Assembly: GCF_014145395.1 (NCBI RefSeq)
Contig: NZ_JACHTE010000002.1
Coordinates: forward strand, 1-64,000
Reading direction: 5' to 3'
Source of the DNA: Marilutibacter penaei
GTDB lineage: Bacteria; Pseudomonadota; Gammaproteobacteria; Xanthomonadales; Xanthomonadaceae
Length of the DNA stretch: 64,000 bases
In this document: positions 1-64,000 of the stretch, in pieces
Position numbering within the stretch: the first letter of the stretch is position 1
How the letters are laid out: every line of letters begins with the position of its first letter
Made by a program: the position numbers and the translations under genes
Notes under the pieces: model-generated
Database searches by the model: none
Seen by the model: only the letters and a program-made list of their open reading frames with translations
Told to the model about the DNA's origin: nothing

Positions 1-429
1 GCCGCCGCTCGCGGCCGGGGGGGGCGCGACCGCCGGCGCCGGCGCGGCGGCGGGTGGCGCGGGGCGTGCGGGCTCGGCCTCGTCGCGTTCGTACTGAGCG
101 CGGAACTTGGCCAGCAGCGGTAGGCCCACGGCTTCGGAGAGACGCTCGGTTTCGGTGGTGCCGTAGGCGAACGCGACCGGCAGCACGCCGGCCTCGCGCA
201 GCCCGTCGATCAGGCGCCGTGCGGTATCAACGTCGGGTACCTGCGACAGGCCACCGAAGTCGATCACGACCGCGGCCCGCGAGAACAGCTTGGGCGCGCG
301 ACGGACCCGCTGCTGCATCTCCTCGACCAGGCGGTCGACATCGAGGGTGCGGATGCGGAGGTTGGCGATGCCGACCTGGCCGATCTTGAGCTCGCCGGCC
401 TGTTCGTAGTCCACCACGGCCGAACTCAT
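1..429 (-). CDS. minC: Septum site-determining protein MinC, N-terminal part (runs off the window start)
   Basis: Read on the minus strand from the ATG at 427-429, the frame stays open to base 1 (143 codons). The protein begins MSSAVVDYEQAGELKIGQVG and continues with the MinC N-terminal domain pattern (LRIRTLDVDRLVEEM, FSRAAVVIDFGGL, and GVLPVAFAYGT near residue 85), then enters an Ala/Pro-rich linker at about residue 120. MinC, with MinD and MinE, blocks FtsZ ring assembly at the cell poles. The C-terminal beta-helix domain and presumably minD-minE lie outside the window. Its ATG overlaps the stop codon of the upstream acetyltransferase (ATGA), so the two are probably translationally coupled. 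Family assignment is from recognisable sequence; confidence is limited only by truncation. Confidence 0.85.
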   Translation of the reverse strand, partial: MSSAVVDYEQAGELKIGQVGIANLRIRTLDVDRLVEEMQQRVRRAPKLFSRAAVVIDFGGLSQVPDVDTARRLIDGLREAGVLPVAFAYGTTETERLSEAVGLPLLAKFRAQYERDEAEPARPAPPAAAPAPAVAPPPAASGG

Positions 430-1025
430 CGGCCGGTGCCCGTCATTCGGTGCGGGGCAGCAAGGTGCGCGCGATGCCGGACCCAGGGGGCGTCGGGCAG
501 CTTGCCGCCGTAGGTCTCGCGCACCCAGGGGTAGCTGCACAGCGGCTTCATCAGCATGGCGGTGCGCACGTTCACGTCCGGCATCACGTGCTGCCCCACC
601 TCGCGGAAGCCGAAGCTGCCGTGGAAGAGCAGGGCCGGGTCGTGGCCGCCCTCGAGGAAGACCTCGCAGGCCATCTGGGGATAGCGCAGCTCGGCGTAGC
701 TCTGGGCATCGGCATACAAGGCGCGGCCGACGCCACCGCCGCGTCGGCGGCTGGCAACGACGATGCGGTCGATATAGAAGAAATCAGCGTGGCGGTCCCG
801 GAACCAGCGGAAGTTGCTGCTTTCGTGCTCGGCCCCGCTGCCCACGCCCACCATGAAACCCGCCAGCGTGTCGTCGCGCAGGGCGACGCGGAAATACTCG
901 GCATGGTCGAAGAAACGACGCACCCGGGCCGCGTCGAGCGGCAGGATGGCGGGGCCGGCGGCGTTGTTGAGGGCAAGGACGGAATCCAGCTCGTGCTCAA
1001 GCACGTCGCGGACGACGATCGACAT
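426..1025 (-). CDS. GNAT-family N-acetyltransferase
   Basis: 199 residues. The GNAT acetyl-CoA site is visible as IDRIVVASRRRGGGVGRALY (motif A, R/Q-x-x-G-x-G/A) around residues 100-119, after a beta strand typical of the fold. The substrate cannot be told from sequence; it could act on a small molecule, a peptide or a protein N-terminus. I chose the ATG at 1023-1025 (MSIVVRDV) because a GGAG/AGGA stretch lies just upstream and the domain starts there; an upstream in-frame ATG at 1076 would add 17 unlikely residues. The stop codon overlaps the minC start by four bases, which places it as the first gene of a unit reading into minC. The same neighbour relationship is common in this family of bacteria (from memory, not checked). 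Confidence 0.8.
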   Translation of the reverse strand: MSIVVRDVLEHELDSVLALNNAAGPAILPLDAARVRRFFDHAEYFRVALRDDTLAGFMVGVGSGAEHESSNFRWFRDRHADFFYIDRIVVASRRRGGGVGRALYADAQSYAELRYPQMACEVFLEGGHDPALLFHGSFGFREVGQHVMPDVNVRTAMLMKPLCSYPWVRETYGGKLPDAPWVRHRAHLAAPHRMTGTGR

Positions 1026-1176
1026 TCCTGACTCCATGTGTTCCACGGCCGGCGGCACCATGCCGCGCGCCGGCAATGCGGGATTATCGCATGGCCCGCG
1101 GGCGCCCGCGAGACGCCGTCTGGGCGCATGACTTCCGGCTCGCCCCGGAACGCCCCAGTACCGCTAGCATGCAGGC

Positions 1177-2385
1177 ATGTGGAGCCACCTGAACCATTCC
1201 CGACTGTTGCGGTACTCCGGCCTGTTCACCTGGGTGGCCGTGGGCGCGCCGCTCCTCTATCTCTATTCATGGTCGTGGATCATCGAGGCCGAAGGCCTGG
1301 CTTCGGTGCTGGCGACCGGCCTGGCGACGATGCCGTGGCGGGCCATTGGCGCCTACCTGCTGTTCGGTGCCGGCTACTGGTGGCTGACCCGCGACCTGGG
1401 TTTCCGCCCACCGCGCTGGTTCGACCAGGTCGCGCTGCTGCTGCTGACCGCCAGCGCGGTGGCGATGAGCTATTTCACCCAGTCCGGGCTGGGCAGCGTG
1501 CTGTTGATGGTCACCGCCAGCGTGCTGCCGTGGATGCTGCCGATGTGGCTGGGCGTCGCCTGGCTGGTGATCAGCCAGCTCATCATCGTTCCCGTCTACA
1601 TCCGCCTGGACCTGCCGATCTTCGAGGCGGTGATGCAGTCGGTGCTGTACGCCGGCTTCTCCGGCTTCGTCTTCGTGACCAGCCTGGTGGCGCGGCAGCA
1701 GTCGCTGGCCCGGGAGGAACAGCGGCAGTTGAACGCGGAGCTCCGTGCGACCCGTGCACTGCTGGCCGAGAGCGCGCGGGTCAACGAGCGGACCCGGATC
1801 TCGCGTGAACTGCATGACCTCCTGGGCCATCACCTGACCGCGCTGAGCCTGAACCTCGAAGTCGCCAGCCACCTGTCGGAGGGGCGGGTGAAGGACCATG
1901 TCAGGCAGGCCCATACACTGGCGCGTCTTTTGTTGACCGACGTACGCGAAGCCGTGAGCCAGCTCCGGGAGGGCGGGGCGATCGACCTGGAAGCGGCACT
2001 GCGGCCACTGGCCGAGAACGTGCCGTCGCTGAACATCCACATGGACATCGCGTCGCCCCTGACCGTCGAGGACCCGGAGCGCGCGCATACCCTGCTGCGC
2101 TGTACCCAGGAGATCATCACCAACACGGTGCGGCATGCCGGCGCGCGCAACCTGTGGATCGATGCGCGCACCGAGGACGGTACCGTGGTGATGCGCGCGC
2201 GCGACGATGGGCGGGGCGCCGATGGGCCCGTCGCCGGCAATGGCCTGCAGGGCATGCGAGAGCGCCTCACCCAGCTGGGTGGAGCGCTTACGATAGAAAC
2301 GAAGCCCCAGGCCGGGTTCCGGCTGTGCCTGGCGCTTCCCGCCGCGGCCGCCGTGCCGGCCGTACAAGAAGGAGTGACCGCATGA
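1177..2385 (+). CDS. Sensor histidine kinase, NarX/DesK (HisKA_3) type
   Basis: 402 residues. About five or six hydrophobic segments fill residues 15-175, forming an integral membrane sensor module with no obvious extracytoplasmic domain. A short coiled stretch (residues 175-205) leads to the HisKA_3 dimerisation box RTRISRELHDLLGHHLTALS, with the phospho-accepting His at 213. The HATPase_c domain follows, with an N box (EIITNTVRHAG) and a G box (DDGRGADG, GNGLQGMRERL). It should autophosphorylate and pass phosphate to the response regulator encoded next, whose ATG overlaps this gene's TGA by four bases. The signal is unknown; kinases of this architecture often respond to membrane state. The start is the only sensible ATG; no strong ribosome binding site is seen. 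Confidence 0.9.
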   Translation: MWSHLNHSRLLRYSGLFTWVAVGAPLLYLYSWSWIIEAEGLASVLATGLATMPWRAIGAYLLFGAGYWWLTRDLGFRPPRWFDQVALLLLTASAVAMSYFTQSGLGSVLLMVTASVLPWMLPMWLGVAWLVISQLIIVPVYIRLDLPIFEAVMQSVLYAGFSGFVFVTSLVARQQSLAREEQRQLNAELRATRALLAESARVNERTRISRELHDLLGHHLTALSLNLEVASHLSEGRVKDHVRQAHTLARLLLTDVREAVSQLREGGAIDLEAALRPLAENVPSLNIHMDIASPLTVEDPERAHTLLRCTQEIITNTVRHAGARNLWIDARTEDGTVVMRARDDGRGADGPVAGNGLQGMRERLTQLGGALTIETKPQAGFRLCLALPAAAAVPAVQEGVTA

Positions 2386-3023
2386 TTCGCGTCCTGCTCG
2401 TAGATGACCAGACCCTGGTGCGCCAGGGCGTCCGCTCCCTGCTCTCGCTGGCCGAGGGGATCGAAGTGGTGGCCGAGGCCGGCGATGGCAAGCAGGCGGT
2501 ACAGGTTGTTCCCGAGATCAAGCCGGACGTCATCCTCATGGACATGCGCATGCCGGTGATGTCCGGGCTCGAGGCGCTGCAGGCGTTGGCCGCCGCCGGC
2601 AACCTGCCGCCGACGATCATCCTGACCACCTTCGACGACGACCAGCTGGTGCTGGCGGGCCTGAAGGCCGGCGCGAAAGGGTACCTGCTCAAGGATGTCT
2701 CGCTCGAACAACTGGTCGACGCCATCCAGACGGTGGCGCAGGGTGGGTCGCTCGTGCAGCCGGCGATGACCCAGCGTTTGCTGTCCGGGCTGGAGCACAT
2801 GCGCAACGATTTCGTCAGTCTGGACCGTCCGGATCCGCTCACCGACCGCGAGACCGAGATCCTGCGGCTGATGGCCGGCGGCTTCTCCAACAAGGAGATC
2901 GCGAACTCGCTCGGGGTCGCCGAGGGCACGATCAAGAACCACGTATCGAACATCCTGTCCAAACTCGGTGTCCGGGATCGCACGCGGGCCGTGCTCAAGG
3001 CCTTCGAACTTCAACTGGTGTGA
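2382..3023 (+). CDS. Response regulator, NarL/LuxR family
   Basis: 213 residues. The receiver domain occupies residues 1-120, with the acidic pair D8-D9, the phospho-acceptor D54 in ILMDMRMP, the conserved Thr/Ser region TTFDDD and the Lys in KGYLLKD. A LuxR-type helix-turn-helix follows at about 150-210 (LTDRETEILRLMAGGFSNKE, then VAEGTIKNHVSNILSKLGV). It binds DNA when phosphorylated by the membrane kinase with which it shares an ATGA overlap. No target genes can be identified from the window; no ABC transporter or desaturase gene flanks the pair, which would be the usual clue for DesKR- or LiaSR-like systems. Confidence 0.92.
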   Translation: MIRVLLVDDQTLVRQGVRSLLSLAEGIEVVAEAGDGKQAVQVVPEIKPDVILMDMRMPVMSGLEALQALAAAGNLPPTIILTTFDDDQLVLAGLKAGAKGYLLKDVSLEQLVDAIQTVAQGGSLVQPAMTQRLLSGLEHMRNDFVSLDRPDPLTDRETEILRLMAGGFSNKEIANSLGVAEGTIKNHVSNILSKLGVRDRTRAVLKAFELQLV

Positions 3024-3259
3024 GCCCCGCGGGCGGGCGTCCGGCCCCTTGGTCCGTACGGGCTGAACGGGTGGGGGGCGGGTGGCGACGGGAGCAGCCT
3101 GTCCGGGCGCGCTCGCGGGCAATCCGGCCCCGGGACAGCCGGCCGGACGGGGTCCGGCTTTGTTGCATCCAAAGGGTAATGCGTCTGCCCCCGGACCTTT
3201 GCTAGGATTGCGGTTCTGCGTCCCGGCCAGGCTTCCGGGGCGATCCTGGAGAACACTGA

Positions 3260-4441
3260 ATGACCCGTCTGATCGAGATCCTGATTTCCCTCGCCATCGT
3301 CACTGCGTTGTTCCTGGTGGTGGGCGTGTTGCTGCCGTCCTCGCGGCACCTTGAAGAAAGCGTCGAGACCAACCGCAAGCTGACCATCGTGTACGACACG
3401 CTGAACAGCTTCCGTCGCTTCGACGACTGGAACGCGCTGGTGGCGCACGACCCGGCGATGAAGCTGGAACTGTCGGGTCCGGAAGCGGGCGTGGGCGCGC
3501 GGCTGGACTATCAGTCCGAGAACGACGACATCGGCAGCGGCCACTGGGAAATCGTGGGCAACGAGCCGCTCAAGAGCGTGAGCATCGAGCTCGACGACAA
3601 TCCGCGGGGCGCCAATCCGTTCCGCGGGCGCGGCAAGAACCAGCGCACGAGCTACACGCTGGAGCCGACCGGCCGCAGTGGCCGCAACACCATGATCACC
3701 CAGACCTACGACGTGGATTATGGCTGGGACCTGCTCGGCCGCTATTCGGGCCTGTACGTGACCAGCAACATGGGCCAGGACATGAAGATCGGCCTGGGCC
3801 GCCTGACCAACATGCTGTCCACCGTGCCGAACCACGACTACTCCGAGCTGGGTGGCGGTGATGCCGAGAAGGCCCCGCGCGTGGAAGACCGCGCGGTCCA
3901 GAACCTGCTCGTCGTGAGCGCCGCCGTGCCGCGTGAGAACGAGGCCGTCGCCAACCAGATGAAGAGCAACCTGGAGTGGATCAAGAAGGTGATGGACGCG
4001 AATGGCCTGGAGGCCGCGGGCCCGCTGCGCATCATCACCAACGAGTTCGGCTCCGACACCTACTCCTTCGACACCGCCATGCCGGTCCGCAAGAAGAGCG
4101 GCAGCCGTGCGTCCACGGATGCCGAGGCGGACGAAGGCGACGAGGCCGAGACCACTGCCGCGGTCGCGGCGCCCGCCACCGACGCACCGGAGCTGGGTAC
4201 GCTGAAGATCGAAGGTGACGGCAACCCCGTCGAGCTGGTCCGCACCGATGCAGCGCGCGTGGTGGCGGTACCGTATACCGGCCACATGGCCAACCTGTCG
4301 AAGATCCGCGACTCGCTGCGTGCCTGGGCCCTGACCCGCGGGTATGAAACCGTCGACCGTCCCTACGAGGACTGGCTCACCGGTGTCGAGCAGGGCTTCG
4401 CCCTCGACGGTGAGTTCGTGGTGTACTGGCAGATCAAGTAA
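3260..4441 (+). CDS. Membrane-anchored SRPBCC (polyketide-cyclase-like) protein
   Basis: 393 residues. One N-terminal hydrophobic helix (residues 4-26, ending VLLPSSRHLEES) anchors the protein in the inner membrane with most of the chain outside. The stretch starting SVETNRKLTIVYDTLNSFRR followed by FDDWNAL is the typical beginning of a SRPBCC/polyketide_cyc2 helix-grip fold, which binds hydrophobic ligands. The C-terminal half has an acidic, Ala-rich low-complexity linker (about residues 276-312) before a final conserved block ending in VVYWQIK. The ligand is unknown. It stands alone, with 236 bases upstream and a DUF423 gene downstream. Family is assigned by pattern only; the function is not. 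Confidence 0.7.
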   Translation: MTRLIEILISLAIVTALFLVVGVLLPSSRHLEESVETNRKLTIVYDTLNSFRRFDDWNALVAHDPAMKLELSGPEAGVGARLDYQSENDDIGSGHWEIVGNEPLKSVSIELDDNPRGANPFRGRGKNQRTSYTLEPTGRSGRNTMITQTYDVDYGWDLLGRYSGLYVTSNMGQDMKIGLGRLTNMLSTVPNHDYSELGGGDAEKAPRVEDRAVQNLLVVSAAVPRENEAVANQMKSNLEWIKKVMDANGLEAAGPLRIITNEFGSDTYSFDTAMPVRKKSGSRASTDAEADEGDEAETTAAVAAPATDAPELGTLKIEGDGNPVELVRTDAARVVAVPYTGHMANLSKIRDSLRAWALTRGYETVDRPYEDWLTGVEQGFALDGEFVVYWQIK

Positions 4442-4542
4442 GCCGGTCTGCCCGTGTGACATTCAACAGCGCCGCCTCGAGCGGCGCTGTTTGTTTTCCG
4501 GGGCTGCTATCGTCTCCGGGAACCTCCACCGTGGAAGTGCCG

Positions 4543-4911
4543 ATGTCCGGACTTCGTCCTTTCCCCGCCTTCAGTCGCGGCCTGCAGGGGCTAGGCGGAG
4601 TGCTGGCCGCGTTGTCCGTGGCGCTGGCGGCCTACGCATCGCATGGGGTGGAGATGGCGGCGCGCGGGAACCTGCAGACCGCGGCGGTGTTCGCGTTCGG
4701 ACACGGGATCGCGCTGGCGGCCTTGGCACCCGGGTGTACGCGGCGGCTGGGTGGTGCGGCCCTCGTGATGATCGCAGCGGGGGTCCTGCTGTTTTCCGGC
4801 AGCCTGGCCCTTGCCCATTTCGCCGGCGTCCCGACGCGCTTTGCCCCACTGGGTGGCAGCCTGATGATCCTCGGCTGGCTCGGCTTCGCGGCCGACGCGA
4901 TCCGGCGCTGA
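4543..4911 (+). CDS. DUF423 small inner-membrane protein (YgdD-like)
   Basis: 122 residues with four hydrophobic helices. The pattern LQGLGGVLAALSVALAAYAS followed by HG and a conserved AVFAFGHGIALAAL, then LLFSGSLALAH and PLGGSLMILGWL, is that of the DUF423 family (E. coli YgdD and eukaryotic TMEM256). Its biochemical role is not known. I use the ATG at 4543; the frame is open further upstream but those residues are not membrane-like and overlap the region after the SRPBCC gene. It ends five bases before the glycosylase gene, so the two are probably one transcript. Confidence 0.75.
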   Translation: MSGLRPFPAFSRGLQGLGGVLAALSVALAAYASHGVEMAARGNLQTAAVFAFGHGIALAALAPGCTRRLGGAALVMIAAGVLLFSGSLALAHFAGVPTRFAPLGGSLMILGWLGFAADAIRR

Positions 4912-4916
4912 CGACG

Positions 4917-5585
4917 ATGCCGCGCCATGCACGCGGTTTCGACGTGGCCGAGGCGGCGGACTGGCTGGCCCGGCGCGACCGTCGGCTGGCGGGCTGGATG
5001 CGCCGCCTGGGCCCGCTGGAGGCCGATCCACGCTGGCATCGCTCCTTCGACCCGGTCGACGCGCTCGCCCGCGCCATCCTCTTCCAGCAATTGAGTGGCA
5101 AGGCGGCAGCGACGATCGTCGGGCGGGTCGAGGTCGCCATCGGCAGCCAGCGCCTGCATGCCGATACGCTGGGGCGCTGCGACGATGCGACCCTCAGGGC
5201 GTGTGGCGTTTCCGGGAACAAACTGGCGGCGCTGCGCGACCTCAGCCTGCGGGCGTCGCAGGGCGGGATCCCGAGCGCGCGGCGGATGGCCTGGATGGAC
5301 GACCAGGCCATCATCGAGGCCCTGGTGCCGGTGAGGGGCATCGGCCGGTGGACCGTCGAAATGCTGCTGATATTCCGCCTCGGCCGCCCGGACGTGCTTC
5401 CGGTGGATGACCTGGGTATCCGCAAGGGGGTGCAGCGCGTCGATGGCCAAACGACGCCCCCGACCGCGAGGGCGCTCGTCGAGCGGGGCGCGCGCTGGGC
5501 GCCCTACCGCAGTTGGGCCAGTCTGTACCTGTGGCGCGTGGCCGACGCTGCCGGGGAGGGGGGCCCCACGCCCCGATCCTCATAG
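4917..5585 (+). CDS. DNA-3-methyladenine glycosylase II, AlkA-like HhH-GPD
   Basis: 222 residues. The helix-hairpin-helix is LVPVRGIGRWTVEMLLIF (residues 136-153), followed by LPVDDLGIRKG, in which D165 aligns with the catalytic Asp of AlkA. An upstream FQQLSGKAAATIVGR block (residues 56-70) is also diagnostic. The enzyme removes alkylated bases such as 3-methyladenine and starts base-excision repair. It lacks the N-terminal Ada-like domain of E. coli AlkA, so it is the short bacterial/archaeal form. It begins five bases after the DUF423 gene. The start is at the ATG at 4917; an upstream open frame is not needed for the domain. Confidence 0.88.
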   Translation: MPRHARGFDVAEAADWLARRDRRLAGWMRRLGPLEADPRWHRSFDPVDALARAILFQQLSGKAAATIVGRVEVAIGSQRLHADTLGRCDDATLRACGVSGNKLAALRDLSLRASQGGIPSARRMAWMDDQAIIEALVPVRGIGRWTVEMLLIFRLGRPDVLPVDDLGIRKGVQRVDGQTTPPTARALVERGARWAPYRSWASLYLWRVADAAGEGGPTPRSS

Positions 5586-5692
5586 CGCCGGGCGTGCTCA
5601 TCGCACCTTAACGCGCACCCTCGAAGATGGCCGGGCGGGCCGACGGTCCGCCACCGCCCGAAGCGGTGTCCACGGATTTCGAGGTCCGACAC

Positions 5693-6085
5693 ATGCCTGT
5701 ACGTTCCGGTCGTTCCGTCCTGCGTTCCGCCTGGCTGGCCATCCTCCTGCTGGTCGTCGGCGTTGCCATCGCCAGTCCCTCCAACAAATGGCGCCTCGAG
5801 GTCAGCAGCGATGCCGACAGCGACGGTGAAGTCGTCGTGCGCATCTCGCCGGTGGGCGGGACCGCGATCGACGTGCGCATCGCGATCCCCGACGACACCA
5901 GTGAAAACCACATCGCCGACCTCATCAGCAACGGGCTGAAGGCGGAGCTGGGCGACATGTACCACGTGGAAGTCGACGATGGCGAGGACGTGCTGATCAA
6001 GAAGCACCACGACGGGGCCGATTTCGAGGTCGCGATCGTCGAATTGACGGTGGAAGGCACGCACATCCACATCGATCGAGAGTAG
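5693..6085 (+). CDS. Small exported protein of unknown function
   Basis: 130 residues. A clear signal peptide or anchor (RSAWLAILLLVVGVAIASPS, residues 11-30) precedes a highly acidic, beta-rich region with many Asp and Glu and a cluster KKHHDGADF near residue 102. The last residues are His/Ile alternations (GTHIHIDRE). I do not recognise a family. The acidic and histidine-rich composition might suit metal binding in the periplasm, but that is speculation. The ATG at 5693 is chosen because it directly precedes the signal peptide; a further in-frame ATG at 5627 would bury it. Confidence 0.55.
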   Translation: MPVRSGRSVLRSAWLAILLLVVGVAIASPSNKWRLEVSSDADSDGEVVVRISPVGGTAIDVRIAIPDDTSENHIADLISNGLKAELGDMYHVEVDDGEDVLIKKHHDGADFEVAIVELTVEGTHIHIDRE

Positions 6086-6116
6086 GTCGGGAACTCGCCT
6101 CGCGTGCGACGGCCCG

Positions 6117-6920
6117 TCAGGGGCCGTCGTACCGCCAATGCCAGGGCTCGTGCACGATGCCGTGGGGGTTGTCGCGGGGGTAGCTCAGGATGAAGCCGTG
6201 GCCGCCGGCGTTTGCCGACAGCCACGCGTGGGCACCGGTCTTCTCGAAGCTCGCCTCGGCCGCCGGCTCGCCGGGGGTGCCGATATCCAAAGCACGGCCC
6301 GAGTGATGCTCGCTGAACCCGGGGGCGGCGTTGACCGCGAGGATGTCATCGACGTCCTGCCCAAGGGCGCGTTTGCGCTCGAAGATGCCCAGCTGGTAGT
6401 CGTGGCTGCGATAGCCGGAAATCGACTCCAGTACGATGCCGTCGCGCAGGGCGTGGGCCTGCATGAGGTGCCACGCGCGTGCGGCATCGGCCCGCAACCA
6501 CAGGGGGCGGCGAAAGCGGTCGGAGCCGGCGAAGGCCAGCCATTCCGGCTCGGCCACCAGCGCCAGTCCCGTGCGCTCGCTGTAGGCGTCCGCGTCCAGC
6601 CCGAGGACGGACAGTCGTTCTTCCAGCCGCGTCAGGGCCAACGTGGCGACAGGGGCCAGTCCGGCGTGACGGGGAGGAAGACCGGCCTCCAGCACGTCCA
6701 AGGCCTCGTCGAGGCCCGGCTCGCGCGGCAGGCGCGGTACCAGTGGCAGCAGGCCCTCGGGCAACTCCGCGGCGAGATAGCGTCCATCCCGTTTGCGCCT
6801 CAGCACCCGTCGCGCCCGCGACAGGGCGCGCGCATCCCGGTTGGCGCGCGCGCGCAACAGCCGGGCGGGCCAGAGTTCGATCTCGGCCGTATTGAACAGG
6901 ATGTCCGGGGCGCCGCGCAT
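6117..6920 (-). CDS. M15-family D-alanyl-D-alanine carboxypeptidase (VanY-like)
   Basis: 267 residues. The zinc peptidase motifs are clear: SISGYRSHDYQLGIF near residue 165, then SEHHSGRALDIG (S-x-H-x-x-G-x-A-x-D, with the first two zinc ligands His and Asp) near residue 200, and a C-terminal HEPWHWRY carrying the catalytic Glu/His pair. Enzymes of this kind trim the terminal D-Ala from peptidoglycan stem peptides. Unlike most VanY/LdcB proteins, there is no signal peptide; the first 70 residues are Arg-rich and hydrophilic. Either the true start differs, or the protein is exported another way or acts in the cytoplasm on recycled muropeptides. Confidence 0.8.
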   Translation of the reverse strand: MRGAPDILFNTAEIELWPARLLRARANRDARALSRARRVLRRKRDGRYLAAELPEGLLPLVPRLPREPGLDEALDVLEAGLPPRHAGLAPVATLALTRLEERLSVLGLDADAYSERTGLALVAEPEWLAFAGSDRFRRPLWLRADAARAWHLMQAHALRDGIVLESISGYRSHDYQLGIFERKRALGQDVDDILAVNAAPGFSEHHSGRALDIGTPGEPAAEASFEKTGAHAWLSANAGGHGFILSYPRDNPHGIVHEPWHWRYDGP

Positions 6921-7024
6921 CCGGGGAGCTTAGCCGGCCCTTGGGGGTGTCGCCACTCGAGCGAACCGCGCAAAGGATCCGCTTCGCCCGCGACCCGAGC
7001 GGAGACCCGTGGTTGCCCCCTGGG

Positions 7025-7201
7025 TCAGGCGCGCTTCTTGAAGAACAGGTGGAGCGGGCCGGCGGCATTGGACTGCAGCGCCGACACGAGTTCCCATCCT
7101 TGTGCGCCATGGCGGTCGAGTTCGGCCTGGGCCCGCTCGGACTGGCTCTCGAACAGTTTGTAGGGCACATCCACGACCTTGTGTTGCCAGCGGTCATTCA
7201 T
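7025..7201 (-). CDS. DUF4177-type small protein
   Basis: 58 residues beginning MNDRWQHKVVDVPYKLFESQ, with the later signature LDRHGAQGWELVSALQ and a C-terminal LHLFFKKRA. This is the DUF4177 pattern (a short beta-alpha-beta protein whose W-E-L-V-S core is very conserved). Function unknown. Its start overlaps the stop of the ribbon-helix-helix gene by eight bases, so it is the last gene of the SPFH operon. The ATG at 7199-7201 gives the expected family length; the frame is open upstream but inside other genes. Confidence 0.7.
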   Translation of the reverse strand: MNDRWQHKVVDVPYKLFESQSERAQAELDRHGAQGWELVSALQSNAAGPLHLFFKKRA

Positions 7202-7391
7202 CGGCGTCTTCATCCCCATTGGGTGATTGCCGGCCGGGGCCAGGCAGTCGGTTGGACTTGCGCAGCGCGTCGCGCAGCACGTATTCGATCTGGGCATTCA
7301 GGCTGCGCAGTTCATCGTCGGCCCAGCGCTGGGCGGCTTCCAGCACGTCGGCATTGATGCGCAGGGGGTAGGCTTTCTTCTTGCCGCTCAC
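7194..7391 (-). CDS. Arc-type ribbon-helix-helix DNA-binding protein
   Basis: 65 residues starting at a GTG (7389-7391) that overlaps the preceding gene's stop (GTGA). The N-terminal strand KKAYPLRINADVLEAAQRWA followed by two helices (DELRSLNAQIEYVLRDALRK) fits the MetJ/Arc fold, in which the strand residues contact the DNA major groove as a dimer. The C-terminal 20 residues are Pro/Gly/Asp-rich. Such proteins usually repress their own operon. No toxin gene is adjacent; the neighbours are an SPFH protein and DUF4177, so this is not a classic toxin-antitoxin pair. It is a good candidate to bind the paired palindromes upstream of the SPFH gene, but that is inference. Confidence 0.75.
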   Translation of the reverse strand: MSGKKKAYPLRINADVLEAAQRWADDELRSLNAQIEYVLRDALRKSNRLPGPGRQSPNGDEDADE

Positions 7392-7774
7392 GGCCGGCCG
7401 TTCCCTCCGCCCGCCGCGCGTCCGTCGCGTGGGGGCAGGTAGTCGCGGCGGGCGCGGCGGGCGGCGATGAACAGCGCCAGACCCAGCCCGTTCACCGCGA
7501 CCAGTAGCAACACCGTGACCACGGCCAGCGGGCCCTGGCGGTCGCCGGCCCAGTACAGGCCGAGGGCGCCCAGCCACAGCGCGAAGCCGACCGAAGCGAG
7601 TAGCCAGCCCAGGCGCCGCGCCACTGCTGCGGGGTCGGGCAGGCGTGCGGCATCCAGGCCGTTCAACCAGCGCAGGTCCCCCTGGCCGACGCGCCAGGCG
7701 ATGGCGAACATCGGCAGGCTGCTGGCGAACAGCACCAGCGGTACGAGCAGGTCCTGGGCGAGGGTGGCGGCCAT
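7388..7774 (-). CDS. Small membrane protein of unknown function in the SPFH operon
   Basis: 128 residues with three hydrophobic helices (about residues 5-28, 51-73, 80-103) and a basic, Gly-rich C-terminal tail ([19 protein letters not shown]). I use the ATG at 7774, ten bases after the SPFH stop; an upstream in-frame ATG at 7834 would overlap the SPFH gene by 50 bases. The arrangement resembles small SdpI/DUF3784-like membrane proteins, but I cannot confirm the family. It is translationally coupled to the ribbon-helix-helix gene. Co-location with an SPFH protein suggests a role at a membrane microdomain or as partner of that protein (inference). Confidence 0.6.
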
Positions 7775-7784
7775 CTCGACGGCC

Positions 7785-8651
7785 TCAGTACAGCGTGCCG
7801 GCGTTGACGATGGGCTGTGTGCTGCGGTCGCCACACAGGACCACCAGCAGGTTGCTGACCATCGCCGCCTTGCGCTCCTCGTCGAGGTCGACGACGCCGT
7901 TCTTCTGCAGCTCCTCGAGCGCCATCTCGACCATGCCGACCGCGCCGGCGACGATGCGCGTCCGCGCCGCGATCACCGCGTTGGCCTGCTGGCGCTGCAG
8001 CATCGCGTGGGCGATCTCCGGCGCGTAGGCCAGGTGGCTGATGCGCGCCTCCAGCACGTCCACGCCGGCCGAGGTCAGGCGCTCGTCGAGGTGGTGCTTC
8101 AGCCGGTCGGAGATCTCGTTGGGGTGGCTGCGCAGCGAGATCTGGTCGTCCTCGTGCTGGTCGTAGGGGTAGCTGGTCGCCATCGCGCGCAGGGCCGCCT
8201 CGGACTGGATGTGGACGAAGCTTTCGTAGTCGTCCACGTTGAACACCGCTTCGGCCGAGTCGACCACTTTCCACACGATGACCGCGGCGATCTCGATCGG
8301 GCTGCCGTCGAGGTCGTTGACCTTGAGCTTGCCGCTCTCGAAGTTGCGCACGCGCAGCGACACCTTGCGCTTGGCGAAGAACGGGTTGTTCCAGCGCAGG
8401 CCGTTCTCCTTCGCCGTGCCCACGTATTTGCCGAACAGGCTGAGCACCGCGGACTGGTTCGGCTGGATCGTATAGAAGCCGCTCAGCATGAAGACCACGA
8501 CGGCGACGATCGGCACTGCGAACAGCAGGAGCGACGGGGTGTCCGTGCCGATCGCGCGGATCACCAGCCACGCGGCGACTGCGACCGCCAGGAGCAACAC
8601 CACGAGCAGGGGAATGCCCGCGATCGAACGGACGGGGTTTTCTTTCATCAT
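7785..8651 (-). CDS. SPFH/Band 7 domain membrane protein
   Basis: 288 residues. Two hydrophobic helices (about 10-33 and 39-60) are followed by the SPFH domain beginning [20 protein letters not shown] and including [29 protein letters not shown] and VVWKV-like strands. A helical region rich in Ala, Glu and Gln follows ([20 protein letters not shown], residues 218-237). SPFH proteins oligomerise on membranes and scaffold proteases or other complexes. The protein lacks the NfeD partner; the operon partners are a small membrane protein, a ribbon-helix-helix protein and DUF4177. Start: the ATG at 8649-8651, with a GGAGGGC ribosome site eight bases upstream; the next codon is also ATG. Confidence 0.88.
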
Positions 8652-8680
8652 GGCGGAGCCCTCCTGAAGATGCGGTTAGA

Positions 8681-8701
8681 TTGATATCAAATTGATATCA
8701 A
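8681..8701 (-). promoter_or_regulatory. Two perfect TTGATATCAA palindromes upstream of the SPFH operon
   Basis: The 10-bp perfect palindrome TTGATATCAA occurs at 8681-8690 and again at 8692-8701, one helical turn apart (11 bp start to start). It lies 30-50 bases upstream of the SPFH start codon, in an AT-rich island inside very GC-rich sequence. The position and symmetry fit a tandem operator for a dimeric repressor acting on this operon. The ribbon-helix-helix protein encoded as third gene of the operon is an obvious candidate ligand (inference). Confidence 0.6.
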
Positions 8702-8721
8702 GTCAAGTCAAGTCAAGTCAA
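8698..8721. repeat. Pentanucleotide tandem repeat giving phased TTGAC boxes
   Basis: The unit TCAAG is repeated four times (8698-8717) and followed by TCAA. On the minus strand, the sense of the SPFH operon, this reads as repeated TTGAC, so each unit offers a TTGACT promoter -35 hexamer in a different register next to the paired TTGATATCAA sites. A change in copy number would change the available -35 to -10 spacing. Confidence 0.75.
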
Positions 8722-8787
8722 AAAGGCCCGGTAACCCATGTGGGCGTCCCGGTGGATGGCGCGCCGGTGGACGAACCGCCAGGTGCG

Positions 8788-9789
8788 TCACTCGTTTGTC
8801 GGGCGCGGCGGCGGGCTGGCAGGTACCGGAAGCCGGTACAGCGGTGTGCCGGGATGTTCGCCGGTGGCCAGCAGTTGCCGGCCATCGGCCTGCCAAGCGA
8901 GAGCTTCGGCCTGGGGCAACCAGGGCAGCAGCGCCGTGGCGGGCGCGCGGGCGGTGGCGCGGCCCCAGTCTTCCTCGCCCACGCGGGTGTAAACGAGGAG
9001 GTCGCGGTATGTCATGACGGCGAGTTGGCGGCCGTCGGGGGAAAGGTCGGCGGCAGTCACCTGGTGTTCGAGGCGCGTTCGTGACGCTGCTTCTTCGTCC
9101 CCGCTCCCGGCCGCGGGCGCGGGGACACTGGCCAGCGCCCCAATGCGAGATGCCACCTGCAGGCCGTCCCCGTAATGACGCAGCGGCAGGCTGAACAGCT
9201 CGGGCGGGACGCGCTTCTTGGAGATCAGCAGGACACGCCCGCCAGCGGCATCCACCGCCACCGCCTCGCAATCCATCGGACCGTCCGGCCACCGGAAGGC
9301 AACCGACCAGGCGGGCACCAGCCGCGCATTCTCCAGCGTGTCCGGCTCCTCGAACACATGCAGTTGGAGACTCCGGCGCAGACCGCCGTTGTCGCCGGTA
9401 TCCGCGATCAGCAGATAGTCCTTGCCATCCAGCCGGAACGCGGCCATGTCCTCCCAGTCCGTCTTGGTCACCCCGTCAACGGTGAACGTGGCCAATCGAC
9501 GTCCACCTTCCGTGGTCGCGAAGAGCCGGGCCGGATTGCCGCCATCGTCGTGCATCCACAGCACGCCCGGATGCCGGCGCGACGCGGCGATGCCGCTGAT
9601 CTCGCTCATCTGCGGGTTGAGCAGCAGACCCTGTACGCCACCGGAATCGGTATCCTCGCCGGCCGTGCACGCCGCCAGGCACAGGAGCGGCACCAAGGCT
9701 CGCGCGAGGCATCGCAGGCCCGCAATGCATGCGCCTCCGCGCGCCTGGACGCGGAACCGCGGAAGGGGCTGAACAGGGCCGGAGGGCAT
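8788..9789 (-). CDS. Putative lipoprotein with beta-propeller-like repeats
   Basis: 333 residues from the ATG at 9789. A hydrophobic stretch ending [10 protein letters not shown] is a good lipobox, so the mature protein probably begins at that Cys and is anchored in a membrane, although the n-region before it is unusually long and an alternative start is possible. The remainder has repeated strand patterns such as [32 protein letters not shown] and [20 protein letters not shown], typical of WD40/SdiA-regulated or esterase-like-phytase propellers. I cannot assign an enzyme activity. It is divergent from purT with about 100 bases between starts. Confidence 0.6.
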
Positions 9790-9888
9790 GCGGCCAAGCA
9801 TCGCACGGCGGCGGAGCCGGCCCAAGAGGTTCGGCAGGCGGTCACCGCGAAGTTAGACTGTGCGCCCGTTCCGTCCACGCCCGAACCC

Positions 9889-11103
9889 ATGACGACCCTC
9901 GGTACCCCGCTGTCCCCGCATGCCTTCCGCGTCCTGCTGCTGGGTTCCGGCGAGTTGGGCAAGGAGGTCGCCATCGAGTTGCAGCGCCTCGGTGTCGAGG
10001 TCATCGCCGCCGACCGCTATGCGGATGCTCCGGCGATGCAGGTGGCGCACCGCAGCCACGTGATCGACATGCTGGACGGGCAGGCCATCCGCGCGCTGGT
10101 CGCAAGCGAGCGGCCGCAACTGATCGTCCCCGAGATCGAGGCGATCCATACGCGAACCCTGGTCGAACTGGAGCGGGAGTTTGCCGAGCGCGGCAGCGGT
10201 GCGCGGGTCATTCCCACCGCGCGGGCCGCCCAGTTGACGATGGACCGCGAAGGCATCCGCCGGCTCGCGGCGGAAACCCTGGAGCTGCCGACGTCGCCTT
10301 ACCGGTTCGTCGACACGCTCGACGAGTACCGCGAGGCCGTGGCCGCGATCGGTCTGCCCTGCGTGGTCAAGCCGGTCATGTCCTCGTCGGGCAAGGGCCA
10401 GAGCACCGTGCGCAACGAGGCCGACATCGATGCCGCCTGGAACTACGCGCAGACCGGCGGCCGGGCCGGTGCGGGCCGCTGCATCGTCGAGGGCTTCGTC
10501 GACTTCGACTACGAGATCACCCTGCTGACCGTGCGCCATGCGGGCGGCACCGCGTTCTGCGCACCGGTCGGCCACCTGCAGCGCGATGGCGACTACCGCG
10601 AAAGCTGGCAGCCGCAGGCGATGTCGTCGAGGGCGCTGGAGCGCGCGCAGCAAGTCGCGCGCGCGATCACCGACGACCTGGGCGGTTGGGGCCTGTTCGG
10701 TGTCGAGCTGTTCGTGAAAGGCGACGAGGTCTGGTTCAGCGAAGTCTCGCCGCGCCCGCACGATACCGGCCTGGTCACGCTGGCTTCGCAGGTGTTGAGC
10801 GAGTTCGCCCTGCATGCGCGTGCCATCCTCGGGCTGCCGGTCGGTGCCGATGCCGAGGGCCAGGTGCCGCTGCTCGGCGCCAGCGCGTCCTGTGCCGTGC
10901 TGGCGGAAGGCCAAGGCGTGCCGGTGTTCGCGGGCGTGGACGTCGCACTCGCTGGACCGGATACCCAGTTGCGCCTCTTCGGAAAGCCCCGGGTGGAGGG
11001 CCAGCGTCGCGTCGCGGTCACGCTGGCACGTGGCGAGGACGTCGAACAGGCGCGACAGCGCGCCCGGGATGCCGCCGCCGCGCTCGATGTCAGCCTGCGC
11101 TGA
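9889..11103 (+). CDS. purT: Formate-dependent phosphoribosylglycinamide formyltransferase
   Basis: 404 residues, an ATP-grasp enzyme that forms N-formyl-GAR from GAR, ATP and formate in purine synthesis, bypassing PurN. Visible signatures are the N-terminal [20 protein letters not shown], the ATP-binding [15 protein letters not shown] loop (residues 162-176), [15 protein letters not shown], and the metal-site block [20 protein letters not shown] near residue 290. Length is close to E. coli PurT (392). The ATG at 9889 is chosen because the frame's upstream extension reads across the divergent intergenic region. purU, which supplies formate, is encoded at 29.6-30.5 kb. Confidence 0.95.
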
Positions 11104-11128
11104 ATACGATCCCCTGCAAGGAGCTCCA

Positions 11129-11509
11129 ATGAACGAACCCCGTGGTTATGCCGTGTTCTTCTTCCCGCAGGCCGTCGAGGCACTCGGGGGCGCGATCAAG
11201 CCCTACCTGCAGGGCGAGGAGGGCGTCGAGCACGTCAACTGCCGCGAGCTCGACACCGGCGGAGCCTTCATCAAGATGATCCTCGATGGCCGCGCCCCGG
11301 ATGGCACGGATGTCGAACTGGAACTCATGGTGCCGGGCAACATGGTGCGGATGATCGTTTCCGCGCGCAGCGACGAGGCCTTCGGCTTCGGGCCACGCCC
11401 GGCGACGGTGGTCAATGTCATGCCTGCCCCCGTGCCCGAAGCGGACGGGAGTGACGCATCCGCGGCGCCCGCGGGCGATCCGCCCGCATCCGATCCGCCT
11501 TCTGCCTGA
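11129..11509 (+). CDS. Small acidic protein of unknown function downstream of purT
   Basis: 126 residues starting MNEPRGYAVFFFPQAVEALG. The first 95 residues form a compact alpha/beta-looking region (VEHVNCRELDTGGAFIKMIL, VELELMVPGNMVRMIVS) and the last 30 are Ala/Pro/Asp-rich and probably disordered. There is no signal peptide and I recognise no family. A strong AAGGAG ribosome site sits seven bases before the ATG, and the gene begins 25 bases after purT, so co-transcription is likely. A link to purine metabolism is not supported by anything in the sequence. Confidence 0.6.
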   Translation: MNEPRGYAVFFFPQAVEALGGAIKPYLQGEEGVEHVNCRELDTGGAFIKMILDGRAPDGTDVELELMVPGNMVRMIVSARSDEAFGFGPRPATVVNVMPAPVPEADGSDASAAPAGDPPASDPPSA

Positions 11510-11515
11510 GGCGCG

Positions 11516-12742
11516 TCAATCGCCGGCGGGCATCGTGACGTCCACCCACACCAGGCGGTGGTCGCTGGCCTGCAGCAGTTCGGCGCCGGGTGCGCCCGGT
11601 GCGGGCCAGAAGACACCGCTGCCGCGGTGCGCCATGCCGGTCGAAGGCAACACGTAGTCCAACCGCAGCGTGCCCGTGCGAGGGCCGTAGTCGCCGGTTG
11701 CATGCGCCGGACTGCCGATGCGCGGCAGCCCGGGATAGGACGCGGCCGCCTGCACGGCGCCTTCGCTGCGCGGCGTCGGCATGCGCATCACGCGCGGGTG
11801 CTCCAGCAGTTCGACGATGGCCTCGTGCTCACCGTCGCCATCGGCCGGATCATTGTTGTAGTCGCCGAGGATGACGAAGCGCGCCGCCTCGGCCAGGCCG
11901 CCGCAGTGGCCGGCGTCGTCGCACAGCCATGCCGGGTCGCCACCGCTGATGTACTCGCGCCACAGCCGGATCTCGTCGGCGTTGCGGGCGCCGTTGCGGT
12001 TCTCAGGGCCATCGAACACCGGCGGGGTCGGGTGCGCGGCCAGCACGTGCAGGGTGCCCGACGGCGTGCGCACCGGCACGTCCCAGTGTGATTTCGACGA
12101 CAGGCGCAGTCGTGACCAGACCTCCGGCGGATACCAGGCCGCCCCGGTCGTCGGGTCGGCGGGCTGGCGCGCGCCGGGCATCGTCGACCAGCGCAGCGTG
12201 CGGAACGTGCGGGCCGCGTCCGCGTCGATCGGGAACCGCGACAGCAGCAACATCCCGTATTGTCCAGGATGCAGGCCGTAGCCCCAGGCATCGTTGCCGC
12301 GATCGCGACCCTCGCCGCCCGCCCGGCCATTGCCATCGAGGTCGAGGCCACTCGGCACGCCGGTGTTCACCGGCGCGAGGTAGCGGTACGGATAGGAGAG
12401 CGGCTCGCCGCCGCCGGGTTGGGCCACTTCGAGGTATCGCCGCTGGAACAGCCCGGCGGCCGCGTGCGCATCGTCGAAATCGAACTCGTTGAGCAGCACG
12501 ATGTCCGGGCGCACGCGCTGCAGGACCGCTGCGATGCGTCGCGCGTTGGCGTCGTCACCCTGGAGGCGCTCGACCAGGCCGCCGGCGCGCTCGTCGTACA
12601 GGGAGGTGTTGAAGGTGGCGAGGCGGAGCGGGGTCGATGTCATGGGCGTGGCAGGACTCGGGTCGCCGTGCACCTGCACGCGCACGCAGGCGACGAGCGC
12701 GACCGCCGCGAACGCGGTCGCCAGCAGGCGGATGGGGCTCAC
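11516..12742 (-). CDS. Endonuclease/exonuclease/phosphatase-family lipoprotein
   Basis: 408 residues. The N-terminus [20 protein letters not shown] is a lipoprotein signal with Cys at 19. The EEP fold is shown by [17 protein letters not shown] (metal-binding Asn), [12 protein letters not shown] (catalytic Glu), [24 protein letters not shown] (Asp-Asn pair), LRLDYVLPS and the final [10 protein letters not shown] with the Asp-His pair. It probably hydrolyses a phosphodiester or phosphomonoester outside the cytoplasm; secreted or envelope nuclease is plausible. The GTG start (12740-12742) overlaps the stop of bpt (GTGA), so the two genes are translationally coupled although their products act in different compartments. 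Confidence 0.85.
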
Positions 12743-13500
12743 GGGTTGGCCCCGGCGTCGGAATCGTTGAAGGCGCGCCAGCCGCGCCCGTCGAAACCTT
12801 CCAGCGGCCGGAAGCGGCGTTTGTAGTCCATCTTGTCGTGGCCTGCGATCCAGTAGCCGAGGTAGAGGTGGGACCGCCGTTCGCGGCGCGCCCATTCGAT
12901 CTGCTTGAGGATCGCCAGCGTGCCGAGCCCACGTCGCGCGTGGTCGGGGTCGAAGAAGGTATACACCGCCGACAGCGCATTCCCGATGACATCGGTGACC
13001 GCGACGGCAAGCAGGCGCCCCGGTCGTGTCGGCCCCGCTTCGCGCAGCTCCATGAAGCGGCCCTCGCTCCAGCTGCCGACCAGGAACTGGTCGAACTCGA
13101 CCGCGCCATGCCCGTCCATCCCACCTCCGGCATGGCGCGCGCGCAGGTAGCGACGATAGAGCGCCAACTGCTCGTCCGTGCGCACTGCCTGGCAGACGCG
13201 CATCTCGATGTCGGCGTTGTCGCGCAGGCAGCGGCGCTGGCTGCGGTCGGGCTTGAAGGCATCGACGGGAATGCGCACCGCGACGCAGGCCTGGCAGCCC
13301 TGGCAGTGCGGGCGGTAGATGATGTCGCCCGAGCGACGGAAGCCCCATTCGAGCGCCAGCGGGTACCAGTCCGGCAGCCGCGGGTCGCGCGGGTCGAGCA
13401 CGAGGTCGCGCGCCGGCCGCTCCGGCCAGTACCCGCAGGGATGCTCGCCGGTGTGGAACAGGCGCAGGTCGTTGGCATCCGGGGCGGGGGTCTTGCCCAT
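12739..13500 (-). CDS. bpt: Aspartate/glutamate leucyltransferase
   Basis: 253 residues, the usual length for Bpt. It transfers leucine from Leu-tRNA to N-terminal Asp or Glu, making proteins substrates for ClpAP through the N-degron route. Signatures are an N-terminal [20 protein letters not shown], the ATE_N Cys cluster [25 protein letters not shown], and a C-terminal ATE_C block ([54 protein letters not shown]). The ATG at 13500 puts the first conserved residues at the correct distance. Named by family knowledge; older annotations call it arginyltransferase. Confidence 0.9.
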
Positions 13501-13635
13501 GCGTGCAGCATAGCGCCGTTGCACGCGGGCCTGTCCAGCACCTGAACCTGCCACGGACCGCGTCAACCGGTGCGGATGACAGGCGTTGACATGGACAACG
13601 GCACCGCGGGGTGTCGATCAACCGGAGATGTTTCG

Positions 13636-14301
13636 ATGACCCGTTCCTTTCTGTTCGTCGCCCTCGCCAGCGCGCTGGTCGCGGGCACCGCTTTCGCAGC
13701 ACCGGGCGCGGCTGAAGGCCGCCAGGGCGCCATGACCCGCCTCGACGCCAATGGCGACGGCGCGATCGACAAGGCCGAAGCCGCGCAGGCGCCGCGCCTG
13801 GCCGAGCGCTTCGACCGCATGGACCGCAATGGCGACGGCCGCCTGACGGCCGACGAGCGACCGCAGCGCCGCGGCCATCGGGGTGGCCCGGGCGGTGGCC
13901 TCGACCGCATCGTGAAGCTGGATGCCAACCAGGACGGTCGCATCAGCAAGGTCGAGGTGGCCGACATGCCGCGCCTGGCCGAGCGCTTCGATGCCATCGA
14001 CCGCAACCGCGACGGCTACATCGTCCGCAGCGAGCTGCGAGCGCACCATGAGGCGATGCGTGCGGAGCACGAAGCGAAGCGCGAAGAGCGCCGCCAGGCC
14101 CGTTTCGCCGAGGCGGATGGCAACAATGACGGCCGCCTGAGCAAGGCCGAGGTGGACGCTTCGATGCCGCGCCTGGCCCCGGCCTTCGCGTTCATGGATG
14201 AGAACCGCGACGGCTATCTGAGCGCCAGTGAGGCTGAGCCCATCGGCGGCCAGCGTGGCCACGGCGGTCACGCTGACCGCGGCGGCCCCGGCCGTCGCTG
14301 A
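13636..14301 (+). CDS. Exported calcium-binding protein with six EF-hand loops
   Basis: 221 residues with a signal peptide (SFLFVALASALVAGTAFAAP). Six 12-residue calcium loops are visible in order: DANGDGAIDKAE, DRNGDGRLTADE, DANQDGRISKVE, DRNRDGYIVRSE, DGNNDGRLSKAE and DENRDGYLSASE. They form three pairs, each followed by a repeated MPRLA/APRLAERF helix, so the gene grew by duplication of a two-hand unit. A basic, coiled helix (RAHHEAMRAEHEAKREERRQ) separates the second and third pair, and the C-terminus is Gly/His/Arg-rich. It is likely a periplasmic calcium buffer or sensor; no partner gene is adjacent. A strong terminator follows. Confidence 0.88.
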   Translation: MTRSFLFVALASALVAGTAFAAPGAAEGRQGAMTRLDANGDGAIDKAEAAQAPRLAERFDRMDRNGDGRLTADERPQRRGHRGGPGGGLDRIVKLDANQDGRISKVEVADMPRLAERFDAIDRNRDGYIVRSELRAHHEAMRAEHEAKREERRQARFAEADGNNDGRLSKAEVDASMPRLAPAFAFMDENRDGYLSASEAEPIGGQRGHGGHADRGGPGRR

Positions 14302-14306
14302 TCTTC

Positions 14307-14367
14307 CAGCCGGATTGGCTGCACTCCGGGGGGAGTGCGACAGGCGCCTTCGGGCGCCTGTTTTTTT
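14307..14367 (+). terminator. Rho-independent terminator preceded by two further hairpins
   Basis: Immediately after the EF-hand gene come three hairpins in a row: CAGCC/GGCTG (14307-14321), GCACTCC/GGAGTGC with a GGGG loop (14321-14338), and a 9-bp stem ACAGGCGCC-TTCG-GGCGCCTGT (14340-14361) with a stable UUCG tetraloop and a run of seven T. The last is a textbook intrinsic terminator. Confidence 0.92.
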
Positions 14368-14404
14368 ATCTCCGGTTGTGGGGGAGGTAATCGGTTGAAG
14401 ACGG

Positions 14405-14787
14405 TGGCCCTGTGGATTGCGTGACACGCCGTAAACCCCCGCTTCGCGGGTCCGGCCCTCCGGCATAGCCTCCGGGCGTTCGGCTGCGCGCGAAGCGATG
14501 CTTCGCAAACGCGCTGCCTCACCCATGGGGGCTCGGGCGCGGCATCCATGCCGCGCACGGTCACGCGAACCCCAGACCCACCGTCTTCTGGACAATCCCC
14601 TGGCGCTTCCAAAAGCATCCAAAGCCCGGACGTCCACGGTCGCTGAAGGCGTCGGTCGACGGGCTGGGGGTTGCGGAGAGCAGCCCAAGGATGGGCTGCG
14701 ACCCGACTTAAAGACAGGACGTCGTCAGGAGGGCGTAGCAACCCCCAGCCCGGCGGGCGGCGACTCCGTCCGAAGCCGCCTCCACGT
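14405..14787 (-). repeat. Dispersed structured repeat, copy A (extended form)
   Basis: The whole 520-base gap 14302-14821 between convergent genes holds no gene; it contains the terminator and this element. Read on the minus strand it matches copy B (23.3-23.6 kb) nearly base for base over several blocks: the 92-nt core, a following block starting TCGACCGACGCCTTCAGCGA, and a module with the palindrome GCGCGGCATGGATGCCGCGC (here at 14537-14556). It also shares the final block ACGGCGTGTCACGC. Copy A is longer at its 3' end than copy B because of an insertion with its own short inverted repeats (GAAGC/GCTTC). Confidence 0.85.
14660..14752 (-). repeat. Core of repeat copy A: outer 15-nt arms and apical hairpin
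   Basis: Perfect inverted arms CGGGCTGGGGGTTGC (14660-14674) and GCAACCCCCAGCCCG (14738-14752) enclose an apical hairpin GCAGCCCA-AGGA-TGGGCTGC (14680-14699). Compared with copies B and C, the arm has C/G in place of A/T at one pair, and the apical stem has a wholly different but still complementary sequence. Confidence 0.9.
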
Positions 14788-14821
14788 AAAGGAGAGAAGT
14801 GATGGCCCCGCGCATATCGCG

Positions 14822-16018
14822 CTACGACGTCATCAACAGCACCAGCAAAGCGACGACCACGAACAGGCTGCTCACCACGCAGGCGGGGCGCCCCATGACC
14901 CACGGATACGACGCGCTCCAGCGGCGATTGGCCGGGTCGGCGAGCATCGGCGCCATCATCCGCTTCAGCTGCGTCATGTGCTGGTGGTTGACCGCGGCAA
15001 GGCCGGCGGCTGCGACCAGCAGCGTGAGCCACGTCTCCTTCAGGCTCAGCGCCACCATCAGTGCCAGCGACCAGACGATGCCGATGAAGCACATCAGCAG
15101 CACGAAGCGCCTGATCTCGCGGTGTTGCGCCGGCGAGCGCGCGAACCGCGCCAGGTACCACCAGGTGAAGCTCGAGCCCAGCGCGCCCGCCAGGACGCCC
15201 AGCAACAGCACCGGCAACACCTGCGACGTGCCCAGCCACTGCGACGCAACCATGCCGAGTGATCCGCCGGCGACGCCGCCCGAGGCGGTCACCGCACTGC
15301 CGCCCAGTTTGCCCGCGCCGCCCACCAGACCCGTGCCGACCACCGCCGCCGTGCCGACTGCCGGCGCCGACATCGCCAGCCCGCCGACCACCATCGCGGT
15401 GAAGGCGGCACCGGGTGCGCTCGTGCGGGCAAACGTGCCGAAGCGCTGCAGGAGTTCCTCGCGCACCGCCGCGCGGGCCCGCGACAGCCGCTTGCGGACG
15501 GCCGCGTCGGTCAGGCCGAGCAGGGCCGCGACCTGCTTCGACTGCTGGCCTTCGCGGTAATAGAGCAACAGGGTCTCGCGCGCGTCCTCGGGCAGCGCCG
15601 AAATGAGCTCCGCGGCGGCCGCTTCTTCCTCGGTCGCGCGCAGGCGCTCCTCGGGCGTGTCCGCACTGTCGGCGGCCATGCCGATGGCGAGTTCGGCGAC
15701 CTCGCCGGTCAGCGGGCGGTGGCGGGTCGCACGCAGGTGGTCGCGGGCGAGGTTGCGGGTGATCTGCCGCAGCCAGGGCAGGAAGCTCGCGTGGTTGCGC
15801 AGCCGGTCCAGGCCCTGCCAGGCCTTCAGGAAGGCTTCCTGCGCGATGTCCTCGCTGGTGGGTACGTCGCGCACGATCGCCAGCGCGATCGCGCTGACGC
15901 TGGACTGGCAGGCCTCGACGATGCGGCCATAGGCCGCGTGGTCGCCGCGCCGCGCGGCCGGGAGCTGGTCGCCGATCAGGCGTTCGATGTCGAAGGCGGG
16001 CAGGGCGGTGGCGTTCAT
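14822..16018 (-). CDS. ECF sigma factor with a C-terminal membrane domain
   Basis: 398 residues. Region 2 of an ECF sigma-70 factor lies at about 25-95 (SEDIAQEAFLKAWQGL, LPWLRQITRNLARDHLRATR) and region 4 at about 135-190 (LPEDARETLLLYYREGQQSK, then LGLTDAAVRKRLSRARAAVR). Normal ECF factors end near residue 190; here some 200 residues follow. They begin with a Gly/Ala/Val-rich stretch (205-255) and continue with about four transmembrane helices (266-288, 304-326, 330-344, 378-396). No separate anti-sigma gene is adjacent, so the membrane domain may hold the factor inactive until a signal or proteolysis releases it (inference). The gene ends in the convergent region with repeat copy A. Confidence 0.85.
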   Translation of the reverse strand: MNATALPAFDIERLIGDQLPAARRGDHAAYGRIVEACQSSVSAIALAIVRDVPTSEDIAQEAFLKAWQGLDRLRNHASFLPWLRQITRNLARDHLRATRHRPLTGEVAELAIGMAADSADTPEERLRATEEEAAAAELISALPEDARETLLLYYREGQQSKQVAALLGLTDAAVRKRLSRARAAVREELLQRFGTFARTSAPGAAFTAMVVGGLAMSAPAVGTAAVVGTGLVGGAGKLGGSAVTASGGVAGGSLGMVASQWLGTSQVLPVLLLGVLAGALGSSFTWWYLARFARSPAQHREIRRFVLLMCFIGIVWSLALMVALSLKETWLTLLVAAAGLAAVNHQHMTQLKRMMAPMLADPANRRWSASYPWVMGRPACVVSSLFVVVALLVLLMTS

Positions 16019-16102
16019 GTCGGGGTCCGGTCTCGCGCGATCAGGCGCATCCGTACCACTGACGCGCGGGCGTGCCGGATGTGACCACCGCGGCGCCGGG
16101 CT

Positions 16103-17008
16103 TCAGATCGACACGTCCCGGCTGACCCGTTCCACCTGCCAGCGGCCGTCGACCCGACGCAGTTCCAGCGTCCGGTAGGTGGCGAAGCTGCGGTGGTGGT
16201 AGGCCACGAAGTCGACCGCACCCGCGTCCGCGGAGGTCGGGCGGAACCAGGCCACGTCCACCATCAGCGCCGGCAGGCCGCTGGCGGCATGGGTGCTGCC
16301 CTCGGCCTCGTCGGCATTGCGCACGCAGTTCGACGCGGACACCAGCCGCAGCGCGCTGTCGGCCGGCAGGCCTGCCTGCAGCGACTGGATCAGCGCCGCC
16401 GGGGCGTCGCGGCCGTCGATCGACAGGCAGGCGATGTCGAGGCGCGCCTGGCCGAGTTCGTGCGCGAACACCGCTTCGGCGACCGGCAGGATCGTCGGCT
16501 GCGCGCTGCCGTCGAAGGGTGCTTGCGGCTCGGCCGGGAAGCCTTCGCTCGCCCGGTCCGGTGTCGGTGCCACGGGCAGGGCCGCCGGGGCATCGGTCGC
16601 CTGCGGGCGCTGGCGGACCATCTGCACCGCCATCACGCCGGCCGCGATCAGCAGGCCGACCAGCAGCGCGTACTTGATCCGCGCGATGCGCTGGCTACGC
16701 CGGTCCGCCTGCACCTGCGCCTCGTCCTGTTCGCGGAAGCTGGCGACGAAGCTGTCGCGGTGGCGGGTCGAGTCGATCAGACCAGCCTCGCGCAGGATCT
16801 CGCGGGCGCGCACCTGGTCCTCGGACTGGATGACCCACACCGCGGCCTGTTCGCCGGCATCGGCGCCGCCGCCATAGCTGAAGGTGCGGCGGCGGTTGCC
16901 GCGGTAGGAACGGCCGTTGGTGATCCGTACCTCGATGCCGTCGTCCTCGAGCAGCCGGGCGACCGCCTCGACGTTCTCCAGACGCGGACTGGTGAAGACC
17001 TGGCGCAT
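16103..17008 (-). CDS. DUF2007-containing single-pass membrane protein
   Basis: 301 residues. The N-terminus MRQVFTSPRLENVEAVARLL with GIEVRITNGRSYRG is the DUF2007 (putative signal-transducing) domain, ending near residue 85 with a helix like EDQVRAREILREAG. One transmembrane helix follows at about 115-133 (YALLVGLLIAAGVMAVQMV), then a Pro/Ala-rich linker and a second globular region of about 150 residues with two Cys (DIACLSIDG, ASNCVRN), probably periplasmic. Xanthomonas homologues are often labelled pathogenicity-like protein (from memory). The ATG overlaps the tesB stop (TGATG), so it is coupled to tesB. Function unknown. Confidence 0.7.
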   Translation of the reverse strand: MRQVFTSPRLENVEAVARLLEDDGIEVRITNGRSYRGNRRRTFSYGGGADAGEQAAVWVIQSEDQVRAREILREAGLIDSTRHRDSFVASFREQDEAQVQADRRSQRIARIKYALLVGLLIAAGVMAVQMVRQRPQATDAPAALPVAPTPDRASEGFPAEPQAPFDGSAQPTILPVAEAVFAHELGQARLDIACLSIDGRDAPAALIQSLQAGLPADSALRLVSASNCVRNADEAEGSTHAASGLPALMVDVAWFRPTSADAGAVDFVAYHHRSFATYRTLELRRVDGRWQVERVSRDVSI

Positions 17009-17904
17009 CAGTCTTTCGCCGGGACGTGCTGCGCGGCCGCCGCGTCGGCGACCACGCGGATCAGGCCTTCCTGCGCAGTGCTGGCGACCAGCCGGCCCTG
17101 CAGGTCGAAGATCTGCCCACGGGCCAGACCGCGCCCGGCCTGTGCGCTGGGGCTGTCGATCGAGTACAGCAGCCACTCGTCCGCGCGGAACGGACGGTGG
17201 AACCACAGCGCATGGTCGAGCGACGCCATCTGCACGTTCGGCTGGTAGTAGCTGATGCCATGCGGGAAGGTCGCGGTACCGAGCAGGTGGAAGTCCGAGG
17301 CGTAGGCCAGCAGCGCCCGGTGCAGTTCCGGTCCGTCGCCGACCTTCTCGGCGAGGCGGAACCAGACCTGCTGGTAGGGCGGGCGCTTGGGCGGGTTGAG
17401 TTCGTCCCTCGGATAGACGTGGCGGAACTCGAACGGGCCGCCGCGCGACAGCCAGCGCTGGATCTTGGTCGGCAGGGTCGCCATCACCTTCTCCGGCACC
17501 GGCGGCGCCGGGGCGATGTCCTCCGGCCGCGGCACCTCGGGTGCCGACAGCTGGTGCTCGGCGCCGCCTTCACCCTTCTGGAACGAGGCGGCGAGGAAGA
17601 AGATCGGCTGGCCGTGCTGGATCGCGGTGACCCGCCGCACCGAGAAGCTGCCGCCGTCGCGGGTGCGGTCGACCTGGTAGACGATCGGCGCGTTGATGTC
17701 GCCGGCCTTCAGGAAATACGCGTGCAGCGAGTGCGCCGCCCGGGCGTCCTTCATCGTCGCCTGCGCCGCCGAGAGCGCCTGGCCCAGCACCTGTCCGCCG
17801 AACACGTACTTGGTGCCGATGTCGCGGCTCTGGCCGCGGAACAGGTTGTCCTCGAGGCGTTCGAGCGACAGCAGTTCGATCAGTTCGGCGACGGGAGAGC
17901 TCAT
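17008..17904 (-). CDS. tesB: Acyl-CoA thioesterase II
   Basis: 298 residues with the tandem hot-dog fold of TesB. Signatures are ELLSLERLEDNLFRGQSRDI at the N-terminus, YVFGGQVLGQALSAAQATM, SLHAYFLKAGD, and the second half SDFHLLGTATFPHGI, MASLDHALWFHRPFRADEWL and GRGLARGQIFDLQGRLVAST. The catalytic triad of E. coli TesB (Asp, Ser/Thr, Gln) corresponds to the SLDHALWFH and ARGQIF positions. It hydrolyses medium- to long-chain acyl-CoA to free acid and CoA. The ATG at 17904 gives the family length. Confidence 0.93.
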   Translation of the reverse strand: MSSPVAELIELLSLERLEDNLFRGQSRDIGTKYVFGGQVLGQALSAAQATMKDARAAHSLHAYFLKAGDINAPIVYQVDRTRDGGSFSVRRVTAIQHGQPIFFLAASFQKGEGGAEHQLSAPEVPRPEDIAPAPPVPEKVMATLPTKIQRWLSRGGPFEFRHVYPRDELNPPKRPPYQQVWFRLAEKVGDGPELHRALLAYASDFHLLGTATFPHGISYYQPNVQMASLDHALWFHRPFRADEWLLYSIDSPSAQAGRGLARGQIFDLQGRLVASTAQEGLIRVVADAAAAQHVPAKD

Positions 17905-17960
17905 GCAGGCGGGGTGCGGCGGAAAAGGCGGGCCAGTGTAGCCCGGATGGCCGACGTGCT

Positions 17961-18527
17961 TCAGTCGCCCTGCCAGCGCCGCAGCGACGTCTTCGCCAGC
18001 ACCGCGTCCCATGGGAACAGCGGCCCCGGGTCGCGCTTGCGGCGCACCCGGCGCGTGGGGTCGTCGCTGGCCTCCACCTCGGTGGTGTCCAGGTCTTCGT
18101 GGCCGGCGATCAGGCGCAGCGCCGGCAGGACCCCGCACAGGTGCCCGAGCAACGCGTCCAGGCGTTCGAGCTGGGCGTCGGTGTAGGGCTCGTCCATCGC
18201 CTGGTGGCCGGCGGCCAGCCAGTCCGGGTAGCGCCCGGTGTTGACCAGTTCGATGCCGACCGAGCGCGGGTTGTAGCCGCGCGTGTGGTGGGCGGTGCGC
18301 GCCAGCGGCACCCATTGTTCGATCCGGCCGTCGCGGTCGATGTAGAAGTGCCCGCTGTTGCCGGTGCCGCTGTCCGGGTAGAGCACGCGTTCGCCGTACT
18401 CGCGCGCGGTGGCCAGGTCGGGCAGTTCGGTGCAGTGGATGACCACCAGGTCGATGGCCTCGTGAACGCGCGCCTGCAGCGCGGTTTCGTAGGGCAGGGG
18501 ACGGTGGACGAGGGGCAGGGCCGGCAT
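17961..18527 (-). CDS. N-acetylmuramoyl-L-alanine amidase, AmpD-like (Amidase_2)
   Basis: 188 residues without a signal peptide, so cytoplasmic. The zinc ligands can be placed at VVIHCTE (His 32), SVGIELVNTGR with the preceding HH pair of ARTAHHTRGYN, and the C-terminal DPGPLFPWD block that holds the third ligand in AmpD. The GHEDLD segment matches the conserved AmpD GHSDI-type motif. It should cleave the lactyl-amide bond of 1,6-anhydro-muropeptides during cell wall recycling. Whether it is the true AmpD regulating beta-lactamase or a paralogue cannot be decided here. It follows the tesB direction and is divergent from the MOSC gene. Confidence 0.82.
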   Translation of the reverse strand: MPALPLVHRPLPYETALQARVHEAIDLVVIHCTELPDLATAREYGERVLYPDSGTGNSGHFYIDRDGRIEQWVPLARTAHHTRGYNPRSVGIELVNTGRYPDWLAAGHQAMDEPYTDAQLERLDALLGHLCGVLPALRLIAGHEDLDTTEVEASDDPTRRVRRKRDPGPLFPWDAVLAKTSLRRWQGD

Positions 18528-18599
18528 GGGCCGGATGCTACCATTCGCCCCCGGCCGGACTGCGCGCGCTGCAGCCCGGCGACCCGCCCGGAGCCCGTG

Positions 18600-19133
18600 A
18601 TGACCCTGCCGCCCGCCGACTCCATGCTCGGCCAGCTGATGGCCCGCCTGCCGCGTGCCGGCCGGGTCGAATGGATCGGCCTGCGGCCCGCGCGCGACGT
18701 GCCGATGCAGGCGGTGGCAGTGGCCGACGCGACGGCCGGCGCCGGCCTGTCCGGCGACCGCTACGGCGGCGGCAGCGGCAAGCGCGGCGTCACTCTCATC
18801 CAGGCCGAGCACCTGCCGGCGATCGCCGCGCTGGCCGGACATGCCGACGTGGCCCCGGCCACCCTGCGCCGCAACCTCGTCGTGTCCGGCATCCCGCTGG
18901 CCGCGCTCAAGGGCCGACGCTTCCGCATTGGCGATGTCGTTTTGGAGGGCACCGAGGACTGCGATCCGTGTTCGCGCATGGAGTGCGCCCTCGGCCCCGG
19001 CGGCTTCAATGCCATGCGCGGCATGGGCGGTCTGTGCGCGCGCATCGTCGAAGGCGGCACGCTGGCGGTCGGTGCGCCGGTCGAGGCGCTGCCGGTCGAT
19101 GCTGAGGAAGTCGATGTGGAAGCGGGGCGCTGA
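18600..19133 (+). CDS. MOSC domain protein
   Basis: 177 residues. After a short helix (MLGQLMARLPRAGRVEWIGL), the MOSC fold shows as GLSGDRYGGGSGKRGVTLIQ, LRRNLVVSGIPLAALKGRRF, IGDVVLEGTEDCDPCSRME and GGLCARIVEGGTLAVGAPV. The Cys of the DCDPC motif is near the position of the molybdenum-cofactor or sulfur-carrying Cys in MOSC proteins. It is likely a sulfur-transfer or Moco-binding protein, substrate unknown (YiiM-related proteins reduce N-hydroxylated bases). The frame is open upstream, but the ATG at 18600 matches the domain. It begins the MOSC / hydrolase / rlmKL unit. Confidence 0.82.
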   Translation: MTLPPADSMLGQLMARLPRAGRVEWIGLRPARDVPMQAVAVADATAGAGLSGDRYGGGSGKRGVTLIQAEHLPAIAALAGHADVAPATLRRNLVVSGIPLAALKGRRFRIGDVVLEGTEDCDPCSRMECALGPGGFNAMRGMGGLCARIVEGGTLAVGAPVEALPVDAEEVDVEAGR

Positions 19134-19134
19134 C

Positions 19135-19673
19135 ATGCGCGGGCACTGCATCCTGTCCCACGGGTTCGAGAGCGGCCCGGACGCCACCAAGGTGACCGCG
19201 CTGGCCGAGGCCGCCGAACACCTCGGCTGGACCCACGACCGCCCCGACTACACCGACCTCGACGCGAAGCGCGAGGTCAGCGAGGTGGGCGACGTCGCCG
19301 CCCGCCTGGAGCGCCTGCTCGGCCTGGCCCGGGCCGCCGCCGCACGCGGGCCGCTGGTGCTGGCCGGTTCCAGCCTGGGTGCATGGATTTCCGGCCGCGT
19401 GTCGCTGCAGGTGCCGGTCGCCGGCCTGTTCCTGATGGCGCCGCCGGTAAGCATGGGTCGCGCGCCGGCGATCGACGCCGCCGACGTGCCGCTGTCGATC
19501 GTCCACGGCTGGCACGACGAACTGATCCCGGCCGCCGACGTCGTCGCCTGGGCGGCGCAGCGCAGCGCCCGCCTGCTGCTGGTCGACGACAGCCATCGCC
19601 TGGCGGCGCATGTCGACACCAGCGCCGGCGCCTTCGCCGCGCTGCTGCGTTCGCTGGGCCGCCGCGAGGACGC

Positions 19674-19677
<4 letters not shown>
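19135..19677 (+). CDS. Small alpha/beta hydrolase
   Basis: 180 residues. The N-terminal [20 protein letters not shown] resembles the oxyanion part of the fold. The nucleophile elbow is [12 protein letters not shown] (Ser 77-78 region), the acid is probably the Asp in [12 protein letters not shown], and the catalytic His is in [10 protein letters not shown]. The size and motif pattern match the YqiA/RBBP9-like small hydrolases. The substrate is unknown. It begins one base after the MOSC stop and its TGA overlaps the rlmKL ATG, so all three genes form one operon. Confidence 0.82.
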
Positions 19678-21857
<2,180 letters not shown>

Positions 21858-21872
21858 GGCCGGGTGCGGCGG

Positions 21873-22166
21873 GTTCGGCGCCCGGAGCGTCGAGGTCGGA
21901 ACGCGGAGCTGCAGGGTCGGGACCCCGGAGTGTCGAGGTCGGAGCTCGGGGCTTCAGGGTCGGGGCCCCGGAGTGTCGAGGTCGGAACCCGGAGCTTCAG
22001 GGTCGGGACCTCGGAACGTCGAGGTCGGAACCCGGGGCTTCAGGGTCGGGACCTCGGAAGGTCGAGGTCGGAACCCGGAGCTTCAGGGTCGGGGCCTCGG
22101 AACGTCGAGGTCGGAACCCGAAGCTTCAGGGTCGGGGCCTCGGAACGTCGAGGTTGGAACTCGACG
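21873..22166. repeat. 43-bp tandem repeat (minisatellite), about 6.5 units
   Basis: Units begin with GTCGAGGTCGGAAC at 21889, 21932, 21975, 22018, 22061 and 22104, with a partial at 22147, giving an exact 43-bp period. Each unit also contains GAGCTTCAGGGTCGGG and CCTCGGA. Units differ by one to five bases. 43 is not divisible by three, so this is not a coding repeat; all three frames are open only because of base composition. The GAGGTC and GACCTC halves of successive units are complementary, so the array can fold into serial hairpins. The gap 21858-22418 holds this array and the upstream region of the pirin gene. Confidence 0.93.
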
Positions 22167-22308
22167 CGACCTGCCGGGCTCCCGGCCTTTCCCGGACGAC
22201 GGAACGCCACGGAAACGGAGGCTGCGGGGGCGCCCGCCAGGCCTGCCGGCTCGCCCCTTCGCCCGCATGGGCCTTCATGTTGACCGCAATCTCCAGAAAT
22301 CGACGCGA

Positions 22309-22328
22309 TCGTTGCATCGATGGAACGA
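22309..22328 (+). promoter_or_regulatory. Imperfect palindrome upstream of the pirin gene
   Basis: TCGTTGCATCGATGGAACGA has complementary ends (TCGTT/AACGA) and a central ATCGAT. It lies about 90 bases before the pirin start and 24 bases after a TTGACC (22280-22285) that could be a -35 box. The shape would suit a LysR- or TetR-type operator. No regulator is encoded next to it, so this is a weak call. Confidence 0.3.
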
Positions 22329-22418
22329 ACTGCCGCTCCAGGCGCACGTCCGAGGCCCCGAAGAAGGCGCATCCTTGCCCCAACGCCACTCCCGGCGAAC
22401 GCATCTGGAGGCCACCCC

Positions 22419-23276
22419 ATGAACACCCCCGCGCCCCGCAATGCCCGCGTCAACCGCACGGTCCAGGGCCAGGCGGCCTCGGACGGTGCCGGCGTCCGCC
22501 TGACCCGCGTGATCGGCGGCCCGGCGCTGCCGGACCTCGATCCGTTCCTGCTGCTGGACGAGTTCGGCACCGACCGGCCCGAGGACTACCTGGCCGGCTT
22601 CCCGGACCATCCGCACCGCGGCTTCGAGACGGTCACCTACATGCTCGACGGCCGCATGCGCCACCGCGACAATCACGGCAACGAGGGCGTGCTGGTCCCC
22701 GGCAGCGTGCAGTGGATGACCGCCGGCCGTGGCCTGGTGCACTCGGAGATGCCCGAGCAGGAGGAGGGCCGCATGCGCGGTTTCCAGCTGTGGGTGAACC
22801 TGCCGGCGCGCGACAAGATGACGGCGCCGAAGTACCAGGAGTTCGCGCCCGAGCGGATCCCGCAGGTGGCGCCGGCGCCGGGCGTGTCGGTCAAGGTGAT
22901 CGCAGGCGAGGTCGACGGCACCGCCGGGCCGATCGTGCAGCCGGCGACCGATCCGCTGTATCTCGACATCGCGCTCGAGCCGGGCGTGGCCTGGACGCAC
23001 GACCTGCCGGAAGGGCACAGCGCGTTCGCGTATGCCTACGAGGGCGATGCGAACGTGGGCGAGGGCGACGAGGCCCGCGCGCTGCCGTCGCGGACGCTGG
23101 CGGTGCTGGGCGGCGGCGAGCGGCTGGTGCTGGCCGCCGGCGATGCGGGCGCGCGGCTGATCCTGGTGGCCGGGCGCCCGCTGCGCGAACCGGTGGCCCG
23201 CCACGGCCCGTTCGTGATGAACACGAAGCAGGAAATCATGCAGGCCTTCGTCGATTACCAGGAAGGCCGGTTCTGA
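22419..23276 (+). CDS. Pirin family protein (first of two)
   Basis: 285 residues, bicupin fold. The metal ligands of pirins are present: H64 and H66 in FPDHPHRGFETVTYMLDG, and H108 and E110 in MTAGRGLVHSEMPEQ. The second cupin follows with GVSVKVIAGEVDGTAGPI and DIALEPGVAWTHDLPEGHSA. Some bacterial pirins are quercetin dioxygenases and others modulate metabolism; which applies here cannot be told. The ATG at 22419 has a TGGAG ribosome site; upstream in-frame codons encode an Arg/Pro-rich stretch that is not conserved-looking. A second, clearly different pirin is encoded at 25.2-26.1 kb. Confidence 0.9.
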   Translation: MNTPAPRNARVNRTVQGQAASDGAGVRLTRVIGGPALPDLDPFLLLDEFGTDRPEDYLAGFPDHPHRGFETVTYMLDGRMRHRDNHGNEGVLVPGSVQWMTAGRGLVHSEMPEQEEGRMRGFQLWVNLPARDKMTAPKYQEFAPERIPQVAPAPGVSVKVIAGEVDGTAGPIVQPATDPLYLDIALEPGVAWTHDLPEGHSAFAYAYEGDANVGEGDEARALPSRTLAVLGGGERLVLAAGDAGARLILVAGRPLREPVARHGPFVMNTKQEIMQAFVDYQEGRF

Positions 23277-23304
23277 AGTCGGGGGGCGACGCTTTCGGCA
23301 GTTG

Positions 23305-23600
23305 AGGGTTGATCGCTTCGGATGGAGGCGCCGCCGGCCGGGATGGGGGTTGCTGCGCCCTCCTGACGACGTCCTGTCTTCAAGTCGGGTCGCCGGACGT
23401 CCTGTCCGGCTCTCCGCAACCCCCATCCCGTCGATCGGCGCCTTCAGCGACCGTGGGGGTCCAGGCTTCGGGTGCTTTTTTGAAAGCGCGAGCCTGGTTG
23501 CCTAGAGGGGGTGGCTCAGGGACTTGCGTGACCGTGCGCGGCATGGATGCCGCGCCCGAGCCTCCAGGGACGGATTCACGGCGTGTCACGCGAGATCCTG
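23305..23600 (+). repeat. Dispersed structured repeat, copy B (extended form)
   Basis: This fills most of the 424-base gap 23277-23700 between the convergent pirin and aqpZ genes; no gene is seen in the gap. It holds the 92-nt core (23339-23430), the shared middle block (CGCCTTCAGCGACCGTGG), and the palindrome GCGCGGCATGGATGCCGCGC at 23536-23555 preceded by GCGTGACCGT, as in copy A. The end block CACGGCGTGTCACGCG near 23578-23593 is also shared. Direction is opposite to copy A. Confidence 0.87.
23339..23430 (+). repeat. Core of repeat copy B: outer 15-nt arms and apical hairpin
   Basis: Perfect arms CGGGATGGGGGTTGC (23339-23353) and GCAACCCCCATCCCG (23416-23430) enclose a 7-bp apical hairpin GCCGGAC-GTCCT-GTCCGGC (23392-23410). 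The word GACGTCCTGTC occurs twice inside the core. Confidence 0.92.
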
Positions 23601-23649
23601 GGGCACCCCCTCTTTCCGCGTTCTTCACCGCAGACGCAGCATCACCCAC

Positions 23650-23679
23650 AAAAAAGGCCGCACCCGAGGATGCGGCCTT
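23650..23679 (-). terminator. Intrinsic terminator of aqpZ
   Basis: On the minus strand, 22 bases after the aqpZ stop, a 9-bp stem AAGGCCGCA/TGCGGCCTT (23654-23679, 8-base loop) is followed by a run of T (AAAAA on the plus strand at 23650-23655). Confidence 0.88.
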
Positions 23680-23700
23680 CGTGTATCACCGAGAAAAGGC

Positions 23701-24435
23701 TCAGCCGTGTCCGGTGATCTCCGGGCGCTCCGGGCCGATCCACTTGTAGAGCATGCCGCCGATCAGGCCGCCGAGGATCGGTGCGACCCAGAACAGCCAC
23801 AGCTGCGAGATCGCCCCCGAGCCGGCGAACAGGGCCACGCCGGTCGAGCGTGCCGGGTTCACCGAGGTGTTGGTCACCGGGATGCTGATCAGGTGGATCA
23901 GGGTCAGCGCCAGGCCGATCGCGATGGGCGCGAAGCCCGCCGGCGCGCGGCTGTGGGTGGCGCCCATGATCACCACCAGGAACATCGCCGTCAGCACCAC
24001 CTCGCACAGGAACGCCGCCGCCGCCGAGTAGCCGCCGGGGGACAGGTCGCCGAAGCCGTTGCTGGCGAAGTTGCCGGCCGAGGACGGGTCCGACGCGAAG
24101 GCCGGCGACCCGCTGGCGATCTGCCACAGGATGAAGCCGGCGAACAGGCCGCCCAGCACCTGCGCGATCACGTAGGGCGCCAGGTCGCGGGCCGGGAAGC
24201 GCCCGCCGGCCCACAGGCCGAAGCTCACCGCCGGGTTGAAGTGGCCGCCGGAGATGTGGCCGAACGCATAGGCGCCGGTCAGCACGGTCAGGCCGAAGGC
24301 GAAGGACACGCCGAGGAAGGCGATGCCCAGTGGATTGCCGTCACCGCCGAAGTTGGCGGCCAGCACGGCGCTGCCGCAACCGCCGAGCACCAGCCAGAAC
24401 GTGCCGATGAACTCGGCCGCGAGTCGCTTGATCAT
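23701..24435 (-). CDS. aqpZ: Aquaporin Z
   Basis: 244 residues with six transmembrane helices and two half-helices. Both NPA boxes are present: [14 protein letters not shown] (residues ~63) and [15 protein letters not shown] (residues ~190). The residues around them (His in SGGH; Arg after the second [13 protein letters not shown] near the N-terminus) match water-specific AqpZ rather than glycerol facilitators. It carries water across the inner membrane in osmotic adjustment. The ATG at 24435 has a GGAGGG ribosome site; the upstream in-frame ATG adds an unlikely 11 residues. It stands as a single gene with its own terminator. Confidence 0.94.
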
Positions 24436-24553
24436 GGAACCCTCCCCGGTCATTGGATTGAATGCCACCGGGCACGGCCCGGGGCGCGTTCAAGGTGCAG
24501 TGGGGAACGTTGCGGCGAGGTGAAGGACGGCGGAGCGTGGCCGTGCGCGCACG

Positions 24554-24582
24554 AAAACGCGCCGCCCCAAGGGACGGCGCGT
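24554..24582 (-). terminator. Probable intrinsic terminator after the small exported protein gene
   Basis: On the minus strand, 13 bases past the stop at 24596, an 8-bp stem ACGCGCCG/CGGCGCGT (24557-24582) with an inner CCC-AA-GGG is followed by TTTT and then GC-rich sequence. The U-run is short. Confidence 0.65.
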
Positions 24583-24595
24583 CGAAAGGTCGTGC

Positions 24596-25051
24596 TTAGT
24601 TGCTGCTGAGCTGGCTGGGATTGAACTGCAGCTGCTCGGCGGCGCCGATGGCCTGCTGCAGCCGCTGTTCGTCCTCGGCCTGGATCCAGATGTGCGCCAT
24701 GCGGTCCGGCCCGGCCTTCACCAGCGTCTCGCGCGCGACGATGTCGGGCTTGCCGGCCAGCTCGGTGCGATACCAGTGGATCTCGTGGCCGTCGATGCGA
24801 CTCTCTTCCTCGCGATCACCGCGCTTGGGCTCGAATGCGGGCTTCGCCGCGATGTACATGCCGAAGGCTTCGCTGCCATCGGCGCGCAATGCACGGCAGA
24901 AGTCGGCGTCGCCCGCCTGGCTGTACTCCCAGCTCAGGCCGGTGCTCGCCGGCAGCATCGGGCAACCGCCAGCTGCGTCCTGCGCGTGACCCTGTCCCCA
25001 CGTGGCGATTGCCAGCAGGCCCATCGCCAAGGCGATACGTGACGTGTTCAT
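24596..25051 (-). CDS. Small exported protein of unknown function
   Basis: 151 residues with a signal peptide (SRIALAMGLLAIATWGQGHA, cleavage probably after HAQ or GHA). The mature part has two Cys (GGCPMLP and ADFCRAL) that could form a disulfide, a central charged region (PKRGDREEESRIDGHEIHWY) and an ending EQLQFNPSQLSSN. I recognise no family. It seems monocistronic, with a terminator downstream and 140 non-coding bases upstream before the second pirin gene. A periplasmic location is likely; function cannot be assigned. Confidence 0.65.
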   Translation of the reverse strand: MNTSRIALAMGLLAIATWGQGHAQDAAGGCPMLPASTGLSWEYSQAGDADFCRALRADGSEAFGMYIAAKPAFEPKRGDREEESRIDGHEIHWYRTELAGKPDIVARETLVKAGPDRMAHIWIQAEDEQRLQQAIGAAEQLQFNPSQLSSN

Positions 25052-25103
25052 CGGATACCCCCTGATTTTGCCGCCAGTTACGGCTTGACTCCCACGGCCC
25101 GAC

Positions 25104-25130
25104 CATATAGCAACTTCGGGGGATTGACAA
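25104..25130 (-). promoter_or_regulatory. Possible promoter of the small exported protein gene
   Basis: On the minus strand TTGTCA (25125-25130) and TATATG (25104-25109) are separated by 15 bases in an AT-richer patch, about 53 bases before the start codon. The spacing is short, so the call is tentative. Confidence 0.35.
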
Positions 25131-25190
25131 ACTGAACGGGATATTGTTTCGCCTGTGACCAGTTTGCCCCGTCGCGCCCGCCGCACGGGA

Positions 25191-26051
25191 TCAACGCCGG
25201 GGCAGGGGAATCCGCTCGTCGTCGTCGACCACCTCGCCGAAGCGCCCGGCCTCCCAGTCGTCCTTGGCCTGCTCGATGCGCTCCTTGGAGCTGGACACGA
25301 AGTTCCACCACAGGTGGCGCGGGCCGTCCAGCGGTTCGCCGCCGAGCAGCATGGCCTTGAGGGGCGTCTTCGCTCGCAGCCGGGGCGCGGTGCCGCGGTC
25401 GAGCACGACCAGGTGCTTGTCCGGGATGTCGGCACCGTCCAGCTGGGCCTCGCCCTCAAGGACGTAGAGCGCGCGCTCGGGGTGGCTGGCGGGCAGGGCG
25501 AGTTCCGCGTCGGGCTCGAGGTCGATCGCGACGTAGAGGGTGTCCGAGAACACCCGCACCGGCGATTCCTCGCCGAAGCCGCGCCCGGCGACGATGCGCC
25601 GCCAGCTGCCATCGCCGCGCTGTTCGGGCAGGGTCGCGGCGGCGTGGTGGAAAAACGAGGGCGGGGCTTCCTCGTCGCCGCGGGGCAGGGCGACCCAGGT
25701 CTGCATGCCGTGCAGCGGGTGCTCGCCTTCGCGCAGCACCGTGGGCGTGCGCTCGGAATGCGCGATGCCGCGGCCGGCGGTCATCCAGTTCACGTCGCCG
25801 GGATTGATGTCCTGCACGCTGCCGAGCGTGTCGCGGTGGGTGATGCGGCCCGACCACAGGAAGGTCACCGTGGCCAGCCCGATGTGCGGGTGGGGGCGCA
25901 CGTCGATGCCGGTCCCGGGTTCGAACACGGCCGGACCGATGTGGTCGACGAAGACGAAGGGCCCGACGCTGCGGGCCTGGATCGACGGGACCGCGCGGCG
26001 GACCTGGAAGCCGCCGAGGTCATGGATGCGGGGACTGACGATCACGGTCAT
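25191..26051 (-). CDS. Pirin family protein (second, different subfamily)
   Basis: 286 residues. Metal ligands fit H54 and H56 (VRPHPHIGLATVTFLWSG), H98 and E100 (MTAGRGIAHSERTPT). A C-terminal pirin domain follows (ESPVRVFSDTLYVAIDLEPD, ALYVLEGEAQLDG) and the protein ends in the typical DDWEAGRFGEVVDDDERIPL. Compared with the first pirin it has a complete C-terminal pirin domain, so the two are distant paralogues, not a recent duplication. Function may be dioxygenase-like or regulatory. It is transcribed away from the histidine phosphatase region in the same direction, 87 bases apart. Confidence 0.9.
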   Translation of the reverse strand: MTVIVSPRIHDLGGFQVRRAVPSIQARSVGPFVFVDHIGPAVFEPGTGIDVRPHPHIGLATVTFLWSGRITHRDTLGSVQDINPGDVNWMTAGRGIAHSERTPTVLREGEHPLHGMQTWVALPRGDEEAPPSFFHHAAATLPEQRGDGSWRRIVAGRGFGEESPVRVFSDTLYVAIDLEPDAELALPASHPERALYVLEGEAQLDGADIPDKHLVVLDRGTAPRLRAKTPLKAMLLGGEPLDGPRHLWWNFVSSSKERIEQAKDDWEAGRFGEVVDDDERIPLPRR

Positions 26052-26138
26052 CGCTGCGCTCCGGTGCCGGGGGTGCCCAGCATGGCACCGGCCGGGCGAA
26101 AACGCCGTGCCGGTGGCGCGACGCTGCGTTGCGCCCGC

Positions 26139-26669
26139 TCAGGGCAGCGGGCGGTCGACCAGGGTGGCGGCGCCCGAGGCGTCGATGTCGACGATGAAGC
26201 GGTGGTCGTATTCGCTCTCGTCCATGGCCGCCACCGCGCAGCCGCACAACGCGCCGGCGATCCCCGGCACGGTGTTGCTGTGGCCGACGACGAGCACCGT
26301 GCCGCTTTCGTGGCGGGCGCGCAGGCCCGCCACGAAGGCGGCGGCGGGTTCGCGCGCGTCGTAGGACGTGACGGCCAGGCCATGCGCCGCCGCGCTGGGG
26401 GCGGCGGTGTCGCGGGTGCGTGCATAGTCGGTGGCGTAGACGGCCACGAGGGGGGCATTCGCCAGCGATGCCGCCAGCCGTGCGGCGCGCGCCTCGCCCT
26501 CAGGGGTCAGCGCGGGATCGTCGGCCGGGGCGGGCGCCTTTTCGGCGTGGCGAACCACGACGAAGCGCAGGGACGCAGAAGGGTCGTTGCCCGGCTTCGC
26601 CGCGCAGGCTGCTCCCACGAGCACGAGGAGCAGGGCGAACAGCACGACGCGAGCGGGGCGCAGGCGCAT
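26139..26669 (-). CDS. Exported histidine phosphatase family protein
   Basis: 176 residues. An N-terminal signal (VVLFALLLVLVGAACAAKPG) indicates export, perhaps as a lipoprotein with Cys 22, although the lipobox is weak. The phosphoglycerate-mutase-like signature FVVVRHAEKAP gives the catalytic His 41, and VLVVGHSNTVPG gives the second His. Two conserved Arg lie in the YARTRDTAAP block. It should be a small periplasmic phosphatase of SixA/AIS type; the substrate is unknown. It is divergent from the nucleotide-sugar dehydrogenase gene. Confidence 0.83.
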   Translation of the reverse strand: MRLRPARVVLFALLLVLVGAACAAKPGNDPSASLRFVVVRHAEKAPAPADDPALTPEGEARAARLAASLANAPLVAVYATDYARTRDTAAPSAAAHGLAVTSYDAREPAAAFVAGLRARHESGTVLVVGHSNTVPGIAGALCGCAVAAMDESEYDHRFIVDIDASGAATLVDRPLP

Positions 26670-26827
26670 GGACGGGTTCCTTGGGCGTGGAGCGGTGGAA
26701 GGCGTGTGACGAGGGTCGCGGAAAGCCGATCCGCCTCCTCAGGGTACTGCCGAATCCGTGCGGCCTGTTCACAATGGCGGGACGGGCCGCGCGCCCGGCC
26801 CACACCCGGACACCGCCTGGAGACACC

Positions 26828-28120
26828 ATGACCCCATCCGTTCCGCCGCTTCCGTCCACGCCGTGCATCGCGGTGGTGGGCCTCGGCTACGTGGGCCTCC
26901 CACTGGCGATCGCGTTCGGGCACCGTGTCGAGACGGTCGGTTTCGATATCGATGCCACCCGTGTCGCCGAGCTGGACGAGGGCCGCGATCGCACCGGCGA
27001 ATGCGGCGCGGGCGAAATGCGGGCGGCGACGCGGCTGCGGTTCAGCACCGACCCGGCCGCACTGGGGGCCTGCAACGTGTTCATCGTCACCGTGCCGACC
27101 CCGGTGGACGAAGCCAACCGCCCGGCGCTGGGCGCGCTGGAGGCGGCGAGCCGCTTGGTCGGGAGTCTGCTCAAGCGCGGCGACGTGGTGGTGTACGAAT
27201 CGACCGTCTACCCCGGCACCACCGAGGAAGTCTGCGTGCCGATCCTCGAAGAGGCATCGGGCCTGCGCTTCAATGTCGACTTCAGTTGCGGCTACAGCCC
27301 GGAACGGATCAATCCCGGCGACCGCCAGCGGCGGCTCGCGACCATCACCAAGGTGACCTCAGGCTCGACGCCTGCCACCGCGGACTTCGTCGATGCGCTG
27401 TATCGCTCGATCATCGAAGCGGGCACGCATCGTGCGCCGAGCATCAAGGTGGCCGAGGCGGCGAAGGTGATCGAGAACACCCAGCGCGATGTCAACATCG
27501 CCCTGGTGAACGAGCTGGCGATGATCTTCAACACCATGGGCATCGACACCCGCGACGTGCTCGATGCGGCCGGGACCAAGTGGAACTTCCTGCCGTTCAG
27601 CCCGGGGCTGGTAGGCGGCCACTGCATCGGTGTCGACCCCTATTACCTGACCCACAAGGCCACGGTGCTGGGCTATCACCCGGAGCTGATCCTCACCGCG
27701 CGCCGGATCAACAGCCGGATGGGCCTGCACGTGGCGCACCAGGTAATGCGCCTGATGGCGGGCAAGCGGATCCACGTCGTCGATTCGCGGATCCTGGTGC
27801 TGGGCCTGACCTTCAAGGAGGACTGCCCGGACCTGCGCAACACGCGCGTCGGGGAGATCGTCCGGGAGTTGCAGGCGTCGCATGCGAACGTCGATGTCCA
27901 CGATCCACTGGCCGACCCGGCCGAGGCGCGCGCGCACCTCGGCATCGATCTGGTGGAGGCGCCCGCGATGGACGCATACGACGCGGTGGTGCTCGCAGTG
28001 CCCCACGCGGCGTTCCTCGCGGTCGGGCTGGACGGCGTGCGTGCCCATGGCAAGGCAACCTGCGTGGTGTACGACGTCAAGTCGGTGCTGGGGGCGGACG
28101 GGGTCGACGGCCGGTTGTGA
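26828..28120 (+). CDS. UDP-N-acetylhexosamine 6-dehydrogenase (TviB/WbpO-like)
   Basis: 430 residues, UDP-glucose/GDP-mannose dehydrogenase superfamily. The NAD-binding Rossmann motif is VVGLGYVGLPLAIAFG (17-32). The substrate region has YSPERINPGDRQRRLATITK, and the catalytic Cys is C266 in GGHCIGVDPYYLTHKA. The third domain carries LGLTFKEDCPDLRNTRVGEI. The SPERINPGD wording is typical of the branch that oxidises UDP-GlcNAc or UDP-GalNAc to the uronic acid for capsule or O-antigen, as in TviB or WbpO. No other polysaccharide gene is nearby, so it is an orphan sugar gene; the true pathway must be elsewhere. Substrate is inference. Confidence 0.88.
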   Translation: MTPSVPPLPSTPCIAVVGLGYVGLPLAIAFGHRVETVGFDIDATRVAELDEGRDRTGECGAGEMRAATRLRFSTDPAALGACNVFIVTVPTPVDEANRPALGALEAASRLVGSLLKRGDVVVYESTVYPGTTEEVCVPILEEASGLRFNVDFSCGYSPERINPGDRQRRLATITKVTSGSTPATADFVDALYRSIIEAGTHRAPSIKVAEAAKVIENTQRDVNIALVNELAMIFNTMGIDTRDVLDAAGTKWNFLPFSPGLVGGHCIGVDPYYLTHKATVLGYHPELILTARRINSRMGLHVAHQVMRLMAGKRIHVVDSRILVLGLTFKEDCPDLRNTRVGEIVRELQASHANVDVHDPLADPAEARAHLGIDLVEAPAMDAYDAVVLAVPHAAFLAVGLDGVRAHGKATCVVYDVKSVLGADGVDGRL

Positions 28121-28184
28121 AGTCTCGCGGCCTGCGACGTGGGCCGGGTACAGTGACGGCTCCTCGATTCCGCGTCGTGCCCGC

Positions 28185-29591
28185 ATGTCCATCGCCCCGC
28201 CCAAGCCCGGAAAAGCAAAGGCCCGCACCGCCTACGTGTGCACCGAATGCGGCGCCGACCACAGCAAGTGGCAGGGCCAGTGCGCCGAATGCGGTGCATG
28301 GAATGCGTTGAGCGAGTTCGTGGTCGAGCCGGCGACGGCGGTGGCGAAGGCTGCACCCGCGAGGCGCGCCGGCTGGGCCGGCAAGGTCGACCCGCCGAAG
28401 GTGACCGCGCTCAAGGACGTGACCCACACCGAGGCCGAGCGGGTCTCGACCGGCATCGGCGAGCTGGACCGCGTGCTCGGCGGCGGGCTGGTGCACGGTG
28501 CGGTGGTGCTGGTCGGCGGCGACCCCGGCATCGGCAAGTCCACCCTGCTGCTTCAGGCGGTGGCGATGATGGCCGGCGAACTGCCGTCGCTCTACGTCAC
28601 CGGCGAGGAGTCGCTGGCGCAGGTCGCTGGCCGCGGCGCGCGCCTCGGCCTGCCGCTGGACGGCGTCAACGCGCTGGCGGAAACCGGCATCGAGAGGATC
28701 CTCGAACAGGCCGCGGACGTCCGACCGCGGCTGATCGTTGCCGACTCCGTGCAGACGCTGTGGACGGAGTCGCTGACCGCGGCGCCCGGCTCGGTGAGCC
28801 AGGTACGCGAGAGCGCGGCGCGGCTGGTGCGCTACGCCAAGGAGACCGGGACCTCGGTGTTCCTGGTCGGCCACGTCACCAAGGAGGGTGGCATCGCCGG
28901 CCCGCGCGTGCTCGAGCATATGGTCGACGCGGTGCTCTACTTCGAGGGCGAGAGCGGCAGCCGCTTCCGCGTGCTGCGCGCGTTCAAGAACCGATTCGGG
29001 GCGGTCAACGAGCTGGGCGTGTTCGCGATGGGCGACAAGGGCCTGAAGGAGGTGCCGAACCCGTCGGCGATCTTCCTGTCGGGCAGCCGCGAGCCGCAGC
29101 CCGGCAGCTGCGTCATGGTCACACGCGAGGGCACCCGCCCGCTGTTGGTCGAAGTCCAGGCGCTGGTGGATGCGTCGCCGCTGTCCAACCCGCGTCGCGT
29201 CGCGGTCGGCATGGAGGGCAACCGGCTGGCGATGTTGCTGGCGGTGCTGCACCGGCATGGCGGCGTCGGCGTCGGCGACCAGGACGTGTTCGTCAACATC
29301 GTCGGCGGCATCCGCGTGCAGGAGACCGCCGCCGACCTGCCAGTGCTGCTGTCGGTGCTGTCCAGCCTGCGCGATACCCCGCTGCCCGACCGCACCGTCG
29401 CCTTCGGCGAGGTCGGCCTGTCCGGCGAGATCCGCCCGGTGCCGAACGGCGAGGAGCGCCTGAAGGAGGCCGCGACCCACGGCTTCAAGCGCGCCATCGT
29501 GCCGCGCGCCAACGCGCCGAAGTCCGGCCGGGTCGGCGAGATGGAGGTGATCGCGGTGGAGCGGTTGGCGGACGCGCTGGAGGCTGTCTAG
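28185..29591 (+). CDS. radA: DNA repair protein RadA
   Basis: 468 residues. A four-Cys zinc finger (C19, C22, C33, C36 in YVCTECGADHSKWQGQC and AECG) precedes a RecA-like ATPase with Walker A GDPGIGKST (112-120). The RadA-specific KNRFG motif is present in FKNRFGAVNELGVF, and a Lon-like C-terminal domain follows (EVGLSGEIRPVPNGEERLKE). RadA is a helicase-like factor that processes recombination intermediates alongside RecA, which is encoded at 59.7 kb. It starts 64 bases after the dehydrogenase. Confidence 0.96.
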   Translation: MSIAPPKPGKAKARTAYVCTECGADHSKWQGQCAECGAWNALSEFVVEPATAVAKAAPARRAGWAGKVDPPKVTALKDVTHTEAERVSTGIGELDRVLGGGLVHGAVVLVGGDPGIGKSTLLLQAVAMMAGELPSLYVTGEESLAQVAGRGARLGLPLDGVNALAETGIERILEQAADVRPRLIVADSVQTLWTESLTAAPGSVSQVRESAARLVRYAKETGTSVFLVGHVTKEGGIAGPRVLEHMVDAVLYFEGESGSRFRVLRAFKNRFGAVNELGVFAMGDKGLKEVPNPSAIFLSGSREPQPGSCVMVTREGTRPLLVEVQALVDASPLSNPRRVAVGMEGNRLAMLLAVLHRHGGVGVGDQDVFVNIVGGIRVQETAADLPVLLSVLSSLRDTPLPDRTVAFGEVGLSGEIRPVPNGEERLKEAATHGFKRAIVPRANAPKSGRVGEMEVIAVERLADALEAV

Positions 29592-29600
29592 CCGGCAACG

Positions 29601-30452
29601 CTAGGCGGTGAACACCACCGTCCTGTGGCCGTTGAGCAGGATGCGGTCGTCGAGCCAGTTGCGCAGTGCGCGCGCCAGCACCTGGCGCTCGATGTCGCGG
29701 CCGATGCGGACGAGGTCGTCCGGTGTGTGCTGGTGGCCGACGCGCTGGGTGTCCTGTTCGATGATCGGACCTTCGTCGAGGTCGGCGGTGACGAAGTGCG
29801 CGGTCGCGCCGATCAGCTTGACCCCGCGTGCGTGGGCCTGGTGGTAGGGGCGCGCGCCCTTGAAGCTGGGCAGGAAGGAGTGGTGGATGTTGATGCAGCG
29901 TCCGGCCAGCTTGCCGGCGAGGTCGTCGGAGAGGATCTGCATGTAGCGCGCCAGCACGACCAGCTCGGTGCCGGTCGCTTCGATCCTCGACCACAGCGCG
30001 GCTTCCTGCGCGGCCTTCTGGCCCCTTGCGAGCGGCAGGTGCACGAAGGGGATGCCGTCGAAGTCCAGGTGCCTGTACGTTTCGCGTGGATGGTTGGAGA
30101 CGACCGCGGTCACGTCCATGTGCAGTTCGCCGGTGCGCCAGCGGTAGAGCACGTCGGCCAGGCAGTGGTCGAACTTCGACGCCAGCAGCATCACCCGGCG
30201 CGGCACGCCGCGGTCGCGCGCGGTCCAGTCCATGCCGAAGTCGCGGGCGAGCGGGCCGAATTCATCGCGGAAGGCGTCGAACCCCCCGTCTGCGAGCGTG
30301 AACACGCAGCGCAGGAAGAAGCGGCTGTTCTCGACGTCGTCGAACTGTTGCGCTTCGAGGATGTTGCCGCCGTGGCGCAGCAGCACGCCCGTCACTGCAT
30401 TGACGATGCCGCGGCGGTCGGGGCAGGACAGGGTGAGGGCGTACTCGGGCAT
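29601..30452 (-). CDS. purU: Formyltetrahydrofolate deformylase
   Basis: 283 residues. The N-terminal ACT domain ([20 protein letters not shown]) is followed by the formyltransferase-like catalytic domain, with the Asn-His-Asp triad visible in [17 protein letters not shown] and [18 protein letters not shown]. PurU releases formate from 10-formyl-THF. Formate is the substrate of PurT, encoded 19 kb upstream in this window, so both ends of the route are present. It is convergent with radA, with only nine bases between stops. Confidence 0.95.
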
Positions 30453-30560
30453 GCGCGGCGGACGACGGGGCGACGGGGGCGCCCTGTATAGCCCAATACG
30501 CGATCCGCGAAAATTTCCGGCGCAACCAATCGCCTCGGCCCGTTGCCTCGACCCGTCACC

Positions 30561-32144
30561 TCAATGGCCACCGGCCGCGGCACCACCCACCTTCGCGGTG
30601 AACGGCGGGCGCGCGATCCAGACGAAACCGATCACCAGCAGGAACAGGATGCCGAGCAGGTGGAAGATCTCGTTGAAACCGATCTGCATTGCCTGCTGCG
30701 AGATCATCTGGTTCATCACCACGGCACCGCGTTGCAGGTCGCCCTGGCCGAGCGTGGTCACCGTCTGCAGCATGCCGGGGTCGGCGGCCTGGATGTGCTC
30801 GGTCAGCCGCGCGTGGTGCACGGTGCCGCGCTGGTTCCAGGCCCAGGTGGTGAGCGAGGCAGCGAAACTGCCGCCCAGGGTACGCACGAAAGTGGCGAGG
30901 CCGGAGCCGGCGGCGATCTCGTGCGGCTCGAGGTCAGACAGCAGGATCGTCAGCACCGGCATGAAGAACAGCGCCACGCCGAGGCCCTGCACCAGCTGCA
31001 CCCAGGCGACGTGCTGGAAGTCGACGTCGAGGTTGAACCCCGCGCGGATGAAGCTGGTGAAGGCCATCGCGATGAAGGCCAGCGTCGCCAGCCAGCGCAG
31101 GTCCATGCGCGTGCCGTACTTGCCCACCAGCGGCGTCAGCAGCACCGGCAGGATGCCGATCGGCGCGGTCGCGAACCCCGCCCAGATCGCCGTGTAGCCG
31201 AGGTTGCGCTGCAGCCACAGCGGCACCAGCAGGCCGACGCTGAAGAAAGCCGAATAGGCCAGCACCATCGCGATGGTGCCGCTGGTGAAGTTGCGGTGCC
31301 GGAACAGCCGGAGGTCGACGATCGGGTCCTTCTCGGTGAGCTCCCAGATCACGAACACCACCAGCGCCACCACCGCGACGATGGTCAGCCACACGATCAG
31401 CGTCGAGTTGAACCAGTCCTCGTCGTTGCCCAGGTCCAACATCACCTGCAGGGCGCCGACGCCGAGCACGAGCGTCGTGAGGCCGATGTAGTCCATCTTC
31501 GGCTTTTCGAGCCGTTCGGGGCGGCCCTTGAGCTGGCGTCCCACCACGAGGCTGGAGAAGATGCCGATCGGCACGTTGATGAAGAAGATCCATTCCCAGC
31601 TGTAGTTGTCGGTGATCCAGCCGCCGAGGATCGGTCCGGCGATCGGCGCGACGACGGTGACCATCGCCAGCAGGGCGATCGCCTGGCCGCGCTTGTGCGG
31701 CGGGTAGATCGAGATCAGCAGGGCCTGGGTGACCGGATACATCGGGCCGGCGACGAAGCCCTGCAGGGCGCGCGCGCCGACCAGGAACTCCATGCTGCCG
31801 GCGAGCCCGCACAGCAGCGAGGCGACCACGAAGGCCATCGTCGACCAGGTGAACAGCGCGCGCTCGCCGAAGCGCCGGGTCAGGAAGCCGGTCAGCGGCA
31901 GCGCGATCGCCATGCTGACCGCGAACGAGGTGATGACCCAGGTGGCCTGGTTGGCGCTGGCACCGAGGTTGCCGGCGATGGTCGGCAGCGACACGTTGGC
32001 GATGGTGGTGTCGAGCACCTGCATGAACGACGCCAGCGCCAGGCCGATCGTGGTCAACGCATGGTTGGGCGGCGCGAAGGCCTTCGGGGGATCGGGCGTG
32101 GCCGGCAGGCCGGCGGCGGCCTCCTGTTCAACGAGGTCGGACAT
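30561..32144 (-). CDS. emrB: MFS multidrug exporter, DHA2 family (EmrB-like)
   Basis: 527 residues with 14 predicted transmembrane helices. The DHA2 signature motif D1 is FMQVLDTTIANVSLPTIAG, and motif C is VAPIAGPILGGWITD (antiporter motif). The Arg-rich loop RRFGERALF is the loop 2-3 motif A. It exports hydrophobic drugs or uncouplers with proton exchange, working with the HlyD adaptor and the outer-membrane factor encoded immediately upstream in the same transcript. The last gene of the marR operon; 108 bases separate it from purU. Substrate unknown. Confidence 0.92.
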   Translation of the reverse strand: MSDLVEQEAAAGLPATPDPPKAFAPPNHALTTIGLALASFMQVLDTTIANVSLPTIAGNLGASANQATWVITSFAVSMAIALPLTGFLTRRFGERALFTWSTMAFVVASLLCGLAGSMEFLVGARALQGFVAGPMYPVTQALLISIYPPHKRGQAIALLAMVTVVAPIAGPILGGWITDNYSWEWIFFINVPIGIFSSLVVGRQLKGRPERLEKPKMDYIGLTTLVLGVGALQVMLDLGNDEDWFNSTLIVWLTIVAVVALVVFVIWELTEKDPIVDLRLFRHRNFTSGTIAMVLAYSAFFSVGLLVPLWLQRNLGYTAIWAGFATAPIGILPVLLTPLVGKYGTRMDLRWLATLAFIAMAFTSFIRAGFNLDVDFQHVAWVQLVQGLGVALFFMPVLTILLSDLEPHEIAAGSGLATFVRTLGGSFAASLTTWAWNQRGTVHHARLTEHIQAADPGMLQTVTTLGQGDLQRGAVVMNQMISQQAMQIGFNEIFHLLGILFLLVIGFVWIARPPFTAKVGGAAAGGH

Positions 32145-32153
32145 GGCGCGGCA

Positions 32154-33377
32154 TCAGCCCTTGTCGCGCTCGGCGCCGTCCTGGCGCGCGCCTGCGGGGA
32201 GGTTAGCCTCGATGACCCCGCGGATCACCGCGTCGACCTCGGCCAGCTGGTGCGCGTAGGTGTCGGTGGCCAGCACCAGTTCCTCGGCATGGGTCTCGGC
32301 CAGGACCGCGCCGTCCTGGTCGTGCAGGTCGACGTCGACATGGGTGCTGAGGCCCAGGCGCAACGGATGCTCGGCCAGCTGCGTCGGGTCGAGTTCGATG
32401 CGCACGGGCACGCGCTGCACGATCTTGATCCAGTTGCCGCTGGCGTTCTGCGCGGGCAGCAGCGAGAACGCACTGCCGGTGCCCATGCCGAGGCTGGCGA
32501 TGCGGCCGTCGTACTCGACCGCGTCGCCGTAGAGGTCGGTGTGGACCGTCACCGGCTGGCCGATGCGCATGCGGGCCAGCTGGGTCTCCTTGAAATTGGC
32601 TTCGATCCACAGCGCGTCCAGCGGCACCACCGTCATCAGCGGCGTGCCCGGCTGCACGCGCTGGCCCAGCTGCACGCTGCGCTTGGCGGCGAACCCGTCG
32701 ATCGGCGCGAGGATGGCCGAGCGCTGGCGGTCCAGCCAGGCGCGCCGGAGCTGCGCCGCGGCGGCCTGGACCTGTGGCTGGCTGGCGACCTCGGTCGCGT
32801 CGACCAGGGCGCGGTTGCGCGCCAGCTCGCCGTGCGAGGCGGACATCGCCGCTTCGGCGGCGGCCAGCTGGTCGCGTGCATGGGCCAGCTCCTCGGCGGA
32901 GACCGCACCCGAGGCGACCAGGCCCGCGCGGCGCGTGACATCGGCGCGGGCCTGGGCGACGGCGACCTGGCGGGCACGCAGGTCGGCCTGGCCGGCGTCG
33001 ACGGCACTGTAGAGGCCGCGGACCTGGCGCACGGTGGCGGCGAGGTTCGCCAGCGCGGCGTCGTAGGCGACGTCGGCATCATCGGGATCCAGTTGCACCA
33101 GGACCTGCCCGGCCTTCACCTTCATGCCCTCGTCGGCGCTGATGCCGACGACCGTGCCGACGGTCTGCGGGGTGATGCTGACGATGTCGCCCTGGACGTA
33201 GGCGTCCTCGGTGGTCTCGTGCCAGCGGCCGTGCAACAGGTACCAGGCCGACCAGGCGGCGCCGGACAGCAGCACGACGCCGGCGACGATGGCCAGGGCG
33301 CGCTTGCGCTTTCCGTTGGAGGAGGCCTTGGCCGGCGTCGTGGCGGCGCTGGCGGCGGGGTTGATCTCGCGTGTCAT
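32154..33377 (-). CDS. emrA: HlyD-family membrane fusion protein (EmrA-like)
   Basis: 407 residues. One transmembrane helix near residues 27-45 (LAIVAGVVLLSGAAWSAWYL) anchors it. The lipoyl/barrel-sandwich hybrid parts are TTEDAYVQGDIVSITPQTVG and the later RSAILAPIDGFAAKRSVQLG, with a long coiled-coil hairpin between (about residues 115-205, Ala/Arg/Glu-rich). It bridges the MFS pump and the outer-membrane factor. Nine bases separate it from emrB. Confidence 0.93.
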   Translation of the reverse strand: MTREINPAASAATTPAKASSNGKRKRALAIVAGVVLLSGAAWSAWYLLHGRWHETTEDAYVQGDIVSITPQTVGTVVGISADEGMKVKAGQVLVQLDPDDADVAYDAALANLAATVRQVRGLYSAVDAGQADLRARQVAVAQARADVTRRAGLVASGAVSAEELAHARDQLAAAEAAMSASHGELARNRALVDATEVASQPQVQAAAAQLRRAWLDRQRSAILAPIDGFAAKRSVQLGQRVQPGTPLMTVVPLDALWIEANFKETQLARMRIGQPVTVHTDLYGDAVEYDGRIASLGMGTGSAFSLLPAQNASGNWIKIVQRVPVRIELDPTQLAEHPLRLGLSTHVDVDLHDQDGAVLAETHAEELVLATDTYAHQLAEVDAVIRGVIEANLPAGARQDGAERDKG

Positions 33378-33433
33378 GGGGGTGTCCTGGGCTGTGCCGG
33401 CGCGGGCGCGGCCGGCGATGGTGCGGAGTCGGG

Positions 33434-34885
33434 TCAGTGGGCGTCGGCGGTGGCGTCGGGCGGCAGCGGTTGCAGCCCCCCGCCCAGTGCTTCGTCGAGG
33501 TCGATGGCGGCCACCACGCGCTGTGCACGCAGCGAGGCCAGCTGCTGGTCGAGCTGCAGCAGGGGCTGTTGCGCGGACAGCACGTCCAATTGGGTGCCGA
33601 TGCCGGCCTCGTAGCGTTGCGTCGCCATCGTCCAGGCCTCCGCCGCGGCATCGCGTGCCACGGTCGCGGTGGCGATCCGCTGCTCAAGCGCGCGCGCGCC
33701 CTGCAGGGCATCGGTGACCTGCCGGAGCGCTTCGACCAGCCGGCCGTTGTAGTCGGCGGCGGCCAAATCGAAGGCGGCGTCGCTGGCATCGAGCTGGGCG
33801 CGCAGGCGTCCACCGTCGAAGATCGGCAGGCTGATCGCGGGACCGCCCTGGACCAGGCCCGCTTCTTCGCGGAACAGGTCGTCGAGGCCGACCGAGGCCA
33901 GGCCCACCATCGCGGTCAGGTTGACGGTCGGGTAGAAGGCGGTCTCGCTGGCATCGATGCGGCGCTGGGCCGCTTCGGCGCGCCAGCGTGCGGCGACGAT
34001 GTCCGGCCGGTGGCCGAGCAGCTCGCTGGGCAGCAGCGCGGGGATGCGCGGCGCCGGGGCCTGCAGCAGGGCGGGGCGCTCGATCGCGAGGCCGCGGTCC
34101 GGCCCGCGACCGAGCAGGGCGGCCAGCGCGTTGCGGGTGGCGTCGATCCGCTGGCGGGCGGCCTGGCCCTGTTCCGCGGCGGCGGCGACCGCGCTCTCGG
34201 CACGCTTGAGCTGCATCCGGTTGTCGAGGCCGGCGGCGACCCGCTGCCCCGCCAGCGCCTGCAGGCGCTCCGCGCGTGCCTGCTCCGCCTCGGCGACGTC
34301 GAGCGCCTCATGGGCTTCGGCCAGCGCGACATACGTGCGCGCGACCTGGGACGCCAGGGTCAGCCGCGCGGCCTGCGCGTCGATGTCAGCCGCGCGGGCC
34401 TCCCCGATCGCGGCGTCCCACTCGGCGCGCTTGCGCCCCCAGACATCGAAGGTGTGCTCGAAGCGGAGGCTCAGCATCTCGACCCCCGCATAGCTGCCGC
34501 CCAGCGGCTCGGGGGCGACGGTCTCGCCGATCCTCAGCCCCGAGTAGGCGGCCGAGGCGCCCACGGTGGGCATGCGGTCGGCATCGACGAGGCCCGCGCG
34601 GGCCGTCGCCTGGCGCAGGCGGGCATCCGCCACTGCCAGGCTCGGCGCCCCGGCCAGCGCTTCCTCGACCAGCGCATCGAGCTGCGGATCGCCGAAGGCC
34701 GTCCACCAGGCGGTCGACGGAAAGTCGGCGTCGGAGGTGGCATGGGCCGACAGCGAGCGGCCGGCGGCCAGCGTATCGGGGTCCGTCAAGGTGCCCGCCG
34801 GCGCCAGCCCGCCGGTGCTGGCGCAGCCGGCGAGCAGGGCCGCCGACAGCAGCGTGGCAGTGAAGGGGCGCAGGGTGCGGGTCAT
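33434..34885 (-). CDS. Outer membrane efflux lipoprotein (NodT/OprM family)
   Basis: 483 residues. A lipoprotein signal ends LLSAALLAGCAS, with Cys 21 as acylation site. The two OEP repeats are visible: ADFPSTAWWTAFGDPQLDAL and its following helices, then the second copy with AEAAQRRIDASETAFYPTVN. It forms the outer-membrane channel of the tripartite pump. It starts three bases after the marR stop and is followed by emrA after 56 bases. Confidence 0.92.
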   Translation of the reverse strand: MTRTLRPFTATLLSAALLAGCASTGGLAPAGTLTDPDTLAAGRSLSAHATSDADFPSTAWWTAFGDPQLDALVEEALAGAPSLAVADARLRQATARAGLVDADRMPTVGASAAYSGLRIGETVAPEPLGGSYAGVEMLSLRFEHTFDVWGRKRAEWDAAIGEARAADIDAQAARLTLASQVARTYVALAEAHEALDVAEAEQARAERLQALAGQRVAAGLDNRMQLKRAESAVAAAAEQGQAARQRIDATRNALAALLGRGPDRGLAIERPALLQAPAPRIPALLPSELLGHRPDIVAARWRAEAAQRRIDASETAFYPTVNLTAMVGLASVGLDDLFREEAGLVQGGPAISLPIFDGGRLRAQLDASDAAFDLAAADYNGRLVEALRQVTDALQGARALEQRIATATVARDAAAEAWTMATQRYEAGIGTQLDVLSAQQPLLQLDQQLASLRAQRVVAAIDLDEALGGGLQPLPPDATADAH

Positions 34886-34888
34886 GGC

Positions 34889-35350
34889 TCAGGCTCCGCT
34901 GTCGTTGAGGTTGTCTCGGACCCGGGCGAGCAGCGACAGCAGCTGGTCGCGCTCGGGTCCGGAAAGTCCGTGCAGGGCGCGTTCGCGCACGCGACGACCG
35001 CATGCGTTGACGTCCTGCCAGAGCGACTGGCCGGCCGGGGTGAGTTCGATCACCAGGGCGCGCCGGTCGTCGGGGTGGGGATTGCGGACGAGGACGCCGC
35101 GTGCCTCGAGCTTGTCCAGCAGGCGGGTCATCGCGCCGGGGTTGAGCTCGGCGGTACGGGCCAGTTCGGTGGCGCCGACCGGGCCATCGGCGAGCCGCTT
35201 GATGGTGATGTACTGGCTGAAGCTGAGGTCGTGTCCGGCGCGGGCCAGCTCATGGGCCATGCGGGCCCACATCGCGTCGCGGACCTGGCGGAACAGCAGG
35301 CCCAGCGTCGAACCGCTGCAAGGGGAGGAGGGCGGGTTCATGGCCGCCAT
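34889..35350 (-). CDS. MarR-family regulator of the efflux operon
   Basis: 153 residues. The winged helix is seen in LSFSQYITIKRLADGPVGAT, LARTAELNPGAMTRLLDKLE and the wing NPHPDDRRALVIELTPAGQS. It is the first gene of the operon, and in EmrR-type systems the regulator represses its own promoter until a phenolic or drug ligand binds. A second in-frame ATG three codons later (35341) is equally possible as start; neither has a clear ribosome site. Confidence 0.9.
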   Translation of the reverse strand: MAAMNPPSSPCSGSTLGLLFRQVRDAMWARMAHELARAGHDLSFSQYITIKRLADGPVGATELARTAELNPGAMTRLLDKLEARGVLVRNPHPDDRRALVIELTPAGQSLWQDVNACGRRVRERALHGLSGPERDQLLSLLARVRDNLNDSGA

Positions 35351-35370
35351 TTTGCTCGCCCGCGCAATAG

Positions 35371-35382
35371 TTGTAAAGGCAA
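35371..35382 (-). promoter_or_regulatory. Possible MarR operator upstream of the efflux operon
   Basis: The only AT-rich patch upstream of marR (35365-35395) contains TTGTAAAGGCAA, that is TTG-N6-CAA, about 20 bases before the start codon, with AATTAATTAG next to it. MarR-type sites commonly have this layout, and the position would block transcription. Inference from position. Confidence 0.4.
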
Positions 35383-35519
35383 TTAATTAGAGATGAGGGT
35401 GCCACCCGTAGGACGCTGCGTTTCGGGAGCAAGACTGGGGCCGCCGGATTCCGGGAGGCGTGTTCAGCGATGCGTGCCGGAGACCCCGCGCCCGGCGGAC
35501 GCTCGAGCAGCCGCGGCTT

Positions 35520-36314
35520 TCAGCGGGACTGGGCGAGGATCAATTCAAGGACGTACTTGCTGCCGAAGAAGGCCAGTACGAGCAGGGCCATCGCCACCAG
35601 CGTCCAGTGCACGGCCTTGGTGCCGCGCCAGCCGTGTCGCCAGCGGCCGACCAGCAGGCCGCCGAACGCCAGCCATGACAGCACGCTCAGCACCGTCTTG
35701 TGCACCAGATGCTGGGCGAACAGGTCCTCCACGAACAGCATGCCGGTGAGCAACGTCGCCGTCAGCAGGATGAACCCGACCGTGATCGTCCGGAACAGCA
35801 GGAATTCAAGCTCGACGAGTGGCGGGAGCGCGCGCAACCAGCCGTGGATGTCACGGCGGCGCAGGGCCCGCTCCTGCAGCCACAGCATGATCGCCAGCAG
35901 GGCCGCCACGGCCAGCGTGGCGTACGCGAGCAGTGCCAGCCACGCGTGCAACTGAAGGCGCCAGTCCAGCCCGCGCGGCACCCCCGGCGCATGCAGGAAG
36001 TCGCTGGCCAGGGCCGCTGCCGCCAGCGGATACACCACCACCCCGAGTGCGGCCATGCGGTCGCGTGCGGCGAACAGCGTGGTCAACATGGCCATGCCAA
36101 GCCCCACCAGCGACAGCGCCGCGAAGAAGTGCAGGTCGGTGTGGCCCGTCTGCCGCCACGCGACGAGGTGTGCACCGGCATGCAGCAGGGTGCCGGCGAG
36201 CGCCAGCCACCACCAGGGGCGTGGCGCCGGCCGGCGACCGCCGCGGCGCAGGTCGGCGAACAGCAGGCCGGCGGCGCCGAGATAGGCGACGATGGCGATG
36301 AGAACGATTGTCAT
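35520..36314 (-). CDS. ypjD: CcsA/HemX-like inner membrane protein (YpjD)
   Basis: 264 residues with eight hydrophobic helices. Conserved features of the cytochrome c assembly family are the histidines in LLHAGAHLVAW, LHAWLALLAYATL and the final FAQHLVHKTVLSVLSWLAFG, and the WxWWLA-like segment near the start. It is divergent from ffh, the arrangement seen for ypjD in many gammaproteobacteria (from family knowledge). Its exact role is unclear; it may handle haem or be needed for cytochrome assembly or resistance. Start at the ATG 36312-36314. Confidence 0.83.
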   Translation of the reverse strand: MTIVLIAIVAYLGAAGLLFADLRRGGRRPAPRPWWWLALAGTLLHAGAHLVAWRQTGHTDLHFFAALSLVGLGMAMLTTLFAARDRMAALGVVVYPLAAAALASDFLHAPGVPRGLDWRLQLHAWLALLAYATLAVAALLAIMLWLQERALRRRDIHGWLRALPPLVELEFLLFRTITVGFILLTATLLTGMLFVEDLFAQHLVHKTVLSVLSWLAFGGLLVGRWRHGWRGTKAVHWTLVAMALLVLAFFGSKYVLELILAQSR

Positions 36315-36382
36315 CGGGGGAGTGTCGCACAGCCACGCGCCGGCCACGCAAGGCCCCGACGGTGCGTGGGCGGGTGCGACGC

Positions 36383-36388
36383 TATAAT
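36383..36388 (+). promoter_or_regulatory. Promoter -10 box of ffh
   Basis: A perfect TATAAT stands 32 bases before the ffh start in otherwise GC-rich sequence. No good TTGACA is seen 17 bases upstream, so the -35 is degenerate. Confidence 0.65.
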
Positions 36389-36420
36389 TCGCGACCGTCT
36401 TCCGCTTTGGCCGTACCGCG

Positions 36421-37788
36421 ATGTTCGAATCCCTGACCCAGCGCCTCTCCGGCACCATCGAGCGCCTGCGTGGCCGTGGCCGCCTGACCGAGGAGAACAT
36501 CCGCGAGTCGCTGCGCGAGGTCCGCATCGCGCTGCTCGAGGCCGATGTCGCCCTGCCCGTCGTGCAGGCCCTGGTCGAGCGGATCAAGGTGCGTGCGGTC
36601 GGCCAGGAAGTGCTGAAGTCGCTGACCCCGGGCCAGGCCCTGATCAAGGTCGTGCGCGACGAGCTGACCACGGTGATGGGCGCCACCGCGTCGGACCTCA
36701 ACCTGGCCACCACGCCGCCGGCGGTGATCCTGATGGCCGGCCTGCAGGGCGCGGGCAAGACCACCACCGTCGCCAAGCTGGCCAAGCACCTCAAGGAGCG
36801 CCGCAAGAAGAAGGTGATGGTGGTGTCGGCCGACGTCTATCGCCCGGCCGCCATCGAGCAGCTGAAGACGTTGGCCGAACAGGTCGATGTCCTGTTCTTC
36901 CCGTCCAGCGCCGACCAGAAGCCGGAGGCCATCGTCCGCGCTGCGATCGCCGACGCGCGCAAGTCCTACGTCGATGCGTTGATCGTCGATACCGCCGGCC
37001 GCACCAGCATCGATGACGCGATGATGGCCGAGATCAAGGCCCTGCATGCCGCGGTCGAGCCGGTCGAGACGCTGTTCGTCGTCGATTCCATGACCGGCCA
37101 GGATGCCGCGGTCACGGCGAAGCACTTCAGCGAGGCCCTGCCGTTGACCGGCGTCGTCCTCACCAAGACCGACGGCGATGCGCGTGGCGGTGCCGCGCTG
37201 AGCGTCCGCTACATCACCGGCAAGCCGATCAAGTTCATCGGCGTCGGCGAGAAGCCCGACGGCCTGGACGTGTTCCATCCGGACCGCATCGCCAGCCGGA
37301 TCCTCGACATGGGCGACGTGCTGTCGCTGGTCGAGCAGGTCGAGCAGCAGGTCGACCAGGACAAGGCGCGCAAACTCGCCGAGAAGGTCGCCAAGGGCAA
37401 GCGCTTCGACCTCAACGACATGCGCGAGCAGCTCGAGCAGATGCAGAACATGGGCGGCCTGTCCGGCCTGATGGACAAGCTGCCGGGCGTGGGCCAGATC
37501 CCCGACCACGTGAAGAGCCAGGTGACGGGCAAGGAAGTGCCGCGCATGGTCGCCATCATCAACTCGATGACGCTCAAGGAACGCCGCAACCCGGCGCTGC
37601 TCAATGGCTCGCGCCGCAAGCGCATCGCCAGTGGGGCAGGGGTCACGCCCGCCGACGTCAACAAGCTGATGAAGCAGTACCAGCAGATGGAAAAGATGAT
37701 GGGCAAGCTGGGCCGCGGCGGCATGAAGGGCATGATGCGCGGCATGCGCGGGATGATGGGCGGCCGCGGCGGCATGCCGTTCCGCTGA
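36421..37788 (+). CDS. ffh: Signal recognition particle protein Ffh
   Basis: 455 residues in three domains. The N helical bundle (residues 1-85) precedes the G domain with LMAGLQGAGKTTTVAKLAKH (P-loop 107-115), VVSADVYRPAAIEQL, LIVDTAGR and the TKTDGDARGG guanine-specificity motif. The M domain follows, ending in a Met- and Gly-rich tail (MMGKLGRGGMKGMMRGMRGM) that binds signal peptides and 4.5S RNA. Ffh delivers membrane proteins to FtsY and the translocon. The 4.5S RNA gene is not in the window. Confidence 0.97.
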   Translation: MFESLTQRLSGTIERLRGRGRLTEENIRESLREVRIALLEADVALPVVQALVERIKVRAVGQEVLKSLTPGQALIKVVRDELTTVMGATASDLNLATTPPAVILMAGLQGAGKTTTVAKLAKHLKERRKKKVMVVSADVYRPAAIEQLKTLAEQVDVLFFPSSADQKPEAIVRAAIADARKSYVDALIVDTAGRTSIDDAMMAEIKALHAAVEPVETLFVVDSMTGQDAAVTAKHFSEALPLTGVVLTKTDGDARGGAALSVRYITGKPIKFIGVGEKPDGLDVFHPDRIASRILDMGDVLSLVEQVEQQVDQDKARKLAEKVAKGKRFDLNDMREQLEQMQNMGGLSGLMDKLPGVGQIPDHVKSQVTGKEVPRMVAIINSMTLKERRNPALLNGSRRKRIASGAGVTPADVNKLMKQYQQMEKMMGKLGRGGMKGMMRGMRGMMGGRGGMPFR

Positions 37789-37820
37789 GGACCGCCTGGC
37801 CCCGGGCCGACGGACGGTCG

Positions 37821-37849
37821 TTGCAGCGGCGCGGGCGCTGACCTAGATT
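37821..37849 (+). promoter_or_regulatory. Probable promoter of the subtilase gene
   Basis: TTGCAG (37821-37826) and TAGATT (37844-37849) are separated by exactly 17 bases. The resulting leader of about 145 bases before the start contains a short inverted repeat around CCGTGGGCACCAGTGGCCCGCGG. Predicted only from consensus. Confidence 0.45.
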
Positions 37850-38000
37850 TGCGACATCGCGCACGCTTCGGCGCGAGGTCCCCGCATGTGAATGGACGCG
37901 GTGGCAGATGGACAGGGGAGAGGCGACAGCAGTCGTAACCATCTCTGCCGTGGGCACCAGTGGCCCGCGGTGATCCGTCCGCATCATGAGGGGAGTCCAG

Positions 38001-41000
38001 ATGCTTCCAAGCACCCGACTGGGCGTCGTGCTGGGCACGGCCGTGCTCGTGGCCGCCGCAGGCGTGAGCACGCCTGGCGCTGCCGCTCCGGTATCGCCCG
38101 CGAGGCCCGCGGCCTCCGAGCCCGACAACGGCCCGCGCCAGATCTACATCATCGGCTACAGGGAGCCGGCGCTCGCCAATTACGAAGGCGACGTCGCGGG
38201 CATCCCCAAGCCGCGTCGCACCGGTGACGGCTCGGGCCGCATCGATGCCGCCAGTCGCGAAGCACGCGCCTACGTGGCCGACCTGGCGCGCCGGCAGGGC
38301 GAGCACGAAGCCCGGGCGGGTCGTGTCCTGGGGCGCTCCCTCCACGTGCGCAAGCGCATGCAGCACGCCCTCAATGGCGTGGTCACGGAGTTGACCGTGA
38401 ACGAGGCGGCCGCGGTCGCCAACCTCGGCGAGGTGGCGTTCGTGGAGCCGTATCGCGAGTACGAGCTCGATACCGATGCCGGGCCACAACGCATCGGTGC
38501 CGACCAGGTCTGGAGCGGGGGCAGCGGCCTCCCGCCTGGACAGACCCTGCCGGGCACGCCGAACCTGCCGGGTGCGCGCGGCGAGGGCATCGTGTTCGGC
38601 GTCGTCGATTCGGGCATCAACTTCGGCAGCCCCTCGTTCGCCGCGGAGTCCCCGGACGGCTACGTCCACGTCAACCCGCTCGGGTCGGGCAACTACCTGG
38701 GCACCTGTGCGCCGGGCGGGATCGACGAGGGCCGGTGCAACGACAAGTTGATCGGCGGGTATGACTTCGTGTGCGGCGCGCCGGGCAATGCCTGCAGCAA
38801 CCCGGCCTATCGCGACGAGCCGAGCTTCGGCGATACCAGCGGCCACGGTTCGCACGTGGCGTCGACCATCGCGGGCAACCCGCGGACCGTCGATTTCCGG
38901 GGCGCCCAGGTGCGCATTTCCGGCGTTGCACCGCGGGGCAACATCATCGCCTATGACGTCTGCTACACGCGGCTCAGCGATGGCAACGGGCTGTGTCCGA
39001 ACGTGTCCTCCGCCGCCGCGATCGACCAGGCCGTGGCGGATGGCGTGGACGTCATCAACTTCTCCATCGGTGGCGGCACGTCGCCCTGGAGCGAGGCCGT
39101 GTCCCAGGCGTTCCTCGGTGCCGCGGATGCCGGCATCTTCGTCGCGGCATCCGCCGGCAATTCCGGGCCCGACGCCGGGACCCTCGGCCACCACGAGCCC
39201 TGGGTCACCACGGTCGCCGCGGCCACGCATGGCCGACAGGGATACGAGTTCATCCTGTCCATGACCGGTCCCGGCGCGGTGCCGGCCCCGCTCCAGAGCG
39301 TGATCCTGACGCCAGGTGCGAACGGCGTGGCGCATGAGTCCGCGATCCCGGGCTCGACGCCGTTCGTGGTCGCACCCGATTTCGACAGTGGCGCCGATGG
39401 CTGCGCGGCCTATCCAGCGGGCACGTTCGCCGGCGCGATCGCGCTGGTTCGGCGTGGCGGCTGCTCGTTCAGCATCAAGACCAACAGCGCGTCGAACGCC
39501 GGCGCGGTGGCCGTGGTGATCGCCAACAACGCGGCCGGCGCGCTCAGCCCGTCGGTGCCGGACACGGACATCCCCGCCTTCGCGATCACCCAGGACGACG
39601 GCAACGCGGTGCGCGACTTCGCCGCCGGCGTGTCCGCGACGGCCGGGATCGGTTATCCGGCGCAGGCCGTCGCGAACACCCCCGACGTGCTGGGGGCCTT
39701 CAGTTCGCGCGGTCCCGCCAACTACGAGCTCGTCAAGCCGGACGTGACCGCGCCCGGCGTCGCCGTGCTCGCCGCCGACGCGGGTACCACCATCGACGGG
39801 TTCGAGGAACTGGTGGGCCTGAAGAGCGGCACCTCCATGGCGTCTCCGCACGTCGCGGGCGCCGCGGGCCTGTTGAAGCAGCTCAATCCCACCTGGACCC
39901 CGGCCGAGCTGAAGTCCGCCCTGATGATGACGGCCAATGAAGAGGTCTACATCGAAGACGGTACGACGCCGGCCGACGCCTTCGCGATGGGCGCGGGCCG
40001 CGTCCATGTGCGCGATGCCGCCCGTGCAGGCCTGGTGATGGACGAGACCACCGCCAACTACATCGCGGCGAACCCGGTCGAGGGGGGCGACACGAGTACG
40101 TTGAACCTGCCCAGCATGGCCGAGCAGCGCTGCGTGGGCCTGTGCACCTTTACCCGGACCCTGCGCAGCGTCCGCAAGCCCAACGTGCTGTGGCACGCGA
40201 GGCTGGAAGGCGTGAAGGGCATCGTCTGGCCGGCCCTGTTCCAGGTGAAGGGTGGCAAGGAGGTCAAGCTGACGGTCATCGTCGATGCGCGTGACCTGCC
40301 GGCCGATGCCAGCTGGAACTTCGGCAAGGTCGTGCTCGAGCCGGTCAGCCATTCGCCGCACGTGGCGACGCTGCACATGCCGGTGGCGGTCTCGGTGCCG
40401 GAGCCGCGCATCGGCTTCAGTCCGATGGAGGGTGTCGAACTCTCGCTCAAGGCCGGTCGACGTGGCGTGGCCCGGCTCGAGGTCGGCAACGAAGGCGGCG
40501 GTTGGCTCCAATGGAGCCGGCAGAGCGGCGGCAGCGTCAGCGACGTCGTCCATGCATCGGGGTCGGAAGGCGTGACCACGGGCACCGCGAGCGGTTTCTA
40601 CCCGGACTTCCAGACCGGCATCTACACCGCGGATGATTTCGTGGTCGGTGAAACCGGCAAGGTGGACTTCCTCGCGGCACGCGGTTTCGTGGTGGGCGGT
40701 GCCAACCTGCTGACCACGGCATCCAGCGTCACCTGGTCGATCTTCGCCGACGCCGGCGGTACGCCTGCCGGGTACCCGCTCCAGTCGCCCGAAGCGGCGC
40801 TGTGGACCTTCACCTCGCCCATGAACGGGCCGGGCATTGGCCTCACCGACGGCTGGCTGCAGTTCGATCCCACGCTTGCCGGACACGACGTCACCCTGCC
40901 ACCGGGCACGTACTGGCTGCATGTCCGGGTCACCATTCCCTACGCGAGCCGCTGGGCGTGGTACCAGTCGCAGCAGGGCGTGGGCAGCCAGGCCCAGGTC

Positions 41001-41282
41001 GTGGTGTCCCCCGAGGCAGGGGGTACCTGGGGGCCGACCTCGCCGCTCAATCCGGGCATGGCGTTCCAGGTCAATGCGCAGTACGCCTGCGGCGCGTCGT
41101 GGCTGGGCACGGCCCTGCCGTCCAGTGGACGACTTTACGGGGGCTTCGATACCCCGGTGCTGTTGAGCGTCAACAGTGCGGGTCTCGCCCCGGGCGTGCA
41201 CACCGCACGGGCCTGCTTCGCAAGCAATGACCCGAGCCAGCCGGTGGCGAGCGTCCCGGTCAGGTTGACGGTCACGCCCTGA
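38001..41282 (+). CDS. Secreted subtilisin-like serine protease with PA domain
   Basis: 1093 residues with a signal peptide (STRLGVVLGTAVLVAAAGVS). A propeptide/I9-like region follows (about 45-160). The S8 catalytic domain has D203 in FGVVDSGINFG, H282 in TSGHGSHVASTIAG, the oxyanion Asn in VAASAGNSGPD and S612 in KSGTSMASPHVAG. A PA domain of about 100 residues is inserted between His and Ser (AAYPAGTFAGAIALVRRGGC). The 450-residue C-terminal part is beta-rich (fibronectin/Ig-like), with no transmembrane anchor, so the enzyme is exported. I chose the ATG at 38001 because GGGAG lies six bases upstream; the in-frame ATG at 37986 lacks one. Probably an extracellular nutrient- or predation-related protease; substrate unknown. 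Confidence 0.93.
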   Translation: MLPSTRLGVVLGTAVLVAAAGVSTPGAAAPVSPARPAASEPDNGPRQIYIIGYREPALANYEGDVAGIPKPRRTGDGSGRIDAASREARAYVADLARRQGEHEARAGRVLGRSLHVRKRMQHALNGVVTELTVNEAAAVANLGEVAFVEPYREYELDTDAGPQRIGADQVWSGGSGLPPGQTLPGTPNLPGARGEGIVFGVVDSGINFGSPSFAAESPDGYVHVNPLGSGNYLGTCAPGGIDEGRCNDKLIGGYDFVCGAPGNACSNPAYRDEPSFGDTSGHGSHVASTIAGNPRTVDFRGAQVRISGVAPRGNIIAYDVCYTRLSDGNGLCPNVSSAAAIDQAVADGVDVINFSIGGGTSPWSEAVSQAFLGAADAGIFVAASAGNSGPDAGTLGHHEPWVTTVAAATHGRQGYEFILSMTGPGAVPAPLQSVILTPGANGVAHESAIPGSTPFVVAPDFDSGADGCAAYPAGTFAGAIALVRRGGCSFSIKTNSASNAGAVAVVIANNAAGALSPSVPDTDIPAFAITQDDGNAVRDFAAGVSATAGIGYPAQAVANTPDVLGAFSSRGPANYELVKPDVTAPGVAVLAADAGTTIDGFEELVGLKSGTSMASPHVAGAAGLLKQLNPTWTPAELKSALMMTANEEVYIEDGTTPADAFAMGAGRVHVRDAARAGLVMDETTANYIAANPVEGGDTSTLNLPSMAEQRCVGLCTFTRTLRSVRKPNVLWHARLEGVKGIVWPALFQVKGGKEVKLTVIVDARDLPADASWNFGKVVLEPVSHSPHVATLHMPVAVSVPEPRIGFSPMEGVELSLKAGRRGVARLEVGNEGGGWLQWSRQSGGSVSDVVHASGSEGVTTGTASGFYPDFQTGIYTADDFVVGETGKVDFLAARGFVVGGANLLTTASSVTWSIFADAGGTPAGYPLQSPEAALWTFTSPMNGPGIGLTDGWLQFDPTLAGHDVTLPPGTYWLHVRVTIPYASRWAWYQSQQGVGSQAQVVVSPEAGGTWGPTSPLNPGMAFQVNAQYACGASWLGTALPSSGRLYGGFDTPVLLSVNSAGLAPGVHTARACFASNDPSQPVASVPVRLTVTP

Positions 41283-41328
41283 CGCCGTGGGGCCGCGGGC
41301 CTTGCCCGCCGCCCCGGTTCCAGGCATG

Positions 41329-41353
41329 CGGGGCGCCCCAGGGCGCCCCGTTT
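41329..41353 (+). terminator. Terminator-like hairpin after the subtilase gene
   Basis: A 9-bp perfect stem CGGGGCGCC-CCAG-GGCGCCCCG (41329-41350) followed by TTT. The U-run is short but the stem is very stable. It separates the protease gene from the rpsP promoter. Confidence 0.7.
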
Positions 41354-41388
41354 GCGTAGCTACGGTTCAGTTTCGGGCTGCGCGCTGA

Positions 41389-41417
41389 TTCCGTTCGGCC
41401 GCGGGCTGGACTATACT
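41389..41417 (+). promoter_or_regulatory. Promoter of the rpsP-rimM-trmD-rplS operon
   Basis: A good -10, TATACT (41412-41417), lies 17 bases after TTCCGT (41389-41394), a partial -35. The predicted start of transcription is about 43 bases before the rpsP ATG. Confidence 0.6.
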
Positions 41418-41465
41418 TGCCGGCTTACCCCGCCATCCTGGCGGCTGGGCAACAAAGGAAACAGC

Positions 41466-41720
41466 ATGGTCAAGATCCGTCTGGCGCGCGGTGGCGCCAA
41501 GAAGCGTCCGTTCTACCACGTCGTCGTCACCGACAGCCGCAATGCCCGCGATGGTCGCAACATCGAGCGCGTCGGCTATTACAACCCGGTTGCGGTCGGG
41601 GGCGAGAAGCCGGTCGAGCTGAACGTCGAGCGCGTCAAGCACTGGATCGACAACGGCGCGCAGCTGACCGACAAGGTCGCGGTGCTGTACAAGGACGCGG
41701 TCAAGGCCGCCGCGGCCTGA
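41466..41720 (+). CDS. rpsP: Ribosomal protein bS16
   Basis: 84 residues, typical length. Sequence [20 protein letters not shown] with [20 protein letters not shown] is unmistakable. It binds 16S rRNA early in 30S assembly. First gene of the classical rpsP-rimM-trmD-rplS operon; rimM begins 44 bases later. An AAAGGAAAC ribosome site lies just before the ATG. Confidence 0.98.
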
Positions 41721-41764
41721 TCCGCCGGGCCGCGCCTGCGCGGCCCGCCTGCACGCCTCCGCAC

Positions 41765-42280
41765 ATGAGCGAACAAGGGCGCCGCATCCTGTTGGGCAGG
41801 GTGCTCGGCGCCTTTGGCTTGCGTGGGGAAGTCAAGTTCGAGTCCTGGACGGAGCCGCGTTCGGCGCTGTTCCGCTACCAGCCCTGGATCCTGCGTTTCC
41901 CCGACGGATCCGAGCGTGAGCTGCGCGGCGCACGGGGGCGCGAGAGCGGGAAGTACCTGATCGGCCACATGCCCGACGTGCTCGACCGCGACGCCGCCGA
42001 AGCGCTGCACGGCACCGAGATCCATGTCCCGCGGGACGCGCTCCCCCCGGCGAAGCCCGGCGAGTACTACTGGGTCGACCTGGAGGGTCTTCGCGTGGTG
42101 AACGCGGAAGGCACGGTGCTTGGCGTGGTGTCGCACCTGTTCGCCACGGGCGCGAACGACGTGATGGTGGTCCGCGACGAGGCGCGCGAGCGCATGATCC
42201 CGTTCGTCCAGCCCCGGTTCGTCACGGGCGTCGACTTCGAGTCGGGCACCGTCAGCGTCGACTGGGATCCGGATTTCTAG
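41765..42280 (+). CDS. rimM: Ribosome maturation factor RimM
   Basis: 171 residues. The N-terminal RimM domain begins [20 protein letters not shown] and the C-terminal PRC barrel has [20 protein letters not shown] with the ending [20 protein letters not shown]. It helps 16S rRNA processing of the 30S head and binds uS19. Second gene of the operon; trmD starts nine bases later. Confidence 0.97.
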
Positions 42281-42289
42281 GCCCGCGTC

Positions 42290-43081
42290 ATGCGTATCGA
42301 CGTCGTCAGCCTGTTCCCTGAATTCATCGCTCAGTGCGCGGCCTTTGGCGTGACCGGTCGCGCGATCGAGCGCGGGCTGTTGACGCTGGAAGGCTGGAAC
42401 CCGCGTGACCATGCCGAAGGCAATTACCGGCGCGTGGACGATCGTCCGTTCGGCGGCGGTCCGGGCATGGTGATGCTCATCGATCCGCTGAGGGCCTGCC
42501 TGCGCGAGGTCCGTGCCGCGGATCCGCGCCCCGCACGCGTGGTCTATATGTCGCCCCAGGGCGCGCCCCTGACCCAGCGCAAGGCGCGCGAGCTGGCCGC
42601 CAGCGATCGCCTGGTGTTGCTGTGCGGGCGCTACGAAGGCGTGGACGAGCGCCTGCTGCGCGCCGAAGTCGACGAGGAACTGTCGATCGGCGACTACGTC
42701 CTGTCAGGCGGTGAGCTGGCCGCGGCGGTCGTGGTCGACACCGTCGCGCGCCTGCAGGACGGGGCCTTGAACGATGCCGAATCCGCGGTCCAGGACAGTT
42801 TCGAGGACGGCTTGCTCGATTGCCCGCACTACACGCGACCCGTGGCCCATGCGCTCGGCGACGTGCCCGGCGTGTTGTTGTCCGGCAACCATGCCGAGAT
42901 CGCCCGCTGGCGTCGCATGCAGCAGTTGGGCCGGACCTGGTCCCGCCGCCCGGACCTGATCGACGAGCGCGCGCTGTCGCCAGCGGACCGGAAGCTGCTC
43001 GACGCCTGGCGGGCGGGTGAGGACGGCGAACAGCCGCTGCCGGACGGCCGTGCCGGGATGCCGCCTGAACAGGACGCCTGA
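42290..43081 (+). CDS. trmD: tRNA (guanine-N1)-methyltransferase TrmD
   Basis: 263 residues. The SPOUT trefoil knot shows in [16 protein letters not shown] and [20 protein letters not shown], with the substrate-binding GGGPGMVM near residue 60 and the C-terminal [20 protein letters not shown]. It makes m1G37 in tRNAs reading CNN/GGN, preventing frameshifts. Third gene of the operon. The C-terminal 20 residues ([20 protein letters not shown]) are longer than in E. coli. Confidence 0.97.
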
Positions 43082-43085
43082 CGGC

Positions 43086-43115
43086 TGGCATTGGCTTCAG
43101 CAATGCCGCTATAAT
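43086..43115 (+). promoter_or_regulatory. Internal promoter of rplS
   Basis: A perfect TATAAT (43110-43115) follows the trmD stop by 28 bases; TGGCAT (43086-43091) 18 bases upstream is a weak -35. It would give rplS a separate transcript with a leader of about 105 bases, and explains the 147-base gap before rplS. Confidence 0.6.
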
Positions 43116-43228
43116 GCGCGGCTTAGCTCCATCCATGCCATGACGCGGGTCCACGTGCACTCGCGCATACAAATCGCCACCGGGCCACGACCCGGGGCCC
43201 AGAAAAGCGACATCAACAGGCCAAGACC

Positions 43229-43603
43229 ATGACTCTCAACACGCTGCTCCAGGAATTCGAAGCCGGACAGGCCCAGCGCGAGCTGCCGCCCTTCGGCCCC
43301 GGCGATACCGTCGTCGTCAACGTGAAGGTGAAGGAAGGCAACCGCGAGCGCGTCCAGGCCTATGAAGGCGTGGTCATCGCGCGCAAGAACGCCGGCCTGA
43401 ACTCCTCCTTCACCGTGCGCAAGATCTCGCACGGCTACGGTGTCGAGCGCGTGTTCCAGAACCACAGCCCGATCATCGACTCGGTGCAGGTGAAGCGCCG
43501 CGGCAAGGTCCGCGCCGGCAAGCTGTACTACCTGCGTGGCCTGGAAGGCAAGAAGGCGCGCATCAAGGAAGACCTGGCGGCTTACGCGAAGAACAAGCAG
43601 TAA
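43229..43603 (+). CDS. rplS: Ribosomal protein bL19
   Basis: 124 residues. Sequence [20 protein letters not shown] with [20 protein letters not shown] and [18 protein letters not shown] identifies bL19, which lies at the 30S/50S interface. Last gene of the operon. The long leader and its own promoter suggest that it is made at a rate different from trmD, as is known in E. coli. Confidence 0.98.
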
Positions 43604-43628
43604 GCGCCGCGTCTCCGGCGATTCACGC

Positions 43629-43655
43629 GAACGGCCGCCCCAGGGGCGGCCGTTC
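43629..43655 (+). terminator. Terminator-like hairpin after rplS
   Basis: An 11-bp perfect stem GAACGGCCGCC/GGCGGCCGTTC (43629-43655) with a five-base loop starts 26 bases after the rplS stop. The T-rich tail is poor (TTCTGCGTTGG), so it may act with Rho or only protect the 3' end. Confidence 0.6.
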
Positions 43656-43697
43656 TGCGTTGGGGGCGATAATGCCCCGACACGGGCAGGCAGGTGG

Positions 43698-44108
43698 ATG
43701 GACGAGACGAAGGACAATCCGGTGGGTGGCGTGCGCATCGACCTGTGGCTGTGGGCGGCCCGGTTCTTCAAGACCCGCGCGCTGGCACGACAGGCGATCG
43801 AGAACGGCAAGGTCGAGGTGGCCGGGCAACGGCCCAAGCCCTCGCGCACGGTCCGCGTGGGCGATCCGATGAAGATCGAGCGAGGCCACGAAACGTTCGA
43901 AGTCGAGGTGCTGGCCCTCAGCGACACGCGGGGGCCGGCCAGCGTCGCGCGCACGCTGTACCGCGAGGGCGAGGCCTCGGCGCGCGCGCGCGAGGAGGCC
44001 CGTGCACTGCGCGCCGCGGCCAGTGCCGGCTACAGGGCGCCGGAAACCCGGCCCGACAAGCGCGCCCGGCGATTGATCCGCGCGTTGGGCGACATCGACG
44101 CCAGTTGA
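43698..44108 (+). CDS. hslR: Heat shock protein 15 (ribosome-associated S4-domain protein)
   Basis: 136 residues. The S4 RNA-binding domain is RIDLWLWAARFFKTRALARQ followed by AIENGKVEVAGQRPKPSRTV and VGDPMKIE. The C-terminal half is Arg/Ala-rich and helical (EARALRAAASAGYRAPETRP, then RARRLIRAL), as in Hsp15. It binds 50S subunits with nascent chain-tRNA after premature dissociation and helps recycle them. The ATG at 43698 has an AGGTGG ribosome site. Confidence 0.9.
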   Translation: MDETKDNPVGGVRIDLWLWAARFFKTRALARQAIENGKVEVAGQRPKPSRTVRVGDPMKIERGHETFEVEVLALSDTRGPASVARTLYREGEASARAREEARALRAAASAGYRAPETRPDKRARRLIRALGDIDAS

Positions 44109-44114
44109 CCGGCG

Positions 44115-44732
44115 TCAGCGACCGCCGAAGATCGAGCTGCCCAGGCGCATCAGGTCGTTGACATCCAGGTCGCCGTCACCGTCCTGGTCCAGCACGGCAC
44201 CGAGCAGGCCGCCCCCGAGGCTGTCCTGCCGGATGCGCTGGCTTTCCTCGCCAAGCGCGGTGCCGAGGGACGCCGGCGTGGGCTGCAGCGGCGAGGTGCC
44301 GGCCGGGGCGGGCGTCGACGAGAACATGCGCTTGGCCAGGTAGGCCATCACCAGCGGCGCCAGCATTTTCAGGAGCTGGCCCATGCGGTCATTGTCGAGG
44401 CCGGTCGCGGCCCCCAGCCCGCGCACGGCGTTGCCCTGCTGGCCTCCCAGCACATGCCCGAGGATCCCCGCGCCCTGGCCGCCGCCGCCGAGGACGGCAC
44501 CCAGCAGTCCGCCGAGGTCGGTGCCGGCGTGGTCCCGCTGTAGCGCGCCGAAGAGGGCTTCTGCGCCCTGGGGCTGGCTGGCGTTCCGGCCCAGCGCACC
44601 GACCAGTAGCGGCAAGGCGGCGCTGATCGCATCCTCCGCCTGGTCTTCGGGCAGGCCGAGTTGCCGGCTGATGTTCGCGAGGGGCGCGCCCTGCAACTGG
44701 CTGAGCATGTCCCGGGTCAGGGGAGTGGACAT
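44115..44732 (-). CDS. DUF937 family protein with a C-terminal calcium-type loop
   Basis: 205 residues. The DUF937 core has repeated helices with Gly-rich segments: ISRQLGLPEDQAEDAISAAL, LLVGALGRNAS, LGGLLGAVLGGGGQGAGILG and HVLGGQQGNAVRGLGAATGL, with a final MGQLLKMLAPLVMAYLAKRM. The last 20 residues contain DQDGDGDLDVND, a perfect D-x-D-x-D-x EF-hand/dockerin-like calcium loop, followed by LMRLGSSIFGGR. The protein has no signal peptide. DUF937 function is unknown. It is convergent with hslR, six bases between stops. Confidence 0.75.
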   Translation of the reverse strand: MSTPLTRDMLSQLQGAPLANISRQLGLPEDQAEDAISAALPLLVGALGRNASQPQGAEALFGALQRDHAGTDLGGLLGAVLGGGGQGAGILGHVLGGQQGNAVRGLGAATGLDNDRMGQLLKMLAPLVMAYLAKRMFSSTPAPAGTSPLQPTPASLGTALGEESQRIRQDSLGGGLLGAVLDQDGDGDLDVNDLMRLGSSIFGGR

Positions 44733-44802
44733 GGCGGCATCCTGTTCGACGGGTGGAACGCCATGCTAGCGCGAGGATGTTCCGGTCCCGTGGAGGTCCC
44801 CG

Positions 44803-45285
44803 TCAGGCTTCGTCGTTCAGGTCGACGAGGACAGGCAATTCGGTGTTGCGGTGGAAGCCGAAGATCAGCTGCGTGTGGATGTGCGCAACCTCGTCGCGCT
44901 CGGTGAACGCCGTGAGGGCCAGTTCACGCAGGTGGTGGCTGTCGCGTACCCCGACATGGACGAGGAAGTCATCCGCGCCGGCGAGGTGGTAGAAGGCCAG
45001 CACCTCGGGCAGGCCCTGGAGGTGACGCAGGAAGCCGTCGACCAGGGTCCGCGAGTGGCGCGCCAGCCGCACTGCCACCATGGCCTGCAGGCCAATGCCA
45101 ATCGCGGCCGGTTCGATCTCGGCGTGGTAGCCCTGGATGACCCGCGCCTCATGCAGGCGGCGAATGCGCTCCAGGGCCGTCGAAGGCGCCACCCCGGTCT
45201 TTTCCGCGAGGGTCTTGTTCGGCAGCCGCGCATGCTTCCGCAGCAGGCGCAGGAGGGCGAAGTCCGTTCGGTCGATCCTCGGCAT
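44803..45285 (-). CDS. Lrp/AsnC-family transcriptional regulator
   Basis: 160 residues. The N-terminal HTH is FALLRLLRKHARLPNKTLAE then KTGVAPSTALERIRRLHEAR, and the RAM ligand-binding domain follows with MVAVRLARHSRTLVDGFLRH, VLAFYHLAGADDFLVHVGVR. The likely ligand is an amino acid. It is divergent from the cystathionine/methionine lyase-like gene with only 90 bases between starts, so this regulator probably controls that gene, in the manner of MdeR and mdeA in Pseudomonas (inference). The start MPRIDRTD is preferred over the upstream MMRLIEF. Confidence 0.9.
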   Translation of the reverse strand: MPRIDRTDFALLRLLRKHARLPNKTLAEKTGVAPSTALERIRRLHEARVIQGYHAEIEPAAIGIGLQAMVAVRLARHSRTLVDGFLRHLQGLPEVLAFYHLAGADDFLVHVGVRDSHHLRELALTAFTERDEVAHIHTQLIFGFHRNTELPVLVDLNDEA

Positions 45286-45375
45286 TGGGCAGCTTGCTCG
45301 AATAGTGTTCGGAATGAACTCTATCAGTCGCATCATGTTCTAGGGTTGAGCGCAACTCTGATGGAAGCGCTCGCC

Positions 45376-46569
45376 ATGCCCCGTTTCGATACCGATGTCG
45401 TCCATGCCGGCCGCGATGATCTCGCCGCGCTTGGCGTGCATGCGCCGCCGATCGACCTGTCCACGACCTATCCGGTCCACGACCTGGAGGCGGGGACGGC
45501 CAGTTTCGATGCGCTCGTGGGCGGGGAGGCCAGCGCCGCCAATCCGATCTACGCGCGCCTGCACAACCCGACGGTGGCGCGTGTCGAACAGGCGCTCGCG
45601 ACGTTGGAAGGCACGGAGGCCTGCGTGGCTTTCGCGTCCGGGATGGCCGCGCTTACCGCCGTGCTGATGGCCCGGCGCGCGCACGGCGGCCACGTGCTGG
45701 TGGTCCGCCCGCTGTATGGCACCTCCGACCACCTGCTGGCCAGCGGCCTGTGTGGCATGGAGGCGGAATTCGTCGATGCGGACGAGATCGCCGGGCGGCG
45801 GCGTCCGGACACGGCCCTGGTCATCATCGAAACGCCGGCCAATCCGACGCTGGACCTGGTCGACATCCGTGCCGCCGTGGAGGCCTCCGGCGGCGTGCCG
45901 GTGCTGGTCGATTCCACTTTCGCGACCCCGGTATTGCAGAACCCCGCGGCGTTCGGCGCGCGCTACGTGCTGCACAGCGCGACCAAGTTCCTCGGCGGGC
46001 ACGGGGACGTCATCGCCGGAGTGGTCTGTTGCGCCGACGAGGATGCAAAGCCGCTGCGCACGGTGCGGGCGGCGACCGGAGGACTGCTGCATCCGCTCGC
46101 CGCCTACTTGTTGCACCGGGGCCTGCCGACGCTGGCGTTGCGGGTGGAGCGAGCGCAGGCGAACGCGGAGAGCATCGCCCGGCGGCTGGCGGCACATCCA
46201 GGGGTGGCGCGTGTGTTCCATCCCGGCCTCGGTACCGTCCGCAATGCCGGCCTGTGCCGAAGCCAGATGCGGGGAGCGGGCTGTCTGGTGGCGTTCGAGC
46301 TGGCCGACGGCCACGCTGCGGCGGCAGCGGTGATGCGTGCGGTGCGATTGATCACGCCGGCAGTGAGCCTGGGGTCGGTGGACAGCCTGATCCAGCATCC
46401 CGCAGGCCTGACCCATCGCGTGGTGAGTCCCGCCGACCAGCAGGCGCACGGGATCACGCCGGGGCTGATGCGGATGTCGGTCGGCATCGAGCATGTCGAG
46501 GATGTGTGGGCCGACCTCGAGCAGGCGCTGGCGCAGGCGTCGTCGGTCCGGGAACGGGACGCCGCCTGA
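45376..46569 (+). CDS. PLP-dependent trans-sulfuration enzyme (cystathionine gamma-lyase / methionine gamma-lyase family)
   Basis: 397 residues, Cys/Met metabolism PLP family. Lys 204 in LHSATKFLGGHGDVIAG forms the Schiff base, and Y59/R61 of NPIYARLHNPT bind PLP phosphate from the neighbour subunit. Y114 is conserved, but the position of the reactive Cys116 of methionine gamma-lyase is Thr (LYGTSDHLL), which argues for a cystathionine or broader sulfur amino-acid lyase. The C-terminal ITPGLMRMSVGIEHVEDVWA is typical. Start at 45376 has GGAAG upstream; an ATG at 45361 is the alternative. The Lrp gene is divergent. Product assignment between gamma-lyase and gamma-synthase is not certain. Confidence 0.83.
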   Translation: MPRFDTDVVHAGRDDLAALGVHAPPIDLSTTYPVHDLEAGTASFDALVGGEASAANPIYARLHNPTVARVEQALATLEGTEACVAFASGMAALTAVLMARRAHGGHVLVVRPLYGTSDHLLASGLCGMEAEFVDADEIAGRRRPDTALVIIETPANPTLDLVDIRAAVEASGGVPVLVDSTFATPVLQNPAAFGARYVLHSATKFLGGHGDVIAGVVCCADEDAKPLRTVRAATGGLLHPLAAYLLHRGLPTLALRVERAQANAESIARRLAAHPGVARVFHPGLGTVRNAGLCRSQMRGAGCLVAFELADGHAAAAAVMRAVRLITPAVSLGSVDSLIQHPAGLTHRVVSPADQQAHGITPGLMRMSVGIEHVEDVWADLEQALAQASSVRERDAA

Positions 46570-46608
46570 TGCCTGGCGGCGTGGTTTCGCTGGCTTGCCC
46601 TCACGCTG

Positions 46609-46706
46609 TGAGGCCGGCTTCGGGAGGGCCGGGTTCGGGTGTGCCGGCTTCGGGTGTGCCGGCTTCGAGTGGGGCGGCTTCGGGTGGGGCGGCTTCGGGT
46701 GGGGCG
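46609..46706. repeat. 15-bp tandem repeat next to repeat copy C
   Basis: About six imperfect units of the type GGGGCGGCTTCGGGT occur in a row between the lyase stop and the repeat core. The unit equals the conserved left flank of the dispersed element (GGCGGCTTCGG in copies A and C). The frame is open through the array only because of the composition; nothing suggests a protein. Confidence 0.85.
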
Positions 46707-46714
46707 CCGCCCGC

Positions 46715-46806
46715 CGGGATGGGGGTGGCTCCGCCCTCCTGGCGACGTCCTGTCTTCAAGTCGGGTCGCCGGGCGTCCTGCCCGGCTCTCCGCCACCCCC
46801 ATCCCG
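46715..46806 (+). repeat. Core of repeat copy C: outer 15-nt arms and apical hairpin
   Basis: Perfect arms CGGGATGGGGGTGGC (46715-46729) and GCCACCCCCATCCCG (46792-46806) surround a 7-bp apical hairpin GCCGGGC-GTCCT-GCCCGGC (46768-46786). Relative to copy B the arms have a compensated T-A to G-C change and the apical stem a compensated A-T to G-C change. Copy C lacks the palindrome module of A and B. Together with the tandem array and a terminator it accounts for the 478-base gap 46570-47047, in which I see no gene. Confidence 0.92.
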
Positions 46807-46936
46807 ACGACCGGCGCTACGGTGGCTTGCAGAGATTCGCTTCGTGGGTGGGCCTGCCTGAGGCAAAGCCGCTATGAAAGGTGTGTCCATCGGGCCATCC
46901 ACCGCCATTGGCGATCATTGCGGTAGGGTTGGAAGA

Positions 46937-46964
46937 CGAAGCCCGGCAAAGATGCCGGGCTTCG
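46937..46964. terminator. Bidirectional terminator between the lyase gene and katG
   Basis: A perfect 12-bp stem CGAAGCCCGGCA/TGCCGGGCTTCG with an AAGA loop at 46937-46964 lies between convergent genes. The following bases are GTTGTTG on the plus strand and TCTTCC on the minus strand, so the U-run is poor in both directions, but the hairpin is very stable. Confidence 0.7.
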
Positions 46965-47047
46965 TTGTTGCAGATCAACGTGCTGTACGGTGCCCCCTCC
47001 CGACGCGGGTTGATACCCGCTCCGGGAGAGTGCCGTGACCGATCCGG

Positions 47048-49423
<2,376 letters not shown>

Positions 49424-49475
49424 TCAACCTACGCCCGCTCGATTCATAACTGAAATGAAAGTTTCGGAATGGATT

Positions 49476-49492
49476 GATAGGCCTTCACTATC
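49476..49492. promoter_or_regulatory. Possible OxyR-type half site between katG and an oxygenase gene
   Basis: GATAGGCCTTCACTATC at 49476-49492 contains ATAG-N7-CTAT, one half of the OxyR consensus, in an AT-rich part of the 353-base gap 49280-49632. It is about 197 bases before katG and 141 before the oxygenase gene. The inner T and A of the consensus are not matched and the second half site is not evident, so the call is tentative. Apart from this the gap holds nothing I recognise. Confidence 0.35.
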
Positions 49493-49632
49493 ATCTGCAG
49501 GGGCCCTGCACGATGTCTTCCCCGCGGCCGACCCCATCCTGCGCCCGCGGCCATTACGAAACCGTGGACGCCACCGGTGGGCCGGGCGCGGCCCGGTTAC
49601 CATGCGTCGTTGCCCGCCATCCCCATTTCCGC

Positions 49633-50295
49633 ATGACCGAACCGGTACCTCCGACTCCCGCGAACGATCCCCTGGCACAGTGCGCCGCGCACTTCGGCTC
49701 GCGTGGCTTTGCCGTGTTGCGAGGCGTGCTCGCACCGGCCGAGGCGGAGTTGTGCGCGAATTACGCGGTGATGCAGACCGGCGTCCCCGGCCACTACACG
49801 CGCGAGGACAGCCTGGGTTCGCAGGGGCGCTATGCCGACACGCTGTCGGAATGCCTGCTGTTGCGCATCCATCCGCTGATGGAGCGCGTGGCGGGCGGGC
49901 CGCTGCATCCGTGCTACTCGTACCTGCGCGTGTACATGCCGGGTGCCGAACTGCCGCGCCACCTCGACCGGCCGTCCTGCGAGATCAGCACCTCGCTGAC
50001 GCTGGGCTTCGATGCCGACCGTCCGTGGACGCTCGGCGTGCAGGCCGATGGCGAGGACCTCGAACTGCCGCTCGGCCCCGGCGACATGCTGGCGTACAGG
50101 GGCGCCGACCTGCCGCACTGGCGTGGGCGCTTCGACGGACGCTACTGGGTGCAGGTGTTCCTGCACTACGTGCGCGCGGACGGGCCCCATGCGGAGTACC
50201 GCTTCGACGGGCGCGAGCGCATCGGGCCGTTCGACCCGGCCCGACAGGTGCGCCGCTTCGACCGGGGCGACGGCGGCGCCGAGGCCGCCGGCTGA
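49633..50295 (+). CDS. Putative 2-oxoglutarate/Fe(II)-type dioxygenase
   Basis: 220 residues. After a helical N-terminal part (CAAHFGSRGFAVLRGVLAPA), a double-stranded beta-helix appears to carry the metal triad: HLD of MPGAELPRHLDRPSCEISTS (H-x-D) and a distal His near YWVQVFLHYVRAD, with an Arg downstream (FDGRERIG) as a possible 2-oxoglutarate anchor. The region GDMLAYRGADLPHWRG also fits. Substrate unknown. Frame open upstream to 49474, but the ATG at 49633 fits best. Convergent with mutS, 12 bases between stops. Confidence 0.65.
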   Translation: MTEPVPPTPANDPLAQCAAHFGSRGFAVLRGVLAPAEAELCANYAVMQTGVPGHYTREDSLGSQGRYADTLSECLLLRIHPLMERVAGGPLHPCYSYLRVYMPGAELPRHLDRPSCEISTSLTLGFDADRPWTLGVQADGEDLELPLGPGDMLAYRGADLPHWRGRFDGRYWVQVFLHYVRADGPHAEYRFDGRERIGPFDPARQVRRFDRGDGGAEAAG

Positions 50296-50307
50296 GCCCG
50301 GCTCGCG

Positions 50308-52917
50308 CTAGAGCTGCTTGAGGCGGTAGAGCGCTTCCAGCGCCTGCTTCGGCGTCAGCTCGTCGGGGTCGAGGCCGGCCAGGGCTTCCAGCGCGGCCGA
50401 CGGCGCGGCGAACAGGCTGGCCTGGCGCGGGGCGTCCAGGGTGTCGGGCACCAGCGATGCGGCGGGCGGGACGTCGTGGCCGCGCTGCTCCAGTTCGGCC
50501 AGGCGCGCCCGGGCCTGGCGCACCACCGCCCTGGGCAGGCCCGCCAGTGCGGCGACCTGCAGGCCGAAACTGCGGTTGGCGGGGCCGTCCTTCACTGCGT
50601 GCATGAACACCAGCCGGTCGCCTTGCACGGGATCATGGTGTTCGACCGCGTCCAGGTGCACGTTGGCAATGCCGCTGCCGGGCTCGGCCAGTGCGGTCAG
50701 TTCGAAATAGTGGGTGGCGAACAGGGTCCACGCGCGGTTGTGCCCGGCGAGGTGGCGTGCGCAGGCATCCGCCAGTGCGAGGCCGTCGAAGGTCGAGGTG
50801 CCGCGGCCGATCTCGTCCATCAGCACCAGCGAGCGGTCGGTGGCGTGGTGGAGGATATGGCTGGTCTCGCTCATCTCGACCATGAAGGTCGACTGCCCCC
50901 TGGCCAGGTCGTCGCCGGCGCCGATGCGGGTCAGGATGCGGTCGATCGGGCCGATCTCCGCGCGCGCGGCCGGCACGAAGCTGCCCATGTGCGCGAGCAG
51001 CACGATCAGCGCGTTCTGCCGCATGTAGGTGCTCTTGCCGCCCATGTTCGGGCCGGTGATGACCAGCATGCGACGCGGCTGGCCGTCCACGTCCTCTCCC
51101 AGCACCAGGTCGTTCGGCTCGAAGGGAGCGTCGCGCACCGCTTCGACGACCGGGTGGCGGCCGCGTTCGATGCGCAGCACGGGGGCGTCGACGAGTTCCG
51201 GGCGCGACCAGTCCAGGGCGTCCGCGCGTTCGGCCAGGCCGGCCAGCACGTCCAGCTCCGACAGCGCCGCCGCGCAGGCCTTCAGCTCGGGCAGGCGTTC
51301 GTTCAGGGCATCGAGCAGGCCCTCGTACAGCGCGCGCTCGCGGGCCAGGGCACGCTCGCGCGCCGACAGCACCTTGTCCTCGAACGTCTTCAGCTCTTCG
51401 GTGATGTAGCGCTCGGCATTGGTCAGGGTCTGGCGCCGGGTGTAGTGGGTCGGCGCCTTGCCGGCCTGCGCCTTGCTGATCTCGATGTAGTAGCCGTGGA
51501 CGCGGTTGTAGCCGACCTTCAGCGTCGGGATGCCACTGGCCTCGCGCTCGCGGGTCTCCAGGTCGACGAGGAACTGGTCCGCGTGCTCCGACAGCCGGCG
51601 CAGTTCGTCCAGTTCGGCGTCGTGGCCTTCGGCGAACACCCCGCCATCGCGCGCCAGCACCGGTGGCTGCTCGACGATGGCCGAGGCGAGCAGGGCGGCG
51701 TGGGCGTCGTGCCGGCCGAGTGCATCGACCAGTTCGGCCAGTCGAGGCGCGTCCAGCGGCGACAGCAGTTCGCGGACCGCCGGCAGCAGGCCCAGGCCGT
51801 CGCGCAGCGTCGACAGGTCGCGCGGCCGCGCGCTGCGCAGGGCGATGCGCGAGAGGATGCGCTCGAGGTCGCCCAGGGCGCGGAAGCGCTCGCGCAGCGT
51901 GTCGCCGGTGCCGGTGTCGAGCAGGGTGGCGACCGCCTGGTGGCGCCGTCGCAAGGTGTCTCGGTCACGCAGCGGGCGGTGCAGCCACCGCCGCAGCAGG
52001 CGGCCGCCCATCGGCGTCACCGTGCTGTCGAGCACGCCGAGCAGGGTATGCCGGGTGTCGCCGTCGACGCGGGTGTCGAGTTCGAGGTGGCGGCGGGTCG
52101 CCGCGTTCATGGCGATCGCGCCATCGCCGGACTCCACCGCGATCGCGCCCAGGTGCGGCAGGCGCTGCTTCTGGGTCTCCTCGACGTAGCCGAGCAGGGC
52201 CGCCGCGGCGGCGATCGCCATCGGCCGGTCTTCGATCCCGAAACCTGTCAGATCGTGCAGGTTGAAGAAGCGCAGCAGCTGTCGGCGCCCGCTGTCGGCG
52301 TCGAACAGCCATGGCGGCCGCCGGCGCAGGCCGCCGCGTTCGAGTACGAAGCCGGGCCAGCCGTCTTCGTCGGCGACGAGCACTTCGGCCGGTGCCAGGC
52401 GGGCCAGTTCGGCTTCCAGCAGGTCGTCGCCGGCCACCTCGTTGACCAGGAAACGCCCGGCAGACAGGTCGGCCCAGGCCAGTCCATAGCCGCCCTTGCT
52501 GCGCGCCACCGCCAGCAGCAGGGTGTCGCGGCGTTCGTCGAGCAGGGCCTCGTCGGTGACCGTGCCGGGGGTGATGATGCGCACGACCTTGCGCTCCACC
52601 AGCCCCTTGCTCGCGGCCGGGTCGCCGATCTGCTCGCAGATCGCCACCGACTCGCCCAGCGCGACCAGCCGCGCCAGGTAGCCTTCGGCCGAATGGTGCG
52701 GCACGCCGGCCATCGGTATCGGCGCGCCTCCCGAGCTGCCGCGCTGGGTCAGGGTGATGTCCAGCAGCCGCGCCGCCTTGCGCGCGTCGTCGTAGAACAG
52801 CTCGTAGAAGTCGCCCATCCGGAAGAACAGCAGCACGTCCGGATGCTCCGCCTTGGCGGCGAAGAACTGCTTCATCAGCGGAGTGTGCTCGGGCGTCGTG
52901 TCGGCGCTCTTGGACAT
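50308..52917 (-). CDS. mutS: DNA mismatch repair protein MutS
   Basis: 869 residues. The mismatch-binding F-x-E motif is in [20 protein letters not shown] (residues ~30-49). The ABC-type ATPase has Walker [37 protein letters not shown] (signature and Walker B) and FATHYFELT. The C-terminal tail ends in [13 protein letters not shown], near the beta-clamp and tetramer regions. MutS recognises mismatches and recruits MutL. In many gammaproteobacteria mutS lies near pncC-recA; here the stress and transport genes lie between. Confidence 0.97.
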
Positions 52918-52975
52918 GCGGCGTTCGCGGCGGCAGTGCGGGTGGCCGTCGATTGTACCGGCCGGGCGCGGCAGG

Positions 52976-53848
52976 TCAGCGCAGCAGTAGGACCGGAATG
53001 GTGCAACTGCGCAGCACCTGGGTGGTGGTGCTTCCGACGATCAACTGCCGGATGCGCGAATGCCCGTAGGCCCCCATGACCAGCAGGTCGACGGAGCGCG
53101 CGGCCACCGTCGCGGTGATCACGGTTTCCGGTGCGCCGGGCTGGACCAGCGGCTCCGGGTCGAAACCGGCGTCGCGCAACCGGGCGATCGACGCTTCCAT
53201 GCCCTCCGGGGCGGCGTCGCCGACTGCCAGCACGCTGCAGCGCAGCCCTCGCAGGAGTGGGCTGGCGGCGACCATCTCGATGCATTTGCGGGTCGTGTCG
53301 CTGCCGTCGAAGGCGATCAGGAAATGCTTCGGGTCAACGAAGGCCCGGGAGGCAACCAGCACCGGGCGGTGAACCGCGCGAACGACCCGCTCGAGCGCAC
53401 CGCCCAGGTGGGCGGCGTCGACATCGGCATGCTCGCCGCGCTTGCCGAGTACGAACAGGCGCACCTGCGGTTCCAGGTCGAGAAGGGTTTCCGGAAGCGA
53501 TCCATGGCGCAGCCGTGCTTCGATGTCCATGGGTCCGTCGAACTGTCCGCGGACCTGGTCGGCCGCGAGGTCCAGCAACTCCCGGCCCCGGATACGGGCG
53601 ACCTGCGCGCGCTCGGCGTCCAAGCCGGTGAGCGTTTCCAGCAGCTGTTCGCGGTCGCCCAGGACTAGGTTGCCACTGAGGTCGCTCGACCGGGCTCCGG
53701 CATCACGGTCGAGCACGTGCAGCAGGTCCAGCGGTGCGCCCAGGCGGCTGGCTGCCCAGCCCGCGCAGGTCGCCACGCCATAGGCGTAGGGAGACGCGTC
53801 CAGGGCCGCGAGCACGCGACCGTCGTGGTGGATCAGGCTGCCGCTCAT
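52976..53848 (-). CDS. Tandem universal stress protein (two UspA domains)
   Basis: 290 residues, two UspA domains. The first runs to about residue 150 ([30 protein letters not shown]) and the second from about 155 ([20 protein letters not shown]). The second has the ATP-binding G-x2-G-x9-G-S/T pattern in [20 protein letters not shown]. The first domain also shows a [10 protein letters not shown] segment but no complete pattern. The gene follows the SulP gene by ten bases, so it is co-transcribed. USPs of this type often regulate or protect transporters; a regulatory link is inference. Confidence 0.9.
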
Positions 53849-53858
53849 CCTCGTTCCC

Positions 53859-55337
53859 TCAGTGGTCGCCCATCAGGCGTTCTGCGTCGGGTTTGTCGTG
53901 CACGCCCAGCCGGTCGACCATGGTCCGGCTGGCCTCGTTCAGGCCCACGATCTCGACCGCCGCGCCTTCGCGCCGGAACTTGATCACCACCTTGTCGAGG
54001 GCCCCGACTGCGCTCAGGTCCCAGAAGTGGGCGTTGGAAACATCGATGGTGACGTCGTCCAGCGCTTCCTTGAAGTCGAAGGACGCGACGAAACTCTCGG
54101 CCGACGCGAAGAACACCTGGCCGGTGACCACGTAGGTGCGTGCGCGTCCGTGGTTTCGCGGCGTCGACGCGACGTGCAGTACGCGACCGACCTTCTTCGC
54201 GAAGAAGATGCCGGACAGGAGGACGCCGGTGAGGACCCCCTTGGCGAGATCGTGGGTGAACACCGTCACCACCACGGTGGCCAGCATGACCACGCTCGAG
54301 GTGCCGGGGTGGGTCCGGAGGTTGACGATCGACGACCAGCTGAAGGTGCCGATCGACACCATGATCATCACGGCGACCAGCGCGGCCATCGGAATGCGCT
54401 CCACCCAGGGCCCCGCGAACACCACCAGGACCAGCAGCACGCTGCCCGCGACCAGGGTCGAGAGCCGGCCGCGGCCGCCGGATTTCACGTTGATGACCGA
54501 CTGTCCGATCATCGCGCAGCCGGCCATGCCGCCGAGGAATCCGGTGGCGATGTTGGCGACGCCCTGGCCCGCGCATTCGCGGTTGCGATCGCTGGGCGTG
54601 TCGGTGAGGTCGTCGACGATCTGTGCCGTCAACAGCGATTCCAGCAGGCCGACCACGGCCAGGGTGGCCGCGTATGGCGCGATGATCCGCAGGGTCTCCC
54701 AGTTGAACGGGACGTCGGGGACGAGGAACGTCGGCAGGCTGTCGGGCAACTCACCCATGTCGCCGACGGTCCGGATGTCCAGTCCAAGCGCGATCGCGAC
54801 CGCGGTCAGGACCACGATGGCCACCAGCGGCGACGGTACCGCACGGGTCAGGCGCGGGAAGAGGTAGATGATCGCCAGTCCGGCGGCGGTCATCGCATAG
54901 ACCGTCCAGGGCACGTCGATCAGTTCCGGCAACTGCGCCATGAAGATCAGGATCGCGAGTGCATTGACGAATCCCGTGACCACCGAGCGCGAGACGAAGC
55001 GCATCAGCGCGCCGAGTTTCAAGGCGCCGGCCGCGATCTGGAACACGCCGGTCAGCAGCGTGGCCGCGAAGAGGTACTGCAGGCCATGGTCCCGGACCAG
55101 GTCGACCATCACCAGCGCCATCGCACCGGTGGCGGCGGAGATCATGCCGGGGCGTCCGCCCGCGAAGGCGATCACCACTGCGATGCAGAACGACGCGTAC
55201 AGGCCCACTTTCGGATCCACGCCGGCGATGATCGAAAACGCGATCGCCTCGGGGATCAGTGCCAGCGCGACGACGAGTCCCGCGAGGACGTCGCCGCGGA
55301 TATTGGAGAACCATTGCTGGCGCAGGGACATGGGCAT
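53859..55337 (-). CDS. SulP-family anion transporter with STAS domain
   Basis: 492 residues. The first 380 form the SLC26/SulP membrane domain with about 12-14 helices: [20 protein letters not shown] (sulfate transporter signature), [20 protein letters not shown], and [21 protein letters not shown] cytoplasmic STAS domain follows ([20 protein letters not shown], then [20 protein letters not shown]). It may carry bicarbonate, sulfate or organic anions; BicA and DauA are close in layout. Start: the ATG at 55337 (MPMSLRQQW) or the second ATG two codons on. The gene is divergent from the TonB-dependent receptor gene. Confidence 0.9.
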
Positions 55338-55676
55338 GGGCAAGGCGCCGCCGTTCGGGCGGGGCAAGGGAGTTGGGGGGGGCGGGTGTATTGCACGGGG
55401 CCGGAGGCCCGGACGTGCGGAAGTGGCCGCCATGGTACCGCCCCACGCCGCCAGTGGCACCCCGGCTGCTGCACTGCCACGTGCATGAACAGGCGCCCGT
55501 GGTAAGTTCCATTTTCGCTCGGCGGTGCAGATGGAGGGGGACTTCACCCGCCCGCCGGCATGCGTTCCGCGGCGTACAGGGCACCACCGGAGCATGGCCG
55601 GTGGCGGCGCGGATGCCCGTGGCACGCGCATCACGCCATTGGAACCGCAAGAGCCGCTGAGAACCCCGGGAATCCC
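55338..55676. other. Intergenic region between sulP and the TonB-dependent receptor gene
   Basis: 339 bases between divergent genes. I see no gene; both strands have only GC-rich open stretches of chance. It should hold the promoters of both genes, but no convincing consensus boxes are visible apart from short AT-richer patches near 55499-55512. Confidence 0.6.
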
Positions 55677-58283
55677 ATGACGCCTGTCCGCCTCGCCCGC
55701 CTGCCGCCCGCCCGACGGGTCCTTTCGTTGTCCGTCCTGTTGGCCCTGGCCATGCCCGCGCACGCCCAGCAGGCGACACCGGACGAGGACACCACCACGC
55801 TGTCCGCGCTGGTCGTCACCGCGCAGAAGCGGGAGGAAGCCCTGCAGGACGTGCCGATCGCGATCACCGCGCTGTCCGAAGCGCTGCTGCGCGACACCGG
55901 CGTGCGCGACATCAAGGACATGCAGGTGCTCGTCCCGGGCCTGACCGTGACCAGTACGCAGAGCGATGCGCAGACGACGGCGCGCATCCGCGGCATCGGG
56001 ACCGTCGGCGACAATCCCGGCCTCGAATCGTCCGTCGGCGTGGTGATCGACGGGGTGTACCGGCCGCGCAACGGCGTGGGCTTTGGCGATCTCGGCGAGA
56101 TCGAGCGGATCGAAGTGCTGAAAGGGCCGCAGGGCACGGTGTTCGGGAAGAACACGTCCGCGGGCGTCATCAACGTGATCACCCGCCGTCCCGACTACGG
56201 CACCTACGCGGGCGCCGAGCTGACGGTCGGGAACTACAATGCGCTCGGCGTCGCGGGCACCTTCAACTCGGCCCTGGGCGACAGTGCTGCCATGCGCGTC
56301 TACGCGGCCAAGCGCGAACGCGACGGCTGGATGGACGTGCATGTCGGCGACGGGCCCCGCCGGGAGACCCGCGACAACGACCAGAATTTCCACACGCTGC
56401 GGGCGCAATGGCTGCTGGAACCCACCGATGCGCTGGATGTCAGCGTCATCGCCGACTACACCAGTCGCGAGGAGAACTGCTGCACGGCGGTGACCCTGGT
56501 CCGCGGCGGCACAGCGCCCCTCATCGATGCGCTGTCGCCCGACGACGGCGTGGCGCCGGTCGTCGACCTGGAGGCGCGCGAAGCCTGGAGCAACCGCAGC
56601 ACGGAGCAGGACTTCAAGGACAAGGGCGTCTCATTGCAGGTCGATTGGGACACCCCATGGCTCGGCGGCGCGACCCTGACGTCGATCACCGCCAGCCGCG
56701 ACTGGGACGCGATCAACGGGCTGGACTTCGACTACAGCACCGCCGACCTGATCTACCGCAATGCCGACGCCGACGAGTCGCTCATCGCGTTCGATACGTT
56801 CAGCCAGGAACTCCGGCTGACCGGATCGACCGATCGCCTCGACTGGATGCTCGGCGCGTTCTACTCGGACGAGACCCTGGATCGCAACGACTCCTACCGG
56901 GTCGGCGGGGCCTATGAGCCCTATGTCTCCACGCTGGTGTTCCAGCGCGTCGCCGCCGCCGTCAGTGGGCTGGGGCTGCCGATCGACACCTCGAACCCTG
57001 CGTCGTTCTTCTCCCAGGTGACCGGCCAGCCCTACAACACGGGATTCGTCGGCTTGTCGGCGCTCGATCGCTACCGGCAGGAGGCGACCAGCCATGCGGT
57101 GTTCGGCAACGGCACCTGGCACGCCACCGACGCCCTCGATATCACCGTGGGACTGCGCTACACCAGTGAAGACAAGGCCCTGGATGCGCGCTACGGCAAT
57201 CCCAACGGCAGCCAGGCCTGCGCCGCGGCATTGGCCAACCCGGCGGGTGGCGTGGCGCAGGCGCTGCTCGCGCGGGGCGTTCCCCTGGGGGCGTTGACGC
57301 CGCCCCAGCAGGCCGCCCTGCTGGGCCAGCTGGCGCCGCAGGTGGTGGGGTTCATGTGCCTGCCCTGGGCGAACGCGCTGCATGACGGGCGCATGACGCG
57401 GCAGGAGCGCGACGAGGGCGCGTGGTCGGGCACGCTGAAGGCCGCCTACCGCTGGAACGATGCACTGATGACCTATGCCTCCGCGGCACGGGGCTACAAG
57501 GCCGGCGGGTTCAACCTCGATCGCGTGCAGTCGGCCGACGGCCTCTCCAGCAGTGGTTCCGGCATCGTGCCGGTCGACGACACCTCGTTCCCGGGCGAAT
57601 ACGTGGACAGTTACGAGCTCGGGGCCAAGACCACCTGGATGGGGGGCAACCTGCTGGCCAATGCCACGCTGTTCCACCAGACCTATGAGGATTTCCAGGC
57701 GAACAGTTTCCTCGGCACCAGCTTCGTGGTCCGCTCCATTCCCGAGGTGGTGTCCAAGGGCATCGATACCGAACTGCTGTGGCAGACACCTTTGGACGGC
57801 CTGATGCTGCAGGCCGGGCTGACCTATGCCGACACCCGCTACGGCGACGAGACCCCCACGGCGGACTTCGTCTATCCGGGTGCGCTCTACAAGCTTCCGG
57901 GCAGCCGCATGAGCTTCGCGCCGCTGTGGTCCGGCTCGGCCGCGGTGACCTACGAATGGGACTTCGGCGCCAACCTGCTGGGCCGCTTCAACCTCGGCGG
58001 CAAGTACATGTCGGACTTCAACACCGGGACGGACCTCGACGCCGAGAAAATGCAGGACGGCTACGCGGTCTTCAACGCGCGGCTGGGCATCGGGTCACGT
58101 GACCGGCGCTGGATGGTCGAGCTGTGGGGGCAGAACATCCTCGACGAAACCTACGTGCAGGTCGCCTTCGATGCGCCACTGCAGACGCCTGGCACGCCGG
58201 CCCCCGGTGACCCGTTGAATTCCTACAACGGTTATCTGGGCGCGCCGGCCACCTGGGGCGTCACCCTGCGCCTCGAGTATTGA
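55677..58283 (+). CDS. TonB-dependent outer membrane receptor
   Basis: 868 residues. Signal peptide ([20 protein letters not shown]), then a plug domain with the TonB-box region [20 protein letters not shown] and [20 protein letters not shown], and a beta-barrel ending in the consensus C-terminal aromatic [16 protein letters not shown]. The NVPIAITAL-like TonB-box phrasing and length match the type-1 receptors that take up polymers, plant or microbial products in Xanthomonads. The substrate is unknown; no partner enzyme is adjacent. Start at 55677; the frame runs upstream but lacks a signal peptide there. Confidence 0.92.
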
Positions 58284-58340
58284 TGCCACCGCCCGTCCCC
58301 TGCATCCCGGGCGGGCATTGCCCGGGCGTATAGTGGCGCC

Positions 58341-58841
58341 ATGAACGCCGACATCACCGATATCGCATTGCGCGAACTGGCCGGGCAGGTCGCGCAGACC
58401 GCCATCGCGCAGCACCACCGCCTGACTACGGCCGAGAGCTGCACCGGCGGCTGGATCGCGAAATCCCTGACCGACATCGCCGGCTCGTCGGAATGGTTCG
58501 AGTGCGGGATCACGGCGTACAGCTACGAGGCCAAGCAGGCCCTGCTCGGCGTCCAGCCCCATACGCTGGAAGAGCACGGAGCGGTCAGCCGGGAGACCGT
58601 CATGGAAATGGTGTCCGGCGCGCTGGTGCAGTCGGGTGCATCCGCCGCGGTGGCGGTCACGGGCATTGCCGGGCCCGGCGGCGGGACCGACGACAAGCCG
58701 GTCGGTACTGTCTGGATCGCGTGGAAGCGGCGGGGTGGCTACCCGACCGCAGTGGTCTTCCACTTCGATGGCGACCGCGATGCCGTCCGCCGGCAGACCG
58801 TCGCCGCGGCCCTGCACGGGCTGGTCGAACTGATGGGTTGA
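58341..58841 (+). CDS. pncC: Nicotinamide-nucleotide amidohydrolase PncC (CinA C-terminal type)
   Basis: 166 residues. The CinA C-terminal family signature is [20 protein letters not shown], with the catalytic Ser 33 and Lys 41, and Tyr in [15 protein letters not shown]. Other conserved blocks are [20 protein letters not shown], and [20 protein letters not shown]. It deamidates NMN to NaMN in pyridine nucleotide recycling. Neighbouring recA and lexA is the conserved order in gammaproteobacteria. The lexA promoter -35 box overlaps its stop codon. Confidence 0.93.
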
Positions 58842-58867
58842 CGGTGCCGGATCATCGTTAGTAGCAT
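58838..58867 (+). promoter_or_regulatory. Promoter of lexA
   Basis: TTGACG (58838-58843) overlaps the pncC stop and is followed after 18 bases by TAGCAT (58862-58867), which lies inside the SOS box. Transcription would begin close to the lexA ATG, giving a leaderless or near-leaderless mRNA. Confidence 0.55.
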
Positions 58868-58876
58868 TGCTACTAA
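58858..58876 (+). promoter_or_regulatory. SOS box (LexA operator) of lexA
   Basis: TTAGTAGCATTGCTACTAA is a perfect 9-1-9 palindrome of the Xanthomonas LexA type (TTAG-N11-CTAA). It ends one base before the lexA ATG and covers the probable -10. It permits autoregulation of lexA, and through it of recA and recX. No second copy is seen before recA. Confidence 0.85.
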
Positions 58877-58877
58877 C

Positions 58878-59549
58878 ATGGACATCACCGATACCCAGCG
58901 CGCCATCTGGCACCTGATCGCCGAACGGCTCCAGATCGAGGGCATGCCGCCTTCGCAGACCGAGATCGCGCGGGCGATGGGTTTCAACAGCGTCCGCGCG
59001 GCGCAATACCATCTCGAGGCGCTGGAGGCCGCCGGCATCGTCGAACGCGTGCCGGGGCGTGCACGGGGCCTGCGCCTCCGCCAGCAACCGCCGGGCGACG
59101 ACGCCGGGGCCTCGGAGGCTTCTCCACCCCTGGGCGTTCTGGCGCCGGCCACGGCCCGCGAGGACGCGCTCTGCCTGCCTGTACTCGGGCAGGTAGCGGC
59201 GGGGGTGCCGATCGGGGCAGACATCGGCTCCGACCAGATGGTCCTGCTGGACCGCCAGTTCTTTTCCCCATCGCCGGACTACCTGCTGAGGGTGAAGGGG
59301 GACTCCATGCGCGACGAAGGCATCTTCGAGGGTGACCTGATCGGCGTGCACCGCACACGTGATGCACGCTCCGGACAGATTGTCGTCGCCCGCATCGACG
59401 ACGAGATCACGGTCAAGCTGCTGAAGCTGGGGAAGGACCGTATTCGCCTGCTGCCCCGCAACCCTGATTTCGCTCCGATCGACGTCCAGCCCGGCCAGGA
59501 GTTCGCCATCGAAGGGCTCTACTGCGGCCTGGTGAGGCCGAGCCGTTGA
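58878..59549 (+). CDS. lexA: LexA repressor
   Basis: 223 residues. The winged HTH is TQRAIWHLIAERLQIEGMPP then SQTEIARAMGFNSVRAAQYH (about residues 6-45). The self-cleavage site is A108-G109 in GQVAAGVPIGADIGS; the catalytic Ser 143 (RVKGDSMRDEGIFEGD) and Lys 180 (EITVKLLKL) are present. The linker (about 70-97) is longer than in E. coli LexA. The start MDITDTQ is right by family comparison, though it has no upstream ribosome site because the operator sits there. Upstream of recA without a terminator. Confidence 0.96.
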   Translation: MDITDTQRAIWHLIAERLQIEGMPPSQTEIARAMGFNSVRAAQYHLEALEAAGIVERVPGRARGLRLRQQPPGDDAGASEASPPLGVLAPATAREDALCLPVLGQVAAGVPIGADIGSDQMVLLDRQFFSPSPDYLLRVKGDSMRDEGIFEGDLIGVHRTRDARSGQIVVARIDDEITVKLLKLGKDRIRLLPRNPDFAPIDVQPGQEFAIEGLYCGLVRPSR

Positions 59550-59738
59550 GCCCCCTGACCGGGGCGGCGCGTCCATCCCGCCGCAGGCGGTGGGCAGTTT
59601 TCCGACCCGCGAGCGGGTCCTTGCCCGATACCGCCCGGGCATGTGGCAGGCGACCCTTTCCCGGGCGGTCTCATGCTGTGCGACCCGCCACCCGTAGCCT
59701 GTATCCATACCTGTTTCAGCGACCTTGAGGACACCCTG

Positions 59739-60770
59739 ATGGACGAGAACAAGAAGCGCGCCCTTTCCGCTGCCCTGGGCCAGATCGAAAAGCAGTTCGG
59801 CAAGGGCTCCGTGATGCGCATGGGCGACCGCGTGGTCGAGGCGGCCGAAGTGATCGGCACCGGCTCGCTGATGCTGGACATCGCGCTTGGGATCGGCGGA
59901 CTGCCCAAGGGGCGGGTCGTGGAAATCTACGGGCCTGAATCGTCCGGCAAGACCACCCTGACCCTGCAGGCCATCGCCGAATGCCAGAAGAAGGGCGGCA
60001 CCGCGGCCTTCATCGACGCCGAGCATGCACTGGACCCCATCTATGCCGCGAAGCTCGGCGTCAACGTCGAGGACCTGCTGCTCTCCCAGCCCGACACCGG
60101 CGAGCAGGCGCTGGAGATCGCCGACATGCTGGTGCGTTCGGGGGCCGTGGACATGGTCGTGGTCGACTCGGTCGCGGCGCTCACGCCCCGGGCCGAGATC
60201 GAGGGCGAGATGGGCGACCAGCTGCCCGGCCTGCAGGCCCGCCTGATGAGCCAGGCCCTGCGCAAGCTGACCGGCAACATCAAGCGCAGCAACTGCCTGG
60301 TGATCTTCATCAACCAGTTGCGCATGAAGATCGGCATCATGATGCCGGGCCAGAGTCCCGAGACCACCACCGGCGGCAATGCGCTGAAGTTCTATGCCTC
60401 GGTCCGCCTGGACATCCGCCGCATCGGTGCGGTCAAGAAGGGCGACGAAATCATCGGTAACCAGACCCGCATCAAGGTCGTCAAGAACAAGATGGCGCCC
60501 CCCTTCAAGCAGGTCATCACCGAAATCCTCTATGGCGAAGGCATCTCGCGCGAGGGCGAACTGATCGACATGGGCGTATCGGCCAAGCTGGTCGACAAGG
60601 CCGGCGCCTGGTACAGCTACGGTGACGAGCGTATCGGACAGGGCAAAGAGAATGCCCGCAATTACCTCAAGGAGAACCCGCAGGTGGCCGCGACCCTCGA
60701 GGCCGCACTGCGTGCCCAGTTCGTGCCCGAAGAGGCCAGCAAGGATGAAGAGGACGGAGACGAAGGGTGA
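59739..60770 (+). CDS. recA: Recombinase RecA
   Basis: 343 residues. Walker A is [10 protein letters not shown] (65-74), with the Walker B-type [20 protein letters not shown] and the DNA-binding loops around [15 protein letters not shown] and [17 protein letters not shown]-like segment. The acidic tail ends [13 protein letters not shown]. RecA drives strand exchange and activates LexA self-cleavage. The 189-base gap after lexA has no SOS box or clear terminator, so recA is probably read from the lexA promoter, perhaps also from its own. Confidence 0.98.
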
Positions 60771-60788
60771 GCCCACCGCTCGCTGGAT

Positions 60789-60820
60789 GCCCGTGCGCAC
60801 GCCTGTCCGCCCGCACGGGC
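60789..60820 (+). promoter_or_regulatory. Hairpin between recA and recX
   Basis: GCCCGTGCG (60789-60797) and CGCACGGGC (60812-60820) form a 9-bp stem with a 14-base loop. It fills the 65-base gap between recA and recX but lacks a T-run. In E. coli a leaky terminator in this place keeps RecX low; a similar attenuator role here is inference. Confidence 0.4.
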
Positions 60821-60835
60821 GACGCGGGTTGAGAC

Positions 60836-61393
60836 ATGCGCAATGACGGCCCTCCGCTTTTCGCGGTGACCGAGGGCGATGAGGCTGTACAGCCCTCGCG
60901 GCCCAGACACGGACAGCGCACACGCCGGCAATCCCAGACGCCCGTGCAACGGGCCCTGGGCCTGCTGGCCAGGCGCGAACACTCCCGCAAGGAGCTGGTG
61001 GAGAAGCTGGTGGCCCGTGGACTGGATCCGGACGAGGTCCATGCAGCCGTCGAGCGACTGGCGGGTGAGGGGTGGCAGGATGATCGCCGTTTCGCGGAAG
61101 GGGTGGTCCGGAACCGGGCCGCTGGCGGGTACGGACCGCTCTACATCCGCGCCGAACTGGCGCGCCACGGCCTGGATGACGTGGAGATCGCCGAAGCGCT
61201 GGACGGTTTTGAAGGCGACTGGGTCGAGAATGCGCAGGAACTGGTGCGTCGGCGACTGGGAAGCCAGCGCCAGAACAGCCCTTCGCTGACCGCTCAGCGC
61301 AAGATCGCCGACCTCCTCATGAGACGGGGATTCGGAGGCGACGTCGTGCGGCAGGTCAGCCACCTGACCCGGAGCGCGCTCGACGTCGAGTAA
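60836..61393 (+). CDS. recX: Regulatory protein RecX
   Basis: 185 residues. The three-helix RecX repeats are seen in [20 protein letters not shown] (residues ~40), [20 protein letters not shown] and [20 protein letters not shown], with [20 protein letters not shown] at the end. RecX caps and inhibits RecA filaments. The first 38 residues ([20 protein letters not shown]) are basic and not conserved-looking; start at 60836 is the only ATG that makes sense. Confidence 0.94.
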
Positions 61394-61631
61394 GCGGGTC
61401 CAAGGTCGTGGGAGGCCCCGCACCGGGTCCGCGGCTGATGACAGGGCAGGGCCGGAACAGGTGGGTCCGCCGGCGGCATGAACGGAACGGTGCGTTCCGT
61501 ACGGCACGGACGGGTCAGGCCTGATACCCTAATCGGCTCCCGTTTGGTTGTCCGGCCGGATCGATGCCCGCATGCTGTGGGCACCGACGGGTCACGACGA
61601 CCCCGCCCAGCCCACCGATCCCGCGCCCGGC

Positions 61632-64000
61632 ATGAGCACATCCGCCCACCCCAGTACCCAGCAGATCCGCAGCGATTTCCTTGAGTTCTTCCGGGAAAAG
61701 CAGCACACCATCGTGCCGTCCGCGCCGCTGGTGCCGGCGAACGATCCCACGCTGCTGTTCACCAACTCGGGCATGGTGCAGTTCAAGAACGTGTTCCTCG
61801 GCTCGGAGAAGCCCGGCTACGTGCGTGCGGCCGACGTGCAACGCTGCCTGCGCGCAGGCGGCAAGCACAACGACCTGGACCAGGTCGGCTACACGGCGCG
61901 GCACCACACCTTCTTCGAGATGCTCGGCAACTGGTCGTTTGGCGACTACTTCAAGGTCGAGGCGATCGAATGGGCCTGGGAGCTGCTCACCGGCGTCTGG
62001 AAGCTGGACCCCCAGCGCCTGCTGGTCACGGTCTACCACACCGACGACGAGGCCCATGCCATCTGGAAGGACCGGATCGGTGTTCCCGAGGACCGTATCG
62101 TCCGGATCGGCGACAACAAGGGCGCGCCTTTCGCTTCGGACAACTTCTGGCAGATGGCGGACACCGGGCCCTGTGGCCCGAGCACCGAGATCTTTTACGA
62201 CCACGGGCCGGACATTCCCGGCGGGCCTCCCGGATCTCCCGACGAGGACGGTGACCGCTTCATCGAGATCTGGAACCTGGTCTTCATGCAGTTCGACCGG
62301 CAGCCGGACGGTACCCTGTTGCCGTTGCCGGCGCCCTGCGTGGACACGGGCATGGGCCTGGAGCGCGTCGCCGCGATCCTGCAGGGCAAGCACGGGAACT
62401 ACGAGATCGATCTGTTCCAGTTCCTGATCGCCGAGGCGGCCCGGCTGACCGGCACGTCGGATCTGTCGAACAAGTCGCTCCGGGTGATCGCCGATCACAT
62501 CCGTGCCTGCGCTTTCCTCATCATCGATGGCGTGCTGCCCTCCAACGAAGGGCGGGGATATGTGCTGCGCCGGATCATCCGGCGGGCGTTGCGCCATGGC
62601 TGGATGCTGGGCCAGAAGCAGCCCTTCTTCCATCACATGACCGGGTCGCTGGTCCAGGCCATGGGCGAGGCCTACCCGGAACTGGCGGGAAAGCAGGACT
62701 TCATCGAGCGCGCACTTCGTGCCGAGGAAGAGCGTTTCGCTGAAACGCTGGACGCGGGCATGCGCATGTTCGATGAGGTCGCGGCTCGCAGCCGCGGCGC
62801 CATTGCCGGCGAGGAAGCGTTTCGCCTGTACGACACCTACGGCTTCCCGGTCGACCTGACCGCGGACATCGCCCGCGAGCGCGGGCTCGACGTCGACATG
62901 GCCGGTTTCGAGGCCGCCATGGAAGCGCAGCGGGAAGCCGCGCGCGCGGCCGGGAAGTTCGGGGGCGGTATCAGCCTGCCCGCCGAACTGGCCGCCCAGC
63001 TCCCGGCCACCCGCTTCCTCGGTTACACCGGGCTTGCGGCCGATGGCCTGCAGGTGCTCGCGATCGTCCGCGACGGCAAGCCGCTGGATCGCCTCGAGGC
63101 GGGCGGGGAGGCGCTGCTCATCCTCGACCAGACGCCCTTCTACGCGGAGGGCGGTGGCCAGGTGGGTGATGCCGGCGTGCTGTCGGGCAACGGTGCCGCC
63201 TTCGAAGTGCGCGATACGGTCAAGGTCGCCGGCCAGTTCCATGGTCACGTGGGGCGCCTCGTGACCGGCGCGCTGGCGCGCGGTGACCGCCTCGCGGGCG
63301 AGGTCGATGCGGCCCGCCGGGCCGCCACGGTCCTGAACCACTCCGCGACGCATCTGCTGCATGCGGCGCTGCGCTCGGTGCTGGGCGACCACGTCGCACA
63401 GAAGGGCTCGCTGGTCGCCCCGGACCGGCTGCGGTTCGACTTCGCCCATTTCCAGCCGGTCACCGCGGAGGAGCTCGCGTTGATCGAGGACCGCGTCAAC
63501 GCGGAGATCCGCCGCAACCATGCTGCCGAAGAGCATCACATGGGCATGCAGGAGGCGCTGGACTTCGGTGCGCTGGCGTTGTTCGGCGAGAAGTACGGCG
63601 ACGAGGTGCGCGTGCTGCGGATGGGCGACGCCTCCACCGAGCTATGCGGCGGCACCCACGTCGTCCGGACCGGCGACATCGGGCTGTTCAAGATCCTGTC
63701 GGAAGGCGGGGTGTCGGCCGGCGTGCGTCGCATCGAAGCGGTGACGGGCGAAGGCGCGCTGGCCCAGGTCAACGAGGAGCAGCGCCGCCTGGGTGATGTG
63801 GCCCGGTTGCTGGGCGGCACCCAGGCCGAGGCGCCGGAGAAGCTGCGGGCACTGATCGATCGCCAGAAGAAGCTGGAGCGCGAGCTGGAGTCGCTCAAGG
63901 CCAAGGCCGCGGCGGGCGCCACCTCCGACCTGGGCGCGCGCGCCGTCGACGTGGCGGGCATCCGCGTGCTTGCCGAGCGCCTGGAGGGCTTCGATGCCAA
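61632..64000 (+). CDS. alaS: Alanyl-tRNA synthetase (cut by the window end)
   Basis: At least 789 codons are in the window; the true length should be about 875. The class II catalytic domain has the motif-1 segment [20 protein letters not shown] and [16 protein letters not shown]. The editing domain begins near [10 protein letters not shown], with the zinc ligands [11 protein letters not shown] and the ELCGGTHV motif. The C-Ala domain lies partly beyond base 64000. It charges tRNA-Ala and clears Ser or Gly mischarging. The ATG at 61632 follows the usual N-terminus ([20 protein letters not shown]). It follows recX after 238 non-coding bases. Confidence 0.97.

What the first reader, a model, noticed from the sequence alone, without database searches (positions are those of the whole stretch)
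14660..46806. A dispersed intergenic repeat whose fold is conserved by compensatory changes
Three cores (14660-14752 minus, 23339-23430 plus, 46715-46806 plus) share 15-nt perfect inverted arms and an apical hairpin. Across copies, paired bases change together: in the arm CGGGAT/ATCCCG versus CGGGCT/AGCCCG, and GTTGC/GCAAC versus GTGGC/GCCAC; in the apical stem GCCGGAC/GTCCGGC, GCCGGGC/GCCCGGC and GCAGCCCA/TGGGCTGC. The unpaired stretch between (GACGTCCTGTCTT.AAGTCGGGTCGC) is conserved almost exactly. That pattern is the signature of selection on a folded RNA or a DNA hairpin, not of a decaying transposon. I know of no published name for this family; novelty is inference.
Basis: partly seen in the sequence, partly recalled or inferred. 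Interest (0 to 1): 0.88.

Follow-up and report, generated by a model that had tools for sequence, protein, structure and literature searches.

The report
Scattered CsrA-type hairpin RNA repeats
Two families of short folded elements, probably RNA, whose hairpin loops look like landing sites for the regulatory protein CsrA/RsmA, are scattered between genes, one of them in hundreds of copies in some gammaproteobacteria; they may act as a dispersed decoy for that regulator, but this has not been tested in the laboratory.

Summary
The three cores are 3 of 20 matches in this genome of a structured element, here A. A is often joined to a second element, B, found in many gammaproteobacteria. Stems co-vary strongly (A 17 of 34 pairs, B 34 of 44 with double changes; 0 of 500 shuffles). 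Stem mismatches on that strand are G.T, not A.C (B 38:1 and 145:27, A 33:4), so one strand is selected to fold, most simply as RNA. The loops match the published CsrA/RsmA site. Close neighbours nearly always point apart. One window insertion is absent from six of six congeners. Rfam's TwoAYGGAY reaches its cut-off on one B copy here and in 0 of 60 family genomes under stricter filters. Best reading: a dispersed, mobile-like family of CsrA/RsmA-binding RNA modules. Protein binding and transcription are inferred, not shown.

The parts
14647..14776 (+).
   Evidence: A covariance model R1, 152.2 bits; fold z -4.98 for 14645-14776
14523..14588 (-). partial B module of element 1: 5' arm and P2 hairpin; the 3' half is replaced by another sequence
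   Evidence: inverted pair I4; rows L004 and L009 diverge after GAGCCCCCATGGGT
23315..23443 (-).
   Evidence: model R1, 140.2 bits; fold z -6.76 for 23315-23445
23368..23378 (-). A hairpin P3, GAC-AGGAC-GTC on the minus strand (loop with closing pair CAGGACG, as in CsrB repeats)
23392..23410 (-). A hairpin P2, GCCGGAC-AGGAC-GTCCGGC on the minus strand
23444..23503 (.). linker between A and B, with a small hairpin GCTTTT..GAAAGC
   Evidence: no sigma-70-like promoter found in 23270-23710
23504..23613 (+). B module, element 2: 28-bp P1 arms around a two-hairpin core
   Evidence: model R2, 110.9 bits; fold z -5.94 for 23505-23622
23542..23549 (+). B P2 loop with closing pair, CATGGATG
23563..23574 (+). 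B P3 hairpin TCC-AGGGAC-GGA
23650..23681 (.). terminator-like hairpin AAAAAAGGCCGCACCCGAGGATGCGGCCTTCG beside element 2; GC hairpins of this kind are also seen between the same two genes in several congeners
   Evidence: by eye; the automatic scan found none
46692..46819 (-). A module, element 3, without a B partner
   Evidence: model R1, 125.4 bits; fold z -7.40 for 46703-46817

Best explanation
A and B are two families of a class of dispersed structured RNA modules. Each makes, from one strand, a long basal stem (P1) that presents two short hairpins (P2, P3) with GGA loops of the CsrA/RsmA type about 20-30 nt apart, suited to the two binding faces of one CsrA/RsmA dimer. SHOWN by sequence: the folds, their co-variation, the strand, the loop conservation, the divergent pairing, the intergenic spread and one gain relative to six congeners. 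INFERRED: the modules are transcribed, partly by read-through from neighbouring genes and from either side because pairs point apart; the RNA binds RsmA/CsrA; the copies together act as a decoy, or each acts as a local binding site, much as the RsmA-binding 3'-UTR RNA RsmU does in Xanthomonas. They spread as small non-autonomous mobile elements; the enzyme that moves them is unknown.
For: Co-variation: A 17 of 34 pairs, B 34 of 44 pairs with double changes, 0 of 500 shuffles as high, slid structures far lower. Strand: G.T versus A.C in B P1 is 38:1 (22 elements of own and related genomes) and 145:27 (109 elements of other genomes; 17 weak ones and those too near a contig end or duplicated dropped); A 33:4 over 26 copies. 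Loops: in all 22 B rows of alignment A4 the P3 loop is A-N-GGA-N and the P2 loop has GGA; in 132 matches from other genomes the N is T 60, G 51, A 11, C 10, while P3 stems swap CCC/GGG 59, TAC/GTA 45, TCC/GGA 22 (GGA there is part of the search pattern). P2, whose loop is not in the pattern, carries GGA in 112 of 128 (crude hairpin finder; 4 too short to test). Published CsrA site: SELEX RUACARGGAUGU, ANGGAN hexaloop, CsrB repeats CAGGA(U/A/C)G in loops (PMC7652899, passages); 11 of 132 P3 hairpins hold UACARGGAUGU, the consensus less its first letter. A csrA gene is present. RsmU, shown by EMSA and co-IP to bind RsmA (PMC7694677, section 10 part 1), is said there to lie 25 bp downstream of the comEA homologue; that region in four Xanthomonas genomes holds GGACAGGATGTCC, a hairpin of the same kind (the published RsmU sequence itself was not seen).
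Against: No binding or expression data. Orientation does not favour sense 3' UTRs: among co-directional gaps in other genomes 34 are antisense and 18 sense, and the G.T excess is also seen in antisense (34:9) and divergent (18:0) places, so read-through from one neighbour cannot be the only source of RNA. No sigma-70-like promoter in element 2. GGA is lost in 4 of 26 A copies in P2 and in 4 of 26 in P3 (CGA instead). P1 and P2 are very stable, while most SELEX ligands had four or fewer contiguous pairs. The opposite strand folds almost as well in energy. Changing all four GGA of RsmU did not abolish RsmA binding or its effect. A strand-specific single-stranded DNA hairpin could give the same G.T signal.
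Confidence: 0.5

Rival explanations
1. A structured RNA element without CsrA: an ERIC-like or REP-like 3'-flanking repeat that protects or cuts transcripts (RNase III/RNase E, or a barrier to 3' exonucleases), the loops being bound by another protein or by none.
For: Own-genome units sit near gene 3' ends: of 25 units with both neighbours called, 13 are in convergent gaps and 2 in divergent ones; window background 7 and 8 of 29 gaps (crude gene caller). ERIC in Yersinia is reported to change mRNA stability in an orientation-dependent way (PMC2229807, passages).
Against: Would not explain why the loop keeps A-N-GGA-Y with only N free while the stem below it is rewritten, nor the lack of a sense bias.
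Confidence: 0.25
2. The constraint acts on DNA: one strand folds as single-stranded DNA and the hairpins are the ends of a REP/REPIN- or IS200-like mobile unit recognised by a transposase; divergent pairs are the mobile unit.
For: Divergent pairs at near-constant spacing (10 of 10 close pairs in Arenimonas, 8 of them 287-299 nt); sharp ends and an empty site; in Methylomicrobium several B copies sit inside TATACC...GGTATA inverted repeats. G.T is tolerated in DNA hairpins too (recalled).
Against: Only one Y1 transposase gene was found in the genome, with no A or B in its 3.3-kb locus. Copies with unrelated P1 arms keep complementarity, which needs long-lasting selection on each copy. The loops fit an RNA-binding protein.
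Confidence: 0.18
3. A plain, decaying miniature transposon with no role for its fold.
For: Scattered, patchy (B model: 3 of 7 genomes of the genus), mosaic copies.
Against: About 98% of stem cells are paired despite heavy divergence; 38:1 wobble asymmetry.
Confidence: 0.04

Closest known systems
TwoAYGGAY RNA (Rfam RF01731)
   Same: Two hairpins with AYGGAY-type loops on one stem; proposed CsrA-binding RNA (PMC4333381, passages). One B copy scores 44.3 against a cut-off of 43; 13 of 60 family genomes have sub-cut-off matches at E up to 0.01.
   Different: The B copies in the 12 loci scanned do not match it at E up to 10; 0 of 60 family genomes over the cut-off, under stricter filters that also missed the own-genome hit. 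B has conserved junction strands (GAGCC, TTYACGGCGT), a 28-bp variable P1, high copy number and divergent pairing. A was not matched (5 of the 12 loci hold A).
RsmU (sRX061) of Xanthomonas campestris
   Same: RsmA-binding RNA from a 3' UTR with several GGA motifs; the corresponding region in four Xanthomonas genomes holds a GGAC-AGGAU-GUCC hairpin (PMC7694677, passages and section 10 part 1).
   Different: One locus, not described as a repeat in what I read; the comEA loci of four Xanthomonas genomes have no B core.
CsrB/CsrC and RsmX/Y/Z
   Same: Repeated GGA motifs in hairpin loops that titrate CsrA/RsmA (CsrB: PMC7652899, passages; the Rsm names as in PMC4333381).
   Different: Those are dedicated sRNAs with many sites each; here two GGA hairpins per module and many modules per genome. 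No Rfam match for them in the window at gathering score; the rest of the genome was not searched for them.
Ysr224 (RF02770), a Yersinia sRNA
   Same: The B complement aligns over the full model, best 36.9 bits, with visible sequence likeness.
   Different: All 28 own-genome matches are below the cut-off of 70 bits; the match is to the complement of the strand under selection here (seen for L026 and for element 2).
REP/BIME/REPIN and ERIC, Correia, CIR repeats
   Same: Dispersed intergenic palindromes, for REPs often in dimers and near gene 3' ends (PMC3733652, PMC2229807, passages).
   Different: No RAYT gene beside A or B; 110-130 nt branched fold with one-strand constraint and CsrA-type loops, not mentioned for these in the passages read.

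Membership tests
TwoAYGGAY RNA (RF01731), for B | score over Rfam's gathering cut-off | tested here: inconclusive
   1 B copy of G000 over it (44.3 vs 43); 0 of 60 family genomes over it, with stricter filters
TwoAYGGAY RNA (RF01731), for B | two hairpins with AYGGAY loops | tested here: inconclusive
   P2 loop ATGGAT or ATGGAC in 21 of 22, AAGGAT in 1; P3 loop A-N-GGA-Y in 21 of 22, but the N is Y in only 10 of 22
TwoAYGGAY RNA (RF01731), for A | Rfam match | tested here: not met
   none among the 5 A-bearing loci of the 12 scanned at E up to 10; none at gathering in the window
CsrA/RsmA-binding RNA | GGA in a hairpin loop, ANGGAN or CAGGA(U/A/C)G | tested here: met
   B 22 of 22 in P3 and 22 of 22 in P2 of A4; A 22 of 26 in P2 and 22 of 26 in P3
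CsrA/RsmA-binding RNA | binds the protein | not testable with these tools
   needs EMSA or CLIP
CsrA/RsmA-binding RNA | the protein exists in the genome | tested here: met
   CsrA PF02599, 92 bits, C9:64425-64580
REP/RAYT (REPIN) | associated Y1 (RAYT) transposase gene flanked by the repeat | tested here: not met
   one Y1_Tnp gene; its 3.3-kb locus has no BLAST match at E 1e-3 to the loci held then or to the window
REP/RAYT (REPIN) | 20-40 bp palindrome | tested here: not met
   modules are 110-130 nt
REP/RAYT (REPIN) | GTAG or CGTC tag at one end | not tested
   no formal test made
MITE | terminal inverted repeats and target duplication | tested here: inconclusive
   inverted repeats around several B copies in Methylomicrobium, by eye; no duplication could be read at element 2 because the gap cannot be aligned with congeners

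The most novel reading that the evidence does not exclude
Many gammaproteobacteria carry a distributed RsmA/CsrA sponge built from dozens to hundreds of mobile RNA modules, arranged in outward-pointing pairs so that transcription from either side yields a working binding module; in groups such as the xanthomonads it could take the place of classical Rsm sRNAs (whose absence there is recalled, not tested), and its copy number would tune a global regulator.
Probability: 0.27. Interest if true: 0.88.

Novelty: new variant of a known kind. Interest (0 to 1): 0.72.

Why it matters
GGA-loop RNAs that control CsrA/RsmA are known as a few dedicated sRNA genes. If dozens to hundreds of scattered, still-evolving copies per genome are under selection to present the same paired loops, then a repeat that looks like ordinary intergenic palindromes would be a large regulatory layer, and how mobile repeats come to be kept as RNA could be studied copy by copy. 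It also offers Rfam's TwoAYGGAY family a context in gammaproteobacteria and a testable role.

Tried and rejected
Known Rfam family for the window cores: none at gathering score. Permissive scans gave miRNA and snoRNA families that merely fit long GC hairpins; rejected. RAYT/REP: rejected for lack of an associated gene and for size. The idea that RsmU is itself a B element: tested at the comEA loci and not so. The idea that modules are simply sense 3'-UTR parts: not supported by orientation. Phage carriage: no match of the 74-nt B core among phage records. E. coli: one Sodalis B finds none in 20,395 records; plasmids: 13 Pantoea records only with the same query.

Paper searches for a published name: TwoAYGGAY, Lysobacter with REP, Ysr224 (29), Xanthomonas with RsmA, small RNA and ANGGA (30), multicopy sRNA and intergenic repeats in Xanthomonas, CsrA with repeat elements, SMAG palindromes, six sequence strings (126 papers, 25 listed, no listed title is about a genomic repeat, none opened), CsrA with multiple copies, ERIC. 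Of most hits only the listing was seen. PMC9788540 was opened at passages and is unrelated; PMC2267715 passages: no occurrence of Xanthomonas; PMC2864571 and PMC11701678 name TwoAYGGAY once each, in tables.

A likeness of B's P3 region to ERIC primer sequences was recalled and not tested. A DNA query for A finds it in only 4 of 40 relatives; the covariance model reaches further.
Full report
1. Observation. The three cores are present as described. The conserved inner string is identical in all three apart from its one N, and absent from 100 shuffles at up to 3 mismatches. Rfam at gathering score finds nothing in the window. Elements 1 and 2 share roughly 250-300 nt, not only the 92-nt core: the core module (A), a linker with a small hairpin, and a second palindrome (B), cut short in element 1.

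2. Copies. In the window's own genome (3.17 Mb, 16 contigs; unnamed) a DNA query finds 20 A matches, two of them short, and 44 matches to A plus B. The same query finds A in 4 of 40 relatives. A model of B (R2) gives 35 matches in this genome, 72 in G005 and 12 in G003, weak opposite-strand echoes included, and none in G001, G002, G004 and G006. A model of A (R1) matches 45 of 198 genomes of the family, own genome included, in 18 of 54 genera, at E up to 1e-4.

3. In 26 copies from four genomes 98.2% of cells pair, 17 of 34 pairs have changes on both sides, the covariation score is 0.334 against a shuffled mean of 0.125 (0 of 500 as high), and sliding partners by 1-3 columns gives at most 0.080. 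The three window copies fold better than all 200 shuffles on both strands; by z-score the ANGGAY strand is ahead in elements 2 and 3 and slightly behind in element 1.

4. Fold of B. 22 copies, 44 pairs, 97.8% of cells paired, 34 pairs with changes on both sides, score 0.661 against 0.179 (0 of 500), slid versions at most 0.146. P1 is 28 bp; its arms differ widely between copies yet stay complementary. The GCC/GGC helix under P3 never varies and so says nothing for or against itself.

5. Which strand. DNA-level palindromy would give G.T and A.C mismatches equally often on a chosen strand. On the ANGGAY strand of B, with symmetric scoring, they are 38 to 1 in 22 elements of own and related genomes and 145 to 27 in 109 elements of other genomes; 17 weak elements, and those too near a contig end or duplicated, were dropped (binomial p 1.5e-10 and 1e-20). 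In A they are 33 to 4 (p 1e-6). Split by neighbouring genes, with a stricter cut-off, the excess stays: 19:1 sense, 34:9 antisense, 25:5 convergent, 18:0 divergent, 29:6 at contig edges, 9:2 inside called ORFs. So that strand folds. RNA is the simplest reading; a single-stranded DNA hairpin is not excluded.

6. Loops. In B the P3 loop is A-N-GGA-Y in 21 of 22 aligned copies (one AAGGAG) and the P2 loop ATGGAT in 20 of 22, AAGGAT and ATGGAC in one each. In A the loops are CANGGAN or CAGGAN, with GGA in 22 of 26 for P2 and 22 of 26 for P3; the others read CGA. In 132 matches from a scan of genome contigs (84,980 species; stopped at 120 stretches, 80 titles shown, each of them gammaproteobacterial or called only Proteobacteria) the P3 stem swaps CCC/GGG, TAC/GTA and TCC/GGA around a fixed GGA, though GGA was in the pattern; the P2 loop, not in the pattern, has GGA in 112 of 128 by a crude finder. 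The published CsrA site is RUACARGGAUGU by SELEX, ANGGAN as hexaloop, and CAGGA(U/A/C)G in CsrB (PMC7652899, passages read); 11 of 132 P3 hairpins hold UACARGGAUGU. The genome has csrA, 425 nt beyond the window.

7. Copy number elsewhere. Up to 3 mismatches to the B string, both strands: Xanthomonas hortorum 273, Xanthomonas sp. LMG 31884 249, Methylomicrobium sp. wino1 181, Stenotrophomonas maltophilia D457 83, Arenimonas daejeonensis 30, Cellvibrionaceae bacterium 6; the reversed pattern gave 0 or 1 per strand (genomes chosen because one search had hit them).

8. Arrangement. Oriented by the ANGGAY strand, 14 of 16 neighbouring modules under 450 nt apart in the own genome point away from each other, 0 point towards each other, and the other 2 are in triplets; A and B are interchangeable in this (hand-made list of 32 B and 18 A sites). 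In Arenimonas 10 of 10 close pairs are divergent. This unites A and B better than any shared sequence does.

9. Context. By a crude gene caller, elements 1 and 2 lie between convergent genes, 13570-14301(+)/14822-16018(-) and 22320-23276(+)/23701-24468(-); element 3 follows 44851-46569(+), and its right neighbour is called + but -. Of 25 own-genome units with both neighbours called, 13 are convergent and 2 divergent (one of the 13 is the doubtful element 3). Among 94 classed B copies of other genomes, 34 are antisense in co-directional gaps, 24 convergent, 18 sense, 18 divergent; 28 edge cases and 10 inside called ORFs were left out of 132. So gene 3' ends are favoured in the own genome, but not the sense orientation elsewhere. 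No sigma-70-like promoter or automatic terminator was found in the element 2 region; a terminator-like hairpin is visible beside it by eye.

10. Mobility. The two genes around element 2 are neighbours in 6 of 6 congeners, some with a small extra ORF between them, and none has the element there. Of 8 A copies in G003, G005 and G009, 1 shares a flank with one of 17 own-genome loci compared. Copies are mosaic. In Methylomicrobium several B copies are enclosed by TATACC...GGTATA inverted repeats. No transposase was identified; the single Y1 transposase gene found is unassociated.

11. Relation to the known. One B copy reaches Rfam's TwoAYGGAY cut-off (44.3 vs 43); 0 of 60 family genomes do under stricter filters, which also missed that hit, while 13 of 60 have weaker matches. 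The authors of PMC4333381 proposed TwoAYGGAY as a CsrA-binding RNA, as a hypothesis to be tested (passages). The complement of B resembles Yersinia Ysr224 below cut-off. RsmU shows that xanthomonads have an RsmA-binding 3'-UTR RNA with GGA motifs; the comEA downstream region holds a hairpin of the same kind but no B core, and changing all four GGA motifs of RsmU did not abolish binding.

12. Verdict. A one-strand-constrained, co-varying, dispersed element with CsrA/RsmA-type paired loops: well supported. RsmA/CsrA binding: likely but untested. Distributed sponge: possible. A is new within the ten paper searches made; B overlaps the edge of a known candidate family, and its abundance and pairing are not in anything I read.

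Noticed in passing
window 21828-22214: Seven direct copies in register at 43-nt spacing, between genes called at 19383-21857(+) and 22320-23276(+).
   Followed up: no
window 13741-14216: Degenerate internal repeats within the gene called at 13570-14301(+), with D-x-N-x-D-G-like stretches suggesting calcium-binding (EF-hand-like) motifs (motif recalled, not tested).
   Followed up: no
G000:C9:64425-64580(+), 425 nt right of the window: The csrA gene lies just beyond the window edge.
   Followed up: no
L012 and L014, about 1500-1850: B is replaced by another palindromic module, GTCCGGCGC..GCGCCGGAC followed by GGGTGGGCCATGGATGGCCCACCC, again with a CATGGATG loop: perhaps a third module type.
   Followed up: no
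L010, L017, L027: A copies whose interior is replaced by other GC-rich palindromes.
   Followed up: partly
L227-L246 (Methylomicrobium sp. wino1): Several B copies lie inside TATACC...GGTATA terminal inverted repeats like a miniature transposon; in some, part of P2 is replaced by an unrelated palindrome (by eye).
   Followed up: partly
L247-L260 (Stenotrophomonas maltophilia D457): A GGAAACTGTC-like string precedes most B copies shown, and GCTTTTGCTTTTG-like runs lie near several of them; not explained (by eye).
   Followed up: no
Pantoea plasmids H1-H13: B-like elements on 13 Pantoea plasmid records of 530-587 kb, with no annotated feature under the match.
   Followed up: no
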